NCBI RefSeq assembly: GCF_000013605.1 | Contig: NC_007908.1 | Location: 4,402,001 to 4,466,000, forward strand | Direction of reading: 5' to 3' | Length of the DNA stretch: 64,000 bases | DNA from: Rhodoferax ferrireducens T118 | Lineage (GTDB): Bacteria > Pseudomonadota > Gammaproteobacteria > Burkholderiales > Burkholderiaceae_C | Shown: in pieces, positions 1 through 64,000 of the stretch | How positions within the stretch are numbered: the first letter of the stretch is position 1 | Layout of the letters: each line of letters begins with the position of its first letter | Program-made: the position numbers and the translations under genes | The notes under the pieces: model-generated | Told to the model about the DNA's origin: nothing | The model's input: only the letters and a program-made list of their open reading frames with translations | Database searches by the model: none

Positions 1-2
1 TC

Positions 3-677
3 AGCGTGATCGATGGCATCGCCTTCCAGACCAACATCCTGGCTCTGAACGCGGCGGTGGAAGCGGCGCGCGCGGGCGAGCAGGGGCGTGGTTTCGCTGT
101 GGTAGCCAGTGAAGTGCGGTCCTTGGCGGGACGTTCGGCCAACGCCGCCAAGGAAATCAAGAGCCTGATCAATACCAGCGTCGAGCGGGTTGAGCAGGGC
201 ACTGCGCAGGTCGATCAGGCCGGCGCCACCATGACCGAAGTGGTCGGTTCAATCCGCCGCGTCACCGACCTCATGGGCGAGATCACGGCCGCCAGCGTCG
301 AACAAAGCCAGGGCGTGGCGCAAGTCGGCGAGGCTGTAACGCAGATGGACCAGACGACGCAACAGAATGCTGCGCTGGTGGAAGAGATGGCGGCGGCCGC
401 TTCGAGCCTGCAGACACAGGCACAGGATCTGGTCGGGACAGTCGCGGTGTTCAAGCTGTCGCAGGACGATGTCGGCGGCAGGGCGCACAACACGACGCCG
501 CAACGGACGATCAACACCCACCCCACCCCGGTCGACAGAACACTGGAAAGTGGCGCCAAGACAAAAATCGTTCCCAGTCCTGCGCCGCGCTCGCTGGCAG
601 CTCCCGTGACGACCGCGCACAAAACCCCGCGAGCCGCCACCGCCAATGCGGGTGGGGATGACTGGGAAAGCTTCTAA
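3..677 (+). CDS. Methyl-accepting chemotaxis protein, C-terminal part
   Basis: The window opens inside this gene, so the sensor, membrane segments and HAMP domain are missing. The visible part starts in the highly conserved hairpin tip of the cytoplasmic signalling domain ([18 protein letters not shown]), which contacts CheA and CheW, and continues through the descending coiled-coil helix. Gln/Glu pairs typical of adaptation methylation sites follow ([18 protein letters not shown]). A Pro/Thr/Ala-rich linker leads to a C-terminal DDWESF, which resembles the NWETF pentapeptide that docks CheR and CheB in Tar/Tsr-type receptors. The ligand cannot be inferred without the N-terminus. Confidence 0.95.
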
Positions 678-802
678 GGTCACGTCTCGACATTCGCGGT
701 AGCCAAGACGGGTTTTTGACCCGGCACAGCCAAAAGCTGCGGGCCTGCAGCCACGCTGCGGCTATTGGATGTGATGTGATGTGATGGGGGTTCGGCTTGG
801 CA

Positions 803-3223
803 TCACTTGATGCACACCGACCTGACCATCTTGATGTCGGTCAGGCCCATCATGATTTTCTCCATGCCGTCCATCTTCAAGGTCCGCATGCCGCCTTCCA
901 CCGCGGCGGCAAAAATCTCGGCGACGCGGGCACGCTCCTGGATCAGTTTCTTGATGCCGTCGTCGGCGATCAGCAGCTCATGCAGGCCGATGCGGCCTTT
1001 GTAGCCGGTGTTGTGGCACTTGTCGCAGCCTACATGGCGGTAAAACCGCAGTTGGCCGTCCTGATCGTATTGCCGGTGCCAGCTCGCGATCAATCTATCG
1101 GTTTCACCTTCATAGTCGGCCGCCCAGGCTTGCGAGTGCCGCAGCTCATCAGAATATTCGGCCGCAAACAGGCGCAGCTCTTCGGCATCGGGCACATAGG
1201 CTTCCTTGCAGTCACACAGCTTTTTGGCCAGCCGCTGCGCCAGAATGCCCAACAGCGCATCGGCAAAGTTGAAGGGGTCCATGCCCATGTCCAGCAGGCG
1301 GGTGATGGATTCCGGCGCCGAGTTGGTGTGCAGGGTCGAGAACACCAGGTGGCCGGTGAGCGACGCTTCGATGCCCATCGCCACCGTTTCCTTGTCGCGC
1401 GACTCGCCGACCATGATGATGTCGGGGTCGGCGCGCAAGAAGGCCCGCATGATGAGCGCAAAGTCGATGCCGGCTTTGCGGTTGATCTGGACCTGGCGCA
1501 GTCCTTTTTGCGTGATTTCCACCGGGTCTTCGGCCGTCCAGATTTTGGTGTCGGGCGTGTTGAGATGCTTGAGGATGGAGTGCAGCGTGGTGGTTTTGCC
1601 CGAGCCGGTCGGGCCGCACACGTAAAACAAGCCGTACGGCTTCTCGACGGTGCGAATGACGCGCTCCATGTTGTGCGGGGTGAGGCCCAGCTTGTCCATG
1701 GGGATCGGCTCCCCGGCGGCCAGAATCCGCATCACCACGTCTTCCACCCCGCCAGCGGACGGTATGGTGGCCACCCGCAGTTCAATGTCGAGCGGACCGT
1801 ATTTTTTAAACTTGATCTTGCCGTCCTGGGGCCGGCGGCGCTCTGAAATGTCGAGGTCGCACATGATCTTCAAACGGGTCACCATGGCCTGGCGAAAATG
1901 GGCCGGAACCTCGATATACGGCTGCAGCGTGCCATCGATGCGGAATCGGATGCCGGTTTTAAGCTTGCCCGGCATCGGCTCAATGTGAATATCGGACACA
2001 CCCTGCTTGTAGGCGTCAATGATGACCTTGTTGACGAACTTCACGAGTTCGTTGTCAGCCGCCGCCGACTCCAGCGAGTCGTCATTGCTGCCGTCGTCAA
2101 TGGCCCCGCCGTCCATGTCAGCCAGCAACTCGTCGATCGACCCGCCCGCCGCTTCCAGACCGAAGATCTGACCCAAAGTATCGGCAAATTCGGTTTGCGT
2201 TGTGACCCGGTAGGAGAATCTGATGATGCGGGGAAATACCTGCGGCACCACGCGCGAGCTGAGCGCCGCCTCGGGGTCCACACACATGATGACCAGGCCA
2301 TCGGGCGACTCCTCCAGCGGTATCCACCCCTGCTGTTCAATGAACTCGCGCTTGAGCGGACCATGCAGCATCTCCGAGCGGATGCGCCCCGCACTGAAGG
2401 GCTCATAGGGCACGCCAAAAAACTTGGCCAGTGAGGGGCCAATCTGGGCTGGCCGGACCTGGTACTGCGTGATCAAGACCTGCTCCACCGACTTGCCCTC
2501 GACGCGCGCCTGCTGCAGGCAATGCTCAAGCTCCTGCGCCGACATCACACCGTCGGCGACCAAACCATCGTATTTGGTGGCCATGCGCCGCGCGCTCGCT
2601 TCCGCCTTCTGGATCCGTTGCCGAATGGCGGTGCCCAGTGTTTTGCACAGTTGCGACACGCCTTCCACTTCAAGCTCTCCAAAGGGCTGATCGTTTTTGT
2701 TGTTGATGACCTGCAGCACGCCATAAAGCGTCTTGCCTTCAAGAATAGGGGCCACCAGCATCTGCCGCGTTCGGTAGCCCGATCGTTTGTCCACTTCCTT
2801 GAGAAAGGTCAGGGCCGGGTGTATTTGCTTGAGCGCGTCGTCGTCATAGACGTCGGGCAGGTTGAGCAGTCGTCGGCTAAAGGCAACGTAACCGGCAATA
2901 CTTTGGGGCGTGATCGGCAACTTGAGGTCCCGGCTGCTGTTGAGCCCGGTCTTGACCTTGGAGACAATGGCACTCTGGTCCTCATTGACGGCATAAAGAG
3001 TCAGACGGTCGGCATTGAACAGTTTGCAGATATCCTGGCTCGCCTCCAGCATGATCTGCTCCAGATTCTCGGTTTCGTGGATCCGGGTGGTAACCTGTTG
3101 CAACTGCTTGTAAAACAGGGCTTCAAACAGCATGCCCCGTTTCTCGCTGGGCAGCTTTTGTGATTCAAAAAAAACCTGCTCGGAATTTCTCTCGCCACTG
3201 ACCGGTTTAATCACGGCGCTCAT
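803..3223 (-). CDS. GAF-domain GspE/PilB-family secretion ATPase
   Basis: 806 aa. An N-terminal GAF-like sensor domain (about residues 30-205) precedes an MshEN/GspE N-terminal-like region (about 220-360) and a complete type II secretion/type IV pilus hexameric ATPase domain. The Walker A motif GPTGSGKTTT is at about 535, the Walker B-like DPDIIMVGESRD at about 597, and the His box near 622. The CDC...CDKC cysteines (about 672-735) form the usual zinc site of GspE/PilB. No pilin, PilC or secretin gene is nearby. Instead it heads a minus-strand series with a metallohydrolase, an FHA protein, a phosphatase and a kinase. The stop of the upstream MBL gene overlaps its start by 4 bp. The motor identity is firm; the machine it drives is unknown. 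Confidence 0.93.
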   Translation of the reverse strand: MSAVIKPVSGERNSEQVFFESQKLPSEKRGMLFEALFYKQLQQVTTRIHETENLEQIMLEASQDICKLFNADRLTLYAVNEDQSAIVSKVKTGLNSSRDLKLPITPQSIAGYVAFSRRLLNLPDVYDDDALKQIHPALTFLKEVDKRSGYRTRQMLVAPILEGKTLYGVLQVINNKNDQPFGELEVEGVSQLCKTLGTAIRQRIQKAEASARRMATKYDGLVADGVMSAQELEHCLQQARVEGKSVEQVLITQYQVRPAQIGPSLAKFFGVPYEPFSAGRIRSEMLHGPLKREFIEQQGWIPLEESPDGLVIMCVDPEAALSSRVVPQVFPRIIRFSYRVTTQTEFADTLGQIFGLEAAGGSIDELLADMDGGAIDDGSNDDSLESAAADNELVKFVNKVIIDAYKQGVSDIHIEPMPGKLKTGIRFRIDGTLQPYIEVPAHFRQAMVTRLKIMCDLDISERRRPQDGKIKFKKYGPLDIELRVATIPSAGGVEDVVMRILAAGEPIPMDKLGLTPHNMERVIRTVEKPYGLFYVCGPTGSGKTTTLHSILKHLNTPDTKIWTAEDPVEITQKGLRQVQINRKAGIDFALIMRAFLRADPDIIMVGESRDKETVAMGIEASLTGHLVFSTLHTNSAPESITRLLDMGMDPFNFADALLGILAQRLAKKLCDCKEAYVPDAEELRLFAAEYSDELRHSQAWAADYEGETDRLIASWHRQYDQDGQLRFYRHVGCDKCHNTGYKGRIGLHELLIADDGIKKLIQERARVAEIFAAAVEGGMRTLKMDGMEKIMMGLTDIKMVRSVCIK

Positions 3224-4011
3224 AACTCAAACTCCTGCCCGGCGCGCAACCAGCGAATATCGTGCGTCACATGGGGTCCATTGGCCAAGGTCTGATCAAA
3301 ACGCTGAATCTCGGCCATGATCAACTCGGTTTCCGCGGGCTTGGTGTGGGTGATGTAAATAGGATAAGCAGCGCCGGGCGCGATGCAGTCCAGTTCGTCG
3401 GCCAGTACGTGGGGTGACAGGTGCAGGCTGCGTTGTGCCAAGTCTTTTTCGCGGTTGCTGAAGGCGGTTTCGATCACCAGCATCGCCACATTGAGTTGGT
3501 TGAGCCGGTCCCAGAATGCCGGGTTGCGTTCGGTGTCACCGGTGAACACCCAGCAGCCGTTTCCTGCGGTAACGGCAAAACCCACAGCGGGGACGGTGTG
3601 CACCGCAGGCAAAACCTCCACCAGCTTGCGCCCGAATTGCAGGGTCTGGCCCACCTGGATTTCATGAAAACTGACAAAGGGCGCCTCTGGCGTTGGAAGG
3701 CGAGCGAAATCGGGCCAGATGACATCATTAAAAATATGTTTTTCCAAGGCGGCGATGGTGCCAGCGAGTGCATGAATCTGCACTGGCGTCGTGCGCCGGG
3801 CGGCAATCGCGTCCACCATCAAGGGCAGGGCAAGCACGTGGTCCAGGTGCGAGTGCGTGAGCAAGACGTGCTCAATGCCGCTCATTTCATCCGGCGTGAG
3901 GTCACCGACCCCGGTGCCGGCGTCAATCAACACGTCCCCATCGATCAGGAATGACGTGGTTCGACAATCCTTTGAGATCGCGCCTGAACAGCCCAGTACA
4001 CGTACTTTCAT
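3220..4011 (-). CDS. Metallo-beta-lactamase-fold hydrolase, class II cyclic-nucleotide phosphodiesterase-like
   Basis: 263 aa with no signal peptide. The metal-binding signature THSHLDH is at residues 52-58, and further ligands are probably in the FTGDTERN segment. The N-terminal VRVLGCSGAISKDCRTTSF and the late YITHTKPAE motif resemble class II 3',5'-cyclic nucleotide phosphodiesterases and related RNase Z-like hydrolases. A cAMP/cGMP phosphodiesterase role would suit its position next to a GAF-domain ATPase and a Ser/Thr kinase, but the substrate is inference. The start overlaps nothing upstream; its last 4 bp overlap the GspE-like gene, which suggests coupled translation. Confidence 0.85.
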   Translation of the reverse strand: MKVRVLGCSGAISKDCRTTSFLIDGDVLIDAGTGVGDLTPDEMSGIEHVLLTHSHLDHVLALPLMVDAIAARRTTPVQIHALAGTIAALEKHIFNDVIWPDFARLPTPEAPFVSFHEIQVGQTLQFGRKLVEVLPAVHTVPAVGFAVTAGNGCWVFTGDTERNPAFWDRLNQLNVAMLVIETAFSNREKDLAQRSLHLSPHVLADELDCIAPGAAYPIYITHTKPAETELIMAEIQRFDQTLANGPHVTHDIRWLRAGQEFEL

Positions 4012-4104
4012 GCCGAATGCTTTGAAAAATATCCCATAACGCCTCGCTGTACGTGATCTTGACCCGTCAGGCCGGACCGCAAGCCTGGCCTGTCATCGGC
4101 CAGC

Positions 4105-4782
4105 TCAAGCCTGAACAAACTGCATTTGGGTCCCGGCCAGCTCAATCAGATCGCCATTTTTCAAGGCCACCTGCTCTGCCCCGACGGGCGCCCCGTTGAG
4201 GGTCGGGTTGCCCGCCCCTTCAACGTGATGCACGACAAAACCACGCTGGCGTCGGGTGATCGCGGCAACGGCGACACCCGGCTTGCCGATCGTGGTGACT
4301 ACTTTGGTCAAGGGCACTTCACGGCCGGCCGCAGCCCCTGACAAGACCTTGATTGCGGCGCCCGGCGGCTCGGCACTCGCTTGCGCCGCGAAACCAGCGC
4401 TCGCGGGCGGCGTCAACGACGTCGGTGCAGCGGATGGCGCCAACCCGCTGGCACCCGCTTTGACCATCATGGTCTTTTCATAACTCTCGCCGAGCACATC
4501 GCTGACAAATTTGATCTTGTATTTGCCGACTTCGACCGAGTCACCATCCTGGAGCAACTGCTTCTTGATCGCCTTGCCGTTCACGTAGGTGCCATTGGTG
4601 CTGTTCAGGTCTTCCAGATAAACCTGTCCACCCGTCATTTGCACCACCGCATGCTCGCCGCTGACTGCCAGGTTGTCGATCACGATGTCGTTGTACGGCC
4701 GCCGGCCCAGCGTCGTGCGGTCCTTTGTCAATTGGACTTCCTTGATGACAACACCGTCGATCGATACGATCATTTTCGGCAT
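4105..4782 (-). CDS. FHA domain protein
   Basis: 225 aa, cytoplasmic. The N-terminal forkhead-associated domain (about residues 22-90) has the phosphothreonine-binding landmarks: Gly-Arg in LGRRPYNDI, Ser-Gly-Glu-His in AVSGEHAVV, and the LNSTNGTYVNG turn. An Ala/Pro/Ser-rich linker leads to a second, weaker FHA-like module (about 147-225, with TIGKPG, NPTLNGAPV and LKNGDLIEL) that lacks the canonical Ser-His pair. It sits between the MBL hydrolase and the PP2C phosphatase/kinase pair, so it probably reads kinase-made phosphothreonine marks. The direct partner is not shown by the sequence. Confidence 0.92.
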   Translation of the reverse strand: MPKMIVSIDGVVIKEVQLTKDRTTLGRRPYNDIVIDNLAVSGEHAVVQMTGGQVYLEDLNSTNGTYVNGKAIKKQLLQDGDSVEVGKYKIKFVSDVLGESYEKTMMVKAGASGLAPSAAPTSLTPPASAGFAAQASAEPPGAAIKVLSGAAAGREVPLTKVVTTIGKPGVAVAAITRRQRGFVVHHVEGAGNPTLNGAPVGAEQVALKNGDLIELAGTQMQFVQA

Positions 4783-4830
4783 GACCGACTCCTGTTCCTG
4801 AAATTGATTATTGGGTTTCTCATGCGCTAG

Positions 4831-5616
4831 CTATTTACCAAGCAATCTGGCCATCAATCCGCGCTTGTCCGGGCTGGCTGAAGCTTGAATCAACAATACC
4901 GTGATGTTATCGCGTCCGCCATTCTGGTTGGCCAAGGTTACCAGCTCTTGCACCATTGGCAGCAGTGATATGCCATGTTGCAGGACTTCCGCAATCGCGG
5001 CGTCTGGCATCATGTCAGAAAGTCCATCGGAACACATCAAATAAATATCACCAGGCTCGACGCGATGCTCGTTGAGTTCCAGTGAAACCACATTGTCCAC
5101 GCCCAGTGCCCGGGTGACCAGGTTTTTGTTGGGCGCTGTCGCCGCCTGCTCGGGCGTTAACAATCCGGCGTCAATTTGCTCCTGCAGCAGCGAATGGTCC
5201 TTGGTGATCTGCAGCAGGGTGTTGCCACGCCAGCGATAACAGCGGGAATCTCCGACATGCCCTAACAACAAGCGGTTGTCCAGAAAAACGCCGACCACCA
5301 GGGTGGTTCCCATACCCGCATAATGCCGGTTGGAGCAGGAGGCAGCAAAAATGGAGCGGTTGGCATTGTCGACACAAATCTCAATGGCGCGCCTGACTTC
5401 CCCGGCGTTGGCCTGCGGGCTGGCCTCGGATAACCAGCGCGCCAATTCGGACTTGATATAGGCGGTCGCCATGCCACTGGCAATCTCACCAGCGTTGTAA
5501 CCTCCCATGCCATCCGCCAAAACACCCAGGTTTGTGGCTGCATCAAAAGCCACGGAATCTTCGTTGTTTTCCCGGACCCGGCCCGGGTCAGTCTGTGTAC
5601 AGAAGGTGTAATTCAT
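4831..5616 (-). CDS. PP2C-family Ser/Thr protein phosphatase (Stp1/PrpC-like)
   Basis: 261 aa, a typical length for bacterial single-domain PP2C enzymes. Metal-binding acidic motifs are present: RENNEDS near the N-terminus, ADGMGGY at 34-40, the central GHVGDSR, CSDGLSDM at about 190 and the terminal GGRDNITVLL. The start codon lies 12 bp downstream of the stop of the CHASE2 kinase gene, so the two form a kinase/phosphatase pair in one operon. It presumably reverses phosphorylation by that kinase and controls what the neighbouring FHA protein binds. Confidence 0.95.
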   Translation of the reverse strand: MNYTFCTQTDPGRVRENNEDSVAFDAATNLGVLADGMGGYNAGEIASGMATAYIKSELARWLSEASPQANAGEVRRAIEICVDNANRSIFAASCSNRHYAGMGTTLVVGVFLDNRLLLGHVGDSRCYRWRGNTLLQITKDHSLLQEQIDAGLLTPEQAATAPNKNLVTRALGVDNVVSLELNEHRVEPGDIYLMCSDGLSDMMPDAAIAEVLQHGISLLPMVQELVTLANQNGGRDNITVLLIQASASPDKRGLMARLLGK

Positions 5617-5628
5617 GGAGGTACCAGG

Positions 5629-8352
5629 CTAGGTGTCAAGGCCGCCTGCTTTGGCGCTGGGCGGTTTCAACGTGGAGGTTGTGCTGGCGAGCACGACCGT
5701 TTTTTCAAATTCTGTCGCCGATGCAGGAACGGTTGCCACAAACTGCGCCGTTTTTTCAGCCACGGATGACGCCTGCCGGTCTGCCGTCGGTACGGCACCG
5801 CCAAGCGCCGCCACGTCACCCATCAGTGCCGATAATACCGCCCGCAGCTCAAAGGCAAACTGAGCCCCATCCTGGTAGCGGGCCTCTGGGCGTTTGCTCA
5901 GTGACACCGCGACCACGCGCGCCAGCGCCGCTGGCAACGCCGGGCGGATGCTGCAAATGTCGCGCGCCTCATCATTCGCAATTTTGGACATCAACTCGGC
6001 CATGGAGTCACCACGGAAGGGCAGCACGCCTGTCAACAGCTGGAACAGCATGACACCGAGCGAATAGAGATCCGATCGACCATCCACTTTTTTACCGGCG
6101 AGTTGCTCGGGCGACATGAAACTGGGAGTACCCCACACCAGGCCGGTCCTGGTTTTGCTCGAATCGGTGATGCGCGCAATTCCAAAGTCAGTCACCTTCA
6201 AGGTGTCGCTCTCGAGCTCGTACATGATGTTGGCCGGCTTGATGTCGCGGTGCACCACATGCTGGTGGTGGGCATAGTCCAGCGCCTGCGCCACCCGCAC
6301 CACGATGGAAAGCACGGTGGGTACTGCCAGCAAACGACCCCCCTGGCAGTAGTCGGCCAAGTCCTTGCCCTTGAGGAACTCCATGGCAATATAGGCCAGA
6401 TCGTGCTCCTCGCCAGCGTCAAAAATCGTCACGATATTCTGGTGCTGTAAACGCCCGGCCGTTTCGGCTTCGCGGAAAAAGCGTTCCCTCGCATCCACCA
6501 GTTCATCACCTTCAAATTCCTTACTCAGCGCCAGGGTCTTGATCGCCACCACCCGGCCAATTTTCGGGTCTCTACCCAAATACACCACACCCATCGCGCC
6601 TTTGCCAAGTTCTTTTTCCACTTGGTAACGCCCCAGCATGGGCTTCTCAATCGCGCCAGCGTCGAACCGCAGGGCGCCCCCCGGACGGGAAATGCTGCCA
6701 CCGATCAGCACGGCTTCTGACGGATTCCCGGCCTGGTTCAACTTCAGTTTGATATCTTTGTAGTCCTTGCTGTAGGTCGCCATGTATTGATACACCGCCC
6801 CGGCCTTGTCCGATTGGCACTTGCCTTCGAAGTCAAGTGCCAGGCGGCACAAATCACCCATCACCGCCTCTGTCATGGGCACGCGGCGGAACCGGTCAAA
6901 GGCCATGTCGAGCTGGCCCTGCCCCTGCAGCGCCAAGCCCATCATGCGCTTGGTTTCAGCCGACTCTTCATCCGGCTTGGACTTGTCGGCCTGCGGCATC
7001 AAGAATCGCTTGGTCGTCAGGGCCAGATGCCCGATCAGCAGCAGCGTCGCCGGAAACACCAGCTTCAGCCACAGCGCCGCGCCCGACAACAGGCCAAACT
7101 CGGTGCCCAGTAAAACCGTCAATAACAGCAGGGTGATCACGGCTGCCCGACCCGCCGGCAAGCGTGGCAAGGCGGCAATGAGATAGGCGCTGGCCAGGAG
7201 CAACAGCGCCAGCCTGGCCCCGGCACCCCAGCCTGGCTGAACAATAAAGTGCTCGCCCAAGATGCTCGACGTCACATGCGCAATCGCTTCTGCGGGCGAC
7301 AAGGCCGGGTTGCCAGGCACAGGGAACTGGGTACCCACGCCCGTTGCCGTGACCCCAATGATGACAATCTTGTCTGCATATTTGGAGGCAAGGATTTTGC
7401 CGCTGAGCACATCGTCAAAAGAATCCACGCTAAAGGCCGGTTTGCCGTCACGCGCTTGATAGAACTGGGGCAACATGCGCGCCGCCGCATCGGTTTTTAC
7501 GCGCAGTTGGCCGATTTGCACTGATTCACCCTCATGGAGCGCGATATCAGCGGTGCTCAGGTTAAGACTTTGGGTGGCGGCCAGTAGCGCCACCGAGGGC
7601 ACCGCCTTGCCGTCGTAATTGACCAGCAGGGGCTCAAATCGAACGGCGCCGTCCACGTCCTGCGTCTGGTTCAGGTGACCGATACCGGCTGCGGCCGCCC
7701 CCAGGCGCTCGATGGGCTGCTGCCCTCTGAGCGCTGGCAGCGAGAAAGCGCTGTTTTCATCGAGCGCACTCTTGAGCGCAAACGCGGGCAGGGGCTGGTC
7801 GGCGTTGCCTTGGGGTTCGCCCAAGGTGAAAGACGAAGCCAGGATGACGTTGCCGGCGCTTTTGAGACTCGCCGCCAGTTGACCATCGGTGTCGAGTGCT
7901 GTCTCGGCTTCGGTCATCACCCGCGCCAGCTGTTCACTCCGAGCGGAGGGGGTGCCGGCTGGATCGGCGTCGGCGCCCAGCACCTCTTTCATTTTGCGAA
8001 TGTAGCTCAGACCCCGGTCAACCTGGGGTTCAAAAAAGAACACGGCATAAACCACGACCTTGGATTTGGCGGTCGCCAACTTGTCAATCAACTGGGCATG
8101 AATACCACGTGGCCAGGGCCAGCGACCGATGTTGGCAATACTCCGATCATCAATGGCGATGACGGCGATCCGGTCGGACGGATGGCGCGAGCTGCTGGTG
8201 TTGGTGCTGGCGACGTCATAAAACCGCCGTTCCAAGGTGCCAATAAAGTCGCTGCCCAGGTACAGCAGCACCACAATGAGCACAACCAAGACACCCACAA
8301 ACCCGTCGGTGCGCCAGAAAGAACCCGATTCAGATAAAGAAGATTTCGCCAC
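5629..8352 (-). CDS. CHASE2-sensor transmembrane Ser/Thr protein kinase
   Basis: 907 aa. A single N-terminal membrane helix (about 15-37) is followed by a periplasmic CHASE2 domain (about 45-365). A cluster of hydrophobic segments (about 371-441) then returns the chain to the cytoplasm. A linker with tetratricopeptide-like character precedes a Hanks-type kinase domain (about 575-840). The glycine loop LGKGAMGVVYLG is at 577, the VAIK lysine follows, HRDIKPAN is at about 698, and TDFGIARI at about 719. A C-terminal Ser/Thr-rich tail could be autophosphorylated. The architecture means an extracytoplasmic cue is passed to Ser/Thr phosphorylation, with the co-transcribed phosphatase and FHA protein as likely partners. 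Confidence 0.95.
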   Translation of the reverse strand: MAKSSLSESGSFWRTDGFVGVLVVLIVVLLYLGSDFIGTLERRFYDVASTNTSSSRHPSDRIAVIAIDDRSIANIGRWPWPRGIHAQLIDKLATAKSKVVVYAVFFFEPQVDRGLSYIRKMKEVLGADADPAGTPSARSEQLARVMTEAETALDTDGQLAASLKSAGNVILASSFTLGEPQGNADQPLPAFALKSALDENSAFSLPALRGQQPIERLGAAAAGIGHLNQTQDVDGAVRFEPLLVNYDGKAVPSVALLAATQSLNLSTADIALHEGESVQIGQLRVKTDAAARMLPQFYQARDGKPAFSVDSFDDVLSGKILASKYADKIVIIGVTATGVGTQFPVPGNPALSPAEAIAHVTSSILGEHFIVQPGWGAGARLALLLLASAYLIAALPRLPAGRAAVITLLLLTVLLGTEFGLLSGAALWLKLVFPATLLLIGHLALTTKRFLMPQADKSKPDEESAETKRMMGLALQGQGQLDMAFDRFRRVPMTEAVMGDLCRLALDFEGKCQSDKAGAVYQYMATYSKDYKDIKLKLNQAGNPSEAVLIGGSISRPGGALRFDAGAIEKPMLGRYQVEKELGKGAMGVVYLGRDPKIGRVVAIKTLALSKEFEGDELVDARERFFREAETAGRLQHQNIVTIFDAGEEHDLAYIAMEFLKGKDLADYCQGGRLLAVPTVLSIVVRVAQALDYAHHQHVVHRDIKPANIMYELESDTLKVTDFGIARITDSSKTRTGLVWGTPSFMSPEQLAGKKVDGRSDLYSLGVMLFQLLTGVLPFRGDSMAELMSKIANDEARDICSIRPALPAALARVVAVSLSKRPEARYQDGAQFAFELRAVLSALMGDVAALGGAVPTADRQASSVAEKTAQFVATVPASATEFEKTVVLASTTSTLKPPSAKAGGLDT

Positions 8353-8560
8353 CCGGCACCTTTAACCCTTTGTGTAGCTGAAACCGATCAGCGGCGCACC
8401 AGCCCGCAAGATGTCAAACGCAAAGATCCAGCGCAAGGCTACAGTAGCAGATGGAACCACCGTCAACAAGAGGCATCTTGAAGAAATTTCGCAGCTTTGT
8501 GCAAAAAAATGCCGAACAAGCCACGGGCAGCCACAACCCTGCGTGCGCCTTGGCATCGAC

Positions 8561-9259
8561 TCAGGTGGGTGGTAGCCGGCGTTTCTTGAGTGCCGCGCCC
8601 ATCGCCAGCACGCCCAGCGCGCCCACCAAGCCGAAGCCATAGTGCCACACCATGGACTGGGGTAAATAGTTTTGCACGGCGGGATCACTGTGCGCCATGG
8701 TGCCGGCAATCCACCCCAGCAACATACCACCGACCGTGATGATCACCGGGAAGCGGTCCATCAGTTTGAGCACCAGTTGACTGCCCCAAATAATGATCGG
8801 AACGCTGACCAGCAAACCAAAAATCACCAGCGGCAACTGGTGCTGGCTGCCAGCGCCTGTGGCCGCACCGGCGATGGCGATGACGTTGTCGATGCTCATC
8901 ACCAGATCGGCAATGATCACGGTCTTGACCGCCGCCCACAGCTGGTCACTGGCCTGAATACTGTTGTGCCCGTTTTCGTCCTGCGGCAGCAGCAACTTGA
9001 CGCCGATCCACAACAACAAGGCGGCACCGACCAGCTTCAAAAATGGCACCTGCAGCAAAGTCAAGGCGAAGGCGATCAGGATGACACGCAGCACAATCGC
9101 CCCCGCCGTCCCCCACAAAATGCCCTTCAGGCGCTGGTGCACCGGCAGCTGGCGGCAAGCCAGGGCGATCACCACGGCATTGTCACCACCGAGCAAAATA
9201 TCGATCATGATGATCTGACCGACAGCGAACCAAAAGTGAGCGGTGAGAAATTCTTCCAC
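8561..9259 (-). CDS. TerC/YjbE-family integral membrane protein
   Basis: 232 aa with about seven hydrophobic segments. Two intramembrane acidic motifs of the TerC family are visible: DILLGGDNAVVIALACR near the N-terminus and ADLVMSIDNVIAIAG in the middle. Family members are linked to tellurite resistance and, in the YjbE/Alx branch, to manganese export, sometimes under riboswitch control. I see no riboswitch-like leader here. It lies just downstream of the sucCD terminator, so it is probably transcribed separately. The family is firm; the transported ion is inference. Confidence 0.9.
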   Translation of the reverse strand: MEEFLTAHFWFAVGQIIMIDILLGGDNAVVIALACRQLPVHQRLKGILWGTAGAIVLRVILIAFALTLLQVPFLKLVGAALLLWIGVKLLLPQDENGHNSIQASDQLWAAVKTVIIADLVMSIDNVIAIAGAATGAGSQHQLPLVIFGLLVSVPIIIWGSQLVLKLMDRFPVIITVGGMLLGWIAGTMAHSDPAVQNYLPQSMVWHYGFGLVGALGVLAMGAALKKRRLPPT

Positions 9260-9290
9260 GGTGCTGGGTCTCTATGAATGCCTGAGGCTT

Positions 9291-9330
9291 ATAAACAACA
9301 AAGCCGAATTGTCCCTGGGGCAATCCGGCT
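9291..9330 (-). terminator. Rho-independent terminator of sucCD
   Basis: On the minus strand the stem AGCCGGATTG / CAATTCGGCT pairs over 10 bp with one G-U wobble around a 9-nt loop. It is followed directly by a T-rich tail (TTTGTTGTTT). It begins about 50 bp after the sucD stop codon and ends before the TerC gene, which fits a terminator of the sucC-sucD transcript. Confidence 0.8.
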
Positions 9331-9380
9331 AGGTGGGTTGAGTGCTGCCGTTGGGGCGCACCGATAAAGGCGACTCGCCT

Positions 9381-10274
9381 TTACAGCATGGCTTTGAGCA
9401 GCTTGGCCAGTTCGGACGGATTGCGCGTGATCTTGAAACCACACTCCTCCATCACCGCCAGCTTGGCTTCGGCCGTGTCGCCACCACCCGAAATCAAGGC
9501 GCCGGCGTGACCCATGCGTTTGCCCGCAGGGGCGGTGACACCGGCAATAAAGCCAACAATCGGTTTCTTCATATTGGCTTTGCACCAGCGTGCTGCGTCG
9601 GCTTCGTCCGGGCCGCCGATTTCGCCAATCATGATGACCGCGTCGGTATCGGGGTCGTCGTTGAACAGGCGCATGATGTCGATGTGCTTGAGGCCATTGA
9701 TCGGGTCGCCGCCAATGCCGACGGCACTGGACTGACCGAGCCCAATTTCAGTCAGCTGCGCCACCGCTTCATAGGTGAGCGTGCCGGAGCGGCTAACCAC
9801 CCCAATACGGCCCTTGCGGTGAATGTGCGCGGGCATGATGCCGATCTTGATCTCGTCGGGCGTGATCAGGCCCGGGCAGTTGGGGCCGAGCAGCAGGGTT
9901 TCCTTGCCACCGGCCGCCACCTTGGCGCGCATTTTGTTGCGCACTTCGAGCATGTCCCGGATCGGGATGCCCTCGGTGATGCAGATCGCCAAGTCCAGGT
10001 CGGCCTCCACGGCCTCCCAGATCGCAGCGGCTGCGCCGGCCGGTGGCACGTAAATAACCGACACGGTCGCGCCAGTCTGGCTGGCGGCTTCCTTGACGGA
10101 GGCAAAAATCGGGATGTCAAAAATCTTCTCGCCCGCCTTTTTGGGGTTCACCCCGGCGACGAAACAGTTCTTGCCGTTGGCATATTCCTGGCACTTTTCG
10201 GTGTGAAACTGACCGGTCTTGCCGGTGATGCCTTGGGTGATGACTTTGGTGTCTTTATTGATGAGGATGGACAT
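9381..10274 (-). CDS. sucD: Succinyl-CoA synthetase (ADP-forming), alpha subunit
   Basis: 297 aa, close to the family norm. It has the N-terminal CoA-binding Rossmann domain (TKVITQGITGKTGQFHTE), the NCPGLITP segment, and the active-site histidine that is phosphorylated during catalysis, in KRMGHAGALISGG (His about 256). Together with SucC it interconverts succinyl-CoA and succinate plus NTP in the TCA cycle. It follows sucC by 19 bp in the same operon, and a strong terminator lies behind it. Confidence 0.98.
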   Translation of the reverse strand: MSILINKDTKVITQGITGKTGQFHTEKCQEYANGKNCFVAGVNPKKAGEKIFDIPIFASVKEAASQTGATVSVIYVPPAGAAAAIWEAVEADLDLAICITEGIPIRDMLEVRNKMRAKVAAGGKETLLLGPNCPGLITPDEIKIGIMPAHIHRKGRIGVVSRSGTLTYEAVAQLTEIGLGQSSAVGIGGDPINGLKHIDIMRLFNDDPDTDAVIMIGEIGGPDEADAARWCKANMKKPIVGFIAGVTAPAGKRMGHAGALISGGGDTAEAKLAVMEECGFKITRNPSELAKLLKAML

Positions 10275-10293
10275 GATTTGTTCCTAGTCAGTC

Positions 10294-11460
10294 TCAGGCT
10301 GCTTTAACGGCAGCCACCGCTTTTTGCGCTGCATCGGCCATGGTATCGGCGCTGATGATGGGCAGGCCGGATTCGGCCAGCAGTTTTTTGCCCAGCTCTT
10401 CGTTAGTGCCCTTCATGCGCACCACCAGCGGCACATTCAGGTTCACGGCCTTGCAAGCCGCAATGACGCCGGCCGCAATGGTGTCGCATTTCATGATGCC
10501 GCCAAAGATGTTGACCAGAATCACCTTGACGTTGGGGTTCTTCAGCATGATCTTGAAGGCTTCGGTCACCTTCTCGGGGGTGGCGCCGCCACCCACGTCC
10601 AGGAAGTTTGCCGGCGAGGCGCCAAACAACTTGATGGTGTCCATGGTCGCCATCGCCAGACCAGCGCCATTGACCAGGCAGCCGATGTTGCCGTCCAGGC
10701 TGATGTAGGCCAGGTCAAACTTGCTGGCTTCCACTTCGGCCGGGTCTTCTTCGTCGAGATCGCGGTAGGCCACGATCTCGGGATGGCGGAACAGCGCGTT
10801 GTCGTCAAAGTTGAACTTGGCGTCGATGGCCTTGATATTGCCATTGCCTTCCAGAATCATCGGGTTGATTTCAACCAGCGAGGCATCGGTGTCCATGTAG
10901 ACCTTGTAAACCTTTTGCAGCACGTCCACGGCTTGCGCGGTCGAGCCAGCAGGCACGCCGATGGCATTGGCCAGTTTGGTGGCTTGCGCAACGGTCAGGC
11001 CGGTGGCGGGGTCCACGATCTCGGTGATGATTTTCTCGGGCGTGTCGTGCGCCACGTCTTCAATCGACATGCCGCCCTCGCTGGAGACGATCATGGCCAC
11101 GCGCTGGCTGGCACGATCGGTCACGGCGGACACGTAGTATTCTTTTTGAATGTCAGCGCCGTCTTCAATCAGCAGGCGACGAACTTTTTGCCCTTCGGGG
11201 CCGGTTTGGTGCGTGACCAACTGCATGCCCAGGATTTCACCGGCGAGCTTTTTGACCTCGTCGATCGAGCGTGCCAACTTCACGCCGCCACCCTTGCCGC
11301 GGCCACCGGCGTGGATCTGGGCCTTGACCACCCAGACCGGGCCGCCGAGTTTTTGAGCGGCTTCCACCGCTTCTTGAACGGTGAAGGCCGGAATGCCGCG
11401 CGGCACCGGTACACCAGCTTGACGCAAGATTTCCTTGCCTTGGTACTCGTGAATTTTCAT
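10294..11460 (-). CDS. sucC: Succinyl-CoA synthetase (ADP-forming), beta subunit
   Basis: 388 aa, the usual length, when started at the ATG giving [16 protein letters not shown]; the open frame runs 34 codons further upstream but that part has no family similarity. The N-terminal ATP-grasp domain holds [19 protein letters not shown], and the C-terminal CoA-ligase domain carries [13 protein letters not shown]. It supplies the nucleotide- and succinate-binding subunit of the TCA-cycle enzyme. It is first in the sucCD operon and divergent from argC, with about 160 bp between them for promoters. Confidence 0.98.
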
Positions 11461-11621
11461 GAAGGCTCTCTCAGGAACAGGTAGTTTTTCATCCGGCGGC
11501 AGAGTTTGAGGACTCTGCGGCAGGCACTGGACAAAGCAGCCTCCAACTGTATCATGCTGCAATGCACCAAACTTGAGGCCAGCTGACAGGACCAGCCAGC
11601 ACCTCCCGACCGAGATGAACC

Positions 11622-12557
11622 ATGCACAAGATTTTTATTGACGGCGAGGCCGGTACCACCGGTCTGCAAATCCGTGAGCGCCTGCAAACCTTGCCAGGCA
11701 TCGAGCTGATCAGTATTGCGCCTGAACAGCGCAAGGATGCGGCCGCCAAGCGCGCCCTGATGGCACAGGTTGACCTGGTGGTGCTTTGTCTGCACGACGA
11801 AGCCGCGATTGAATCGGTCGCCATGATCGACGACATGGCGCGTGCCACCGGCCAGATCGGCCCCAAGATCATTGACGCCTCCACCGCGCACCGCACGGCG
11901 CCGGGCTGGGTGTTTGGTTTTCCGGAACTCGTTGCCGGGCAGCGGGAGGCGGTGTCCCAGGCACGCCGGGTCGCCAATCCGGGCTGCTACGCCACCGGGG
12001 CCATCGCACTGCTGCGCCCGCTCATTGATGCGGGCCTGATCCCCAAAGATTTCCCCATCACCCTGCCCGCCGTCAGCGGCTACTCGGGCGGTGGCCGCCC
12101 GATGATCGAGGCCTATGAAAATGGCTCGGCGCCCGCGTTTGAGCTGTACGCCCTGGGCTTGAAACACAAGCACATTCCCGAGATCATGAAATACACCGGC
12201 CTGCTACGGCGCCCCTTGTTCATCCCCTCAGTGGGCAATTTCAGGCAGGGCATGCTGGTGCAAGTGCCGCTGCATCTGGATCTCTTGCCGGGGCACGTGA
12301 GCGCGCAGGACTTGCAGGACGCGCTGACGCAGCATTACGCGGGCAGCGAGTGGGTCAGCGTGCTGCCCGCCACCCCGGACAACAAGCTCGATCCACTGGC
12401 ACTGGTAGACACCAACCGGATGGAACTGCGCGTGTTCGCCAACAGGCAAGTGCACGATGACTTTCACCACGCCGTGCTGGTGGCGCGCCTGGACAACCTG
12501 GGCAAAGGCGCCAGCGGCGCTGCGGTGCAGAACTTGCAGTTGATGCTGGGGCTGTAG
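11622..12557 (+). CDS. argC: N-acetyl-gamma-glutamyl-phosphate reductase (ArgC type 2)
   Basis: 311 aa, matching the shorter type 2 ArgC family. The N-terminal NADP-binding stretch [18 protein letters not shown] is characteristic. The catalytic cysteine sits in [10 protein letters not shown] (Cys122), and the [15 protein letters not shown] segment is conserved in this subfamily. It reduces N-acetylglutamyl phosphate to the semialdehyde in arginine synthesis. It is a single gene here, converging on recX, with a palindromic repeat in the gap between them. Confidence 0.97.
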
Positions 12558-12566
12558 CTTACCAAA

Positions 12567-12630
12567 TTAGCTATGATATTGATAGCTAACTACGCTTATT
12601 TAACGTGGGCTAGAGCTTGATTTGGCTTAC
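12567..12630. repeat. Palindromic intergenic repeat, copy A
   Basis: It begins with perfect 8-bp arms TTAGCTAT / ATAGCTAA around a 7-nt loop, followed by a tail ACTACGCTTATTT...GGGCTAGAG. Related sequences occur in opposite orientation at 27711-27772 and inside a coding region at 28608-28668. I recognise this as the small repeat scattered through Comamonadaceae genomes. It lies between the convergent argC and recX genes and could act as a bidirectional terminator hairpin. Confidence 0.65.
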
Positions 12631-12638
12631 AAAACAAG

Positions 12639-13100
12639 TCAACAGCCGGTTCCGTCGTCCTGCCGCCCGGCGACCACACGCCGGATCACTTCAGCGTTAA
12701 ACCCCCGTGCCGCCAGAAACCGCATCTGGCGCGCCGCGTCGGCGCCGTCCACCGCCGCCGTGCCAAATTTTTTCTGCCAGACCGCCCGCGCCCGCTCGTG
12801 TTCCGAGGCCTGCAGGCCGGCCAGCGCGGCGCTGACCGCTTGGGGCTCCAGGCCTTTGCCTTGCAGCTCTTGCTTGATGCGTGCCGTGCCCAGCTTGGCG
12901 GCGCGTCGGTACAGCACCGACTCAATCACCCGCTGCTCGTTGATAAAACCCTTGGCTTGCAGCTCATCGAGGGCCTGAGCCAAGCTGCCGGGCTCTTCTT
13001 CAAAACGCTGCAGCTTTTGCATCAGCTCGGCGCGCGAATGCTCGCGGCCACTGAGCAGCCGCAAGGCGCGGCCTTTGAGCGAAGGTTGGACAAATGACAC
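12639..13100 (-). CDS. recX: Regulatory protein RecX
   Basis: 153 aa, basic and Ala/Leu-rich, with the three-helix repeats of RecX (LKGRALRLLSGREHSRAEL, then KGFINEQRVIESVLYRRA). It sits 5 bp behind recA on the same strand, the classical arrangement. RecX binds RecA filaments and limits their extension, so co-transcription gives an SOS-induced brake. The C-terminal RFLAARGFNAEVIRRVV motif is also family-typical. Confidence 0.95.
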   Translation of the reverse strand: MSFVQPSLKGRALRLLSGREHSRAELMQKLQRFEEEPGSLAQALDELQAKGFINEQRVIESVLYRRAAKLGTARIKQELQGKGLEPQAVSAALAGLQASEHERARAVWQKKFGTAAVDGADAARQMRFLAARGFNAEVIRRVVAGRQDDGTGC

Positions 13101-13105
13101 GAGAA

Positions 13106-14209
13106 CTAGGCCGCCTTTTTGCTGGCCGCTTTGGCTTTGACATCGGGCTCCGGGGCGCCTGGCAACAAGGGAATGCCGAGCGAGGCGCGCACCTTGTTTT
13201 CGATCTCTTGCGACAGCGCGGGGTTCTCGCGCAGGAAGTCGCGCGCATTGTCACGGCCCTGGCCGATTTTCTCGCCGTTGTAGGCATACCAGGCGCCCGA
13301 CTTGTCAAGGATGTTGGCATTCACGCCCATGTCGATGATCTCGCCCTGGCGGCTGATGCCCTCGCCGAACAAAATGTCGAATTCAGCCGTCTTGAACGGC
13401 GGCGCCACCTTGTTCTTGACGACCTTGACCTTGGTTTCGTTGCCAATCGCCACGTCGCCTTTTTTGATGGTGCCGGTACGCCGGATATCGAGTCGCACCG
13501 AGGCGTAGAACTTCAGCGCATTGCCGCCGGTGGTGGTCTCGGGGCTGCCAAACATGACGCCAATCTTCATGCGAATCTGGTTGATGAAGATCACCATGCA
13601 GTTGGTCTTCTTGATGTGGGCCGTGAGTTTGCGCAGCGCCTGGCTCATCAGCCGGGCTTGCAGGCCGGGCAAGGAGTCGCCCATTTCGCCCTCCAGTTCG
13701 GCCTTGGGCGTCAGCGCCGCGACCGAGTCGACCACGATCAGGTCCACCGCACCCGAGCGCACCAGACTGTCCACGATTTCCAGCGCCTGCTCACCGGTAT
13801 CGGGCTGGCTGATCAGCAGGTCTTGCAGATTGACACCCAGGTTTTGGGCGTACTGGATATCGAGCGCGTGCTCGGCGTCGATAAAGGCGCACTGGCCACC
13901 GGTTTTTTGCATTTCGGCAATCACCTGCAGCGTGAGCGTGGTCTTGCCGGAGGACTCCGGGCCGTAGATCTCGACCACCCGGCCGCGCGGCAGACCGCCA
14001 ACACCCAAGGCAATGTCCAGCCCCAAGGAGCCGGTCGATACCACCTGGATGTCTTCGATCACCTCACCCTCGCCCAGGCGCATGATGGTGCCCTTGCCAA
14101 ACTGCTTCTCGATCTGGGCCAGCGCCACTTGCAGGGCTTTGGCTTTTTCGCTGTTGATCGGGGTGGGAGCGGGTGTGGGGGCCTTGAGGGCGACGACGGG
14201 TGCATCCAT
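13106..14209 (-). CDS. recA: Recombinase RecA
   Basis: 367 aa when started at [11 protein letters not shown], which has AGGAG five bases upstream; 17 further codons are open but unlikely to be translated. It has Walker A GPESSGKT (83-90), the [19 protein letters not shown]alker B region, loop L2 around [11 protein letters not shown], and a C-terminal acidic/lysine tail. RecA drives homologous recombination and triggers LexA autocleavage. A candidate promoter and LexA box lie upstream and recX follows. Confidence 0.98.
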
Positions 14210-14280
14210 GAAAATCTCCTTGAAATAAGAACCGGTTGAATCTGCGTAAATCTGCCGCATCCTCTGGCTTTAATGACAGG

Positions 14281-14296
14281 CTGGATGCTTGAACAG
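14281..14296. promoter_or_regulatory. Candidate LexA (SOS) box upstream of recA
   Basis: Read on the minus strand, CTGTTCAAGCATCCAG fits the minimal CTG-N10-CAG LexA pattern and is preceded by TA as in the consensus. It lies about 72 bp before the recA start codon, immediately downstream of a plausible -10 hexamer, where repressor binding would block initiation. The core is less AT-rich than the best sites, so this is a moderate-strength match. Confidence 0.5.
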
Positions 14297-14297
14297 T

Positions 14298-14327
14298 AGT
14301 TTAGCGGCTGTTGTTCAAATCTGTAAA
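14298..14327 (-). promoter_or_regulatory. Candidate recA promoter
   Basis: On the minus strand a -35-like TTTACA is separated by 18 bp from a -10-like TAAACT, and the putative LexA site begins directly after the -10. Hexamers were matched by eye. Position and SOS-site overlap support it more than the hexamer scores do. Confidence 0.35.
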
Positions 14328-14363
14328 TACATTTTTTAGTCAATTTGGCTTACTATCTAGGCT

Positions 14364-14903
14364 ATGTTTGAACGACCCGACTTGGCCCGGTCTGGCGCCC
14401 TCGCCCCGCAGCCGCGGGAGGCGACGCCCGCAGCGCAAGCGGGCCTGCCCGACGCCTGGCGCCAGGCGCATGTAGGTCATTGGCTGGGCCAGGCGCTGCA
14501 AAAGTTTGATGCCCGCGTGCTGGCGCTGATGGCGCGGAATGACGACGTGCCGCTGGCGCTGTCGAACCTGGCAGCGCGCGGGCGTTTGAGCGCCTCCCAC
14601 ATCCACATCACGCGGCACCTGGCGCAGGGCGGCGCCCGCCTGACCGAGCTGGCGCAGCGCGCCGGCATGACGAAGCAGGCCATGGGCAAGCTGGTGGATC
14701 AATGCGAAGCCTGGGGCCTGGTCTTGCGCGTACCGGACGCGCACGATGCCCGGGCGCGTAGCATTGTGTTTACCCCCGTGGGCCTGAGCTGGCTGCAGGC
14801 ATACCGGCAAGCGGTGGTGCAGGCACAGGCCGAACTGCGCACGGCGGTCGGCACGGAAGTGGCCACGGTCATGGCGCTTGGCCTGGAAGCGTATGCCGCG
14901 TGA
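14364..14903 (+). CDS. MarR-family transcriptional regulator
   Basis: 179 aa with a central winged-helix domain. ASHIHITRHLAQGGARLTELAQRAGMTKQAMGKLVDQCEAWG reads as recognition helix and wing, with the typical 'RAGMTKQAMGKLVD' core, followed by VLRVPDAHDARARSIVFT. N- and C-terminal helices would form the dimer interface. It is divergent from recA, which is its common neighbour in Comamonadaceae. The ligand and targets are not evident; autoregulation is likely for the family. Confidence 0.9.
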   Translation: MFERPDLARSGALAPQPREATPAAQAGLPDAWRQAHVGHWLGQALQKFDARVLALMARNDDVPLALSNLAARGRLSASHIHITRHLAQGGARLTELAQRAGMTKQAMGKLVDQCEAWGLVLRVPDAHDARARSIVFTPVGLSWLQAYRQAVVQAQAELRTAVGTEVATVMALGLEAYAA

Positions 14904-15000
14904 ATGTCAGCCGCGTTTGATGAAATACAGTGCCCCCGCCTAGAATCGGCTGACAAGAGCCTGACAAGGTCTCAGGCACCACCCCAATGAGGAGTCAAAG

Positions 15001-15675
15001 ATGCGAATTCTGATTGCCGAAGATGATCAGGTACTGGCTGACGGCCTGCTGCGAACCCTGCGCAGTTCGGGCGCCGCCGTCGACCATGTCGCCAGCGGAA
15101 CGGAAGCCGACGCCGCGCTGATGACCAACACCGAATTCGACCTGTTGATCCTGGACCTGGGCCTGCCCAAAATGCACGGACTCGAAGTCTTGAAGAAACT
15201 GCGCGCCCGCGGCTCCGCGCTGCCGGTGCTGATCCTGACCGCCGCCGACGGCGTGGAAGAACGCGTCAAAGGGCTGGACCTGGGCGCCGATGACTACATG
15301 GCCAAGCCCTTTAGCCTACATGAACTTGAAGCACGGGTACGCGCGTTAAGCCGCCGCGGCATGGGCTCGGCCAGCAGCACCATCAAGCACGGCCCCTTGA
15401 TTTATGACCAGTCCGGCCGTGTCGCCACCATCGACGGCGTGATGGTGGAGCTGTCGGCCCGTGAGCTCGGGCTGCTCGAAGTGATGCTGCAGCGCGTCGG
15501 CCGTCTGGTGAGCAAGGACCAGCTGGTCGAGCGACTCTGTGAATGGGGCGAAGAGGTGAGCAACAACGCCATTGAGGTCTACATCCATCGTCTGCGCAAA
15601 AAAATTGAAAAAGGCCCCATCCGCATTGCCACGGTGCGCGGCCTGGGCTACTGCCTGGAAAAAATTCCCAAATAA
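15001..15675 (+). CDS. OmpR/PhoB-family response regulator (TctD/QseB-like)
   Basis: 224 aa. The receiver domain (1-120) has the acidic pair EDD at 7-9, the phospho-acceptor Asp52 in LLILDLGLPKMHG, and the KPF lysine near 103. A winged-helix DNA-binding domain (about 125-220) ends VYIHRLRKKI...IATVRGLGYCLE. The gene starts 6 bp after GAGGAG and is followed 30 bp later by a histidine kinase, so the pair is one two-component system. The signal cannot be told. Confidence 0.95.
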   Translation: MRILIAEDDQVLADGLLRTLRSSGAAVDHVASGTEADAALMTNTEFDLLILDLGLPKMHGLEVLKKLRARGSALPVLILTAADGVEERVKGLDLGADDYMAKPFSLHELEARVRALSRRGMGSASSTIKHGPLIYDQSGRVATIDGVMVELSARELGLLEVMLQRVGRLVSKDQLVERLCEWGEEVSNNAIEVYIHRLRKKIEKGPIRIATVRGLGYCLEKIPK

Positions 15676-15705
15676 TTTGATGAGGTCGCCTCGGCGCGCA
15701 GCACC

Positions 15706-17160
15706 GTGACTATTCCCCACCACGAACAGCGTTCCCTGTTCGGTGAAATCCTGGACTGGATGCTCACGCCCCTGTTGTTGCTGTGGCCGGTCAGTCTGGT
15801 GTTGACCTGGCTGGTCGCTCAAAACATTGCCGGCAAGCCGTTTGACCGGGCACTGGAGTACAACGTGCGGGCGCTGGCGCAGCTGGTCACCATCAGCGAC
15901 CAGCGGGCGCAATTTCAGCTGCCACTGCCAGCGCGCGAACTGCTTCGTGCCAACGACGCTGACACGGTCTATTACCAGGTGCTGGGCACGCGCGGCGAGT
16001 ACCTGAGCGGCGAGCGTGAGATGCCCTTGCCGCCCAAGGAAGAGGCCCTCGAGCCGGGGGAGGTTCGCGTTCGCGACGACGTGGTGCACGGCGACGAGGT
16101 CAAGGTCGCCTACACCTGGGTCAAGCTGCCGCTGCCCGGCGCCAAACCGGCGCTGGTGCAGGTGGCTGAAACCCTGGAAAAACGGTCCCTGCTGGCGACC
16201 GAAATTGTCAAGGGCGTGATGTTGCCGCAGTTTGCCATCCTGCCCATGGCGGTGCTGCTGGTGTGGCTGGCGCTGGTGCAGGCCATCAAGCCGCTGCATC
16301 AGCTCGAAGAGCGCATTCGGGCGCGCAAACCCGATGACTTGAGCCCGATCGAGGCGCAGGCCGTCCCGCTGGAAGTCGCACCCCTGGTGCATTCGGTCAA
16401 CGACCTCCTGCTGCGGCTGAAAGATTCGATTGCGACCCAAAAGCGTTTTCTGGCCGACGCGGCCCATCAGCTCAAGACACCGCTGGCGGGGCTGCGCATG
16501 CAGGCGGAACTGGCGCAACGCGAGGGGGCGAGCGCCGAAGAGTTGAAACAATCGCTGCGCCAGATCGGCCGCGCCAGTATCCGGGCGACCCACAGCGTCA
16601 ACCAGTTGCTGGCGCTGGCACGGGCCGAAAGCAGTGGCCAGGCGATGCCGCGCCAGGTCTGCGATCTGGCCGAACTGACCATGGCGGTGGTGCGCGATTG
16701 CGTACCCAGGGCGATTGAAAAACAGATTGATCTGGGTTATGAAGGCACGCAACCGGGCACCGAGTCAGGCCAGTTGGCGGGTAACCCGACGCTGATCAAG
16801 GAGCTGATACGCAACCTGGTGGACAACGCCATCAACTACACGCCGTCCAGCCTGAGCCAACCCGGCGTCATCACGGCGCGGGTGCTGACCGACCCGTTTG
16901 GCAAGACGCTGATGCTGCAGGTGGAGGACTCCGGCCCCGGCGTGCCGGAGGTCGAGCGCGAGCTGATCTTCCAACCCTTTTACCGCGCGCTGGGGACCGA
17001 GGCCGATGGCACCGGCTTGGGCTTGCCGATCGTGATGGAAATCGCGCACCAGCACAACGCCACGGTCAGCCTGGAGCCCACCCACCCCGGGCAGACGCGC
17101 CCGGGGGCCCGCTTCAGCGTGCGCTTTTGGGCCAGCAGTTCTGAGGCGGCGCCGGCCTGA
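15706..17160 (+). CDS. Sensor histidine kinase (TctE/QseC-like)
   Basis: 484 aa with a GTG start. Membrane helices at about 17-37 and 168-190 flank a periplasmic sensor region of the TctE N-terminal type. A HAMP-like segment leads to the dimerisation helix with phospho-accepting His254 in ADAAHQLKTPL. The ATP-binding domain has an N box (LIRNLVDNAINYTP, about 368), DSGPGVPE (about 408) and GTGLGLP (about 436). It should phosphorylate the regulator encoded just upstream. Small carboxylates are the best-known ligands of this subfamily, but that is not demonstrable here. Confidence 0.95.
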   Translation: MTIPHHEQRSLFGEILDWMLTPLLLLWPVSLVLTWLVAQNIAGKPFDRALEYNVRALAQLVTISDQRAQFQLPLPARELLRANDADTVYYQVLGTRGEYLSGEREMPLPPKEEALEPGEVRVRDDVVHGDEVKVAYTWVKLPLPGAKPALVQVAETLEKRSLLATEIVKGVMLPQFAILPMAVLLVWLALVQAIKPLHQLEERIRARKPDDLSPIEAQAVPLEVAPLVHSVNDLLLRLKDSIATQKRFLADAAHQLKTPLAGLRMQAELAQREGASAEELKQSLRQIGRASIRATHSVNQLLALARAESSGQAMPRQVCDLAELTMAVVRDCVPRAIEKQIDLGYEGTQPGTESGQLAGNPTLIKELIRNLVDNAINYTPSSLSQPGVITARVLTDPFGKTLMLQVEDSGPGVPEVERELIFQPFYRALGTEADGTGLGLPIVMEIAHQHNATVSLEPTHPGQTRPGARFSVRFWASSSEAAPA

Positions 17161-17175
17161 CGCCCGGACGCGAAC

Positions 17176-17835
17176 TCACGAGCACGGGCTCAAGGCCTTG
17201 TCTGCCAGCGCGGGCTTGAGCGCATCGAGCTTGCCGCGCAGCGCTTCATCGGCCGCGGGCAGCCGCAGCATCACACCGCGCACCTCGGCGCGCTCCGGCA
17301 GCACCCGCGCCGTGCGCACACCGCGCTGGACCAGGACGGCGAGTGCGGCATTGGCCGCTGCCTGCGTCTCGTAGCCGCCCAGCGACAGTCCCGGGCGCAA
17401 CGCCGGGTCTTTCAAGGGCTCAATTTTCAGCTTCAAGCCGGCGAGCTCAGCACTTTTTTTCGCCAGTGCCTCGGCATTGGCGAATTTGCCCATGTAGACG
17501 ATCCAGCGCCCGGGCTCCAGGACCGGGTCCAGCGACCATGCGCCTGCGGGCAAATCTGCCGCGACCAGTGCCTCGCGCAGCAGCGTGGCCTGAGCCCCCT
17601 CAAACACGCCCGCCTGCCAGCACGTGCCGGGCTTGGGTGCCACGGGCGGCGCTGCAGTCAGGCGCAACTCCTGCACCGTGCGCACCTGCAAGGCCCCGGG
17701 TTTGATCTGCTGGGCCAGGCGCTGGGGTTCCGTCTGCGCTGCGGGTGCAAGCCCCAAAGACTGCAAAAAACCCTGCGACCAGGCGAAGTAAAGACCATTG
17801 ATCAGCAGCAGGGCCAGGACAAAAGAACGCAACAT
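17176..17835 (-). CDS. SPOR-domain membrane-anchored protein
   Basis: 219 aa. One N-terminal membrane helix (FVLALLLINGLYFAWSQGF) is followed by a periplasmic region. The fold from about 70 to 215 matches the SPOR-like beta-alpha-beta pattern (CWQAGVFEGAQATLLREAL; WIVYMGKFANAEALAKKSAEL; SLGGYETQAAANAALAVL). SPOR domains bind denuded peptidoglycan glycans at septa. It lies 40 bp downstream of birA on the same strand, an arrangement common in Burkholderiales. Its precise partner is unknown. Confidence 0.75.
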   Translation of the reverse strand: MLRSFVLALLLINGLYFAWSQGFLQSLGLAPAAQTEPQRLAQQIKPGALQVRTVQELRLTAAPPVAPKPGTCWQAGVFEGAQATLLREALVAADLPAGAWSLDPVLEPGRWIVYMGKFANAEALAKKSAELAGLKLKIEPLKDPALRPGLSLGGYETQAAANAALAVLVQRGVRTARVLPERAEVRGVMLRLPAADEALRGKLDALKPALADKALSPCS

Positions 17836-17875
17836 GGTCGATAGAGTGCCGGCAAGCGGTCTTCGCTGGGGAGGG

Positions 17876-18682
17876 CTAGAGATTTTCGTAGGGCGGCGGG
17901 TTCAGGGGCCGCAAACTCACTTCGGAGCTGGTGACTTTCTTCAGGCCGTGCGCCGTGTGCACCAGCAAGGCGCCCATGCCATCCACCCCCTGCGCAACAC
18001 CCGTCGTGCCGTCGCTGAGAGTAACGGCCAGGCCGCCCAACGCGTCCCGCTCATTAAAACCGGCCTGGAAGGTTGAAAACCCGTTGGCCTCGAATAGCTT
18101 GAGCGCTCGCACCAGCGGCGCGGCAATGCGCAGCAGCGCCTCTGGCGCTTCGACGCCTGGCAACACCTCGCCCAGCCAAGCCGGCGGCGTGCTCAAGCCG
18201 GTGGCCGCACGCGGTTTCATGTTGATGCCGACGCCCACCACGGCATAGCGAGCCTCGGGGGTGTCGGCCAGATTGGCGGTTTCAATCAGAATGCCCGCCA
18301 GCTTGCGGTCGCGCAGCCACACATCATTGGGCCACTTCAAACGCAGATCGGGATGAAGACTGCGGACCACGCTGACACCCACGGCCAGGGACAGGCCAGA
18401 CCAGTCCAGCGGCGCCAATGGCAAGCCAAGCGAGAAAGTGAGGGAACCCTCGCTGCCCAGTTTGGCGTCGGCGCCTGTGTCACTGAACCACTGCCGCCCC
18501 AAACGCCCGCGCCCGGCGGTTTGCTGCCCGGCCACCAGCAGCACCGGCTCCAGCCGCCCGGCACGGGCGCGGCGCATCAACTCGCTGTTGGTGGAATCGA
18601 TTTGGGGCAGCCACTCGGCGCGAAAGCCGGGCAGGTCGGGCAGCACGGCCTCCCGGATGGCGTCCATGACGTGGGTGTCCAT
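17876..18682 (-). CDS. birA: Biotin--[acetyl-CoA-carboxylase] ligase
   Basis: 268 aa. It is the short, catalytic-only form without the N-terminal helix-turn-helix of E. coli BirA, so it should modify but not repress. The biotinyl-5'-AMP-binding loop is visible (AGQQTAGRGRLGRQW), as are LKWPNDVW and the lysine-bearing KLAGILIE. It attaches biotin to the carrier protein of acetyl-CoA carboxylase and related enzymes. It is followed by the SPOR-domain gene and preceded 6 bp upstream by a SET-domain gene. Confidence 0.93.
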   Translation of the reverse strand: MDTHVMDAIREAVLPDLPGFRAEWLPQIDSTNSELMRRARAGRLEPVLLVAGQQTAGRGRLGRQWFSDTGADAKLGSEGSLTFSLGLPLAPLDWSGLSLAVGVSVVRSLHPDLRLKWPNDVWLRDRKLAGILIETANLADTPEARYAVVGVGINMKPRAATGLSTPPAWLGEVLPGVEAPEALLRIAAPLVRALKLFEANGFSTFQAGFNERDALGGLAVTLSDGTTGVAQGVDGMGALLVHTAHGLKKVTSSEVSLRPLNPPPYENL

Positions 18683-18688
18683 GCCTCG

Positions 18689-19168
18689 TCAGCGGCGGCC
18701 GCGTTTGGGCGCCAGCAGCGTGCCGCGGCACTTGGCGGAACCACACCAGCACGGGTATTCGGCCTTGAGCTTGGGGGTGTAACGCTCGTCGATGATCAGG
18801 CCATAGTCGTAATTGAGCTCTTCGCCCGCCTCGATGTTGCGCAAGGCCTTGATGAAGATGCGGCCGTTTTGCTCTTCGGCCTCGCAGTTCGGGTCGCACG
18901 CATGGTTGATCCAGCGCGACGAGTTGCCACCGTACAGCGCATCAATCACATGGTTTTCATCCACGTGAAAATAAAACGTGTGGTTTGGGTTGCCCGGGTC
19001 ATGGGGATGGCGCGCCTGCGCCTCGGGCCAGCTGATGATCTCGCCCACGTACTCGATCAGGGTTTCGCCCTCGGCAATCGGCTGCACGGCAAACACTCCC
19101 TTGCCATGGACGCCGGAGCGCCGGGTTTGAATGCGGCGATTGCCTGCGGCGACGTTTTTTTTGCTCAC
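18689..19168 (-). CDS. SET-domain protein (putative protein-lysine methyltransferase)
   Basis: 159 aa, consisting almost entirely of a SET domain. It shows RRSGVHGKGVFAVQPIAEGE, YVGEIISWPEA, SRWINHACDPNCEAEEQ (the NHxCxPN AdoMet/knot motif), and ELNYDYG. A post-SET-like cysteine cluster, CWCGSAKCRGTLL, closes the protein. Such bacterial SET proteins are widespread in Burkholderiales, and their substrates are mostly unknown. Its spacing suggests an operon with birA. Confidence 0.9.
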   Translation of the reverse strand: MSKKNVAAGNRRIQTRRSGVHGKGVFAVQPIAEGETLIEYVGEIISWPEAQARHPHDPGNPNHTFYFHVDENHVIDALYGGNSSRWINHACDPNCEAEEQNGRIFIKALRNIEAGEELNYDYGLIIDERYTPKLKAEYPCWCGSAKCRGTLLAPKRGRR

Positions 19169-19280
19169 TTGGGGACCGGTCTAAAAAATTTGGTATCGTG
19201 AACTCGTATGGGCGCGTGTGTGCGTGCCCACGTGCATGTGCGAGCGCCCGGGCGCCCGCGAGAAACTGGATTGTAGTCAG

Positions 19281-22200
19281 ATGAAAACATTGATCATTGC
19301 CGAAAAACCGTCAGTCGCCCAAGACATCGTGCGCGCCCTCACGCCGGTGGCGGGCAAGTTCGACAAGCACGACGAGCATTTTGAAAGCGACAGCTACGTC
19401 GTCACCAGTGCGGTAGGCCACTTGCTGGAGATTCAGGCGCCGGAAGAATTTGACGTCAAGCGCGGCAAGTGGAGCTTTGCCCACCTGCCCGTGATTCCGC
19501 CGCACTTTGATCTCAAGCCGGTGGACAAAACCAAAACGCGCCTGAACGCCGTGGTCAAACTGGCCAAGCGCAAGGATGTGGACCAACTCATCAACGCCTG
19601 TGATGCCGGGCGCGAGGGCGAGCTGATCTTTCGCCTGATCGAGCAATATGCGGGCGGGGCCAAGCCGCTGGGCAAGCCGGTGCGCCGCTTGTGGCTGCAG
19701 TCCATGACGCCGCAAGCCATTCGCGACGGTTTCAACACCCTGCGCTCCAACGAACAAATGTTGCCGCTGGCCGACGCGGCGCGCTGCCGCTCGGAGGCCG
19801 ACTGGCTGGTCGGCATCAACGGCACGCGCGCCATGACGGCGTTCAACTCGCGCGACGGCGGCTTCTTTCTGACCACCGTGGGCCGGGTACAAACACCGAC
19901 CTTGAGCGTGGTGGTGGAGCGCGAGGAAAAAATCCGCGCCTTTGTGTCGCGCGACTATTGGGAGGTGCACGCCACCTTCGCCGCGCAGGCGGGCGACTAC
20001 CCGGCCAAATGGTTTGACCCGCAGTGGAAAAAAGCCGCCGCCAATGCCGCCGCCGGTAACCTTGAGGAGGCCGACCCGGAGCTCAAGGCCGACCGCCTGT
20101 GGCAGCAGCGCGAAGCGCAAGCGATTGCCGATGCCGTGCGTGGCCAAACCGCCAGCGTCACCGAAGAGAGCAAGCCGACCACGCAGGCTTCTCCCTTGCT
20201 GTTTGACTTGACTTCCCTGCAGCGTGAGGCCAACGGCAAGTTCGGCTTTTCCGCCAAAACCACGCTGTCGATCGCGCAAAGCCTGTACGAGCGTCACAAA
20301 GCCCTGACCTACCCGCGCACCGACTCGCGCGCGCTGCCCGAGGACTACCTGCCGGTGGTCAAGCAAACGTTCGAGATGCTCTCAAAAAGCGCCATGCGCC
20401 ATCTGGCACCACACGCATTGACGGCGCTGAACAACAACTACATTCGCCCCAGCAAACGAATCTTTGACAACAGCAAGGTGAGTGACCACTTTGCCATCAT
20501 CCCGACCCTGCAGGCGCCCAGCGGCTTGAGCGAAGCCGAGCAGAAGATTTATGACCTGGTGGTGCGCCGCTTCATGGCGGTGTTTTTCCCGAACGCTGAA
20601 TACCAGATCACGACCCGAATTTCCGTGGCCGCCGGCCACAGCTTCAAGACCGAAGGCAAGGTGCTGGTCAAGCCCGGCTGGCTGGCCATTTACGGCAAAG
20701 AGGCCGTCGATGAAGTGACGGATCGTGACGGCGCCAAAGACGGCGACAAGGGCCAGCGCCTGGTGCCGGTGCAAGCCGGTGAACGCGTCACGGCGCAGAC
20801 GGTCGAGGCCCGTGGCCTGAAAACCCGACCCCCCGCACGCTACACCGAAGCCACGCTGCTGGGCGCCATGGAAGGCGCCGGGAAAACCATTGAAGACGAT
20901 GAGCTGCGCGCCGCCATGCACGAAAAAGGCCTGGGCACACCGGCCACCCGCGCCAGCATCATTGAAGGCCTGCTGACGCAGAAATACATGCTGCGCGAAG
21001 GCCGCGAGCTGATCCCCACCGCATCGGCGTTTCAGCTCATGACGCTCTTACGCGGCCTGGATGTCAAGGAGTTGTCCAAAGCCGAATTGACCGGCGAGTG
21101 GGAACACAAGCTGGCACTGATGGAGCACGGTCAGCTCAGCCGGGCTGAGTTCATGGCCGAGATTGCCGCCATGACCGAGCGCATGGTGAAGCAGGCCAAG
21201 GAATACGACCGCGACACCGTCCCCGGCAACTACGCCACTTTGACAGCACCGTGCCCGAACTGCGGCGGCATCATCAAGGAAAACTACCGCCGCTACACCT
21301 GCACCGGCAAGACCGGCGCGGAGGAAGGCTGCGGCTTCTCCTTTGGCAAGACCCCGGCCGGGCGAACCTTTGAAGTGGCCGAAGTGGAGCAGTTTCTGCG
21401 CGACAAAAAGATTGGCCCGCTGGAGGGTTTCCGCTCCAAGGCGGGCTGGCCGTTCACGGCTGAGATGGTGATCAAGTTCGACGAGGAAAGCAAAAACTAC
21501 AAGCTCGAATTTGACTTTGGCGACGACAAGAAGGGCGAGGAAAGCGGTGAACTGATCGACTTCAGTGGCCAGGAGTCACTGGGCGCCTGTCCCAAATGCG
21601 GTGCTCCCGTGTTTGAGCATGGCAAGAACTACGTCTGCGAAAAGTCCGTGCCCACCGACGCCCAGGCCACGCCCAGCTGCGACTTCAAGACCGGCCAGAT
21701 CATCCTGCAGCAGCCGATTGAGCGCGAGCAGATCGCCAAGTTACTGGCCACCGGCAAGACCGATTTGCTCGACAAGTTTGTCTCCATGCGCACCCGGCGC
21801 GGCTTCAAAGCCATGCTGGCCTGGGACGCCGAGGCCGGCAAAGTGAATTTTGAGTTTGCACCAAGCAAATTCCCGCCGCGCAAAACCGCCGCCAAGTCGG
21901 CAGCCGGGGCCTCGGTAGCTGCAAAAACAGGAGCAGCTCGAGCAGCAACAACGGGGGCTGCAGCCAAGAAAGCCGCTAAAAAAGTGGCCAGCCCCAAAGC
22001 CGCGGCCAAGGCCAGCGCCAAAACGCCGCGCAAGGCAGCGGTCAAAAAAGTCGCCAGCCCAGCCGCCGGCCTGCAGCCCAGCGCGGCATTGGCCGCCGTG
22101 ATTGGCGCGGAACCGGTGGCGCGGCCGCAGGTGATCAAGAAGCTGTGGGACTACATCAAGGCCAACAATCTGCAGGACGCCGTCAACAAGCGCAACATCA

Positions 22201-22289
22201 ATGCCGACGCCAAACTGCTGGCCGTGTTCGGCAAGCCGCAGGTGACGATGTTCGAGCTGGCCGGCATTGTCGGAAAACACCTGGCGTGA
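19281..22289 (+). CDS. topB: DNA topoisomerase III with C-terminal SWIB domain
   Basis: 1002 aa, starting at MKTLIIAEKPSVAQDI; an open stretch of 21 codons upstream is not family-like. It has an N-terminal TOPRIM domain (EKPS, then NACDAGREGELIFRL) and the type IA core with catalytic Tyr344 in TYPRTDSRALP. Two zinc ribbons follow (CPNCGG...; CPKCGAPVFEHG). An Ala/Lys-rich stretch of about 45 residues resembling a histone-like tail leads to a SWIB/MDM2-type domain (VIKKLWDYIKANNLQD...ELAGIVGKHL). It relaxes and decatenates DNA. The SWIB fusion is not found in E. coli TopB. Confidence 0.95.
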   Translation: MKTLIIAEKPSVAQDIVRALTPVAGKFDKHDEHFESDSYVVTSAVGHLLEIQAPEEFDVKRGKWSFAHLPVIPPHFDLKPVDKTKTRLNAVVKLAKRKDVDQLINACDAGREGELIFRLIEQYAGGAKPLGKPVRRLWLQSMTPQAIRDGFNTLRSNEQMLPLADAARCRSEADWLVGINGTRAMTAFNSRDGGFFLTTVGRVQTPTLSVVVEREEKIRAFVSRDYWEVHATFAAQAGDYPAKWFDPQWKKAAANAAAGNLEEADPELKADRLWQQREAQAIADAVRGQTASVTEESKPTTQASPLLFDLTSLQREANGKFGFSAKTTLSIAQSLYERHKALTYPRTDSRALPEDYLPVVKQTFEMLSKSAMRHLAPHALTALNNNYIRPSKRIFDNSKVSDHFAIIPTLQAPSGLSEAEQKIYDLVVRRFMAVFFPNAEYQITTRISVAAGHSFKTEGKVLVKPGWLAIYGKEAVDEVTDRDGAKDGDKGQRLVPVQAGERVTAQTVEARGLKTRPPARYTEATLLGAMEGAGKTIEDDELRAAMHEKGLGTPATRASIIEGLLTQKYMLREGRELIPTASAFQLMTLLRGLDVKELSKAELTGEWEHKLALMEHGQLSRAEFMAEIAAMTERMVKQAKEYDRDTVPGNYATLTAPCPNCGGIIKENYRRYTCTGKTGAEEGCGFSFGKTPAGRTFEVAEVEQFLRDKKIGPLEGFRSKAGWPFTAEMVIKFDEESKNYKLEFDFGDDKKGEESGELIDFSGQESLGACPKCGAPVFEHGKNYVCEKSVPTDAQATPSCDFKTGQIILQQPIEREQIAKLLATGKTDLLDKFVSMRTRRGFKAMLAWDAEAGKVNFEFAPSKFPPRKTAAKSAAGASVAAKTGAARAATTGAAAKKAAKKVASPKAAAKASAKTPRKAAVKKVASPAAGLQPSAALAAVIGAEPVARPQVIKKLWDYIKANNLQDAVNKRNINADAKLLAVFGKPQVTMFELAGIVGKHLA
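22251..22269 (+). repeat. 19-bp direct repeat, copy 1 (topB 3' end)
   Basis: TTCGAGCTGGCCGGCATTG lies within the SWIB-coding end of topB and recurs exactly, in the same orientation, at 27001-27019. The two copies bracket the accessory patch. Confidence 0.6.
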
Positions 22290-23023
22290 GCCATGCGGTC
22301 GCCCGCCTGCGCGAGCAGCGCAAGGCCAGCCTGGCGAGCCTTGACAAGCCCTTTGTTGCCCGGGGTTCGCACGCGCCGCGCTGTCCCGCTTGCCGGGTGA
22401 TCTTCAGCCACTGCCTGTGCGCCTTGCGGCCCCAGGTGACGACCCGCGCTGGCATGTGCCTGATCATGTGCGACATGGAGCCGCTCAAACCCAGCAACAC
22501 CGGCTGGTTGATCGCCGACGTGGTGCCGGACACCGCCGCTTTTGGCTGGTCGCGCACGCAAGTGGACCCCGCCTTGCTGACTCTGCTGGCCGACCCGCAA
22601 TGGGCACCCTATCTGGTGTTTCCCGGCGAGTATGTCGCCCCTGAGCGCGTCGTGACCGAGGTGCCGGTGCTTGCCGGCAAACGCCCGTTGTTTGTCCTGC
22701 TGGATGCCACCTGGTCGCAGGCGCGCAAGATGTTTCGCAAAAGCCCCTACTTGAACCACTTGCCGGTGCTCAGCCTGCAGCCCGAACAACTCTCGCGCTA
22801 CCGCCTGCGCCGCTCGACCCGCGATGACCACCTGTGCACCTCGGAGGTGGCCGCACTGTGCCTGGCCTTGGGCGGAGAGACACATGCAGCCGAGACGCTG
22901 GAAACCTATCTGGAGGTCTTCAGCAACCATTACTTGAATTCCAGGCAGTCCGTGCCGCCGGATCTTGAAGACGCGGCGCATCGGCGATTGCGCGATCTGG
23001 CTTGGCCTGCACAGTTTGGGTAG
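22286..23023 (+). CDS. DTW-domain tRNA-uridine aminocarboxypropyltransferase-like protein
   Basis: About 245 aa from a GTG that overlaps the topB stop codon (GTGA), giving VSHAVARLREQRK; the frame is open further upstream inside topB but unlike the family. The DTW motif appears as LLDATWSQARKMF, with cysteines CPACRVIFSHCLC near the N-terminus and the conserved RRSTRDDHLCTSEV. Family members such as TapT transfer the aminocarboxypropyl group of AdoMet to tRNA uridine (acp3U). The overlap indicates translational coupling to topB. Confidence 0.85.
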   Translation: MSHAVARLREQRKASLASLDKPFVARGSHAPRCPACRVIFSHCLCALRPQVTTRAGMCLIMCDMEPLKPSNTGWLIADVVPDTAAFGWSRTQVDPALLTLLADPQWAPYLVFPGEYVAPERVVTEVPVLAGKRPLFVLLDATWSQARKMFRKSPYLNHLPVLSLQPEQLSRYRLRRSTRDDHLCTSEVAALCLALGGETHAAETLETYLEVFSNHYLNSRQSVPPDLEDAAHRRLRDLAWPAQFG

Positions 23024-23040
23024 TTGAATTCCTCGCCACA

Positions 23041-23062
23041 TTCACGACAGACAAGTCGTGAA
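23041..23062. repeat. Perfect inverted repeat after the DTW gene
   Basis: TTCACGAC and GTCGTGAA form an 8-bp perfect stem around a 6-nt loop, 17 bp after the DTW stop codon. There is no T-run, so it is not a clear intrinsic terminator. It marks the boundary between housekeeping genes and the accessory patch. Confidence 0.5.
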
Positions 23063-23146
23063 ACTGAATGATGGGTGTCGATTCATGTTGATGAGACCAC
23101 GCAGGACCGTAAACGTCCGGTGGCGGCCACCTTTGCCTGCCGATGT

Positions 23147-23422
23147 GATCAAGTCAGCCGCCACGGGAGTCGGGCCAACGTCACCAATGACCTGTTAAAG
23201 GTGGTCAAGGCCAAGCACTACGTGTGCAGCACAAACAACAACTACTTCAAGCATCCCGATGAAGAAGCCGTGGCCCTTGTCATCGTCGACTCTGAAGCGC
23301 CCACACTCTGGTTCAACTATGACACGCCTCAGGACCGCCGGGATTCGGCTGCCCTCAAGAAGTACGGCTATCACGTGAACTACCTTGACCGGGACGGCCA
23401 AGGAATCACACTAACCCTCTAG
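23147..23422 (+). pseudogene. C-terminal fragment of an MBL-fold (ComEC-like) hydrolase
   Basis: From residue 25 of an open frame the translation reads VSRHGSRANVTNDLLKVV, then YVCSTNNNYFKHPDEEA and TLWFNYDTP. This is the pattern of the C-terminal third of ComEC/Rec2-type metallohydrolases (HHGS, then a terminal HP). The N-terminal metal site HxHxDH is absent. The roughly 24 preceding residues look unrelated and are probably read-through of junk from an ATG at 23075. It is best read as a truncated remnant. Confidence 0.55.
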
Positions 23423-23564
23423 TGCGGCACCCTTGGTGACCGGCCGAGTCAAGCGCTTCGATCTCCACTAGCACTGTGCACGCAACATTCCCCCGGTCGC
23501 AATTTGGCCTGGGCACAGAAAAACACCTGCGTTCTTACCCGCAAGCTCCAGGGCAGGGCCGCTT

Positions 23565-24173
23565 TCAGTCGATCAACCTACCGTCCTTGAAGACTGAAAT
23601 GATCGTGGATACATAGTCATGGACGTATTGGTTCGTTGGCTTGTTGTTTTGTGGACCCAAAACCAATGGGCCACTGGTAACTCCAACGTCGTACTGCCAC
23701 TTCTCTTTGCTTGCCATGTCCAAAACGACAGTCCTCAACGACATCACTGTTTCTGCACCTGTTTGGTGGCCGGACACCGGCGTGACCACGATGAGTTGAT
23801 CGACGCCTTCCTCGACACCTGAGTTCTTCAACCGGTCCTTGAGCGTGGCGCTCAATTCTTCCTTGAAGAGGTTGCGAATGAGGTTCATGTCCGAGGTCGC
23901 TTGTCTCGCTTGCGGGGACGTTGGCTTTGTAGCTTCTCGCATGGCGGCACTGCTTACACCCCCGTAGGCGACGACTCCTATCGAAACAAAAAACCCAGGG
24001 TTGTCCTGCCACCGAACCGATGCGCGTTGAAGCTTGAAATTCGCCACCGGGACTGGGACATATCGTCCTGAGCGATCTCGGTATCGGTATCCATTGGCGC
24101 ACGCTGCTAGCAGACCCACTGCGCTTGTCAGTGTGATCAACGTTGCACGCCTTGTTAGCACTTGATTGTTCAT
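23565..24173 (-). CDS. Putative lipoprotein of unknown function
   Basis: 202 aa. The N-terminus TRRATLITLTSAVGLLAACANG combines an Arg pair, a hydrophobic stretch and a lipobox LLAAC, with Cys25 as the predicted lipidation site. The mature part is mixed alpha/beta with no family I recognise. It contains SDMNLIRNLFKEELSATLKDRL and DQLIVVTPVSGHQTG, reminiscent of proteins that bind or measure something in the periplasm, but no function should be assigned. It is a lone gene in the accessory patch. Confidence 0.65.
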   Translation of the reverse strand: MNNQVLTRRATLITLTSAVGLLAACANGYRYRDRSGRYVPVPVANFKLQRASVRWQDNPGFFVSIGVVAYGGVSSAAMREATKPTSPQARQATSDMNLIRNLFKEELSATLKDRLKNSGVEEGVDQLIVVTPVSGHQTGAETVMSLRTVVLDMASKEKWQYDVGVTSGPLVLGPQNNKPTNQYVHDYVSTIISVFKDGRLID

Positions 24174-24654
24174 GAAATCCCTGTGGTTTTTTGTGTGGGC
24201 AAAACGCTTTCCTGCACAGCGCTACGAAATTCTAAAGTCTTTTCTCTGGCTCAATCCCAGTTGTTGTTTTGGCGGACAGGAGTTAGCACTTGTCTGAGTG
24301 CGGTCTTGATCGTCAATTTGCGTGATGCGTACACTGTTTCGCGCAATTGAAGTCGTAAACACGCCTCTAGCATTCATGCGGGTTTGCGGGGCGTTGGATT
24401 TTGGAGACGATTTTTTTAAAGTCGTAAACACACGCCTCAAAAGCGCAGTGCGAACGCCTCCTGTGCAGCGGGAGCCGACATTCTTCCAGAACTTCCAGTG
24501 AGCTAGACTTGCGCGGTTCAGTCCAACATGGTTTATCTTCGTCCAAGACGCGCTCATGATTTCTAGCAGAATTGCAGCGTGGCAAATGAGTGCTAACAGT
24601 TGGGTTTCACTGCATTACTTTTCCTTTTAACAGTAACAACCCGTCGAGGTCTAT
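24174..24654. other. Intergenic region with an imperfect direct repeat
   Basis: This is a 481-bp gap between the divergent lipoprotein and secreted-protein genes, with no supported gene. It contains a direct repeat, AAGTCGTAAACACGCCTC at 24350-24367 and AAGTCGTAAACACACGCCTC at 24419-24438, differing only by an AC insertion. It probably also holds both promoters, but no convincing hexamers stand out. Confidence 0.5.
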
Positions 24655-25302
24655 ATGCTGAAGATATTTGTCACGTTCATTGTCATTTCAATGCTTCCCT
24701 CACTTGGTTTTTCGCAAAGTAGTCTCCCCCAAAAGAATGAAGCCGCGCTCAAAAAAATCACCCCAATTTTCAGCCAGCTTGTAATGCTTTCATCTCCTAA
24801 GGGCTTCGATCTAGTCTTTGAAGAAGCAAAGGACAGCAGCTATATTCAAGAATCTGTTCTTGCGGGAGAATCAATAAAGAAATGGTCGCAAATGATCACA
24901 GTGACTGGCTATAAAGGGCTAGCTTTAAATCCAAATGCTTCGCCAAAGGCATTTGCCGAATTGATTTCAAATGGATTCCGAAAGGTTTGTCCTAGTTCTT
25001 TCAATTCTGTTGGTCCTGGGGATACAAAAATTGATGGCTATAGTTCCTTCGTTACTATCACGAGTTGCGGAACGGCAAATCCGACGGATAGTTACAGTGA
25101 GTCAACGCTAATAATTGCGCTCAGAGGTGAAAAGGACTTATATACAATTCAGTGGTCGGAAAGAGGCGAAGTTTCTGATAAACCACTCAAGCTTGATCAA
25201 CAAAAATGGGTGGGGCGCCTACAAATGCTTAACCCTATTAAGCTGTGTTCCAAAGTACCGGACGAGCCAGCACCGTATCCAAGCTGCCTCAATCGTCCAT
25301 AG
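24655..25302 (+). CDS. Putative exported protein of unknown function
   Basis: 215 aa with a Sec signal peptide (MLKIFVTFIVISMLPSLGFS, cleavage likely before QSS). The mature protein has four cysteines (CPSSF, TSCGT, LCSK, PSCL) that could form disulphides. No domain is recognised. The codon usage is AT-rich compared with the rest of the window (many AAA, TCT, ATT), which points to recent acquisition. The translation shows a coherent exported protein rather than a random frame. Confidence 0.6.
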   Translation: MLKIFVTFIVISMLPSLGFSQSSLPQKNEAALKKITPIFSQLVMLSSPKGFDLVFEEAKDSSYIQESVLAGESIKKWSQMITVTGYKGLALNPNASPKAFAELISNGFRKVCPSSFNSVGPGDTKIDGYSSFVTITSCGTANPTDSYSESTLIIALRGEKDLYTIQWSERGEVSDKPLKLDQQKWVGRLQMLNPIKLCSKVPDEPAPYPSCLNRP

Positions 25303-25603
25303 CCCTGACCTCAATCGGAGAGGTAACGGCTGCAAACAGTCCCCTTACCACCCACCGTGCGGGTCCAACGTGGGTCGTTCAACTAGCGGTTTTATGACTT
25401 CTTTCTGGAAACTTGACTGTCGGCTTTGTGTCTTAAAGAGTCAGTGGCTGGGGAGTTGTCAACATTTCGCTTGAAGGGCAACAGCACGCAGCCGCTATTT
25501 CTTGAACAACGTATTCGTCGCTGAGCAAACGTTGATCGAAATAGGAATCCCGCGCTGCGCCCGCTCATCAGCCTGACCGGCGCGGTAAGGCCGCACCGCG
25601 CTG
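25303..25603. other. Intergenic region without recognisable content
   Basis: The roughly 300 bp between the exported-protein gene and the DUF4143 remnant contain only short frames in all directions. I recognise no repeat or RNA in them. They are probably eroded island DNA. Confidence 0.5.
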
Positions 25604-25860
25604 TCAGCACTCCTTTCCCCACAAGGTAGACAAGGGCACAGCCCACAGGCCATCACCCAGTGGCAAGGTCTCTAGGCCGTCATACAGCAGCACCCCCATC
25701 TTGAACTGAACGCCCGCGACGCTGGCCAGTTTTTTCTGGCCACGCAGATCGCTTTCCTTGACGCCGGCGCTGGCTTTGACCTCGATGCCCACCAGTTGCC
25801 CGGCGGCGTTTTCGATCACCACATCCACCTCAAGCCAGGGCCTCTTTGAGGCGGGCTTGG
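25604..25860 (-). pseudogene. C-terminal remnant of a DUF4143-type AAA ATPase
   Basis: About 85 residues reading LEVDVVIENAAGQLVGIEVKAS, then SDLRGQKKLASVAG and LYDGLETLPLGDGLWAVPLSTLW. These match the end of ATPases with a C-terminal DUF4143 domain (nuclease-like E-D-xxx-K layout with VGIEVKAS). The upstream part of the open frame is unrelated to the family, and the roughly 300-residue ATPase portion is missing. This is a decayed accessory gene. Confidence 0.65.
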
Positions 25861-26074
25861 ATGAGACGGGGGGTAAAGCGTGCTTGTATCCATGGGCCGA
25901 ATCGTACCGGGATATTCGGAATCTAATACGCAACGGCTTGTGCTTGCCTCCGTAGCGATGCCGGGAGGTATCACACTTGTTATTGCCGGACGGAAAATTA
26001 CGAAGTAACCGGCATCACCACTGAATGCCCCGATCGATAACTGGCGTCATTCACCGGCTGCACTGCAAGGCCCG

Positions 26075-26284
26075 CTACTTGCGAGGAGCCACGATGGGCG
26101 GTGTGCCTTCTTTGAATAACTGCTGCAGCTGTGTGCGCAATTCCGGCGTGTCCTCATGCCGATGGACCGACACAGCATGCTGCACAGCCGCATCCAGCAA
26201 CTCTTTGTCCGTATCGGCCGATAGCGCTACTGTGCAATTCATCTCACTCGGGAATTCCCGGCAATCGATATATTTGCGTGTCAT
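26075..26284 (-). CDS. DUF1059-family small protein
   Basis: 69 aa from the ATG giving MTRKYIDCREFP; seven further upstream codons are open but not family-like. The pattern KYIDCREFPSEMNCTVALS, then ELLDAAVQHAVSVHRHEDTPELR, is the DUF1059 domain, with two conserved cysteines and an HAVSVH motif that could bind metal. Function is unknown. A run of GGAGG lies upstream of the chosen start. It seems intact amid remnants. Confidence 0.8.
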   Translation of the reverse strand: MTRKYIDCREFPSEMNCTVALSADTDKELLDAAVQHAVSVHRHEDTPELRTQLQQLFKEGTPPIVAPRK

Positions 26285-26839
26285 TTCAACCTCCTCATCA
26301 AGCAAGTGACGGCAAGGCTCGAATCAGGGCGTCATCTACTACCAAATAGTGCCGCCCCGATCGAAGTACAAATGCGAAGTTTGCCGTGTTCTTTTATAGT
26401 CAAAAAATCCTCGTTTTCAAGTCCTCATCGGCCACAACAAGGAGTTTCTGGAGTCTATGAAACCATCTCGACTTCTTGTGCCAGGCAGGCGAACACAACA
26501 GAAGGAGAAGGTTATCGAAAAGTGAAACGAGCGCAGCTTGCAAGCGTCCGCTCTTGATCGATTGCCGAAGTAGATTTTGAAGAAATCAGCGTCCCATTGC
26601 CGACGGTCACGCTGCAGGTGCCAATGTCGGGTTTGGAAAAGTCAGTTCCGAAAGTCGACAGGCGCCTGACAGTTTTCAAGAGTCCGCGGCCGGCACGGGT
26701 ACGGACACGCCGGACGCTTGCACCAGCCGGGCCGTCTGGCGCACTGCGAAAGCCCGGCAAGAGGTGCGGCCCGCTTCTGCCGCGAAGCGCGCCAGGTCCT
26801 CCACTTGGACGCGCCCAGGTCACGCAGATTGCGCAGTCA
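26285..26839. other. Degraded region between DUF1059 gene and antitoxin remnant
   Basis: No intact gene is seen. On the minus strand a 42-codon frame from GTG at 26804 to a stop at 26676 reads VEDLARFAAEAGRTS and FAVRQTARLVQASG. It looks like real but truncated protein sequence of unknown family; an alternative frame just upstream (NLRDLGAS) could join it through a frameshift. I would treat it as an eroded gene. Confidence 0.35.
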
Positions 26840-27017
26840 TCAGTGAACATGCACCTTCTCTTGCAGCCATATCGTGATCAATGATTGGTAGAGCACATCC
26901 CGGGAATTTGCGGCTGCTTTGATGGCGTCCAGCCAATGCCGAGGCAGTCGAAGCGAAATCGTCTTGGTCCTTCAAGTTGGGCAGGGTCACCTTATTGGCT
27001 TTCGAGCTGGCCGGCAT
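26840..27017 (-). pseudogene. Frameshifted CopG/BrnA-like ribbon-helix-helix antitoxin
   Basis: The first 14 or so codons read ANKVTLPNLKD in one frame. The sequence then continues in another frame as TKTISLRLPRHWLDAIKAAA and SLITIWLQEKVHVH, which is the ribbon-helix-helix antitoxin signature. A stop codon (TGA) lies directly before the second segment in its own frame, so one frameshift near 26970 separates the halves. No toxin gene is adjacent. Its first codons overlap the second copy of the 19-bp repeat. Confidence 0.55.
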
Positions 27018-27019
27018 TG
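27001..27019 (+). repeat. 19-bp direct repeat, copy 2
   Basis: An exact copy of the topB 3'-end sequence TTCGAGCTGGCCGGCATTG, 4.75 kb downstream in the same orientation. Flanking bases differ on both sides, so the match ends sharply. Confidence 0.6.
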
Positions 27020-27114
27020 GGAGCCAGCATTGGGGGTGATGCGGCTTGGGCTGGGAATACCCTGATGCAGCCCAGGCGGCACGCTCTTATCATCAAAATT
27101 TTGGAGCGCACCGC

Positions 27115-27684
27115 ATGAAGCAGACCCTCAAACATACCGTGTTGGCCGCCACCCTGATCGGCGGCGCCAGCCTGGCCCAAGCGGCCGGTTTTACCCTCAG
27201 CAGCCCCGACATCAAGGCGGGCGGCACCATCGCCCAGCGCTTCGAGTTCAATGGCTTCGGCTGCGCCGGCGACAACAAATCACCAGCGCTCAAGTGGAGC
27301 GGCGCGCCCAAGGCGACCAAGGCGTTTGCCGTCACCATGTACGACCCGGACGCACCCACCGGCTCAGGCTGGTGGCACTGGATGGTGATCAACCTCCCGT
27401 TTGAGGTGAACGCGCTCGCGGCCGACGCCGGGGCGGTGGGCGGGGCCAACCTGCCCCCAGGCGCCAGCCAGGCGCGCATCGACTTCGGTGTGGCGGGCTG
27501 GGGTGGCGTTTGCCCACCGGCGGGCGACAAACCGCACCGCTACATCTTCACCGTGTATGCCCTGAAAGACAAACTTGAAGTGCCGGCTGACGCCACCGCT
27601 GCGCTGACTGGCTACATGATCCACGGCAACAGCCTGGGGCAAGCCAGCTTCACGGCCAGGTACGGCCGACCGAAGGCCAAATGA
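27115..27684 (+). CDS. Exported PEBP (YbhB/YbcL-like) family protein
   Basis: 189 aa from the ATG giving MKQTLKHTVLAA; the upstream open frame lacks family similarity. A signal peptide ends at AQA-AG (residue 23). The phosphatidylethanolamine-binding-protein fold is shown by FEFNGFGCAGDNKSPALKWSGAP, AVTMYDPDAPTGSGWWHW (the ligand-pocket DPDAP motif) and FTVYALKDKLEVP. Bacterial members are periplasmic or cytoplasmic and have no settled biochemical role; kinase-inhibitor annotations come from eukaryotic relatives. It is a single gene. Confidence 0.9.
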   Translation: MKQTLKHTVLAATLIGGASLAQAAGFTLSSPDIKAGGTIAQRFEFNGFGCAGDNKSPALKWSGAPKATKAFAVTMYDPDAPTGSGWWHWMVINLPFEVNALAADAGAVGGANLPPGASQARIDFGVAGWGGVCPPAGDKPHRYIFTVYALKDKLEVPADATAALTGYMIHGNSLGQASFTARYGRPKAK

Positions 27685-27710
27685 GCGCGCGGACAAGTCC
27701 CCGTTTTATA

Positions 27711-27772
27711 GACAAAACAGGGCTCCAGCCCCCGTATTTACTGCCTAAGTAGCTATATATATTATAGCAAAC
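27711..27772. repeat. Palindromic intergenic repeat, copy B
   Basis: In reverse orientation relative to copy A, it contains GCTATA / TATAGC arms and then, on the minus strand, TACTTAGGCAGTAAATACGG and GGGCTGGAGCCCTG. This is the same order of blocks as in copies A and C. It lies between the PEBP gene and the acetoacetyl-CoA synthetase gene. Confidence 0.6.
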
Positions 27773-27901
27773 TGCGGCTGCGACCAATTCCTGCTGGCGT
27801 CCTTTGCGGGGCTCACGAAAAGCCGGCACGCAGACTTGCCGGTGTCAAACAGGCGTCAGTCGCTTTTGTTCTTTTAGTCAAAACCGGATTACCCTCGACC
27901 C

Positions 27902-30037
27902 ATGACCCCCTCCCTAGCGCCGCCCTGCGTGCCCCAAATTCGCCTCTACCAAAACTGGCTGCGCCAGCACCGCGGCTTGTCGTTTGATTCGTACGACGCT
28001 TTGTGGCGCTGGTCGGTGACCGATCTGGACACTTACTGGCAAAGCATCTGGGACTACTTTGACCTGCAGTCGCCGACGCCGCACAGCGCGGTGTGTGACG
28101 GTGCGCCGATGCCCAACACGCGCTGGTTTACCGGTGCCCGCGTCAACTATGCGCAGCAGGTGTTGCGCCATGTGGCCGCGGCCGATGCGGGCGGCTTCCC
28201 GGCCATCCTCAGCCACAATGAAGAGACGCTAGGCAGCGCACCGGCCCGGCAGTTGAGCTGGCCCGAGCTGCGCCGCCAGGTCGCCTCGCTGGCACTGCAC
28301 CTGCAGGCGCAAGGGGTGCTTGCGGGCGACCGCGTCGCCGCCTACCTGCCCAACAGTGCGGAGACGATGGTGGCTTTTCTGGCCACGGTGAGCATCGGTG
28401 CGGTGTGGAGCGTTTGCGCGCCTGACATGGGCAGCAACGCGGTGCTGGACCGCTTCCAGCAAATCGAACCGAAGGTGCTGATCGCCTGCGACGGCGTCAC
28501 CTACGGCGGGCGCGAGCTGGACCGTCGCGCGGTGCTGGCCGAGCTGTGCGCGGCACTGCCCTCGGTGCGGCATCTGATTCTGCAGAGCAACCTGGGGCTG
28601 CCTACAGACACTATTAAAACAGTAGCTAGTCAAGCTTGTTTCACGGAGGCTACAGGCCAAAATGATGCAAAGACTGACGCCTTCGAGCCGCTTTGGCTGC
28701 CCTTCGATCATCCGCTGTGGGTGGTCTATTCGAGTGGCACCACGGGCCTGCCCAAACCGATTGTGCACGGCCATGGCGGCACGATACTGGTGGCACTGGC
28801 GCTGAAAAACCTGCACAACGACATCGGCTGCAGTTACGACCCCAACACGCTCGGCGAGCGCTACCACTGGTACAGCACCACCGGCTGGGTGATGTGGAAC
28901 GCGCAAGCCAGTGGCCTGCTCAGCGGCACCACCTGCTGCCTTTTTGACGGCAGCCCGGGCGGGCGCAGCGTCGATGCCGCGGGCAGCAAAGTGGCGCCTG
29001 ACTGGACCACCTTGTGGCGTTTTGCCGCCGAGCTGAAAGTGACCTTTTTTGGCGCCGGTGCCGCGTTTTATGCCAACTGCCTGAAGGCCGATGTGAACCT
29101 GGGCGAATGCGGCGACCTCTCCCGTGTGCGGGCGCTGGGCAGCACCGGCTCACCCTTGAGTCCCGAGGCGCAGGCCTGGGGGACCGAGCAGTTTGCCCAT
29201 TTGAGGGCGAATGCCGCCGCGCCGGGCCGCCCCAAGCAAGGCATGGCCTCCTCGGGGGGCAGCGACCCACACGCAGTGGGCGAGCGTGGGGGCGATATCT
29301 GGTGGTGCAATATTTCTGGCGGTACCGATTTTTGTGGTGCCTTCATCGGGGGCAACCGTGAATTGCCTTTGATTCCCGGTGAAATGCAGTGCCGCCTGCT
29401 CGGCTGCGCGGTCGAGGCCAGGAACGAGCAGGGTGAGCCGGTGATCGATGAGGTGGGCGAGCTGGTGTGCACCCAGCCGATCCCGAGCATGCCGCTGTAT
29501 TTATGGGGCGACGTGGGCAAGCAGCGCTACCTGGCCAGCTACTTCGACACCTACCCCGGCGTCTGGCGTCATGGCGACTGGCTCAAGATCGGGCGCAACG
29601 GCGGCTGCGTGATCTATGGCCGCTCGGATGCCACCATCAACCGCCACGGCCTGCGCATGGGCACCAGCGAGCTCTACAGCGCGGTGGAGGCGCTGCCCGA
29701 AGTGCTGGACTCGATGGTGGTCGATCTCGAATACCTGGGGCGCGAGAGTTACATGCCGCTGTTTGTGGTGCTGCGCGAAGGTCTGGCGCTGGACGACACC
29801 GTCCGGGCCAAGCTGGTGAACGCGATCAAAACCGCCTTATCGCCGCGCTTTGTTCCCGATGAAATTTTTCAGGTGGCGGAGATTCCGCGCACCTTGTCGG
29901 GCAAGAAGCAGGAGCTGCCGATCAAGAAGCTGCTGCTGGGGCAGCCGCTGGACAAGGTGCTCAACCGCGAGGCGATGGCCAACCCGGCTTGTCTGGACTG
30001 GTATGTGGCCCTGGCGCGGGCACGGTCGCAGCCCTGA
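27902..30037 (+). CDS. Acetoacetyl-CoA synthetase, carrying two in-frame repeat insertions
   Basis: 711 aa, longer than the usual 650 or so. The AMP-binding core is intact: YSSGTTGLPKPIVHGHGG (phosphate loop), ISGGTDFCGAF, LWGDVGKQRYLASYF, GRSDATINRHGLRMGTSE, and the C-terminal LSGKKQELPIKK with the catalytic lysine. It would activate acetoacetate to acetoacetyl-CoA for ketone-body or PHB metabolism. The extra length comes mainly from two unconserved segments at about residues 236-256 and 440-464, which coincide with repeat elements in the DNA. Whether the enzyme stays active is unknown, but the frame is uninterrupted. Confidence 0.92.
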   Translation: MTPSLAPPCVPQIRLYQNWLRQHRGLSFDSYDALWRWSVTDLDTYWQSIWDYFDLQSPTPHSAVCDGAPMPNTRWFTGARVNYAQQVLRHVAAADAGGFPAILSHNEETLGSAPARQLSWPELRRQVASLALHLQAQGVLAGDRVAAYLPNSAETMVAFLATVSIGAVWSVCAPDMGSNAVLDRFQQIEPKVLIACDGVTYGGRELDRRAVLAELCAALPSVRHLILQSNLGLPTDTIKTVASQACFTEATGQNDAKTDAFEPLWLPFDHPLWVVYSSGTTGLPKPIVHGHGGTILVALALKNLHNDIGCSYDPNTLGERYHWYSTTGWVMWNAQASGLLSGTTCCLFDGSPGGRSVDAAGSKVAPDWTTLWRFAAELKVTFFGAGAAFYANCLKADVNLGECGDLSRVRALGSTGSPLSPEAQAWGTEQFAHLRANAAAPGRPKQGMASSGGSDPHAVGERGGDIWWCNISGGTDFCGAFIGGNRELPLIPGEMQCRLLGCAVEARNEQGEPVIDEVGELVCTQPIPSMPLYLWGDVGKQRYLASYFDTYPGVWRHGDWLKIGRNGGCVIYGRSDATINRHGLRMGTSELYSAVEALPEVLDSMVVDLEYLGRESYMPLFVVLREGLALDDTVRAKLVNAIKTALSPRFVPDEIFQVAEIPRTLSGKKQELPIKKLLLGQPLDKVLNREAMANPACLDWYVALARARSQP
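28608..28668. repeat. Repeat copy C inserted within the acetoacetyl-CoA synthetase gene
   Basis: The DNA here (ACTATTAAAACAGTAGCTAG, then TTGTTTCACGGAGGCTACAG, GCCAAAATGAT) has the same blocks as intergenic copies A and B. It is read through in frame as a Thr/Ala/Gln-rich segment lying between conserved blocks of the enzyme. Confidence 0.55.
29224..29293. repeat. Second, GC-rich repeat-like insertion in the same gene
   Basis: The segment GGGCCGCCCCAAGCAAGGC ... CTCGGGGGGCAGCGACCC ... GAGCGTGGGGGC resembles another short repeat I know from Comamonadaceae intergenic regions. In the protein it encodes a Gly/Ala/Pro-rich stretch with no counterpart in the family, just before the conserved DIWW...ISGGTD block. 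No other copy is seen in this window. Confidence 0.45.
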
Positions 30038-30049
30038 GGCCGCTGCCAT

Positions 30050-30466
30050 TCAGGCTTGGGTGTCGTCCTGCGCCAGCACGCCGTCGATGTAGTACCAGCG
30101 CCCGTCTTCCCGCACAAAGCGGCTGGTCTCGTGCATGCGCCCAGCGCGCCCGTTCTCGCGGTAGCGCGCCACAAATTCCACCACCCCGGCCTCCCCGGTG
30201 GCCTGCGCGTGGCGCAGCTCCAGCCCCAGCCATTTGAGCGGCGGCAATTCCAGCTCGCCCGGCGAGGTGGACGGGTGCCAGGTGGCCAGCAAATAGTCGA
30301 TCAGCCCTAGCACATAGGCGCTGTAGCGCGAGCGCATCAGCGCCTCGGGCGTGGGGGCGTACACACCGTCGGCCAGACCGGCGTGCCACGGGCCGCAGCA
30401 GTTGCCATAGGTTTCGCCGCTGTCGCAAGGACAGGCCGCGCGGGCCGGGTGCAGGTTCTTTTTCAT
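30050..30466 (-). CDS. YchJ-like SEC-C motif protein (UPF0225)
   Basis: 138 aa from MKKNLHPARAAC; the longer upstream frame is unlikely. The N-terminal SEC-C zinc motif CPCDSGETYGNCCGPWH is followed by PTPEALMRSRYSAYVLGLIDYLLATWHPS and VVEFVARYRENGRAGRMHETSRFVREDGRWYYIDG in separate conserved blocks, an NTF2-like fold. Family function is unknown. It converges on the acetoacetyl-CoA synthetase gene, 12 bp apart. Confidence 0.9.
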   Translation of the reverse strand: MKKNLHPARAACPCDSGETYGNCCGPWHAGLADGVYAPTPEALMRSRYSAYVLGLIDYLLATWHPSTSPGELELPPLKWLGLELRHAQATGEAGVVEFVARYRENGRAGRMHETSRFVREDGRWYYIDGVLAQDDTQA

Positions 30467-30667
30467 GAAAGCAATGGTAGCGGGTACAGGTCGTGCCTGG
30501 CCGCGCTGCACCGGGCGACGGGTTCGCCGGCTGGCCTGATGGGCGGTTGATAAAAATCAAAAAATCGAATGCTTGCAAGCCTATGCTGACCCTTTTCCTT
30601 CCCCATGCCGAGCGTCACGCAAGACACATCCCGGCATCAGGCCTCGCACAACTTCAAGGAGATGAGC

Positions 30668-31675
30668 ATGCAAGCCAGCCCGGAAAAACTGCTCTGGATG
30701 TACGAGACGATGGTCGAAATCCGGAACTACGAAGAGACCATGGCCAACGTCTACCTGGAGGGCAAATTGCCGCCCCAGATTCAAAAAGGACTGGCATTCG
30801 ATATTGGCTCCGGCCCCGTGCCCGGTGAGATGCATCTGGCGGCTGGTCAGGAGCCGGTCGCGGTCGGCGTTTGCGCCCATCTGAAGAAGGAAGACACGGT
30901 GGTGGGCACCCACCGGCCGCATCACTTTGCGATTGCCAAAGGCGTGCCGCTCGACAAGATGACGGCCGAGATGTTTGGCAAGGTCACGGGACTGGGCAAG
31001 GGCAAGGGCGGCCACATGCACCTGTTTGACCCCGAGCACAAGTTCAGTTGCAGCGGCATCATCGGGGCCAGTTTGCCGCCGGCCTGCGGGGCTGGCCTGG
31101 CCGCCAAGAAAATGGGGGAAGACTGGGTGGCGGTTGCGTTCTTTGGTGAAGGCGCCGCCAATCAGGGTTCGTTTCATGAGTCCCTGAACCTTGCTGCGCT
31201 CTGGCGCTTGCCGGTGATCTTCGTCTGCGAAGACAACAATTGGGCGATCTCGGTGCCAAAGTCCAACGCGACCAGTATCGAGTGGGTGGCGGACCGCGCA
31301 TCGGCTTACGGCATACCCGGCATCAAGGTCGCGAACAATGACGCGCTGGAAGTGTATGAGGCGGTGGCGCCCGCGATCGAGCGCGCCCGTCTCGGCGAGG
31401 GCCCGAGTCTGATCGAGGTGAAGACCGACCGTTACCTGGGCCATTTTCAGGGCGACCCGGAGGTCTATCGACCCAAGGACGAGGTCAGCAATCTGCGCAA
31501 GAACGATCCGATCCCGAAGCTGGCCGCCCTGCTGAAAAGCCGCGGCCTGATGACCGACGCCGAAGAAGGCGTCATCGTGGCCCGGGCCAAAGAGCGGGTG
31601 GCCGGTGCCTTCGCCTTTGCCCGCCAGAGCGCCTATCCGGCCGCGCAGGATGCGCTCAATGATGTCTTTGCCTGA
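30668..31675 (+). CDS. TPP-dependent dehydrogenase E1 component, alpha subunit (acetoin dehydrogenase/PDH-like)
   Basis: 335 aa. I chose the ATG six bases after AAGGAG (giving MQASPEKLLWMYE) over the ATG that touches the Shine-Dalgarno. The thiamine diphosphate motif is present (GEGAANQG ... CEDNNWAI), as is GKGKGGHMHLFD and the phosphorylation-loop-like VKTDRYLGHFQGDPEVYR. Together with the next gene it forms an alpha2beta2 E1 that decarboxylates a 2-oxo acid or acetoin. It heads an operon with E1 beta, a lone lipoyl domain and a lipoate ligase, so the substrate cannot be fixed from neighbours. Confidence 0.88.
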   Translation: MQASPEKLLWMYETMVEIRNYEETMANVYLEGKLPPQIQKGLAFDIGSGPVPGEMHLAAGQEPVAVGVCAHLKKEDTVVGTHRPHHFAIAKGVPLDKMTAEMFGKVTGLGKGKGGHMHLFDPEHKFSCSGIIGASLPPACGAGLAAKKMGEDWVAVAFFGEGAANQGSFHESLNLAALWRLPVIFVCEDNNWAISVPKSNATSIEWVADRASAYGIPGIKVANNDALEVYEAVAPAIERARLGEGPSLIEVKTDRYLGHFQGDPEVYRPKDEVSNLRKNDPIPKLAALLKSRGLMTDAEEGVIVARAKERVAGAFAFARQSAYPAAQDALNDVFA

Positions 31676-31705
31676 ACCGGCAACCCAAAATTCCAGGAGC
31701 AGAAC

Positions 31706-32746
31706 ATGAGCACGACCCGCAAACTCACCATGGCCCAGGCAATCTCGGAGGCCATGGCGCAGGAAATGACACGCGACCCCAATGTGTTCGTCATGGGCGA
31801 AGACATTGGCGCCTACGGCGGCATCTTTGGCGCCACCGGTGGCTTGCTCGACAAGTTCGGCCCGGACCGCATCATGGACACGCCGATCTCCGAGACGGCC
31901 TTCATCGGGACCGCCACCGGTGCGGCCGCCGCTGGCCTGCGACCGATCGTGGAGCTGATGTTTGTCGACTTCTTTGGCGTCTGCATGGACCAGATCTACA
32001 ACCACCTGGCCAAAAACACCTACATGGCCGGCGGCAACCTCAAGCTGCCGGTGGTGCTGACGACCGCGATTGGCGGCGGCTACAACGACGCCGCCCAGCA
32101 CTCGCAGTGTCTGTACGCCACCTTTGCCCACATGCCGGGCCTCAAGGTCGTGGTGCCGTCGAACGCCTACGACGCCAAAGGCCTGATGATCCAGGCCATC
32201 CGCGATGACAACCCGGTCATGTTCATGTACCACAAGGGCATCATGGGCCTGCCGTGGATGGCGTATTTCGAGGGCAGCAGCAACGAGGTGCCCGAGGCGG
32301 GCTACACCATCCCGTTCGGGCAGGCCAAGGTGGTGCGCGAAGGGCAGGACGCCACCATCGTGACGATCAGCCAGATGGTGCAGAAGGCGCTGCTGGCGGC
32401 GGACGAACTGGCGCGCGAGGGCATCAACGCAGAAGTGATTGACCTGCGCACGCTGGTGCCGCTCGACCGCGCTGCGGTGCTCAAGTCCGTGGCCAAAACC
32501 GGACGGCTCCTGATCGCCGACGAGGACTACTTGGGCTTTGGCCTGACCGGTGAAATCTCGGCCACCGTGGCGGAAAACCTGGACACAGTGGTCCTGAAAG
32601 CGCCGATCAAGCGGCTCGCGCTGCCCAATGTGCCAATCCCCTACAGCCGGCCGCTGGAACAGTTTGTCATACCGCAGGTGAAGGGCATCGTTGAAGCGGT
32701 TCAAAAGCTGATGCAGGCGCGCATGGCGGAAGGAGTCGCCGCATGA
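31706..32746 (+). CDS. TPP-dependent dehydrogenase E1 component, beta subunit
   Basis: 346 aa. The transketolase-like pyrimidine-binding domain shows VFVMGEDIGAYGG and TPISETAFIGTATGAAAAGLRP in separate blocks, and the C-terminal domain has EVIDLRTLVPLDR and LIADEDYLGFGLTGEIS. It is the partner of the E1 alpha encoded 30 bp upstream. Its last 4 bp overlap the start of the lipoyl-domain gene (ATGA). The sequence resembles AcoB-type subunits, but PDH- or BCKDH-type use is not excluded. Confidence 0.88.
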   Translation: MSTTRKLTMAQAISEAMAQEMTRDPNVFVMGEDIGAYGGIFGATGGLLDKFGPDRIMDTPISETAFIGTATGAAAAGLRPIVELMFVDFFGVCMDQIYNHLAKNTYMAGGNLKLPVVLTTAIGGGYNDAAQHSQCLYATFAHMPGLKVVVPSNAYDAKGLMIQAIRDDNPVMFMYHKGIMGLPWMAYFEGSSNEVPEAGYTIPFGQAKVVREGQDATIVTISQMVQKALLAADELAREGINAEVIDLRTLVPLDRAAVLKSVAKTGRLLIADEDYLGFGLTGEISATVAENLDTVVLKAPIKRLALPNVPIPYSRPLEQFVIPQVKGIVEAVQKLMQARMAEGVAA

Positions 32747-32994
32747 CCGGCATCACGCTCAGTCCTGACGCCTGGAAAGACATTGACCCGGCCACCGAGG
32801 CGCTGCTGGACAAATGGCTGGTGGCCGAGGGCGACACCGTGCGCGCCGGACAGACACTGGCCAATGTTGTTCTGGTCAAGGCGAACCAGGACATCGTGGC
32901 ACCCGATGACGGCCGCGTCGAGAAGATCCTGGTGCCAGCCGGCGAGACCTTCGCCCGGGGCAAGCCGATTGCCGTGCTGAAGGAGCTGCCGTAA
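32743..32994 (+). CDS. Free-standing lipoyl-domain protein
   Basis: 83 aa, one biotinyl/lipoyl domain and nothing else. Lys46 in LVKANQDIVAP occupies the position of the lipoylated lysine, but the usual preceding Asp (DKA) is Val here. The flanking glycine turns GDTVRAGQTLA and DDGRVEKILV support the fold. There is no peripheral-subunit-binding or acyltransferase domain, so it is not a complete E2. It probably carries the acyl or electron-accepting lipoamide for the E1 pair, unless a full E2 is encoded elsewhere. It is translationally coupled to E1 beta. Confidence 0.82.
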   Translation: MTGITLSPDAWKDIDPATEALLDKWLVAEGDTVRAGQTLANVVLVKANQDIVAPDDGRVEKILVPAGETFARGKPIAVLKELP

Positions 32995-33689
32995 ACCCCG
33001 CCCTTCAAGAGCAGGCGTGGAACCGTCGTGAGCTTGCGCTGGCAGGGGCAGGCCCGCGTTTTCGTGTCTGGACCTACGCCGCGCCCGCCATTGTGCTGGG
33101 TTGTTCGCAACGCGCCCTGCGCGATGACATCGAACGCCGCCTCCGCGGACGGGCCGAACTGACGCTGCGTGAGTCAGGCGGCGGCGCTGTTCTGACCGGC
33201 CCGTGGCTGGTCAGCGTCTCGGTCGTTTTGCCGCCGGAGCACCCTTGGGTTTGCAAGGGCCTGATCGACAGCTATCGGCACTTGGGGCAGTTGCATGTGG
33301 AGGTACTCAAGGCGTTCGGCGTGGCCGCGCGTGCCCTGCCGCCGCAGGAACTGCCAAGCGCCCATGAGGCCAGCGCGGTCAGCACCGTGAGCTGGGCCTG
33401 CTTTGGCGGCCTGTCGCCATGGGAGCTGGTGAATGCCGAGGGCCGCAAGCTGGTGGGTCTGGCGCAGCGCAGGTGCCGCAGTGGCGTGCTGCTGGTAGCC
33501 GGTACCCTGGTGGGCCCGGTTGACTGGGCCTTGCTCTGTGACGCCATGGGCTACCGCCAGCATGAGTCCCTGCTGCGGCACGGCACCGTCAGCGCGCAAG
33601 AGATGGCTGGCGGCCCGATCGGGCCTGAGCGCTTTGCGGCCGTCTTGACGCAGTGGCTTGAGCGCGAACTCCTGACAAGCCGGGCCTAG
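32991..33689 (+). CDS. Lipoate-protein ligase A-like protein, start unresolved
   Basis: A BPL/LplA-type fold: RFRVWTYAAPAIVLGCSQ, then LRESGGGAVLTGPWLVSVSV (the RRxxGGGAVxxD-like loop), and EGRKLVGLAQRRCRSGVLLVAG with the conserved lysine. Recognisable family sequence begins right after the lipoyl-gene stop (NPALQEQAWNRREL), yet no ATG, GTG or TTG occurs in frame between a stop at 32907 and a GTG at 33093. Starting there would remove the first conserved strand. An unusual start codon (GTA follows AAGGAG by five bases) or a sequence error is possible. Its likely job is to load the adjacent lipoyl domain. Confidence 0.72.
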   Translation, partial: VNPALQEQAWNRRELALAGAGPRFRVWTYAAPAIVLGCSQRALRDDIERRLRGRAELTLRESGGGAVLTGPWLVSVSVVLPPEHPWVCKGLIDSYRHLGQLHVEVLKAFGVAARALPPQELPSAHEASAVSTVSWACFGGLSPWELVNAEGRKLVGLAQRRCRSGVLLVAGTLVGPVDWALLCDAMGYRQHESLLRHGTVSAQEMAGGPIGPERFAAVLTQWLERELLTSRA

Positions 33690-33712
33690 ATTCTCCTGCG
33701 ATCCAACCAGGT

Positions 33713-34372
33713 CTACTGCAGCGCGCTGCCCACCACATTGATGCTGAGCGCCAGGATCAGCATATTGAAGGCAAAGGACAGCATGGCATGCAGCGTCGTG
33801 AGCCGGCGCATGCCACGCGAGCTCACCTGCACGTCGGACACCTGCGACGTCATGCCGATCACATGCGCGTAATACAGAAAGTCGAAATAGTCCGGATCCC
33901 CGCCACCGGGAAACTGCAGGCCGGGGCCGGCGGGCTGCTTGCGTTGTTCTTCCTGGTAATAACGGTGCGCATAATGAAAGGCAAAAATAGCCTGGATGAA
34001 AAGCCATGACGCCGCCAGCGCCGCCATCGACAGCGCTATGTGCAGCGTGCGCTCCATGCCCGAGAGATCCCGCGTGTGCTGCATCATGAAGACAATGGCA
34101 GCCACGCAAGCCAGGGTGGCCAATACCAGCACCAGAAAAATGACCACACTGGGTTCGTCCTGTGCCTGCGCTCGCTCGCGCGTGCGCCGGCCGTCAAAGC
34201 GCATGCAAAGCCACCAGGCCAGCAGCAGGTAGACCGCAATGCCCGCACACCATGCCAGCAGCCCGCGAAGCGGCCATACCAGCGGCAGCGGCAGTGCCGC
34301 CGTCAGCAGGCCAGCCAGCAAGCCGTAGCCCAGACGCTGCAGACCGGTGGTTTCAGAAATATGTTTGCGCAT
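33713..34372 (-). CDS. DUF1345-family membrane protein
   Basis: 219 aa from MRKHISETTGLQRLG; 29 further codons upstream are open. Five or six hydrophobic segments are visible (LLAGLLTAALPLPLVWPL; LLAWCAGIAVYLLLAWWL; VVIFLVLVLATLACVAAIVF; LSMAALAASWLFIQAIFAF; LHAMLSFAFNMLILALSINVV). The motif YYQEEQ ... PDYFDFLYYAHVIGMTSQVSDV is characteristic of DUF1345. No function is known. It converges on the lipoate-ligase gene and is unrelated to the pigment cluster that follows. Confidence 0.85.
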   Translation of the reverse strand: MRKHISETTGLQRLGYGLLAGLLTAALPLPLVWPLRGLLAWCAGIAVYLLLAWWLCMRFDGRRTRERAQAQDEPSVVIFLVLVLATLACVAAIVFMMQHTRDLSGMERTLHIALSMAALAASWLFIQAIFAFHYAHRYYQEEQRKQPAGPGLQFPGGGDPDYFDFLYYAHVIGMTSQVSDVQVSSRGMRRLTTLHAMLSFAFNMLILALSINVVGSALQ

Positions 34373-34683
34373 GGCGCCCATTGTGCCGCGGCAGACCGGA
34401 CCGCTGGCAACAAGTGATTTACACGGTGAAATTTGTCGCGCTTGGCGCCAAGCACTCATCCGTCGAAGTCAGCGACACCAACTACCGTGGAGCAGATTTG
34501 GCCGTATTGCCAGGCGCTCCATTCCGAGCGCTCATAGCCTCACTGGCCAAACTGCCGCTCTTTGTCTGTTTGCGTAGTTGTTTACCTGCTGGGTGCGTTT
34601 ACTAAAATTCGCAAACCCGCACCAGTATTGGTTTGGCGGCGTGTTTTGGTCAGGTAACTGCCGGATTTAGGGCGATTTCTGCG
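34373..34683. other. Intergenic region at the edge of the pigment locus
   Basis: About 310 bp without a supported gene. It contains short partial inverted repeats (for example GGTGCG at about 34588 and CGCACC at about 34617 around an AT-rich core), but no T-run or recognisable RNA. It separates the DUF1345 gene from the end of the dialkylresorcinol operon. Confidence 0.45.
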
Positions 34684-35835
34684 TCAAATCCGCCGTCGGA
34701 ACAGTAAAAAGGCAATCATCAACATCAGCGCTGAAAAACCCGCCAGTCGGCCGACTTGGGACAGTACGCTGGCGACGTCGCCGTTGCGGAGCAACACATT
34801 AAGCAAGCCTTCCAGACCCCAGTTCATGGGGGAGTAGGCTGCAATCTTTTGCATCACTGGAGGCATCACAAACAGTGGCACCATTACGCCGCCCAAGGCG
34901 GCCATCAGCACGTTGAGAATGGGGCCCAAGGTGGCGGCCTGCGCGTGGGTGCTGACGAGACAGGCTACGGTCAACGCCAGACTGACGGCGGCCAGACTGA
35001 TGGCCAACAGCATCAGCAGCAACGCGCCCCAGTCAATACCCTGAAGCGACAAACCTTCACCGCCGATCTGGGGCATAAGCCAGACACCGACCGCCAGCAT
35101 CAGCGCCGCCTGTACGCCGTTGACGGCCAGATAAGGAATAATTTTGCTCACGATCAACTGCCACGGCCTGGCACCCAGGCTGCGCAAGCGCGACAGGGCG
35201 CCGCATGCACGTTCTTCCACGAACAAGCCCGCGATAGAAGCCACCACAAAGAACATGCCGAATACAAGCCAGGCGGGCACGTTTTGCTGCACCGCAGTCG
35301 GGCGCGGCCCCACGCTCATGCGCTCCGCCGCCACGGGCGCGTCACCCGTCAGCGCGGAGGTATTCAGTTGGCGGGGCAGCTTGGCCAGCAGGCCTTCCAC
35401 ACGCAGTTGTGCGGCGATGGCGAGCAGACGCATGCGGTTGGTCGCGAACACGCTGTTGTCTAGACCGGGCTCGGTGAGCAGGCGCGCTTTGGCATCACCA
35501 TGACTGGCAAGGTCATCCATGACTTTGGAAAATCCCGCTTCAACCAGCAACACATATTTCAGGCGGCCGGCGCGCACTTCGTCTTGCCATTGTTCGGGCA
35601 ATGGCTGTGCGGCTCCTGCTTCCTGGGTCCAGCGTTCGATCAGTTTGTCGGCCGTTTTTCCTTGGTCCTGATTGACGACGGCGTAGGCCAGGCTCTTGGT
35701 AGCGGGGGTGTAGACGTCTTTCAGCGCCATCGACATGACGATGATGAACACCATCGGCATGATGAACAGCGCCCCCATGCCATGGATGTCGCGTGACAAC
35801 GCCAGCAGTTCTTTTTTCATCAAAGCCAGCAGCAT
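34684..35835 (-). CDS. ABC-2 type transporter permease of the pigment cluster
   Basis: 383 aa. One N-terminal membrane helix (GALFIMPMVFIIVMSMALKDVY), an extracytoplasmic region of about 170 residues, and five to six C-terminal helices give the YhhJ-like ABC2_membrane topology. The FVEERACGALSRLRSLGARPWQL element is the conserved cytoplasmic loop that couples to the ATPase. It follows the ATPase gene by 2 bp. Such exporter pairs accompany dialkylresorcinol/flexirubin genes in Bacteroidetes, and it probably moves a pigment lipid out of the inner membrane. Confidence 0.88.
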   Translation of the reverse strand: MLLALMKKELLALSRDIHGMGALFIMPMVFIIVMSMALKDVYTPATKSLAYAVVNQDQGKTADKLIERWTQEAGAAQPLPEQWQDEVRAGRLKYVLLVEAGFSKVMDDLASHGDAKARLLTEPGLDNSVFATNRMRLLAIAAQLRVEGLLAKLPRQLNTSALTGDAPVAAERMSVGPRPTAVQQNVPAWLVFGMFFVVASIAGLFVEERACGALSRLRSLGARPWQLIVSKIIPYLAVNGVQAALMLAVGVWLMPQIGGEGLSLQGIDWGALLLMLLAISLAAVSLALTVACLVSTHAQAATLGPILNVLMAALGGVMVPLFVMPPVMQKIAAYSPMNWGLEGLLNVLLRNGDVASVLSQVGRLAGFSALMLMIAFLLFRRRI

Positions 35836-35837
35836 GA

Positions 35838-36758
35838 TCAGTCTCGCAATGAGTGGTGTGTGAGCGACATGAACAATTGCTCCAAATCGGCGTGGCCAAA
35901 ACGCGCATGGCGGACCACCAGACCGGCCGCGTCCACGGCCGCGATGACGCCAGCCAAACTACGCCGTGACGCCAGCGTGAGCTGCACGCCCGTACCCAGC
36001 AGCGTGACGTCGCCAAAGGGTGACAGCAAGGATTGCAAGCGTTCTGGTTCATCGCCTTCAAGCGCCAATTGCAGCAACGTTCCGTTGGCGTTGAGCAGTT
36101 CGGCCAGGGGCCCTTTGATCAACACCCGGCCTTGATCAAGGATGACCACGCGATCGGCAATGGCCTGGACTTCTTCCATGTAGTGCGAGGTGTAAATCAC
36201 GGCACACCCATCCTGCGCCAGCTGTTTGATGGCTTGCAGTAAAAAAGCCCGCGATTGGGGGTCCACGCCGACGCTGGGTTCGTCGAACAACAACAACTCA
36301 GGACGGTGCAGCAAGGCAATCGCCAGATTGAGACGCCGCTTGAGACCGCCTGAGAGGCGATCTGCATGCACCGAGGCGTAGCGCTCCAGTTGTGCAAACG
36401 CCAGACATTCGGCAATGCGCAATTTTTTCTCGCTTCCCGACAGACTGCCCACGCCAGCAAAACAGGCGAGATTCTCGACCACGCTCAAGTTGGGATAAAA
36501 GGCGTACTCCTGCGGTGCCACGGCGATGCGCGTCGGCTGGCTGGCACGTACTACGGCCAGGGCTTGCTGGTCAATGGTAATGTCGCCGCTCTGTAGCGCC
36601 AGCAGTCCGCAGAGATGCGCAATGAGCGTTGTTTTCCCCGCTCCATTGGGGCCGAGCAAGCCCAGCACTTCGCCACGTTGAGCTTCAAACGAGACGTCAC
36701 TGAGCGCCGCGACATTCGCCGTCGGGTAGCGAAAATTCAGGTTGCGGATGGCCAGCAT
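35838..36758 (-). CDS. ABC transporter ATP-binding protein of the pigment cluster
   Basis: 306 aa. Walker [15 protein letters not shown] is near residue 33, followed by the Q loop ([14 protein letters not shown]), signature [12 protein letters not shown], Walker [18 protein letters not shown] and the switch His in [14 protein letters not shown]-terminal regulatory extension follows. It forms an exporter with the downstream permease. Its start codon overlaps the stop of the BtrH-like gene by one base, so the operon is tightly coupled. Confidence 0.92.
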
Positions 36759-37750
36759 CAGGCGACAGCGGTCTTGAGCGCCCGGAAAAATTCAGTCTCG
36801 CGCTCGGCTTGACCGCGCAACATGTCTGCCAGTTTTTTCGGTTCGAACGACTCACGGCCTTTGATCATGCGCGCGGCTTTCAAGGCGAATTCACGCCAGC
36901 CGTCGCCAGTTTCATTCAGGCGCTCCGACAGCACGGAGAGTTCAGTCAGGCCAGTGATTTGCGCGGCTTCCTGCAAGAACGCCGCGTAGATAAAACGGAA
37001 ACCCGCACCGCCGGTGCCGATTTCTTCCTGCATGCGCACGATGTGGCCAACATAGTTGAGACTGTGTTCCGAAGTGTCGAGCTTGGCCACCCGGTTGGCC
37101 AGCATGCGCATGCCTCGAACGCCAATCAGGGGAATGGGGCCCAGCATGATGCGTACGGTTTTTTTGATGGCACTTTTAACCGCTTCGGCTCTGACTTCCG
37201 TGCGGCCGACGCCTTCCAGAAAATACAGCAGGCCTTTGGGCGCGAGCGCCCCTTTGGCAAACCGGGCACGCTGCAGGTCGGCACTGGCGCAGCGTTGCGG
37301 CAGGTCTGCCACCGGGTCGCTGATCAGGTAATCATCGCCGTCTTTGCCGTACACCAGCAGGTTGTGGGCGTTGAAATGAAAGCGCATGTCTTCCGGAAAA
37401 TACGGCAGCCAGAACACCGAGGTTTGCAACCCGACCACTTGGCCTTGCGCCAGCAGCTCGTCGAGCCGACGCATACCGGCTTCAGGGGCGCGGAAGGTCT
37501 CAAAACGAAAGTGGGCCTGAAACGGTTTGCTCATGCCCTTGAGGATGAACTTGGGCGGCATGCGGTACGCAATGAGCGGGAAGCCGGTGAGTTTGATGAA
37601 CGGCAGGTAGGCGAAGGACAAGGCCGAAGACAGGCCAAAGGCCATCGCTTCAGACAGCTTCGCGCCGTGGTGCGTCATCAGGTTGGCGGCGGCACCGCTC
37701 TCGCAATGTGCCGCGTGACGATGCTGAAAAGGGGTCACGGTCGTGTTCAT
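36758..37750 (-). CDS. BtrH-like N-terminal domain protein (putative acyltransferase)
   Basis: 330 aa from MNTTVTPFQHRHAAHC; the open frame extends 56 codons upstream through unrelated sequence. Cys16 in HAAHCESGAA and the LSEAMAFGLSSALSFAYLP segment match the BtrH N-terminal (DUF4872-associated) domain. In butirosin synthesis BtrH transfers an acyl chain from an ACP to an amine through a cysteine. Homologues are regular members of dialkylresorcinol/flexirubin loci, so joining an acyl chain from ACP to another pigment moiety is a reasonable but untested role. The start overlaps the preceding small gene by 4 bp. Confidence 0.75.
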   Translation of the reverse strand: MNTTVTPFQHRHAAHCESGAAANLMTHHGAKLSEAMAFGLSSALSFAYLPFIKLTGFPLIAYRMPPKFILKGMSKPFQAHFRFETFRAPEAGMRRLDELLAQGQVVGLQTSVFWLPYFPEDMRFHFNAHNLLVYGKDGDDYLISDPVADLPQRCASADLQRARFAKGALAPKGLLYFLEGVGRTEVRAEAVKSAIKKTVRIMLGPIPLIGVRGMRMLANRVAKLDTSEHSLNYVGHIVRMQEEIGTGGAGFRFIYAAFLQEAAQITGLTELSVLSERLNETGDGWREFALKAARMIKGRESFEPKKLADMLRGQAERETEFFRALKTAVA

Positions 37751-38142
37751 GGTCGGGTTTGCAACTGGGCGGTGGTCAGCCCGAGCGCTTCGGCATACCG
37801 GGCCAGCAGGCGCGGTGATAGCTGCGAAAAACGCTGCGGATTGAAGTGGCGGCGAATACGCCATTGCCAGATGCCGCTGATTTGCGACAGCAGCGCCACA
37901 TCCATACGGCGGGCGCACATCCAGTACTCCAGCGGTGCGCTTTGACCCGCCAGCACACGCGTTTTGGCTTCTTCGGCCAGAGCATTCATGCGGTGTACCG
38001 CCTGCATCGTGACGGTCTCATCTACTTCCGATCCACGCGAGGGGACGATCACCATCATGCCCTCGGCATCCTTGGCGTACAGCGCCTTGCGATGACTGCC
38101 CAGCGTGCAATTGCCCTCTTGAGGCACGTCGTTCACGTCCAT
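37747..38142 (-). CDS. Small conserved pigment-cluster protein of unknown function
   Basis: 131 aa, soluble, no signal peptide. The N-terminal half contains short strands (ALYAKDAEGMMVIVPSRGSEVDE). The C-terminal half is helical and Arg-rich (MCARRMDVALLSQISGIWQWRIRRHF; SPRLLARYAEALGLTTAQL). I recognise no catalytic motif. It overlaps its neighbours on both sides (1 bp with the DarB-like gene, 4 bp with the BtrH-like gene), so it is a real operon member and perhaps an accessory subunit of one of them. Confidence 0.7.
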   Translation of the reverse strand: MDVNDVPQEGNCTLGSHRKALYAKDAEGMMVIVPSRGSEVDETVTMQAVHRMNALAEEAKTRVLAGQSAPLEYWMCARRMDVALLSQISGIWQWRIRRHFNPQRFSQLSPRLLARYAEALGLTTAQLQTRP

Positions 38143-39275
38143 CAGACGGCTTCCAAGAAGATGAAGCCGCTGGAGAATCGACCGCTTTCAGGGACGAACA
38201 TCAACAATTTGTGCCCTTTCTGGATGCGACCAGACTGAAACAGTTCGTCAAGCATGATGAAGGGAGAAGCAGAGCCTGTGTTGCCCTTTTGCACTAGATT
38301 GGTAAACCAGTTCTCGCGCGGGATGTTCAAACCGGCTTCTGCAACGCCATCAGCAGCAGGGTCAGCAAAGTAATTGGACGAGAAGTGTGGCAAGAACCAG
38401 TCGATCTGCTGTCCCGCCAGGTTGTGTTTCTTCACCAACTCCCGCAGGGGCTCGGTGAGTGTGGCGCGCACGACATGTTCATTAAGCAGTTTCACATCCT
38501 GCTTTACCGTGAACACTGAGCGCGCGGCGCATTCCTGACTTGAGAATAACTGCCAACCGGTCAAGGAATCATCGGCGTTCTTTTCCGCCCCGGAATACAT
38601 GCAAGGTGGCAGTTCATGGGCAGCGGAGGAGAGTTCCACCCACTGCACTTTCAGGCTCAGCGCGCCGTTGGGTTTATTTTCCAGCAGCACAGCGCCCGCA
38701 CCGTCAGACAGCATCCAGCGCAAGAAATCTTTCTCGAAAGCGATTTCGGGGCGTGCTTCCAACTCATTCACTTTGTGATCAAGTTCAGCGTCAAAGTTGC
38801 GGGCACGCAATGCCAGCGAGGCCATTTCGGAAGCCACGGCAACTGCACGCTGCGCGTCTCCCGCACGCACTGACAGCCAGGCATATTTGAAGGCAGCAGC
38901 CCCGGCCAGGCAGATGCCAGCCAACGAGACCACTTCCAGGCGAGGCCAACCCAAAGCGCCATGCACCATGACCCCATGCGATGGCATCAATTGATCAGGT
39001 CGCGAGGTGGCGGCAGCCAGGCAATCCACAGGGCCGAGGTCACCCAATGCGCGGACAGCATGCGCCGCCAGTTCGGCATTGGTCATAACCGGCTCGCCGG
39101 TGGTAGGGTCCAGCGCATAGTGACGACTCTGGATGCCGTTGTTACGCAACACAATGCGACGTGCCCGGGAAGGACGCCCGCCGACCATGCCGAGCACCGA
39201 CTCCATCTCGTCATTGCCCACGGGCAACAGTGGCAAATACGACGCTGTGCGCGTCAGGAAAACATCACAACTCAT
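38142..39275 (-). CDS. darB: Dialkylresorcinol-forming ketosynthase III (DarB-like)
   Basis: 377 aa from MSCDVFLTRTASYLP. It has a KASIII/thiolase fold with the Cys-His-Asn triad of that class: Cys122 in LAGICLAGAAAFKYAW, His in WFLPHFSSNYFADP, and Asn in KGNTGSASPFIML. DarB enzymes condense two beta-ketoacyl thioesters into a cyclohexanedione, the precursor of dialkylresorcinols. Its position next to a DarA-like gene strongly supports this role over fatty acid initiation. It overlaps the end of the DarA-like gene by 11 bp. Confidence 0.87.
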   Translation of the reverse strand: MSCDVFLTRTASYLPLLPVGNDEMESVLGMVGGRPSRARRIVLRNNGIQSRHYALDPTTGEPVMTNAELAAHAVRALGDLGPVDCLAAATSRPDQLMPSHGVMVHGALGWPRLEVVSLAGICLAGAAAFKYAWLSVRAGDAQRAVAVASEMASLALRARNFDAELDHKVNELEARPEIAFEKDFLRWMLSDGAGAVLLENKPNGALSLKVQWVELSSAAHELPPCMYSGAEKNADDSLTGWQLFSSQECAARSVFTVKQDVKLLNEHVVRATLTEPLRELVKKHNLAGQQIDWFLPHFSSNYFADPAADGVAEAGLNIPRENWFTNLVQKGNTGSASPFIMLDELFQSGRIQKGHKLLMFVPESGRFSSGFIFLEAV

Positions 39276-40254
39276 ACAAGGCCATCCTCTCGGTACCGGA
39301 ACCCGACGGTGCGTCAAATTTCTGCTTGAGCAATGCCATCTTCCGCTGCAAGAACGGCCGCAATACCGCCTGCATGAGCAAACTCAAGGGCACGACGCTC
39401 AGAATCAGCGTGATCAAAAAACATACATACAGAAGCAAAAAGGGACGGCGATGCCACTGTCCCGGCTCCCCCACGGTGCGCAGCAACTTGCCCCAGAGGT
39501 GGAAGCTTCGGGTGCCCGCCTTCTCGCTGAACAGCAGACTCGGATCAGAATCTGCCGCATTCAAACCGGTGAGCAAGGGCGCCGTGCCTCGCTCCTGGTC
39601 GTTTTGCAAGGCGTCACGCAACGCGAAGCCAAAGCGGCTCGCAGCTTTGATACTGGCCGCATCAATCCCGGCCGGTGGCAAACCCGGCAACAAGTCACGC
39701 TTGCCGCTGAGCAGCCACACCGGTGTGGTCAGCAGTGTGGTCATCGTGGAGCTGGGGTCGACCATGGCCACGTTGTCGAGCAAACGTGCACCGCAGGCAG
39801 CCAGCAAACTTTTCGTTTTCTCCTGCGCCAGCATCCACATATTGCGACAGGCAATGACGGTCACCACCGGCTTGCCCATCAACAGCTTTTTGGCCAGCGG
39901 GTGTTTGAGAAAGGCGGTGATGGGCAAGGACGGGGCGAGAAACCAGACCTGGTAGGGCAGGATCACCAGATCGAAGTCCTCGTCACCCGTCAGGGACAAA
40001 GGGTGCAACGATGGCGCCACCATTTGGGCAGATTCAGGAAAGGCATCAAGAAAGCTGAAAAATCGCCACGGAAACGGATAAGGATGGACTGGTCGCAAGG
40101 TCTCGATGTGAACGCTGAAGTGAGGACATTGCTGCAGCGGCGCTACGATACTCTGCGTGATCTCGGCCAGTTGCCCGGTTTGCGAGTAAGACAAAACCAG
40201 AATGCGCTTGATAGAGGCTCGGGTTGGGGTTTTGATTGTGTTCAATGGAGCCAT
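39265..40254 (-). CDS. darA: Dialkylresorcinol aromatase / condensing enzyme (DarA-like)
   Basis: 329 aa. The N-terminus IKRILVLSYSQTGQLAEITQ has the flavodoxin-type FMN phosphate-binding loop, and PFPWRFFSFLDAFPES is a hallmark of the DarA family. Further FMN-site strands appear at LVILPYQVWFLAPSLP and PVVTVIACRNMW. A C-terminal membrane helix (LLLYVCFLITLILSVVPLSLLM) anchors it to the inner membrane. DarA is described as oxidising the DarB product to the resorcinol. It is upstream of darB in the operon. Confidence 0.85.
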   Translation of the reverse strand: MAPLNTIKTPTRASIKRILVLSYSQTGQLAEITQSIVAPLQQCPHFSVHIETLRPVHPYPFPWRFFSFLDAFPESAQMVAPSLHPLSLTGDEDFDLVILPYQVWFLAPSLPITAFLKHPLAKKLLMGKPVVTVIACRNMWMLAQEKTKSLLAACGARLLDNVAMVDPSSTMTTLLTTPVWLLSGKRDLLPGLPPAGIDAASIKAASRFGFALRDALQNDQERGTAPLLTGLNAADSDPSLLFSEKAGTRSFHLWGKLLRTVGEPGQWHRRPFLLLYVCFLITLILSVVPLSLLMQAVLRPFLQRKMALLKQKFDAPSGSGTERMALYEL

Positions 40255-40340
40255 CTAACTGCAAAGACATCCATCCTTGATGGATATTGAAAAAGTAGTA
40301 TGGCTATTATCGTTCCAAGCATGGGTCACTCCCGGCTTGA

Positions 40341-40892
40341 CTATGCCAGGTGCGCAACATGGGCCACAGGCATCCAGGCGGCAAAAGTGGCCGCAGAATC
40401 ATGTTTTTCCGGCGCATCAGGACGAAGCCTCAACCAATTGCTGGAACCACCCTCCGTTTCGTCGACACAGCCCAGCAGCACACCGCCACGTCCGGTCTGC
40501 ACACTTGCCAGACGCAGCAAGTCCTGCGGCAGCGCGGCCGCGAGAAAGCAGGCGTGACCGGTCCAATCCATTTGGGCCGCCAGCAAAGCCAGCAATTGAC
40601 TCGGCTGTGTCTGCAAGAACGTCAGTGGCATGGGCAAACCGTCACACATCTGCGCCAGGGCGCTGTCGGTTGCGGCATAGGTGCCGCGGCGGCTGGTCAG
40701 CAGCAATATCGCATCTGAGGGCAACGTCTTTTCACCGGCATCAGTCATGCAACGCAATGCGCCATACAGACCCAGCTCCGCCCAGGTGCCGATACGACGG
40801 GGCTTGGCACCCAGCAATTGGGCGAGTTGTTCACGCCAATCGGCAGGCGGTGGGGCGGCGATGCAGCGTCCGCTGACTGTAAGGTGACTCAT
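40341..40892 (-). CDS. Short ketosynthase-like (chain-length-factor-like) protein
   Basis: 183 aa. LPSDAILLLTSRRGTYAATD, PMPLTFLQTQPSQLLALLAA and DWTGHACFLAAALPQDLLRLA in sequence trace the N-terminal lobe of a condensing enzyme. The active-site cysteine and the histidine half are absent. It overlaps the stop of the full ketosynthase gene by 4 bp, the usual layout of a KS/chain-length-factor pair. I infer that it dimerises with that ketosynthase; no direct motif proves it. Confidence 0.65.
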   Translation of the reverse strand: MSHLTVSGRCIAAPPPADWREQLAQLLGAKPRRIGTWAELGLYGALRCMTDAGEKTLPSDAILLLTSRRGTYAATDSALAQMCDGLPMPLTFLQTQPSQLLALLAAQMDWTGHACFLAAALPQDLLRLASVQTGRGGVLLGCVDETEGGSSNWLRLRPDAPEKHDSAATFAAWMPVAHVAHLA

Positions 40893-41950
40893 GTGCGCTC
40901 CAACACCACCGTGGCATGCCCGCCGCCGAATCCAAGGATAGTCGCCATGACACGGCGAACCGCATCCGGCTGGTGTGCCATGAAATTGACGCCCAAGGTT
41001 TCATCCACCGAATCAGCATACGTCGGCCACACACCTTGTTCCAGGCAGGCGGTAAGCAAGGCAACTTCTGCGGCCCCGGATGCACCCATGGTGTGTCCGA
41101 TGGCCATCTTTAGCGAAACCAGGGGCGGGATAACTTGAAACATGTCACGCAAGCCTTGCGCCTCAATGGCATCGTTGCCCGGACTGCCCGCGGCCTGTAC
41201 CTTGACTAGGTCGATGGCCTGCGCAGCCAAACCACATTGCGCCAAAGCACTTTGGTACATGTTCACAATGGCAAGGGCTGAGGCGCTGGTCGGCTGCCGA
41301 CCATCCACCACGTTGGCACCCCCGAGCATTTGCCAGGGCGAGTTTTGGTGGTTGGAGAGACGTAATGCAGCAACCGCTTCACCCAGGACCAGACCGTTGC
41401 GATCCTGGCCAAAAGGTTTGCTGCGATCTGGCGAGAGCAATTGCAAGGCGGCAAAACCACCCAAAGTCAGTTGGTTGCTCAGTTCTACACCCAGTACCAA
41501 GGCATCCTCCACCTCGCCGCTGCGGAGCAAGGCATGTGCCGCCATCATGGCGTTGAGACTGGAGGTGCAGGCCGTGCTGAGCACATACACCGGCCCGCGC
41601 CACTGCAACCAGCTGGCGACCTTGTCGGCGAAGGCCTGGTAATCCATGCCTGCGGCACCCTGCTCCACGGCACCGATGTCAAACGACGATGTGGCAATGA
41701 ACAAGGCCCCGTCACAGGCCCGTTCGGCCCCGGCCTCCAGGGCGACCCGCCGAATAAGCGTGCAGGCGCGCTCATTCCAGTCACTCTGGGTATCAGCTAT
41801 GGCACGATAAGGAAAACTGGGGGCTGACTCACCAGGCAAAACACAGGTGGCAGCCGTGTCACTCCCTCGGGACAAGGCCGTCAACGACGTTTTCACCGTC
41901 AAACCCAGCGCACAGGCCAGCCCACGGCCCGCGAGATAGACCGGTTTCAT
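40889..41950 (-). CDS. Beta-ketoacyl-ACP synthase with substituted first catalytic histidine
   Basis: 353 aa, KAS I/II fold. The nucleophile is intact (Cys128 in LSTACTSSLNA), and the second histidine and glycine-rich loop are intact (His286 in KMAIGHTMGASG). The first histidine of the HGTGTxxND motif is replaced: the stretch reads VQAAGSPGND, with Ala254 where His is expected. It could still accept acyl chains but should be impaired in decarboxylation, unless partner residues compensate. It lies in the DAR operon between its own ACP and a KS-like partner, overlapping both by 4 bp. Confidence 0.85.
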   Translation of the reverse strand: MKPVYLAGRGLACALGLTVKTSLTALSRGSDTAATCVLPGESAPSFPYRAIADTQSDWNERACTLIRRVALEAGAERACDGALFIATSSFDIGAVEQGAAGMDYQAFADKVASWLQWRGPVYVLSTACTSSLNAMMAAHALLRSGEVEDALVLGVELSNQLTLGGFAALQLLSPDRSKPFGQDRNGLVLGEAVAALRLSNHQNSPWQMLGGANVVDGRQPTSASALAIVNMYQSALAQCGLAAQAIDLVKVQAAGSPGNDAIEAQGLRDMFQVIPPLVSLKMAIGHTMGASGAAEVALLTACLEQGVWPTYADSVDETLGVNFMAHQPDAVRRVMATILGFGGGHATVVLERT

Positions 41951-42219
41951 GTCGGTTGATGCGTGCGCAGATACTCAGCCAAGGCCAACAACGAGACCAT
42001 CGCGCGACGCGTGTCTTTGCTGTCGGGCATGCGCACGCGGTACTTTTTTTGAATCGCCATGGAAATCTGCAGGGCATCGAGTGAATCGAGATCCAACCGG
42101 GACTCTGACCCGAACCACGGCTCGTCGTCGCGCAGTCCATCGGCAGGTTCTGTCTTATCCACGGCAGAGAGGATGTACGCTTTTAATTCGGAGCGGAATG
42201 CAATGTCGTGTTCGTTCAT
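41947..42219 (-). CDS. Acyl carrier protein of the dialkylresorcinol operon
   Basis: 90 aa from MNEHDIAFRSELK; seven more upstream codons are open. The phosphopantetheine site is Ser46 in RLDLDSLDALQIS, followed by helix III (MAIQKKYRVRMPDSKDTRR). It overlaps the ketosynthase start by 4 bp. The second residue of the classical DSLD motif and the acidic surface around it are typical of type II systems. It probably carries the beta-ketoacyl chains that DarB condenses. Confidence 0.88.
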   Translation of the reverse strand: MNEHDIAFRSELKAYILSAVDKTEPADGLRDDEPWFGSESRLDLDSLDALQISMAIQKKYRVRMPDSKDTRRAMVSLLALAEYLRTHQPT

Positions 42220-42365
42220 GGGTTGAAGAAATCTCGCCACATCATGTGCACAAGATTCGCCTTGCTAGGTAATAGTGCATAAATAGTAATCATCGCACGC
42301 CATTTATCTGGCATTTCTTTTATGGACGGGGTTGCCGATGCCCTGAGTCAGCGGCGTCCCGCCGT

Positions 42366-43034
42366 TCAGCGCACCGACTGCAGTTTGCGATCAAACCACC
42401 TGGAGCTCCAGGCAAACACGATTCCCAGTGCGGTACCGGCCAGCACATCCAGCGACACATGCTGCTTGGTGGCCATGGTGGAGTACAAAATAGCAACGCC
42501 CCACAACATCTGAATCGACTGCGCGCGCCACCCCAGGCGCACCTCCCACATCAACCAGTACAGCCAGAAACTCGAATACACCGCCGCCGCCACGTGCAGC
42601 GATGGACAAGCATTACCAGCCGCATCCACCGCTTTGAGAAAAGCCACGCTTGGATACTGCGCCCAATCGATGTCGGCCGGTGGCACGGCGTTGGGCCACC
42701 AGTAAAAAATGGCCAGGGCGAACAAGCACATGAGGCCAATCCAGACACCAAAGTTCAGCAGCCGGGTGCGCGCAGGCATCAACATCACGGGCAACGAACA
42801 ATAAATCCACAGAGACAAATAGGGAACCAGCGCCAACGGCAAAAAACCGATCCACCGGTCCACCACCGTCAGCGGCATGGTGGTGACGGGGAACACGGGG
42901 TTCTTCAGCAAAAAAAGGTAGGCCCAGAAAAAAACCGACATGAATGCACTGGTGCCAAAAAATTTGAACCAGAAATCATTCAGGAAAATCGCGCGCCAAT
43001 CGACAACAGGCGGGGGAGAAAAATCAGAGGGCAT
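42366..43034 (-). CDS. PAP2-family membrane phosphatase
   Basis: 222 aa with about six membrane segments. The phosphatase motifs are partly visible: NACPSLHVAAAVYSSFW (PSxH) and KQHVSLDVLAGTALG (the terminal HxxxD). The N-terminal KxxxxxxRP motif is not obvious. Relatives dephosphorylate lipid phosphates or act in inositol phosphoceramide-type transfer at the periplasmic face. It is first in the minus-strand operon, 147 bp before the ACP, and divergent from the aryl polyene operon. Confidence 0.83.
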   Translation of the reverse strand: MPSDFSPPPVVDWRAIFLNDFWFKFFGTSAFMSVFFWAYLFLLKNPVFPVTTMPLTVVDRWIGFLPLALVPYLSLWIYCSLPVMLMPARTRLLNFGVWIGLMCLFALAIFYWWPNAVPPADIDWAQYPSVAFLKAVDAAGNACPSLHVAAAVYSSFWLYWLMWEVRLGWRAQSIQMLWGVAILYSTMATKQHVSLDVLAGTALGIVFAWSSRWFDRKLQSVR

Positions 43035-43049
43035 GCTGGAAGAAGGGAC

Positions 43050-43077
43050 TTGGAAGATGTCTTGAGTACACTAAAAT
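43050..43077 (+). promoter_or_regulatory. Candidate promoter of the aryl polyene operon
   Basis: A -35-like TTGGAA and a -10-like TAAAAT are separated by 16 bp, about 117 bp before the first ACP gene. The 160-bp gap between the divergent operons must hold promoters for both. This match is by eye only. Confidence 0.35.
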
Positions 43078-43193
43078 GCGTGGCAATCCCCGATTGCGGC
43101 TCCCGCGATGGCAAGAATCGTTCACAAGGAACACTGCCACGGCATCAGACCAACTTGCGCCGCAAACCAATTATTCCACGAATCTTTTCCCCC

Positions 43194-43481
43194 ATGACTA
43201 CCCTATCCAGTCCCGCTGAGGCCAACGCAAAACTCGAACGCGAAGTGGCTCAACTCATGGTCTCGGCGCTGAATCTTGAGGTCGCACCAGAGAGCATCCA
43301 AGCCGACTCCGAGTTGTACGGCGATGGCTTGGGCCTGGATTCCATTGACATTCTGGAAATTGCGCTGGTGGTGTCCAAACAATATGGCATTCAGATGAAG
43401 ACCGAGGGTGAAGACAACTTCGCCATCTTCAAGTCGCTGCGCAGCCTGAGTGCCTATATCGCGGAAAAGCGCACCAAGTGA
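43194..43481 (+). CDS. Acyl carrier protein of the aryl polyene operon
   Basis: 95 aa. The phosphopantetheine serine is Ser50 in DGLGLDSIDILEIAL, with flanking helices EREVAQLMVSALNL and KSLRSLSAYIAEK. It is the first gene of the long plus-strand operon, and its stop overlaps the GTG of the membrane-protein gene (GTGA). It corresponds to one of the two ACPs (ApeE/ApeF) used by characterised aryl polyene synthases. The start is the ATG behind CTTTTCCCCC, without a strong Shine-Dalgarno. Confidence 0.92.
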   Translation: MTTLSSPAEANAKLEREVAQLMVSALNLEVAPESIQADSELYGDGLGLDSIDILEIALVVSKQYGIQMKTEGEDNFAIFKSLRSLSAYIAEKRTK

Positions 43482-44122
43482 CCCGCCTCACGCGGCTCCT
43501 GGTGTTTGCGGTAATTGCCATCGCAGGCGCTGCGTACCTGGCTTTCAGCCACCTGTTGACCATCAACGAACACCCCAGCTTGCTGATGCTGGCACTGGGG
43601 GTGACCCCTCTGACCGTCATGGCCTTGCTCGCTGCCTGGCATTCCCGCATGCGCTGGTTGGCCCTGACCCTGCTTGCGGCACTGGCGCTCACCGTGCTGT
43701 TGTATCTTGGTGCCCTGCGCAACCACGTCAACTGGCTGTATTTCATGCAACATGCCGGCGCCATGTCGCTGCTGGCCCTCACCTTTGGCAGCACACTGGG
43801 GCGTGGCGATGCCGAGGCTCTGTGCTCACGTGTCACACGCCTGATGCTGCCTGGCCCGGTTGATCCAACCTACATGCGCTACACATGGAAGGTCACGCTA
43901 GTCTGGACCGTGTACTTTGTGACCAGTGGGGTGGTGTCGGTAGGCCTGTTTTTCTGGGGGCCGATTACCGTCTGGTCCTACTTTGCCAACCTGCTCACTC
44001 CGGTCTTCGTCGGGCTGATGTTTGTCATTGAATACCTGGTGCGGGTGCGGGTACTGCCTGATCGCGCCCACTTCAGCATCGCCCAGACCATCCAGGCCTA
44101 TCGTTCCTATGAGCAACGCTGA
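43478..44122 (+). CDS. Aryl polyene cluster integral membrane protein (COG4648-like)
   Basis: 214 aa, GTG start coupled to the ACP stop. There are about six hydrophobic segments, including [58 protein letters not shown] and LLTPVFVGLMFVIEYLVR. Proteins like this (COG4648) are constant members of aryl polyene loci, usually next to an ACP and an AMP-ligase. Their role is unknown; they may anchor or organise the synthase at the membrane. Confidence 0.8.
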   Translation: MTRLTRLLVFAVIAIAGAAYLAFSHLLTINEHPSLLMLALGVTPLTVMALLAAWHSRMRWLALTLLAALALTVLLYLGALRNHVNWLYFMQHAGAMSLLALTFGSTLGRGDAEALCSRVTRLMLPGPVDPTYMRYTWKVTLVWTVYFVTSGVVSVGLFFWGPITVWSYFANLLTPVFVGLMFVIEYLVRVRVLPDRAHFSIAQTIQAYRSYEQR

Positions 44123-44717
44123 CATGCCCTCACAACCCTTGCATCGCCTGAAACTGCTCACCGCCATCGTCGGCATGGCGCTGTGCGCCAGCAGCTACGG
44201 CGCAGACTGGGCACTGCCCGATCTGATGCATTCGCTGGCCCAGAAGAAATCCGGCAAAGCCAGCTTTGTCGAAAAAAAATACATCGGTATTCTGGACAAG
44301 CCACTGGAATCTTCCGGTGAACTGTCTTTTGAAGCGCCGAATCGCCTGGAAAAACGCACCCTCAAACCCCACCCGGAAATCATGCTGCTGGACGGCGACA
44401 AGCTGACCGTCACCCTGCATGAAAAGCAACCACTCTACCTGCGTCTGCAGGACCACCCAGAGTTGGCCGCTGTGGTCGACAGCATTCGCGGTACCCTCAG
44501 TGGTGACCAGGCCGCGCTGGAAAAAAACTACACCATCGAATTCACCGGCGTGCAAAACAAATGGCAACTGACCCTGACACCGGTGCAAAAAGCCGTGACC
44601 AAGGTGGTGAGCCAAATCCGTATTGGGGGTGCCGATGCAGCCATCAAGACCATCACATTTGATCAGATCGACGGTGACCGCTCTGAAATGACCATCTCCA
44701 AAGTTGTTGCACCTTGA
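44109..44717 (+). CDS. LolA-like periplasmic carrier of the aryl polyene cluster
   Basis: 202 aa, with an alternative start 15 bp downstream (MPSQPLHRLKLL). It has a signal peptide ending near ASSYG-ADW. The mature chain follows the LolA fold: GKASFVEKKYIGILDKPLESS, then FEAPNRLEKRTLKPHPEIMLLDG in adjoining strands, and VQKAVTKVVSQIRIGG late. LolA carries lipoproteins across the periplasm; cluster-specific versions are thought to carry the pigment lipid to the outer membrane. The MMPL exporter encoded 6 kb downstream is the likely donor. Confidence 0.82.
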   Translation: MSNADMPSQPLHRLKLLTAIVGMALCASSYGADWALPDLMHSLAQKKSGKASFVEKKYIGILDKPLESSGELSFEAPNRLEKRTLKPHPEIMLLDGDKLTVTLHEKQPLYLRLQDHPELAAVVDSIRGTLSGDQAALEKNYTIEFTGVQNKWQLTLTPVQKAVTKVVSQIRIGGADAAIKTITFDQIDGDRSEMTISKVVAP

Positions 44718-45568
44718 ACCTGCCAAGGCCCGCACAAACACCCCTGGCCAAACCTCGCCCGTGGCACCCTGGACCGTTTCTGCTGGCCCAGCTGGCATTA
44801 CATGTCGCGGCACTGGTGTGGTTTCTGATTTCCCCTCATGAATGGCGCTGGGCGGCCGCCATTGTTCTCCTCAGTCAGTTGGTGCTGATGGCGGCCAGCC
44901 TGTGGCCACGCAGCACTTGCCTGGGTGCCAACCTGGTGCGCCTGCCCACTGCTGCGGTACAGCGGGCGGAAGTGGCCATCACCATTGATGACGGCCCCGA
45001 CCCCCAGGTGACCCCACAGGTTCTGGCCATCCTCGCGCAGCAGGGTGCCAAAGCGACGTTTTTCTGCATTGGCGAGCGTGCCGCCGCACATCCTGAACTG
45101 TGCCGCAGCATACTGGCGCAGGGGCACCCCATTGAAAACCACGGCGCACGCCATCCCACCCTGTGTGCACTCTCGGGGCCCGCTGGCTGGCGACGCGAAA
45201 TTGAGGATGGGCAACACATCCTGCAGCGCATCACGGGCCAGACACCCCACTTCTATCGTGCTGTCGCCGGCCTACGCAATCCCTTTCTGGACCCGGTTCT
45301 GCATGGATTGGGCCTGCAGTTGGCCACCTGGACCCGCCGTGGTTTTGATACCCGCGAGCGTGATCCTGAAAAAGTCTTGCGGCGACTGAGCCACCAACTC
45401 GCAGCGGGTGATATTTTGCTGTTGCACGATGGCAATGCAGCACGCACGCCTTCGGGCGAGGCGCTGATTGTGGCGGTGCTGCCCAGGTTGCTGGATGCCA
45501 TCCGGGCGCACGGGCTGACCCCTGTCACGCTGGCCCATGCATGCATCCCCATCGAAAGCGAAAGCTGA
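44714..45568 (+). CDS. NodB-type polysaccharide deacetylase family protein
   Basis: 284 aa from a TTG that overlaps the preceding stop (TTGA). The N-terminal 60 residues contain two hydrophobic helices (FLLAQLALHVAALVWFLIS; AAAIVLLSQLVLMAASLW). The NodB domain shows ITIDDGPDP with both metal-site Asp residues, the metal-binding pair in ENHGARHPTL, and a catalytic-base-like DILLLHDG near the end. It should deacetylate an N-acetylated sugar or a related amide or ester. A deacetylase inside an aryl polyene operon is unusual and suggests processing of a sugar or ester headgroup. Confidence 0.85.
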   Translation: MNLPRPAQTPLAKPRPWHPGPFLLAQLALHVAALVWFLISPHEWRWAAAIVLLSQLVLMAASLWPRSTCLGANLVRLPTAAVQRAEVAITIDDGPDPQVTPQVLAILAQQGAKATFFCIGERAAAHPELCRSILAQGHPIENHGARHPTLCALSGPAGWRREIEDGQHILQRITGQTPHFYRAVAGLRNPFLDPVLHGLGLQLATWTRRGFDTRERDPEKVLRRLSHQLAAGDILLLHDGNAARTPSGEALIVAVLPRLLDAIRAHGLTPVTLAHACIPIESES

Positions 45569-45722
45569 AGTCTCTGCACCATGAGCCCCAGCCACTGAAC
45601 GCACAAGACTTGATCAAGACAGAACAGCCATTAGGCAATGGCACCCCGTTTGCCAACACACAGCAAGAGGTGCACGCACCCTGGTCAAGTAAAATTTCAG
45701 CATTCCACCATGTGAATTCACC

Positions 45723-46916
45723 GTGCAGCCACTCTTAATAAATACATTCACAACCACCACCGCGTTGGGGCGTGGCCTTACCGACACATTGAGTGCACTG
45801 CGCGCGCAACGCAGCGGCTTGCAGGCACGTTCCTGGGAGACGGTGGACCTGCCCACTTGCCTGGGCGAGGTTGATGGCCTGGATGCCATCAACCTACGCG
45901 CCGACATGCAAGCATTCGACTGCCGCAACAACCGCCTGGCCCAGCTCGCTCTGGAACAGGACGGTTTCATGCAGAGTGTGCAAACCGCAGCAGAACACTA
46001 TGGCCGACAACGCATCGGCGTATTTCTGGGCAGCAGCACATCGGGCATCCTGAGTTCAGAGCAAGCTTATCGCCAGCGTGACCCGGTCAGCGGTGCCCTG
46101 CCTGCCAGTCACAGTTACCGGCATACCCACAACATGTTCTCCGTGGCGGATTTCGTGCGCCATTACGCCGATCTGCAAGGGCCTGCGTGTGTGGTCTCTA
46201 CCGCCTGCTCATCCAGCGCCAAAGTATTTGGCATCGCCCAGCGCATGATCGGCTGCGGCCTGATTGATGCTGCCGTGGTGGGGGGTGTCGACTCCCTGTG
46301 CCTGACCACTGTCTACGGCTTCAATTCACTGCAATTGATATCCAACCGCCCCTGCATGCCCTTTGATGCCCAGCGCGACGGCATTTCGATTGGTGAGGGC
46401 GCGGCCTTCATCTTGCTTGAACGTGCCGATCAGGCCCAGACAGATGACCTCCTGCTCAGTGGTGTCGGCGAGTCCAGCGATGCGCACCACATGTCATCGC
46501 CCCACCCCGAGGGACGGGGTGCGCGCCTGGCCATGCAAGCTGCCCTGGACATGGCAGGGCTGCAGCCGCAGACCATTGGCTATATCAACCTGCACGGCAC
46601 GGCCACTCCCAGCAACGACGCGGTCGAAGATCTAGGGGTGACCGCAGTGTTCGGCACAAACACCCCCTGCAGCTCTACCAAGGGTCACACCGGCCACACC
46701 TTGGGAGCCGCCGGCAGTGTGGAAGCCGTGATCTGCGCGTTGGCGCTACGCCATGATTTTTTACCCGGCGGTGTCGGCACCCGCACCCCCGATCCACGCC
46801 TGCATTGCAATTACCTTTTGACAAACCAGGAGCAGGCCATTACCCACGCACTGAGCAACTCCTTTGGTTTTGGCGGCAGCAATTGCAGTTTGCTGTTCTC
46901 CCGGAAAAGGGCATGA
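45723..46916 (+). CDS. Aryl polyene ketosynthase (ApeO-like)
   Basis: 397 aa, GTG start. All three catalytic residues are present: Cys162 in VVSTACSSSAK, His291 in NLHGTATPSND, and His325 in KGHTGHTLGAAG. It is followed with a 4-bp overlap by a cysteine-less KS-like protein, the ApeO/ApeC (KS/chain-length factor) arrangement of known aryl polyene synthases. The pair should elongate the aryl-primed chain with malonyl-ACP units. A 155-bp gap upstream, with a GCCATT/AATGGC hairpin at 45627-45642, could hold a promoter or partial terminator. Confidence 0.9.
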   Translation: MQPLLINTFTTTTALGRGLTDTLSALRAQRSGLQARSWETVDLPTCLGEVDGLDAINLRADMQAFDCRNNRLAQLALEQDGFMQSVQTAAEHYGRQRIGVFLGSSTSGILSSEQAYRQRDPVSGALPASHSYRHTHNMFSVADFVRHYADLQGPACVVSTACSSSAKVFGIAQRMIGCGLIDAAVVGGVDSLCLTTVYGFNSLQLISNRPCMPFDAQRDGISIGEGAAFILLERADQAQTDDLLLSGVGESSDAHHMSSPHPEGRGARLAMQAALDMAGLQPQTIGYINLHGTATPSNDAVEDLGVTAVFGTNTPCSSTKGHTGHTLGAAGSVEAVICALALRHDFLPGGVGTRTPDPRLHCNYLLTNQEQAITHALSNSFGFGGSNCSLLFSRKRA

Positions 46917-47707
46917 CGGCACTGCAGGTTTTTGTTGACGGTATCGGCTTGTATGCACCTGGGCTCGATGGATGGACGCATGCCCGTGCCGTGCTCGCTG
47001 CACCGCAAACCTACCGGGCAACACCCTTGCAACTGCCCAGCATCGACTCCCTGCCCGCTGCGGAACGCCGTCGGCTGGGTGTGGCGGTCAAGCTGGCGAT
47101 GGCCGTTGCTTATGACGCAGCCCAAGCATCGTCAGCTGATCTCCAGCATTTGGGCACGGTATTTGCATCAAGTGCTGGCGATTGCGACAACTGCCACCAG
47201 ATCCTGGAAAGCCTGGCTTCGCCTGACCGTGCGATTTCTCCCACCCGCTTTCACAATTCGGTGCACAACGCAGCCGCCGGGTACTGGAGCATTGCAACAG
47301 GCAGCCAACGACCCTCCACCAGTCTGAGTGCACAGGATGCAGGCTTTGGTGCCGCACTGTTGGAGGCCGCCAGCCAAATTCACAGCAACGCCCAGTCCTG
47401 CTTGCTGGTCGTGTTCGACACCCCCTATCCAGAGCCCCTGCATACCCTGCGCAGCGTCACCCACGCTTTTGGTGTCGCACTGCTGCTGACACCGGTGCGT
47501 AGCGCCTCTACCCTGTGTGGCCTGACGATTTCGCTGACTCAGACCCCTATCCATCCCATGCCCATCCCGGAACTCGAAGCCATGCGCGGCAACGTGCCGG
47601 CCGCCCGCGCACTGCCGTTGCTTTCGGCCTTGGCCACGACGCAGCCGCAGACGCTGGTGATCGAGTACCTGCAGGGGCTCAACCTGTCCATCACGCTGCA
47701 AGCATGA
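46913..47707 (+). CDS. Chain-length-factor-like KS protein, copy 1 (ApeC-like)
   Basis: 264 aa, much shorter than a full ketosynthase. SPTRFHNSVHNAAAGYW and RPSTSLSAQDAGFGAALLEA align to the region before and at the KS active site, but no cysteine occupies the nucleophile position and the HGTGT half is reduced. By analogy with ApeC it forms a heterodimer with the upstream KS and sets polyene length. It overlaps both neighbours by 4 bp. A clear paralogue lies at 54299. Confidence 0.85.
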   Translation: MTALQVFVDGIGLYAPGLDGWTHARAVLAAPQTYRATPLQLPSIDSLPAAERRRLGVAVKLAMAVAYDAAQASSADLQHLGTVFASSAGDCDNCHQILESLASPDRAISPTRFHNSVHNAAAGYWSIATGSQRPSTSLSAQDAGFGAALLEAASQIHSNAQSCLLVVFDTPYPEPLHTLRSVTHAFGVALLLTPVRSASTLCGLTISLTQTPIHPMPIPELEAMRGNVPAARALPLLSALATTQPQTLVIEYLQGLNLSITLQA

Positions 47708-48168
47708 CCATTGACCGAGCCTGGATTCAGCGCCACATTCCGCACCAGGGCACCATGTGCCTGCTGGAGGTGGTTAAGCAATGGGACGACACCTCCATCC
47801 AATGCCTGGCCCACAACCACGTGGCGCTGGACAACCCGCTGCGCAATACACATGGACTGCCCATCAGCGCCGGTATCGAATATGCGGCGCAAGCCATGGC
47901 GGTGCATGGTGCCCTGTTGGCCCCCGTGGACCAGCTGCCTGAAGTCGGTTACCTCACCAGTGTGCGCAATGTGCAATGGTGGACACCCCGACTGGACAAT
48001 GTGGGGGCCGAGATCACCATTCAGGCCACCCGGATATCGGGCAACGAGGTGAGTCTGCTGTATGAGTTCAGCGTCCTCTGCCATGAACGTCTGCTGCTGC
48101 GTGGCCGTGCTGGTGTGATGGTCAAGCCACCGGCATCTCCCCAGAATCTCCTTGCTCCCCTCGCATGA
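47704..48168 (+). CDS. Hotdog 3-hydroxyacyl-ACP dehydratase (ApeP-like)
   Basis: 154 aa. The opening RHIPHQGTMCLLEVVKQWD is the COG4706 hotdog pattern with its active-site-proximal PHxxxM, and GLPISAGIEYAAQAMAVHGAL is the long central helix. In characterised systems ApeP pairs with the second hotdog ApeI, which here is encoded 1.3 kb downstream. It should remove water to make each trans double bond. Both ends overlap neighbouring genes by 4 bp, so it is part of the translationally coupled core. Confidence 0.85.
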   Translation: MTIDRAWIQRHIPHQGTMCLLEVVKQWDDTSIQCLAHNHVALDNPLRNTHGLPISAGIEYAAQAMAVHGALLAPVDQLPEVGYLTSVRNVQWWTPRLDNVGAEITIQATRISGNEVSLLYEFSVLCHERLLLRGRAGVMVKPPASPQNLLAPLA

Positions 48169-49511
48169 ACACCTTGCCCCTTTTACCCGGCTCCTTGAGC
48201 ACCCAAACCATTGCCTACTGCAACCAGCGCCCGGTCAGCCAGGCCGAGTTCCTGCGCGACATCCTGGCTTTGGCTGCACGACTGCCGCAGACCGGACATG
48301 TCTTCAACCTGTGCAAGGACCGCTACTGGTTCTCCGTGGCCCTGTTTGCAGCCATCAGCCGCGGCATCGTGAGCCTGCTGCAAAACTCAACGGCCCCGGA
48401 AAACATGGCGGCACTGTTTGCCGATTTCCCCGACGCCATCTGCCTGGGTGAGCAAACCAAGCCCATGGTGGCGCACATGCCCTATGTGCAGGTTCCACAC
48501 ACCACACCGTTGGCAGCCGACGCGCCACTGGCTATGCCGCAGATTCCACGCAGCCAACAGATTGTGCGTATCTTCACCTCTGGCTCGACCGGCAAACCAC
48601 AGGCCCACAGCATGAGCTTCTGGCGCATGCACAAGTGCGCCCTGACCGAGGCCCAGCGCATGTGGGAAGCCGCTGGTGGCCCCTGCTCAGTGCTGGGCAC
48701 CGTGTCGCCCCAGCACATGTTCGGGCTGGAAGCAACCGTGCTGCTGCCGATCTTTGGGGGTGGCCAGTTCAGTGCCAGCCAACCGTTCTTTCCGTCCGAT
48801 GTGGCCAGCGCCCTGGCCGAACTGCCCGAACCACGCCTGCTGGTTTCCACCCCCTTTCACTTGCGCAAGCTGATGGACGCTCAGATCACCTTGCCCCGCG
48901 TCAGCGCCGTGCTGTCGGCCACGGCCCCGCTGTCACTGGAACTGGCCCAGGAAGTCGAAGCCCAGTTGAATGCACCCATGGTGGAAATCTACGGCTCCAC
49001 CGAAACCGGTGCGCTGGCGACCCGGCGGCCCACCCAAGGGGCGCAGTGGGAAACCTATGCCGGCATTTCGCTGCAACAGAACCAAGACCTGACCCACGCC
49101 CACGCCGAGCACTTTGATGCGCCGCAAACCCTCAACGATGTGGTGGAGTTGCTGAGCCCGAGCCGCTTCTACCTGCGAGGGCGCAACTCGGACATGATCA
49201 ACATCGTCGGCAAACGCAATTCGCTGGCTTTTCTCAACCAGCTCCTGCTCAGCCTGCCCGGCGTGGAGGACGGCGTTTTCTGCATGCACGACGGTGAATC
49301 AGCCGACGACGTGCCGCGCCTGATGGCCTTTGTGGTGGCCCCCTCGCTCACAGGCACCGCTATCCAGGCCAGCTTGCGCCAGCATGTGGACCCGGTGTTC
49401 CTGCCCCGCCCACTGGTCCTTCTAGCCACCTTGCCGCGTGATACCAGCGGGAAATTGGCCGCCTCAACCCTGGCCGGGCTGCGCGCCAAACACCTTGCCA
49501 CAAGGACCTGA
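48165..49511 (+). CDS. Acyl/aryl-acid adenylating enzyme (ApeH-like AMP-ligase)
   Basis: 448 aa. ANL-family motifs are present: RIFTSGSTGKPQAHSMSFW (phosphate loop, about 136-150), SPQHMFGLE, EIYGSTETGALATRR, YLRGRNSDMINIVGKR, and the C-terminal LPRDTSGKLAAS with the catalytic lysine. It is shorter than typical 500-residue ligases because the N-terminal subdomain is compact. In aryl polyene synthesis this enzyme activates the aryl starter (for example 4-hydroxybenzoate or 4-coumarate) for loading on an ACP. No gene making that acid is seen in the window. Confidence 0.88.
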   Translation: MNTLPLLPGSLSTQTIAYCNQRPVSQAEFLRDILALAARLPQTGHVFNLCKDRYWFSVALFAAISRGIVSLLQNSTAPENMAALFADFPDAICLGEQTKPMVAHMPYVQVPHTTPLAADAPLAMPQIPRSQQIVRIFTSGSTGKPQAHSMSFWRMHKCALTEAQRMWEAAGGPCSVLGTVSPQHMFGLEATVLLPIFGGGQFSASQPFFPSDVASALAELPEPRLLVSTPFHLRKLMDAQITLPRVSAVLSATAPLSLELAQEVEAQLNAPMVEIYGSTETGALATRRPTQGAQWETYAGISLQQNQDLTHAHAEHFDAPQTLNDVVELLSPSRFYLRGRNSDMINIVGKRNSLAFLNQLLLSLPGVEDGVFCMHDGESADDVPRLMAFVVAPSLTGTAIQASLRQHVDPVFLPRPLVLLATLPRDTSGKLAASTLAGLRAKHLATRT

Positions 49512-49512
49512 T

Positions 49513-49815
49513 ATGCCTGTTGTCGCACTGCCATTTGCTGCGGACCATCCGGTGTTTGCGGGCCATTTCCCCGGGCACCCGATCGTGCCCGGCGTGCTGT
49601 TGCTGGATTGGGCGCAGGCGGCTATTGAAGCCCAACTGGGTCACCACCTCCAGGCGCTGGCCGAAGCCAAATTCCACAGTCCAGCCACGCCTGCCGACCC
49701 TCTCGAACTTGGTTTTGAAGTCGGCAACTCTGCCGTGCGCTTCGAAATTCGTAGCGCGACACGCAAGATTGCCAGCGGCCGCTTTCCCTTGCCACCAAGC
49801 GCAACCCATGAGTGA
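49513..49815 (+). CDS. Hotdog dehydratase partner (ApeI-like)
   Basis: 100 aa. FAGHFPGHPIVPGVLLLDWAQ is the FabZ/FabA-type active-site signature, with the catalytic His in GHFPG. The rest is a short single hotdog. It most resembles ApeI, which acts with ApeP. It follows the adenylating enzyme directly, and its end overlaps the acyltransferase start (ATGAGTGA), so the stoichiometry is probably coupled. Confidence 0.87.
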   Translation: MPVVALPFAADHPVFAGHFPGHPIVPGVLLLDWAQAAIEAQLGHHLQALAEAKFHSPATPADPLELGFEVGNSAVRFEIRSATRKIASGRFPLPPSATHE

Positions 49816-50722
49816 GCCTACACCCCCCAAACAGGTTGACGACAAGCCTGCATGGATGCAGCACGAAGAGCGCGGCAGCTTTTTCCTGCTCCAGCTGATG
49901 AGCCGTATTTCCCTGCTGTTTGGGCGTCGCCTCTCGCGCATCGTGGTCTATGGCATTGCCCTGTACTTTCTGCTAGCCGCCCCCACGGCCCGCAAAGCCT
50001 CACGCAGTTACCTGGAACGTGCCCTGCAACGCAGGGTCACCTGGGGCGACCTCTACCGGCACATCCTGGCTTTTGCCAGCACCATTCATGACCGTTTCTA
50101 CCTGCTCAACAACCAGACTGAGCTGTTTGACATCCAGGTGTTTGGCGCAGAGCCAATCAGTAACGGCCAAGGCATGCTGCTGTTCGGCGCACACATGGGT
50201 AGTTTCGAGGTCTTGCTCACCCATGGCCGAAGCCATCAACACAACTCCTGCATTGCGATGTACCCGGAGAATGCCCGCCAGCTCAACCGCGCGCTGGCAG
50301 CCATCAATCCGCAAGCGATCACCGGCATCATTGCACTGGGCCAGATGGATTCCATGCTGACCATCCACCACAAGCTGGAAACGGGCGCAATGGTCGGTGT
50401 CCTGGCCGACCGTGCCGCTGGCCCGGACCACTACCTCAGCCTGCCGTTTCTGGGAGCCCCCGCACGCTTTCCAACCGGCCCGTTTCGCATGGCCGCCATG
50501 CTCGGCTACCCGGTCTACTTCATGACCGGGCTGTACTGCGGAGGCAATCGTTATGAGGTGCACTTTGAGCCACTGGCCGACTTTGCTGGCATCACCCGCG
50601 ACCAACGCGATCAAGCGGTTCGCGAGACACTCCAAAAATACGTCACCTCCCTGGAGCGGCACTGCAAGGCAGCGCCCTACAACTGGTTCAATTTTTTTGA
50701 ATTTTGGGAATCAAGCCCATGA
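49808..50722 (+). CDS. LpxL/HtrB-like lysophospholipid acyltransferase of the pigment cluster
   Basis: 304 aa, inner-membrane type. FLLQLMSRISLLFGRRLSRIVVYGIALYF in the N-terminal part gives the membrane-proximal helices. The catalytic HX4E is in LLFGAHMGSFEVLL, and GVLADRAAGPDHYLSLPFLG is the second conserved block of the LpxL/HtrB family. Members transfer acyl groups from ACP to lipid hydroxyls. In aryl polyene clusters they are thought to attach the polyene or a fatty acyl chain to a glycerol/sugar headgroup. The stop overlaps the MMPL gene by 4 bp. Confidence 0.88.
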   Translation: MSEPTPPKQVDDKPAWMQHEERGSFFLLQLMSRISLLFGRRLSRIVVYGIALYFLLAAPTARKASRSYLERALQRRVTWGDLYRHILAFASTIHDRFYLLNNQTELFDIQVFGAEPISNGQGMLLFGAHMGSFEVLLTHGRSHQHNSCIAMYPENARQLNRALAAINPQAITGIIALGQMDSMLTIHHKLETGAMVGVLADRAAGPDHYLSLPFLGAPARFPTGPFRMAAMLGYPVYFMTGLYCGGNRYEVHFEPLADFAGITRDQRDQAVRETLQKYVTSLERHCKAAPYNWFNFFEFWESSP

Positions 50723-53073
50723 CAACTAAACGCCGCGCACTGCCGCTGGTGATCTGGCTCGCAGGCCTGTTGGCCTGCCTGCTGGTGATGCTGCAAACCC
50801 ACTTTGTCGCGGATTTGTCAGCCTTCATGCCCCGTACACCCAATGCACGCCAGCAACTCCTGATTGACCAACTGCGCGATGGTGCGGTGGCCCGACTGAT
50901 CATGATGGGCATCGAAGGCGGCGATGCCGCCGAACGCGCCCGACTGTCACGCGCCCTGGCCAAAGATTTGCAGCAGAGTGGCCTGTTTGTCGCCGTGCAA
51001 AACGGCCAGGAAGAAACCATGGAGCGTGACCGAGCGTACTTCTTCGACAACCGCTACCTGCTCAGTCCGGCAGTCACGCCCGCGCACTTTGAGGCCGAAG
51101 GTTTACACACCGCCATCAGCAATTCCATCGACGCATTGTCCGGTGATGCCGGCATGAGCATCAAACGATTGTTTACACGCGACCCCACTGGCGAAACCCT
51201 GCACCTACTGGAGCAATTCTCAGGCCTCAATCAACCGCAGAACAGCAACGGCGCCTGGGCCTCACGCGACGGCAAACGCGCCTTGCTGCTGGCCTTTACC
51301 CGCGCAGCCGGATCTGATACCGAAGCCCAGTCCCAAACGGTCAACACCACCCGTGCGCTGTTTGCCGCATTGCCTGGGCGCAACCCGGATGCCCGTCTGG
51401 TGATGAGTGGTGCGGGTGTCTCCTCGGTGGCCTCGCGCGCCACCATTCAGAACGAGGTCGAGCGCCTGGCCACCGCCAGTTTTGTCCTGGTGGTCTGCCT
51501 GCTGCTGGCGGTCTACCGCTCACCCACCCTCCTGGTCTTGGGCTTGCTGCCGGTGCTGTCCGGGGTCGCTGCCGGCATCGCCGCCGTGAGTCTGGGCTTT
51601 GGTCAGGTACATGGTCTGACGCTGGGCTTTGGCACCACCCTGATTGGTGAAGCGGTGGACTACTCGATCTACTTCTTCATTCAACGCAGCAGCACCCAGG
51701 TCTCGCCCCATTTCTGGCGCACCATCTGGCTGGGTGTCCTGACCTCCATTGCAGGTTTTGCCGCCCTGCTGAGCTCCAGCTTCCCTGGCCTGGCCCAACT
51801 GGGTCTGTATTCCATCAGCGGGCTGGTGGCGGCCGTGCTGGTCACACGCTACGTGCTGCCCGTCCTGACACCGCGGAAATTGGCCTTGCGCGACCTCAGC
51901 CGGATGGCGGTCAAACTGGATCATGGCATCGAACGCGCCGCCGCGCTGCGCTGGCCGGTGGTCGCGTTGGCGCTGGCGGCCTGCGCTGCCGTGCTGCTGC
52001 ACAACGGCAGCATCTGGAATCGCCACCTCTCCGGCCTCAATCCCATTCCCCAATCCGAACGGCAAGTGGACGAGCAACTGCGTGGCGACCTGGGTGGAAC
52101 CGATACACGCTACATCATGGCGCTGACCGCACCGAACCAGGAGGCCGCGCTGCAACAAGCCGAGCGTGCGGGCACCGTGCTGCAAAGCCTGGTGACAGCG
52201 CAAGTGATGGCGGGCTTCAGCTCACCCGCCACCGTACTGCCCAGCGTAGCCTTGCAGCATGCCAGACAAGCCGCGTTGCCCGACGCGGCACAGGCACCCG
52301 CGCGCTTGCAACAAGCACTGCAAGACTTGCCGGTTCGGGCTGAACGACTGGCCCCGTTTCTGAGCGACCTGCAAACCGCACAAAAACACCCGCCCCTGCA
52401 GCGAAAGGACTTGGACGGCACATCCGTGGCGCTGATGGTGGACTCCATGCTGATCCCACGCACGTCTGATATCCTGGTGCTGATGCCCTTGCGCCCCATG
52501 ACCAACGGCCCCTTGGCGGACAACCTCCCGCTGGACCAGGTGCATGCGGCGCTGCGCGCCAAAGGCTTGAATGACGCGGTGGTGATCGACATGCTGGAAG
52601 AGTCCAGCAGCCTGTTTGACGGTTACCGCCATGAGGCTTTGTGGCTGTCGGGCCTGGGCTGTCTGTTCATCCTGGCGCTGCTGCTGGCCTCACTGCGTTC
52701 CTGGGTTCGCACCCTGCGGGTGGCGGCACCCCTGGCGTGTGCCGTGGTGTGTGTCACCGCCATCCTGCTGCTGCAGGGCATCCAGCTCACCATCCTGCAC
52801 CTGGTGGGCTTGTTGCTGGTGGTGGCTGTTGGCTCCAATTACGCCCTGTTCTTTGACCGCAGCGCACAGACTGGCAGTGCCGCCTACCGCCAGCAAACAC
52901 AAGTGGCCCTGCTGGTCGCCAACCTGACTTCAGTGGGCAGCTTTGGCTTGCTGGGCCTGTCCAAAGTGCCGGTGCTGGCTGCCATTGGCAGCACCGTGGC
53001 ACCCGGGGCTTTTCTGGCCCTGGTCTTTGCCGCCATCCTGACGCGAGAGCGCACTGATGCACACCCGCACTGA
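50719..53073 (+). CDS. MMPL/RND-family exporter of the aryl polyene cluster
   Basis: 784 aa from MTTKRRALPLVIW. It has twelve predicted membrane helices in two halves, each with a large periplasmic loop. The central blocks TLGFGTTLIGEAVDYSIYFF and LVGLLLVVAVGSNYALFFD are the paired MMPL signature helices bearing the proton-relay acidic residues. The family exports hydrophobic or glycolipid products. With the LolA-like carrier it forms the probable route of the pigment to the outer membrane. Its 3' end overlaps the hydrolase gene by 17 bp. Confidence 0.92.
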   Translation: MTTKRRALPLVIWLAGLLACLLVMLQTHFVADLSAFMPRTPNARQQLLIDQLRDGAVARLIMMGIEGGDAAERARLSRALAKDLQQSGLFVAVQNGQEETMERDRAYFFDNRYLLSPAVTPAHFEAEGLHTAISNSIDALSGDAGMSIKRLFTRDPTGETLHLLEQFSGLNQPQNSNGAWASRDGKRALLLAFTRAAGSDTEAQSQTVNTTRALFAALPGRNPDARLVMSGAGVSSVASRATIQNEVERLATASFVLVVCLLLAVYRSPTLLVLGLLPVLSGVAAGIAAVSLGFGQVHGLTLGFGTTLIGEAVDYSIYFFIQRSSTQVSPHFWRTIWLGVLTSIAGFAALLSSSFPGLAQLGLYSISGLVAAVLVTRYVLPVLTPRKLALRDLSRMAVKLDHGIERAAALRWPVVALALAACAAVLLHNGSIWNRHLSGLNPIPQSERQVDEQLRGDLGGTDTRYIMALTAPNQEAALQQAERAGTVLQSLVTAQVMAGFSSPATVLPSVALQHARQAALPDAAQAPARLQQALQDLPVRAERLAPFLSDLQTAQKHPPLQRKDLDGTSVALMVDSMLIPRTSDILVLMPLRPMTNGPLADNLPLDQVHAALRAKGLNDAVVIDMLEESSSLFDGYRHEALWLSGLGCLFILALLLASLRSWVRTLRVAAPLACAVVCVTAILLLQGIQLTILHLVGLLLVVAVGSNYALFFDRSAQTGSAAYRQQTQVALLVANLTSVGSFGLLGLSKVPVLAAIGSTVAPGAFLALVFAAILTRERTDAHPH

Positions 53074-53785
53074 TCTGCACACCGCCACCCAACGCAGCGA
53101 CACGCTTCTGGTGCTGCTGCCGCCTGCACTGTCAAGCATTGATGACTTTTACGACCAAGGTTTTGTGGAGGCTGTACGCCAGCGCCAGTTACCCGTGGAT
53201 CTGCGTCTGGTCGATGTCACGGCGCAATATGTGATCGACAAGAGTCTGGTCGACGCACTGCACGCAGAAGTGCTGCAACCCGCGCGTGCCGAAGGCTATC
53301 GTGCGGTCTGGCTGGCGGGTATTTCCATGGGTGCCTTCAGCGCGCTGCACTATGTGGCCCACCATGCCGAGCAGGCCTCAGGCATCTTTCTGATAGCCCC
53401 TTATCCCGGCACGGGCGATGTCCTGGCTGAAATCCGCACCGCAGGCGGCGCGCTTGCCTGGTGTCAGAACCCAAGCAGCGTTTTGGATGAACGCAAGTGG
53501 TGGCAATGGCTGGGCCGGGAATCCATAAAAGGCGAATGGAAAACCCCGGTGTATTTAGGCACCGGCAGCGCCGACCGATTCCTGAGCGGGCAGCAATTGC
53601 TCTCGAATTTACTGCCCGAGGATCACGTGCGCGTACTCCCTGGCAAACATCAATGGCCCACCTGGCAGGCGCTGTGGGCAGATTGGCTGGACCACGGGCC
53701 GCTGGCCTGCAAAGCCGCCTGTTCAGGCGCACCAACACCACCTCTGCCGAGTCTGAAGGTGGCTGGTGGTACCTACAATGGTTGA
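53057..53785 (+). CDS. Alpha/beta-hydrolase fold protein of the pigment cluster
   Basis: 242 aa, cytoplasmic. The nucleophile elbow is AGISMGAFSAL with Ser90. An acidic residue in TGSADRF and His in LPGKHQWPTW complete a plausible Ser-Asp-His triad. The lid region contains LDERKWWQWLGRE. Aryl polyene clusters usually encode a hotdog thioesterase (ApeK); none is seen here, so this hydrolase may release or proofread chains. The C-terminal 25 residues (Pro/Ala-rich) are not conserved-looking. Confidence 0.78.
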   Translation: MHTRTDLHTATQRSDTLLVLLPPALSSIDDFYDQGFVEAVRQRQLPVDLRLVDVTAQYVIDKSLVDALHAEVLQPARAEGYRAVWLAGISMGAFSALHYVAHHAEQASGIFLIAPYPGTGDVLAEIRTAGGALAWCQNPSSVLDERKWWQWLGRESIKGEWKTPVYLGTGSADRFLSGQQLLSNLLPEDHVRVLPGKHQWPTWQALWADWLDHGPLACKAACSGAPTPPLPSLKVAGGTYNG

Positions 53786-53815
53786 TCAATGACCACCGTA
53801 AAAAAAGGGCACCAC

Positions 53816-54292
53816 ATGCACATCACACACACCTGCAAACGATGCTTGATCGGTCTGTTGCTGGGTGCCAGCGTATGGGCGTCTGCCATTGCGGCGGAAA
53901 CAGATGACAGCCCAGTCAACAGTTGCCTGAACGCCTGGGGAAAACACCCTTTCGGGAAAAATCCTCCATACAAAACACTCTCCACCTCGGTCAAGGTGTT
54001 CGGCATCGGCCCCGACACCGCCGACACCGAAGTCACACAAACTCCCGCGCTGGTTCTGGTCAATCCCGGCGTCAACGTTGCGGGCGGTTCGGTCGTGCAG
54101 GTGCTTAACCCCAATGGCTGGTACTGCTTTCGGACCACTGTCAGCGTCATGGGGGGGGTGACCATCAAAGCCCATTGCAAATCGCACCTGGCCACCACGG
54201 CTGGTGACGTGCTGGCGGGCGCAAACGCCTCTGACGGCAAAGGCGTGACCGTCCTGGGAACGACCCAAGTGGAACGCGTCGGGTGTGATTGA
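53816..54292 (+). CDS. Cluster-embedded exported protein of unknown function
   Basis: 158 aa when started behind AAAAAAGGG (MHITHTCKRCLIGLL); an ATG nine codons earlier is also in frame. A signal peptide is predicted to end at IAA-ETDD. The mature part is beta-rich (TLSTSVKVFGIG, TPALVLVNPGVNVAGGSVVQVL, VSVMGGVTIKAHC) and has four cysteines. No family is recognised. Its place inside the aryl polyene operon, between the hydrolase and the second chain-length factor, suggests a periplasmic or outer-membrane role with the pigment. Confidence 0.65.
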   Translation: MHITHTCKRCLIGLLLGASVWASAIAAETDDSPVNSCLNAWGKHPFGKNPPYKTLSTSVKVFGIGPDTADTEVTQTPALVLVNPGVNVAGGSVVQVLNPNGWYCFRTTVSVMGGVTIKAHCKSHLATTAGDVLAGANASDGKGVTVLGTTQVERVGCD

Positions 54293-54298
54293 TCACAC

Positions 54299-55099
54299 AT
54301 GAGTACACCAACCATCTACCTCGACGGTGTCGGCGTGTTCGGCCCCGGCCTTGCCGGTTGGGCGCAAACCTGTGAAGTGCTGGCCGGCCGCCAGCCCTAT
54401 GCGGCTGCGCCCACTGCCCTGCCCGCCGTTGAAAAGCTCCCTCCCGCCGAACGCAGACGGGTGGGCATGCCCGTCAAACTGTCAATGGCCATCGGCTTGG
54501 AGGCGGCACGCCATGCCGGGGCTGACCTGGCCAACCTGGCCACCGTGTTTTCCTCAACCGAAGCCGATTGCGACAACTCCCATGCCATTCTGGAAGCCCT
54601 GGCCTCCAGCGACCGCGCCCTGTCCCCAACCCGCTTTCACAACTCGGTGCACAACGCGGCATCCGGCTACTGGGGCATCGCCACCGGCAGCATGCAACCC
54701 AGCACCAGCCTGAGCGCCTTTGATGCTACCTTTGCCGCCGGGCTGCTGGAAGCCACCACCCAAGCCAACAGCAGCGGCCAACCTTGCCTGCTGCTGGCCT
54801 ATGACACAACCTATCCCGAACCTCTGCACAGACTGCGGCCCATTCCTGCTGCCATGGGGGTGGCCCTGATCCTCAACCCCTGCCAGACTCCGGCAGCACT
54901 GGCGCAGTTCAAGATAAGCTTCAGCGACGCACCGGCAACCCACCTGCCCCAGGACGACCTGGAGCATTTGCGCCAGAGCATTCCGGTGGCCCGCAGCCTG
55001 CCTGTGCTGGCCCTGCTGGCACAAGGCCGCAGTGGATCGGTGGTGGTGGACTACCTGGACACGCTGCGCCTGGGCATCGAAGTCTGCAACATCGCCTGA
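54299..55099 (+). CDS. Chain-length-factor-like KS protein, copy 2
   Basis: 266 aa and clearly paralogous to the ApeC-like protein at 46913, sharing LPPAERRRVG, SPTRFHNSVHNAASGYW, PSTSLSAFDATFAAGLLEA and YDTTYPEPLH almost residue for residue. Like that copy it has no catalytic cysteine. No full KS gene lies directly before it; the ketoreductase follows after 3 bp. It may pair with another of the cluster's ketosynthases and give a different chain length, or be a redundant duplicate. Confidence 0.82.
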   Translation: MSTPTIYLDGVGVFGPGLAGWAQTCEVLAGRQPYAAAPTALPAVEKLPPAERRRVGMPVKLSMAIGLEAARHAGADLANLATVFSSTEADCDNSHAILEALASSDRALSPTRFHNSVHNAASGYWGIATGSMQPSTSLSAFDATFAAGLLEATTQANSSGQPCLLLAYDTTYPEPLHRLRPIPAAMGVALILNPCQTPAALAQFKISFSDAPATHLPQDDLEHLRQSIPVARSLPVLALLAQGRSGSVVVDYLDTLRLGIEVCNIA

Positions 55100-55102
55100 A
55101 CC

Positions 55103-55843
55103 ATGAATATCGAATCAACACCTACGAGGCGCGCCCTGGTCACCGGTGGCAGTGGAGCCATCGGCGCGGCGATCTGCCGCCGCCTTGCTGCCGACGGTCT
55201 GCATGTGATCGTGCACGCCAACAGCCATCTTGCCAGTGCCCAAAGCCTGTGCGACGAGCTGCAAAACAGCGGCGGCTCGGCGCAGGCCGTTCAGTTTGAC
55301 GTGACCGACAGCAACGCCACTCAGACTACCCTGGAAGCCCTGCTGGAAGACGGCCCGATCCAGGTGCTAGTGAACAATGCCGGCATCCATGATGATGCCG
55401 TCTTTCCCGGCATGCAGCGCCAGCAGTGGCACCGGGTGATTGATGTGTCGCTGCACGGTTTTTTCAACGTCACACAGCCACTGTCCATGCCCATGATCCG
55501 CAGCCGCTGGGGCCGCATCATCAGCATTTCTTCGATTGCCGGCCTGACCGGCAACCGTGGTCAGACCAACTACGCCGCCGCCAAGGGCGCGTTACACGCG
55601 GCCAGTAAATCACTCGCGCTGGAGCTGGCCACACGCGGCATCACCGTCAACGCCGTGGCCCCCGGCATCATCAGCTCAGACATGACCAAAGATGTTTTTG
55701 ACAGCACCGCCATTGCCAACCTGGTGCCCATGAAACGCGCCGGCAAACCGGAAGAAGTGGCCGCCCTGGTGGGTTTCCTGGCCTCAGACAGCGCGGCTTA
55801 CATCACAGGCCAGGTCATTTCAGTCAACGGCGGCATGGCTTGA
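55103..55843 (+). CDS. 3-oxoacyl-ACP reductase (FabG/ApeQ-like)
   Basis: 246 aa SDR. The cofactor motif is TGGSGAIGAAI (15-24), then NNAG at 91-94, catalytic Ser143/144 in ISISSIAG, Tyr157 and Lys161 in NYAAAKGA, and a VNGGMA end. At the position of the usual catalytic Asn (as in FabG VxxxNL) it has Ser116 (VIDVSLHGFFN), as I recall for some aryl polyene reductases. It should reduce the beta-keto group after each condensation with NADPH. It follows the second chain-length factor closely. Confidence 0.93.
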   Translation: MNIESTPTRRALVTGGSGAIGAAICRRLAADGLHVIVHANSHLASAQSLCDELQNSGGSAQAVQFDVTDSNATQTTLEALLEDGPIQVLVNNAGIHDDAVFPGMQRQQWHRVIDVSLHGFFNVTQPLSMPMIRSRWGRIISISSIAGLTGNRGQTNYAAAKGALHAASKSLALELATRGITVNAVAPGIISSDMTKDVFDSTAIANLVPMKRAGKPEEVAALVGFLASDSAAYITGQVISVNGGMA

Positions 55844-55856
55844 CCGGCCCTTCAAC

Positions 55857-56993
55857 ATGCCACACCACCCCCTGAGTACCCGCACCCAACGCACGGTGGA
55901 CAGCCCCGCCGAATTTGCTGCCTGCCGCGACCGGTTTTTTACCCGCCCACTGTCCGACACCATGCTGCGCTGGTGTTTTCCTGAGCTGTCCCGGCAGGCC
56001 GTCGTCGAGCAGACCAATGCCTTTCGCGGCACCGAGGAGTTCCAGTTCGCCTACGTCAACCCGATGCTGCAGCGCATTCTCAAAGAGACCTCACAGGGCC
56101 TGAGCATTTCCGGCCTGGACCAGCTGCCGACTGACCGCAAATTTCTCTTCATCTCCAACCACCGCTGCATCGTCATGGACGCTGCACTGGTTTCACTGAA
56201 CCTGCTGTCCAGCGGGCGGGGCACCTGCAAGGTGTGTGTGGGCGACAACCTGATGGACACCCCCGGTGTGGCCGAGCTGATGCTGCTGCTCAATGGTGTG
56301 GTCATCAAGCGCAGCGGCGCACGCCGCGACGTGTATGCCAAGGCCCAGCAGACAGCCGCCTACCTGGCACGACAAATTGAAGAGCAGCGCTATTCCGTCT
56401 GGTTGTCGCAAAGTCCGGGCCGCACCAAAGACGGCAACGACCACACCGACCCGGCCATCATCAAGATGCTGGCTCTGGCAGGCGACAAAACCCGCGCCGA
56501 TTTTGAGAAACTGCACATTGTTCCGGTCGCCATCTCCTACGAATTCGAGCCCTGCGCCACCCACAAGGTGCGCGAAACACTGCTGCGGCTCCAGCATGGC
56601 AAGTACCACAAGGCCGCTGACGAAGATGTGGCACAAATCCGGGACAGCGTGACTGCGAACAAAGGCCATATCCATCTGGCCTTCGGCAAGGAAATCCGCC
56701 TGGACGGTGCACACAGCGCCGATGCAGTGCAAGAAGTCGCTGACAGGATCGATGCGCAAATCTGGAGCATCTATCGCGCCTGGGACAGCAACCGGATCGC
56801 CCATGCCCTGCTGACCCAAGACAACTGGGACCTGGACACACCTTACGCACAAGCATTCCTGGGTCTGATTGCGAATCAGGTAGCGGAGTTGACCGCAATG
56901 GGGTTGCCCAGCGTCCCGGCGCGCGAAGCACTTCTGCAACTGTATGCACAACCGGTCTTCAACGCACGGCGCGCAGCCGCTTCCCGCACCTAA
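55857..56993 (+). CDS. 1-acylglycerol-3-phosphate acyltransferase-like protein
   Basis: 378 aa, longer than PlsC. The active-site region is FISNHRCIVMDAALVSL, where the relatives I recall read NHRDI; here Cys replaces the first Asp and the His-Asp spacing is HX5D. A second block, GVVIKRSG, and the EEQRYSVWLSQSPGRTKDG block replace the usual EGTR motif with SQSPGRTKDG. The family attaches acyl chains to glycerol or sugar hydroxyls. It ends the plus-strand run and converges with the methyltransferase gene, overlapping it by 4 bp. Confidence 0.8.
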   Translation: MPHHPLSTRTQRTVDSPAEFAACRDRFFTRPLSDTMLRWCFPELSRQAVVEQTNAFRGTEEFQFAYVNPMLQRILKETSQGLSISGLDQLPTDRKFLFISNHRCIVMDAALVSLNLLSSGRGTCKVCVGDNLMDTPGVAELMLLLNGVVIKRSGARRDVYAKAQQTAAYLARQIEEQRYSVWLSQSPGRTKDGNDHTDPAIIKMLALAGDKTRADFEKLHIVPVAISYEFEPCATHKVRETLLRLQHGKYHKAADEDVAQIRDSVTANKGHIHLAFGKEIRLDGAHSADAVQEVADRIDAQIWSIYRAWDSNRIAHALLTQDNWDLDTPYAQAFLGLIANQVAELTAMGLPSVPAREALLQLYAQPVFNARRAAASRT

Positions 56994-57859
56994 TCCAACT
57001 CGCAGGGCAAGGCGTAACCACTGACCCGAAACCAGCTGGCCATGCTGCGAAAATTATCCTGGTGCGTGGCCGACAGTTTGGCAAACGCCTCCTTGGCGCG
57101 CTGCAGTGTCGGCGGATCCATCGGGCGCTGAAACGCACTTTTGAACACCACAAGGAACGGCGCCAACACTGTCACGTGGCGTTGCACGTCCGAACCCAAC
57201 GGTGCCACGGCAGCAGACAACTCCTCCACGCTGAATGCGGCCCGAAGCGAATTGAAGTAGTCCTCGGTAAATTGCGTCGACTGCCGCAGGTCATCAGCAA
57301 AGAAGCGCTGGGTGCGAAGTAGCTTGAGTCGCCCGAAATCCGTCAAATAGAAACGCCCTTGCGGCTTCAACACCCGGCGAACCTCGCGCAGCGTGGTGCA
57401 GAGCGCCGCATGGTCCGGCAAATGGTGCAAGGACATGGTGCAGATCACGCCGTCCATGCTGGCGTCTTCCTGACGCACCAGGCGGGTCATGTCGCCCTGG
57501 ACCAATTCAACGTTGTGAATGTGTGCCTGCGCCAATGTGTTTTGCGCGCACTGGAGCATGGTGGACGACGCATCCAGCCCGACAAAATGGACTTGCGGGT
57601 TGAGTCGCGCAATTTGCAGCAGCTGGTTGGCAGGACCACAGGCCAAGTCCAGCACGCGGTCGCCAGGCTGCAAGACCGAGGTGATCTGCACGGCGTGGTA
57701 CAGGTAGAGAAACGCCAGCGCCCCACCCTCTTGACCGGCTCGAGCAAAGGACTCCGTCTGGGTCTCGCTCTGCATCACCAGGTTCGGCTCGGGCACCCGG
57801 GTCCGCTTGCGCCAATACAGTCGCTCGCGAAGCAGATGCATCATGACGGCTACAGACAT
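56990..57859 (-). CDS. SAM-dependent methyltransferase of the pigment cluster
   Basis: 289 aa class I methyltransferase. Motif I is DRVLDLACGPANQL, motif II VHFVGLDASSTMLQ, then ELVQGDMTRL and VICTMSLHHLPDH. The N-terminus before residue 50 and the C-terminal helical part (VTVLAPFLVVFKSAFQRP) are outside the Rossmann core. Aryl polyenes commonly carry an O- or C-methyl group on the aryl head, and this is the only methyltransferase in the locus. A GGGGG tract before the ATG could serve as ribosome-binding site. Confidence 0.88.
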   Translation of the reverse strand: MSVAVMMHLLRERLYWRKRTRVPEPNLVMQSETQTESFARAGQEGGALAFLYLYHAVQITSVLQPGDRVLDLACGPANQLLQIARLNPQVHFVGLDASSTMLQCAQNTLAQAHIHNVELVQGDMTRLVRQEDASMDGVICTMSLHHLPDHAALCTTLREVRRVLKPQGRFYLTDFGRLKLLRTQRFFADDLRQSTQFTEDYFNSLRAAFSVEELSAAVAPLGSDVQRHVTVLAPFLVVFKSAFQRPMDPPTLQRAKEAFAKLSATHQDNFRSMASWFRVSGYALPCELD

Positions 57860-57867
57860 AGGACCCC

Positions 57868-58656
57868 CTACTTGCCCAGGCTTGAGCGACGGCCCAACGC
57901 CCGCATCAGCAACATCGGCAGACGCAGCACAAACCCCACCATCAAGCGGATGTGCATCCAGGTCAGTAGCAGGTTGTCACGGCGGTAGTTGAAATGGGAA
58001 ACACCGCCTTCATGCGCCTGCAAATACTTCACCGGTGCCGGCAGATTGATCGGTGGCACGCCCCGCCAGCACAAGCGCACGGCGGCCTCGGGGTCAAAAT
58101 CAAAACGGCGCATCCAGCGCTGGCCCCGCATCACACTGCGCAATGGGTCCACCGGGTAGACACGAAAACCGTACAGTGAGTCGCCAATGCCGGCCCACAA
58201 GGTTTCCAGATTCGCCCACCAGTTGGATATTTTTCGTCCCCAGACGCGCAGCGCCGGTGCGCTGGCATCGAATACCGGTACGCCCAACACCATGGCCGCA
58301 GGTGTGGCCTGTGAGCAATGCATGAAAGCTTCTATCAGGTTCGCCGGGTGCTGGCCATCGGAGTCCATGCACAGGACATGGGTGTAACCCTGTTGCGCAG
58401 CCTGATCCAGTCCATACAACACAGCCGCGCCTTTGCCCTGATTCTTGGGCAGCACAATAACCCGCAGCCCCGCGTCCCGGGCCGCCATGTCCTGCAACAC
58501 GGCGGCGGTGCCGTCGGTGCTGCCGTCGACCACGACCCACACCGGATTCCAGTGGACGCGGGCTTGCGCCACGGTCTCATAGACCTTGGCACCAGAGTTG
58601 TAGCTGGGGATCAGCACCAGATGAGTGGTGGAGGGCAAAGTGCGCTTGGAGTGCAT
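57868..58656 (-). CDS. Family 2 glycosyltransferase of the pigment cluster
   Basis: 262 aa. It has the GT-A nucleotide-sugar fold: LVLIPSYNSGAKVYETV, WVVVDGSTDGTAAVL, GKGAAVLYGLDQA and the metal-binding CMDSDGQHP (DxD-like). C-terminal helices LLLTWMHIRLMVGFVLRLPML suggest membrane association, as in dolichol-phosphate-mannose-type enzymes. It lies 3 bp after the acyltransferase gene. Together with the NodB deacetylase it argues that the product bears a sugar at some stage. Confidence 0.88.
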   Translation of the reverse strand: MHSKRTLPSTTHLVLIPSYNSGAKVYETVAQARVHWNPVWVVVDGSTDGTAAVLQDMAARDAGLRVIVLPKNQGKGAAVLYGLDQAAQQGYTHVLCMDSDGQHPANLIEAFMHCSQATPAAMVLGVPVFDASAPALRVWGRKISNWWANLETLWAGIGDSLYGFRVYPVDPLRSVMRGQRWMRRFDFDPEAAVRLCWRGVPPINLPAPVKYLQAHEGGVSHFNYRRDNLLLTWMHIRLMVGFVLRLPMLLMRALGRRSSLGK

Positions 58657-58659
58657 CGA

Positions 58660-59427
58660 TCAGGCCCCGCCGGAGAGCGGCTTGATCTCGCTGCGAAAAT
58701 AGTCATGCAGGGTCAACGTGAATGCCTTGGGGTTGGTCGGTGGATCAAATCGCTGGCCCAGGCGAATGCGAAAGTGCATGGGCATGTCGGGTCGCTTCAG
58801 CCATGGCCAACCCTTGCCCAAAAACCGGCTGTCCTGTTCGATGATGATGGTCTGAATCGGAATGCCGGAGCGGTAGGACATATAGGCCGCGCCGATCTGA
58901 AACTCGCCCAGGGGCATCGGGTCGCTGCGCGTACCCTCGGGGAACAACAGGAGCTGACTGCCATGGTGCAATTCGTCCACCGCCAGATTGACCGCGCCGA
59001 GAAACAGGTCGTTGCGAATGTATCCGGCCAGGCGGGCACCGGCCCCCCACAGGGGACTGCGCATCAGCGACGCCTTGAGAATACAGGTCACATTCGGCAG
59101 CCGGGACAGCACCATCAGCGCATCCAGTAAACCAGGGTGGTTGACGGCCAGTATCAGAGGACCCGCGCCACGCAGGGTGTCCAGCGCAGCAATGTCGAAG
59201 CGACCCAGACCAATGACATCCAACAGCCAAATATAGGCCCGGAACCCGAGCGTGGCCATCCAGCGCCCCACCCACATGCCCCAACGGCTGGGCAAGACCA
59301 GGCCCAAGGGCAAGGCCAGGACCGTCCACAACAGACACCCCACACCCAGCATCACCAGTGCGAAGCGCAGGCGTGCAGCAGAATACAGATGGCGGAGGAA
59401 TTGCATCAGAAAAACGGTGTCAGACAA
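58660..59427 (-). CDS. PlsC-like acyltransferase of the pigment cluster
   Basis: 255 aa; an alternative start lies seven codons in (MQFLRHLYSA). N-terminal membrane helices (FALVMLGVGCLLWTVLALPLGLVL) precede the canonical motifs: HX4D in VNHPGLLDALMVL, the GxxF/Y block GYIRNDLF, and PEGTR in LLLFPEGTRSDP. All catalytic landmarks are intact, unlike in the acyltransferase at 55857. It is probably one of the enzymes that esterify the polyene or the resorcinol. It is in the minus-strand tailoring operon, 3 bp after the KS gene. Confidence 0.9.
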   Translation of the reverse strand: MSDTVFLMQFLRHLYSAARLRFALVMLGVGCLLWTVLALPLGLVLPSRWGMWVGRWMATLGFRAYIWLLDVIGLGRFDIAALDTLRGAGPLILAVNHPGLLDALMVLSRLPNVTCILKASLMRSPLWGAGARLAGYIRNDLFLGAVNLAVDELHHGSQLLLFPEGTRSDPMPLGEFQIGAAYMSYRSGIPIQTIIIEQDSRFLGKGWPWLKRPDMPMHFRIRLGQRFDPPTNPKAFTLTLHDYFRSEIKPLSGGA

Positions 59428-59430
59428 GCG

Positions 59431-60690
59431 TTACGCATCGCTGGTTGCACGAAATGCCAGGACTGCGTTACTGCCCCCGAACGCAAAGGAATTGCTGATG
59501 GCGGCCTGCAGCGGCACATCGCGCAGGCCACTGCCCATCACATGCTGGACCCCCAGGCAGTCCGGAGCAACCTGCTCCAGGTGGGCGGTGGGCGGGATCG
59601 CCTTCCGGGCCAGTGCCAGCACGGTGATCAAAGCCTCCATGGCGCCGACCGCACCCAGCGAATGTCCATGCATCGACTTGGTGGCACTCACGGCCAATTG
59701 CCCGGCATGGACCCCGAAGACCTGCCTGAGCGCACTGATTTCAATCGGATCACCTTCCACTGTGGCCGTGCCATGGGCATTCACATAACCGACCTGTGCC
59801 GGCGCAAGTTCCGCTTCATGCAGCGCAGCCATAATGGCCCTGGATTGCCCCTGGGCATCGGGACGCACCAAATGTGTGTGATCACAACTTTGCCCAAATC
59901 CGGCCAGCTCGCAGTAGACGCGGGCACCACGCTGGCGTGCATGCTCCCAGTCTTCAAGCACCAGCGCAGCGGCGCCTTCACCCAGCACAAGACCCGTGCG
60001 TCCTTGCTGAAAGGGTCGGCAGGCGCGATACGCGGTTTGCTCATCTCCTGCCGCCACCACGCGCATCGCCTCCCAAGCCCGCATGATGGTAAATGCCAGC
60101 GGCGACTCGGAACCGCCCGCGACGATCAAGGAAGATTCGCCACGTTGAATTCGTCGAAACGCCTCACCGATGGAAACGGTGGAAGAAGCGCATGCCATGG
60201 AATAGGTCATGCAGGCGCTGCCCAACCCCAAAGCCATGGCGATATGGGATGCGGCCGCATTGTTCATCGCCATAGGCACCGACAAGGGAGAGACACGCTG
60301 CTTGCCGCGCAGGTACATGTCGCCGTAGCCCTTCTCGTACGTCAGCATGCCGCCGGCGGCCGTCCCCCAGGACACACCGTATTCGTCAGAGCCCGCACCC
60401 TCACGTTTCAGGCCGGCATCGTCCCAGGCTGAAAACGCTGCCGCTACACCCAACTGGCTGTAGCGGTCGGTGACATGGGTGATCGCATGACCTATCGACT
60501 TTTCAGAATCAAACTGGGCGCAGGTCACCGCAGGCTGCACCAGCCGGGATGGCGAGGTGGGATGCTCGTAGAGACGGATTGCGGATTCGCCGCGCATGAT
60601 GCGGTCGAAAAAGTCGTCGGTGTCGCCGCCAAAGGGACTGACCATTCCAACGCCTGTGACAGCTACTCTCCGACCAGGCGCCTTGCTCAT
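59431..60690 (-). CDS. FabF-like beta-ketoacyl-ACP synthase (tailoring operon)
   Basis: 419 aa with an intact triad: Cys167 in SMACASSTVSIG, His306 in NAHGTATVEGD, and His343 in KSMHGHSLGAVG. It is full-length and FabF-like. It heads a minus-strand operon with the acyltransferase, glycosyltransferase and methyltransferase. In characterised clusters a separate KS (ApeR) makes the first condensation or supplies an acyl chain; this and the KS at 61224 are the candidates for that step. Confidence 0.9.
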   Translation of the reverse strand: MSKAPGRRVAVTGVGMVSPFGGDTDDFFDRIMRGESAIRLYEHPTSPSRLVQPAVTCAQFDSEKSIGHAITHVTDRYSQLGVAAAFSAWDDAGLKREGAGSDEYGVSWGTAAGGMLTYEKGYGDMYLRGKQRVSPLSVPMAMNNAAASHIAMALGLGSACMTYSMACASSTVSIGEAFRRIQRGESSLIVAGGSESPLAFTIMRAWEAMRVVAAGDEQTAYRACRPFQQGRTGLVLGEGAAALVLEDWEHARQRGARVYCELAGFGQSCDHTHLVRPDAQGQSRAIMAALHEAELAPAQVGYVNAHGTATVEGDPIEISALRQVFGVHAGQLAVSATKSMHGHSLGAVGAMEALITVLALARKAIPPTAHLEQVAPDCLGVQHVMGSGLRDVPLQAAISNSFAFGGSNAVLAFRATSDA

Positions 60691-60952
60691 GAATTGCTGC
60701 GGGTTAAATCAGTTGGTTGTTTCCAGTGTGGCCATAATCAAAACAAATCAACTGGACCGCCACAGTGGTGTGCAGATGTGTTGGATTCTAAAGCACCCGA
60801 AATTTCAGAGACTGCCAAAACAGCCGGTTGAAAATTGTCCGGCGATGGATACATGCAAATGCCTTGCAACCATTGGTGTGCAGTGTGCAGTTCACCTGTT
60901 GCTGTACCCCGTTCCGATACAATCCCGCACCAATGTCACTCCGGTAGCCAGC
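60691..60952. promoter_or_regulatory. Divergent promoter region of tailoring and ACP-KS-FabZ operons
   Basis: A 262-bp gap between outward-facing genes, so both promoters should be here. For the plus strand a -10-like TACAAT sits at 60918-60923, about 30 bp before the ACP start codon, without a convincing -35. AT-rich patches near 60720-60755 could serve the minus strand. No repressor operator is obvious. Confidence 0.35.
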
Positions 60953-61213
60953 ATGTTATTTGATCAAATCAAGAATTATTTAGTGGAGACGGCAGGTGTT
61001 GATCCCCAGCAATTTGAGAATCCGGAATTGAAAATTGCTGATCTGGAACTGGATTCCCTCGGTTTGATCGAAATGTTATTTGAAGTCGAAGACAAATACG
61101 GCTTCCAAATTCCGGACCCCATGGTTTTTTTGCCTATGACCTTTGCCGGGATGGTGACTGCCATCGAAGCCATGGTGCAGGAACACACCAAGCTCCAAAC
61201 CGCCCTCAACTGA
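60953..61213 (+). CDS. Acyl carrier protein of the third operon
   Basis: 86 aa starting MLFDQIKNYLVETAG; the much longer open frame upstream reads through the promoter region and is rejected. Ser35 in LELDSLGLIEMLFEVE is the phosphopantetheine site. This is the third ACP in the locus. It precedes a KS and a FabZ-like gene, which together would be a compact module for building or priming an acyl chain. Confidence 0.9.
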   Translation: MLFDQIKNYLVETAGVDPQQFENPELKIADLELDSLGLIEMLFEVEDKYGFQIPDPMVFLPMTFAGMVTAIEAMVQEHTKLQTALN

Positions 61214-61223
61214 TCCCCGCTCC

Positions 61224-62486
61224 GTGAACAAAGTCGTTGTCACCGGCTCGGGTGTCATTTGCCCTCTGGGTGCCGACAAGGCCAGCGCTTTTGCGGCCGC
61301 CTTGGAAGCCCGCAGCGGCATCGGTGGTTGCCCCGCAGACATTGCCGCCAGGCTCCCTCATGTGGTGGTGGCGCAAGCCAGTGTTGACCCGCAAACCCTG
61401 CTGGAACGTGCTGACCAGGGGCTTGACCGTGCCACCCAATTTGCACTCGTGGCCACCGCGCAAGCCATTGCCGAGGCTGGTTTTACCTGCCCTCCCACGG
61501 ATTCGCGCCGCGTCGGTGTCTTTGTGGGCATTGGTTTTGGCGGCTCGCAAACCAGTAACAGCTTGTACGAACGCTTTTACACCACGTTGCTCGACCCCAA
61601 TCTGAAGCACAAAGACCCCACCGTCATGCATCCGCTCACGGTGCCACGCGTCATGGCCAATGCGGCCGCTGCCGCCATCACCATGCGCTACAAGCTGCAC
61701 GGCCCCAGCAACACCTATTCGGTGGCCTGCGCCTCATCGGCCATTGCCATCGGTGAAGCTTACCGGGCCATCCGCCATGGCTATTTGGACGCAGCGGTGG
61801 TGGTTGGCACCGAAGCCATGCTCAACGCCGGGGCCATGCTGGGCTGGAACGCATTGCGCGTCATGGCCAAGGCGGACGCCAGCGACCCCTCTCGCAGCTG
61901 CCGCCCATTCTCCAGCGGTCGCAGCGGATTTGTGATTGGCGAAGGTGCCGCCGCCCTGGTGCTGGAGAGCGCCACCCGCAGCACCCAGCGCGGTGCCCGG
62001 GTGCTGGCCGAGTTGGCCGGTTACGGCTGCAGCAGTGACGCACAGCATCTAACTGCCCCCAGTGTCGATGGTCAAGCCCACGCCATGCAGCAAGCGCTGC
62101 AGGAAGCCGGTCTGGCCCCGGAACAAATTCAATACATCAATGCCCATGGCACCGCCACCGATGCCGGTGATGTGACCGAAACCCAATCCATCCACCAAGC
62201 CTTTGGCCCTGCGGCCCGCCTGGTTGCCGTGAGTTCAACCAAATCCATGCACGGGCATCTGATTGGTGCCACCGGGGCGCTGGAACTGGCGCTGAGCATT
62301 GAGGCGCTCAACAGCGGCTCCCTGCCGCCCACTGCCCACCTCGACAAACCCGATCTACGCTGTGATCTGGACTACATCCCGCTGCGAGCACGCCACGGCT
62401 GCCAGGTGGACGCGGTGATGTCGAATTCCTTCGCCTTTGGCGGCAGTAATGTGTCACTGATCGCTCGCCGGTTTGCTGCGCCATGA
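61224..62486 (+). CDS. FabF-like beta-ketoacyl-ACP synthase (third operon)
   Basis: 420 aa, GTG start 10 bp after the ACP stop. The triad is intact: Cys169 in SVACASSAIAIG, His308 in NAHGTATDAGD, and His345 in KSMHGHLIGATG. The protein matches standard FabF length and glycine motifs (FAFGGSNVSL near the end). Its stop overlaps the FabZ-like gene by 4 bp. It is the fourth full ketosynthase of the KAS I/II type in the locus and a candidate for starter or side-chain elongation. Confidence 0.92.
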   Translation: MNKVVVTGSGVICPLGADKASAFAAALEARSGIGGCPADIAARLPHVVVAQASVDPQTLLERADQGLDRATQFALVATAQAIAEAGFTCPPTDSRRVGVFVGIGFGGSQTSNSLYERFYTTLLDPNLKHKDPTVMHPLTVPRVMANAAAAAITMRYKLHGPSNTYSVACASSAIAIGEAYRAIRHGYLDAAVVVGTEAMLNAGAMLGWNALRVMAKADASDPSRSCRPFSSGRSGFVIGEGAAALVLESATRSTQRGARVLAELAGYGCSSDAQHLTAPSVDGQAHAMQQALQEAGLAPEQIQYINAHGTATDAGDVTETQSIHQAFGPAARLVAVSSTKSMHGHLIGATGALELALSIEALNSGSLPPTAHLDKPDLRCDLDYIPLRARHGCQVDAVMSNSFAFGGSNVSLIARRFAAP

Positions 62487-62986
62487 CGCAGTTCATTCCT
62501 GAATTTCCATTCACCCTGGACCGCCGGGCCATTGAACAATTACTGCCCCACCGTGGGCCGATCTTTGCCTGCAAGCAGTTGATCGCGCGGGGCCCGCGCG
62601 CCTACACGGCCATTGCCAACTGGCCACTGGACAACGCTGTGGTCCAGGGACACTTCCCCGGCTTTCCGCTGGTGCCCGGAGTCATGCTGATTGAATCGGT
62701 GACCCAACTTGCCGGGGCCGGCTTGCTCAGTGCCGACAGCTACGTGCAGTCCCTGCCCAATGAACGTATTGGTGTGCTGGCATCGGTGCGGCGTTGTGCC
62801 TTCAAGCGCCCGGTGCAGCCGGAACAGGATGTCACGTTTGAGATCACCTGCCGCCAGATCGGTGCGGATGCCGTGCAGGTGAATGCCCAGGCCCTGGTAG
62901 ATGGCATTGAAGTGGCCCAACTGGAAACCCTGATGGTCTACGCCGACAAAACGCAGTTTTCCGCCGTCATGGGGTGGGCCGCCTGA
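62483..62986 (+). CDS. FabZ-like 3-hydroxyacyl-ACP dehydratase
   Basis: 167 aa. IEQLLPHRGPIFACKQL and GHFPGFPLVPGVMLIESVTQLAG are the FabZ landmarks, with the catalytic His in GHFPGFP and the Glu in LIES. It is slightly longer than FabZ at both ends. With the preceding ACP and KS it could run a fatty-acid-like cycle dedicated to the locus. It is the last gene of the pigment region; 37 bp later the DUF3014 gene ends on the other strand. Confidence 0.9.
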   Translation: MTQFIPEFPFTLDRRAIEQLLPHRGPIFACKQLIARGPRAYTAIANWPLDNAVVQGHFPGFPLVPGVMLIESVTQLAGAGLLSADSYVQSLPNERIGVLASVRRCAFKRPVQPEQDVTFEITCRQIGADAVQVNAQALVDGIEVAQLETLMVYADKTQFSAVMGWAA

Positions 62987-63023
62987 CCCAGCATGAAGGC
63001 CAGGGCCGGCGTCATGGCGCTCT

Positions 63024-63902
63024 CTAACGGGGCACCACGCGTTTGATGAGTTGCTGGCGGACCGCGCTGAGTTTCACCTTCAGCCGGCGTTCGTTGACCG
63101 ACCCGACGCGCAGCATGATTTTTTGGCCGGCTGACAGCGACTCAAAAGCCGGATTGGAAAACTCGTAGCGCACCCAGGGTTGCAGCGACGCAACCGATCC
63201 TTTGACCTCGGTCAGGTGAACCTGAATCGGCTCGTCGGCACCGGGCGTGGCGAGCAGTTGGTCAATCACCGCAATCAGCCGGTCGTTGAAGTAAGCCTTG
63301 GGGTAACCCAATTCTTCATACGCCTGTTGCAGCAAGGGGTACATGCGAATGTACAAATCGACGGCCTTGCCCGTGTCTACCGATTCGGCCAGCAGCACCA
63401 GCGGCGTGTAGCGCTGGCTGTTGTCGGCGTTGATGACGCTGCCGCCCGCGCGTTCTTCAACCATGAAGCGGCCAGGCGTCGGCTTGATGGGCCACAGCAT
63501 GGGCGGCGCGTGGGAGCGTCCGAGGTTATCGACCGTGGCGACCAGGCGGCGCGGAAATTCATCAAGCGCCAAGAACTCAAGAACCGCCTTACGCCCCAGA
63601 AGATCGGTCAACACCGTACCCAAATCAGCCGCCTTCAAGGGGAGCGCCTGCGCGGGCTGTGCTTCGACCGGGTACTGGACCACCGGCTCTGCGGGCGCCG
63701 CAGCCGATTCGGGGGCGGCCGGTGCCGCCGCGGGTTCGGGTGCGGGCGCAGCCGCAACAGGCGTCTGGGGCGCGGGCCGGGACATGTTCCACCAAAGCGC
63801 TGCCGCGCCGATGATCGCCGCGCCGATGACGACGGCCAGCAGCGTGCGTCGTGCCGTGCTCATGCTGCTGGCGGCGCAAGCCTGGGGGCTGTCATCGCGC
63901 AT
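63024..63902 (-). CDS. DUF3014-family membrane-anchored protein
   Basis: 292 aa, with an alternative start 13 codons in (MSTARRTLLAVV). One membrane helix (LLAVVIGAAIIGAAALWW) is followed by an Ala/Pro/Glu-rich linker of about 45 residues and a periplasmic domain beginning LGTVLTDLLGRKAVLEFLALDEFPRR in adjoining helices, with NLGRSHAPPMLWPIKPTPG and RYTPLVLLAESVD. This is the DUF3014 pattern, and its function is unknown. It appears to be ordinary chromosome outside the pigment locus. Confidence 0.85.
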   Translation of the reverse strand: MRDDSPQACAASSMSTARRTLLAVVIGAAIIGAAALWWNMSRPAPQTPVAAAPAPEPAAAPAAPESAAAPAEPVVQYPVEAQPAQALPLKAADLGTVLTDLLGRKAVLEFLALDEFPRRLVATVDNLGRSHAPPMLWPIKPTPGRFMVEERAGGSVINADNSQRYTPLVLLAESVDTGKAVDLYIRMYPLLQQAYEELGYPKAYFNDRLIAVIDQLLATPGADEPIQVHLTEVKGSVASLQPWVRYEFSNPAFESLSAGQKIMLRVGSVNERRLKVKLSAVRQQLIKRVVPR

Positions 63903-63917
63903 TCTGTTCGTATAGCC

Positions 63918-64000
63918 ATGCGTTTAATTATCTGCCTGCCCCTGGTGCCAGGACGCAACCGGATGTATCAGCGGCTGTTGCACGGGTGTCGCACCGCTTG
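63918..64000 (+). CDS. Start of a reading frame cut by the window edge
   Basis: An ATG opens a frame reading MRLIICLPLVPGRNRMYQ that is still open at the last base. Only 27 codons are visible, so no family is assigned. It is divergent from the DUF3014 gene with a 15-bp gap. It may be a true gene start or chance. Confidence 0.35.
   Translation, partial: MRLIICLPLVPGRNRMYQRLLHGCRTA

Follow-up and report, generated by a model that had tools for sequence, protein, structure and literature searches.

A 28.6-kb block of Rhodoferax ferrireducens T118 predicted to make an aryl polyene–dialkylresorcinol ester, at a chromosomal site that differs among same-genus genomes

Gene content of the block

The 64-kb stretch of R. 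ferrireducens T118 DNA analysed here (the window) contains a 28.6-kb block with sharp edges at ~34420 and ~63008, as located by comparison with relatives (Table 1). A dialkylresorcinol (dar) operon on the minus strand (34684–42240) and an aryl polyene (APE) type II PKS locus (43215–62986) lie head-to-head, and an ORF check of the window found all reading frames of the block intact. No tRNA was found in the 64 kb. An earlier note on this DNA had described DarA-like and DarB-like genes, with a ketosynthase (KS) and an exporter of their own, head-to-head with an APE type II PKS, and both family models and catalytic residues bear this out.

Table 1 Genes of the block and its flanks, in window positions.
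Feature	Position	Strand	Evidence
Left flank gene, outside cassette	33713..34459	-	87–89% identity in G582, there adjoining plain APE cluster
ABC-2 permease, dar operon	34684..35835	-	PF12698, 118 bits
ABC transporter ATPase, dar operon	35838..36758	-	PF00005, 105 bits
DarH, BtrH-related acyltransferase	36758..37750	-	NF053550, 482 bits (cut-off 300)
DarG family protein	37747..38142	-	NF053536, 160 bits (cut-off 70)
DarB, ketosynthase/cyclase	38142..39281 (frame open to 39317)	-	NF005293 (StlD/DarB family), 596 bits (cut-off 450)
DarA, flavodoxin-like aromatase/condensing enzyme	39265..40254	-	Homologues named dialkylresorcinol condensing enzyme
DarK-like protein	40341..40892	-	No Pfam/NCBIfam match
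DarJ-like ketosynthase, first active-site His to Gln	40889..41950	-	PF00109/PF02801
DarC-like acyl carrier protein	41947..42240	-	DSLD serine motif; NF006617, 36.7 bits (below cut-off 70); no Pfam match
PAP2-family membrane protein	42366..43034	-	PF14378
APE acyl carrier protein	43215..43481 (start not fixed)	+	PF00550
APE-set protein without family match	43478..44122	+	Same-place homologues in relatives; no Pfam match
LolA-like carrier	44109..44717	+	PF19574, 73.8 bits
NodB-type polysaccharide deacetylase	44714..45568	+	PF01522, 93.8 bits; class as arcN
APE ketosynthase KSa	45723..46916	+	PF00109/PF02801; PDB 6qsp_A, 268 bits
Chain-length-factor-like CLFa	46913..47707	+	PF13723 (Ketoacyl-synt_2), 126 bits
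Putative dehydratase	47698..48168	+	No Pfam match; after KS in relatives too
AMP-ligase	48165..49511	+	PF00501
LpxL-like (lipid-A-type) acyltransferase	49802..50722	+	PF03279
MMPL exporter	50719..53073	+	PF03176
Alpha/beta hydrolase	53057..53785	+	PF00756, 26.6 bits; also in G452 and G523 APE clusters
Secreted protein	53789..54292	+	Also in G452 and G523 APE clusters
Chain-length-factor-like CLFb	54299..55099	+	PF13723, 107 bits; PDB 7f28_A, 6qsp_B
Ketoreductase	55103..55843	+	FabG NF004200, 373 bits (cut-off 273)
Acyltransferase	55857..56993	+	PF01553, 40.6 bits
Class I methyltransferase	56990..57859	-	PF13847, 81.9 bits
Family 2 glycosyltransferase	57868..58656	-	PF00535, 74.7 bits
Phospholipid/glycerol acyltransferase	58660..59427	-	PF01553, 55 bits
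FabF-like ketosynthase KSb	59431..60690	-	TIGR03150, 397 bits (below cut-off 494)
Acyl carrier protein	60971..61213 (start not fixed)	+	PF00550, 30.7 bits
FabF-like ketosynthase KSc	61224..62486	+	PF00109/PF02801
FabA-like hotdog dehydratase	62483..62986	+	PF07977, 46 bits
Right flank gene, outside cassette	63024..63902	-	90–91% identity in G585, there adjoining plain APE cluster

DarB scores 443 bits against the PDB entry for StlD (5gk0) and keeps the Cys-His-Asn active site, of which Cys and Asn occur in 76/76 sequences and His in 75/76, with one gap. The DarA gene adjoins it and gives no Pfam or NCBIfam match; homologues made up 2,681 of 8,000 scored candidates, and the single informative name among the best 120 is 'dialkylresorcinol condensing enzyme'. 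Cys16, His129 and Asp145 of DarH are identical in all 75 sequences, and by family and residues DarH is likely to be the ester-forming enzyme. The DarK-like frame was recovered in 67 of 80 DarA loci, and the DarJ-like ketosynthase has Gln at the first active-site His position in 70 of 74 loci and His in four. The claim that the operon has an acyl carrier protein of its own stands in part: the serine motif is there, but Pfam gives no match and the NCBIfam score falls under its cut-off.

On the polyene side, KSa and CLFb match chains 6qsp_A and 6qsp_B respectively, the KS–CLF pairing of plain APE clusters; PDB 6qsp is an aryl polyene KS/CLF pair. CLFa has an 81% counterpart at the equivalent position of comparison locus L003 and none between KS and dehydratase in L014 or L015. 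The second CLF does set this locus apart, as had been proposed, given that the examined stretch of every other locus compared has at most one (the L003 contig stops before the second position). Of the two hotdog proteins claimed, the FabA-like one is backed by its Pfam match and the product of 47698–48168 has none. The hydrolase and the secreted protein had also been named as distinguishing; this claim fails, and a link of the two to the dar genes was dropped, because both occur in the APE clusters of G452 and G523, with no dar genes in the stretches examined there. The secreted protein has 492 homologues among 802 candidates, and its structural model (mean pLDDT 75) gave no PDB fold match at E ≤ 0.001. 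The NodB deacetylase is no better a marker and was ruled out as such, being present in the arcuflavin (arcN; PMC3949708) and flexirubin (flxP–flxU; PMC3992019) clusters. By family, the AMP-ligase is likely to activate the aryl starter, and the class I methyltransferase perhaps methylates the aryl ring.

States of the chromosomal site

A dialkylresorcinol (DAR)–APE ester from betaproteobacteria, arcuflavin, was published in 2014 (PMC3949708). The pigment class being known, the cluster itself is unsurprising; what is new is the set of site states across same-genus genomes and the unlike histories of the dar and APE genes. DarA was found in 2 of 89 genomes of the genus and an APE-type AMP ligase (≥339 bits) in 14. 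At the identical chromosomal site, G582, G585 and G594 of the same genus carry a plain APE cluster (split over two contigs in G594), and at the equivalent site a fourth, G616, has no cluster. Hence, the block acts like a cassette that can be exchanged. The three plain clusters share core genes with the window, their APE proteins being 35–76% identical, but they give no matches to the dar genes present in the window.

One edge gene of T118 is common to G582 and the other to G585, and neither lies in the 30 kb examined around the empty site of G616, as expected if edges of an older insert had survived in T118. The comparison with relatives thus points to the block having replaced a simpler pigment cluster. 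That it instead entered a site which was empty to begin with, unconnected with the plain APE clusters and with no exchange, strikes us as unlikely, though of the alternatives it holds up best: G616 provides such a site, and T118 is not firmly nested among its plain-APE relatives, but the edge genes speak against it. T118 falls inside these relatives with rpoB (support 84) and outside all three with the upstream genes (70), with a support of 53 for the concatenate; as the placement differs between genes, the tree is compatible with replacement and with a second insertion at this site alike. On balance we favour a pigment site with at least three states (empty, plain APE and APE–resorcinol ester) among which whole cassettes would be exchanged, the dar operon forming an independently exchanged brick with its boundary at 42240–42366. 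If so, strains change pigment type by swapping whole cassettes at a fixed site. Relatives that show the three states at one site offer a natural experiment on what an APE gains from the resorcinol ester.

Divergence of the dar and APE modules

For genes common to four loci, with only three comparison loci, the window–L015 distance was divided by the window–L003 distance. The ratio is 2.31–4.24 for four dar genes (pooled 2.63, 2.24–3.09) and 0.98–1.48 for eight APE genes (pooled 1.19, 1.07–1.33), with no overlap between the two sets. By divergence, the PAP2-family protein groups with the APE module (ratio 1.17). These values suggest separate histories for the dar and the APE genes, with the resorcinol half moving on its own.

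The DarB tree was rooted at the midpoint and included no Bacteroidota sequence; in it the window DarB clusters with those of Gallionellaceae, Nitrosomonadales and Rhodocyclales at 94/96, apart from Variovorax DarBs, and so lies inside the dialkylresorcinol clades, an outcome in favour of the earlier note, which had named a place outside them as refuting its reading. The depth of this tree is unreliable because two of five distant outgroup ketosynthases sit on a long branch (2.9) next to the DarBs of Campylobacterota. A tree test of dar transfer was non-significant, a single dar clade of the window, L002, L003, L013–L015 and L021 not being rejected (AU p = 0.108). A rejection of that clade (AU p = 0.002) was dropped, as L021 had wrongly been left outside the constraint and the value is 0.108 once it is inside. 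The reverse test on KSa, with the window and L003 forced together with Gallionellaceae-type loci, was rejected (p = 4e-6). With ten taxa, both trees were equal in a topology test, unrooted trees being unable to discriminate between the two hypotheses.

PMC4256081 describes APE clusters as showing no major sub-cluster transfer beyond the inclusion of dar genes in some CFB bacteria. Movement of the dar operon independently of the polyene genes would contradict this generalisation on APE cluster evolution.

Proposed pathway and pigment type

We read the 28.6-kb block, with a probability of roughly 0.75, as encoding a pigment made of an aryl polyene acid in ester linkage with a 2,5-dialkylresorcinol, and as one state of a fixed site at which the dar genes are exchanged independently. 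Gene content (DarA, DarB, DarH and the APE set) gives good support to the ester, as proposed earlier. Family membership, intact motifs, adjacency and the absence of the flexirubin starter family are read directly from the sequence, and every chemical step that follows is a prediction. UbiC would supply 4-hydroxybenzoate, which the AMP-ligase would load onto the APE carrier protein for polyene extension by KS/CLF, ketoreductase and dehydratase, possibly with ring methylation by the methyltransferase. In parallel, DarB would condense two fatty acyl intermediates and DarA would aromatise the ring. DarH, a BtrH-type enzyme with invariant Cys, His and Asp, would then transfer the polyenoyl chain to the resorcinol, and the product would leave via the MMPL, LolA-like and ABC proteins.

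The complete genome gave no match to the aromatic ammonia-lyase family PF00221 that provides the flexirubin starter (control positive in 5/14) and none to the XanB2-type chorismatase family PF21168 of the arcuflavin starter enzyme ArcB, for which the dedicated control was silent and the model matched in 30 of 250 genomes of the order. UbiC is present. An absent ammonia-lyase, an undetected chorismatase and the presence of UbiC favour a 4-hydroxybenzoate start, so that the aryl starter is most likely 4-hydroxybenzoate; this assignment depends on two families being absent, and 3-hydroxybenzoate or coumarate may have another source. With both known starter genes absent, an ester pigment started from 4-hydroxybenzoate is predicted, a combination that we did not find described in the accessible parts of PMC3949708, PMC3992019 and PMC4256081.

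The closest published system is arcuflavin of Azoarcus sp. BH72, likewise from a betaproteobacterium and likewise combining a dar operon with xanthomonadin-like APE genes. Its genes, as listed in PMC3949708, share with the block a deacetylase, LolA, acyltransferases, a glycosyltransferase, an AMP-ligase, a methyltransferase and a BtrH-like protein, and also include a predicted halogenase, ArcA. In contrast to the single block here, the two arc loci are unlinked, and their chorismatase ArcB has no match here. The dialkylresorcinol loci of Variovorax and Xenophilus have homologues of the dar genes (DarA 56–62% identical), but none of them belongs to the 21 loci with at least three APE genes in the examined stretch. 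The arcuflavin pathway proper, with a 3-hydroxybenzoate start and a 3-methoxyphenyl polyene, would account for a betaproteobacterial DAR–APE ester and for the close gene list, deacetylase and methyltransferase included (PMC3949708), but we consider it improbable given that arcB belongs to the arcuflavin set and a model that works in the order finds no PF21168 member in the complete genome.

More doubtful still is a reading without any ester, in which a plain aryl polyene and a free dialkylresorcinol are made as two independent pigments. In its favour, the dar operon and the APE operon each form a unit equipped with carrier protein and exporter, and 59 of 80 DAR loci show no more than two APE genes in the examined stretch. 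However, 27 of the 80 loci are covered for less than 8 kb on one side, the DarH-family acyltransferase retains its residues, and Azoarcus makes its ester from unlinked clusters, as reported in PMC3949708.

A true flexirubin locus transferred from Bacteroidota, making a coumarate-started flexirubin, is very improbable: the two-part logic, DarA/DarB, deacetylase, LolA, glycosyltransferase and exporter do recur in the clusters of Chitinophaga pinensis and Flavobacterium johnsoniae (PMC3992019, in which flexirubin is a DAR ester of a polyene acid whose starter derives from tyrosine via ammonia-lyase), but the genome has no member of that lyase family, flexirubin-specific cut-offs are missed, and DarB lies among betaproteobacterial DarBs in the tree without Bacteroidota sequences. 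The label 'flexirubin-type' used earlier is thus too specific, holding for the DAR–APE ester gene content and not for the starter enzyme or the flexirubin models, with scores of 107 bits (cut-off 170) for the flexirubin DarG equivalog, 286 (340) for the FlxB equivalog, matched by the ketoreductase, and 462 (550) for the DarB exception model (all NCBIfam). The DarB and DarG models were likewise missed by the five DarB and four DarG proteins scanned from Proteobacteria and Campylobacterota, and thus look specific to another lineage.

Results

Dialkylresorcinol (dar, DAR) genes had been proposed to stand head-to-head with an aryl polyene (APE) set as a flexirubin-type locus, and this arrangement holds: the two sets are divergent, DarB and DarH pass their family models, and family searches find the expected genes on the APE side. 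Neither the pigment type nor the NodB gene is new for a betaproteobacterium: PMC3949708 describes arcuflavin, from Azoarcus sp. BH72, as an ester of APE and DAR, and arcN in its cluster, of the same class as the window's NodB-type deacetylase gene, encodes a polysaccharide deacetylase. The earlier note's listing of this deacetylase as unusual is thus withdrawn. The same paper reports clusters resembling that of arcuflavin in Dechloromonas, Variovorax and Sideroxydans, and lists 39 genomes, 16 of which had dar clusters; in nine cases these lay inside or next to the polyene genes.

Features of the pigment block and of the rest of the window
Feature	Position	Orientation or remark
dar operon and APE locus	~34420 to 63008	dar on minus strand; APE divergent from 43215
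DarJ-like ketosynthase	40889-41950	
dar/APE switch point	between 42240 and 42366	
APE-side ketosynthase KSa	45723-46916	
CLF-like paralogue	46913-47707	
Secreted protein	53789-54292	
CLF-like paralogue	54299-55099	
APE-side ketosynthase KSb	59431-60690	
APE-side ketosynthase KSc	61224-62486	
Small protein	18689-19168	SET-domain-like by eye
Two ORFs	23565-25302	lipoprotein/secreted-looking by eye

Against the StlD/DarB family model (cut-off 450) DarB reaches 596 bits, and against 5gk0, a solved chain of StlD, 443 bits. All 76 sequences in the alignment retain its Cys and Asn, and 75 retain its His, the remaining one having a gap. DarH exceeds its equivalog cut-off (482 versus 300 bits), and its Cys16, His129 and Asp145, identical in 75/75 sequences, would form the catalytic set. 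DarA matches no Pfam or NCBIfam model, and its homologues carry the name dialkylresorcinol condensing enzyme. On the APE side, KSa and the chain-length-factor-like (CLF) protein CLFb match the two chains of PDB entry 6qsp, which we take to be an aryl polyene KS-CLF pair. The second CLF, previously listed as a difference, holds up, with two paralogues here and at most one in each of the other loci examined, within the stretch fetched. The DarJ-like ketosynthase has Gln at the first active-site His position of KSa, KSb and KSc, as in 70 of 74 related loci, and given this change may act in decarboxylation or priming. The secreted protein has 492 homologues, no family match and no fold match, and also follows the ketoreductase in the APE clusters of two comparison genomes (G452 and G523).

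The two modules differ in their relationships. Three comparison DAR loci (L003, L014 and L015) share the window's APE lineage, with 71-90% identity across the APE genes in common; L015 is identical over all its 14285 bases to a contig of genome G567. For all 12 genes common to the four loci we took the ratio of the window-L015 to the window-L003 distance, in which gene-specific rate cancels out. By the APE genes the window is about equidistant from L003 and L015 (8 ratios, 0.98-1.48), whereas by dar its distance to L015 is 2.3 to 4.2 times that to L003 (4 ratios, 2.31-4.24); the ranges do not overlap, and the pooled ratios are 1.19 (95% 1.07-1.33) for APE and 2.63 (2.24-3.09) for dar. Branches separating the dar genes of these loci and of L002, L013 and L021 have supports of 99.5/100 and 99.9/100. 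However, a tree constrained to unite the dar genes of all seven as a single clade is not rejected (p=0.108), which counts against a separate dar history. Overall, the data suggest a picture contrary to the view in PMC4256081 that APE clusters evolve without major sub-cluster transfer except for dar inclusion in some CFB bacteria.

The chromosomal site occurs in three states within the genus: empty, plain APE, and APE with dar. G585 has a plain APE cluster on a single contig, bordered by the right-flank gene (90-91% identity to the window) and by left-flank genes (87-96%). The plain APE cluster of G582 has the left-flank gene of 33713 (87-89%) on one side and right-flank DNA (82%) on the other; in G594 both cluster ends are seen, on two contigs (left-flank genes 86-96%, right-flank DNA 81% identical). 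G616 has the left-flank gene of 33093, about 400 bases with no pigment gene, then right-flank DNA; this genome carries its APE cluster on a different contig. The window's strain forms a fully supported clade with G582, G585 and G594, the support being for the clade and not its inner order. Both block junctions are sharp. Replacement of an older insert is favoured, since edge gene 33713 is shared with G582 and edge gene 63024 with G585, and neither lies in the 30 kb examined around the empty site of G616. GC3 is 69% in dar (7 genes) and 72% in APE (12 genes) versus 80% in the left flank (5 genes) and 77% in the right (one gene).

A genome-contig scan found DarA relatives encoded by 206 of 239 pattern-matching stretches. 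Among the best 80 of these 206, 21 loci have at least 3 APE genes in the stretch examined, 12 of them with all APE matches on the strand opposite DarA; 53 have flanks of at least 8 kb on both sides, and APE is seen in 10 of these 53. DarB reaches at least 550 bits in 9/299 genomes of the family, this one included; in G456 a DarB-type protein was matched twice, at 610 and 350 bits. Within the genus, DarA occurs in 2/89 genomes and an APE-type AMP ligase (at least 339 bits) in 14/89, among which only this genome and G567 have DarA.

Named homologues belong to Giesbergeria, Simplicispira and Rhodoferax, all Comamonadaceae. The genome (4.97 Mb, two contigs, listed as 100% complete) has no match to the ammonia-lyase family PF00221 (control matches in 5/14 genomes) or to the chorismatase family PF21168; as the control of the latter search was silent, that model was checked over 250 genomes of the order, matching in 30. 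UbiC is encoded (76 bits), so that, from gene content, 4-hydroxybenzoate would be the best candidate starter.

Elsewhere in the window, the small protein resembles a SET-domain protein by a motif judged by eye, and a stretch of low GC content (0.50, 24001-26000) adjoins the two lipoprotein- or secreted-looking ORFs.
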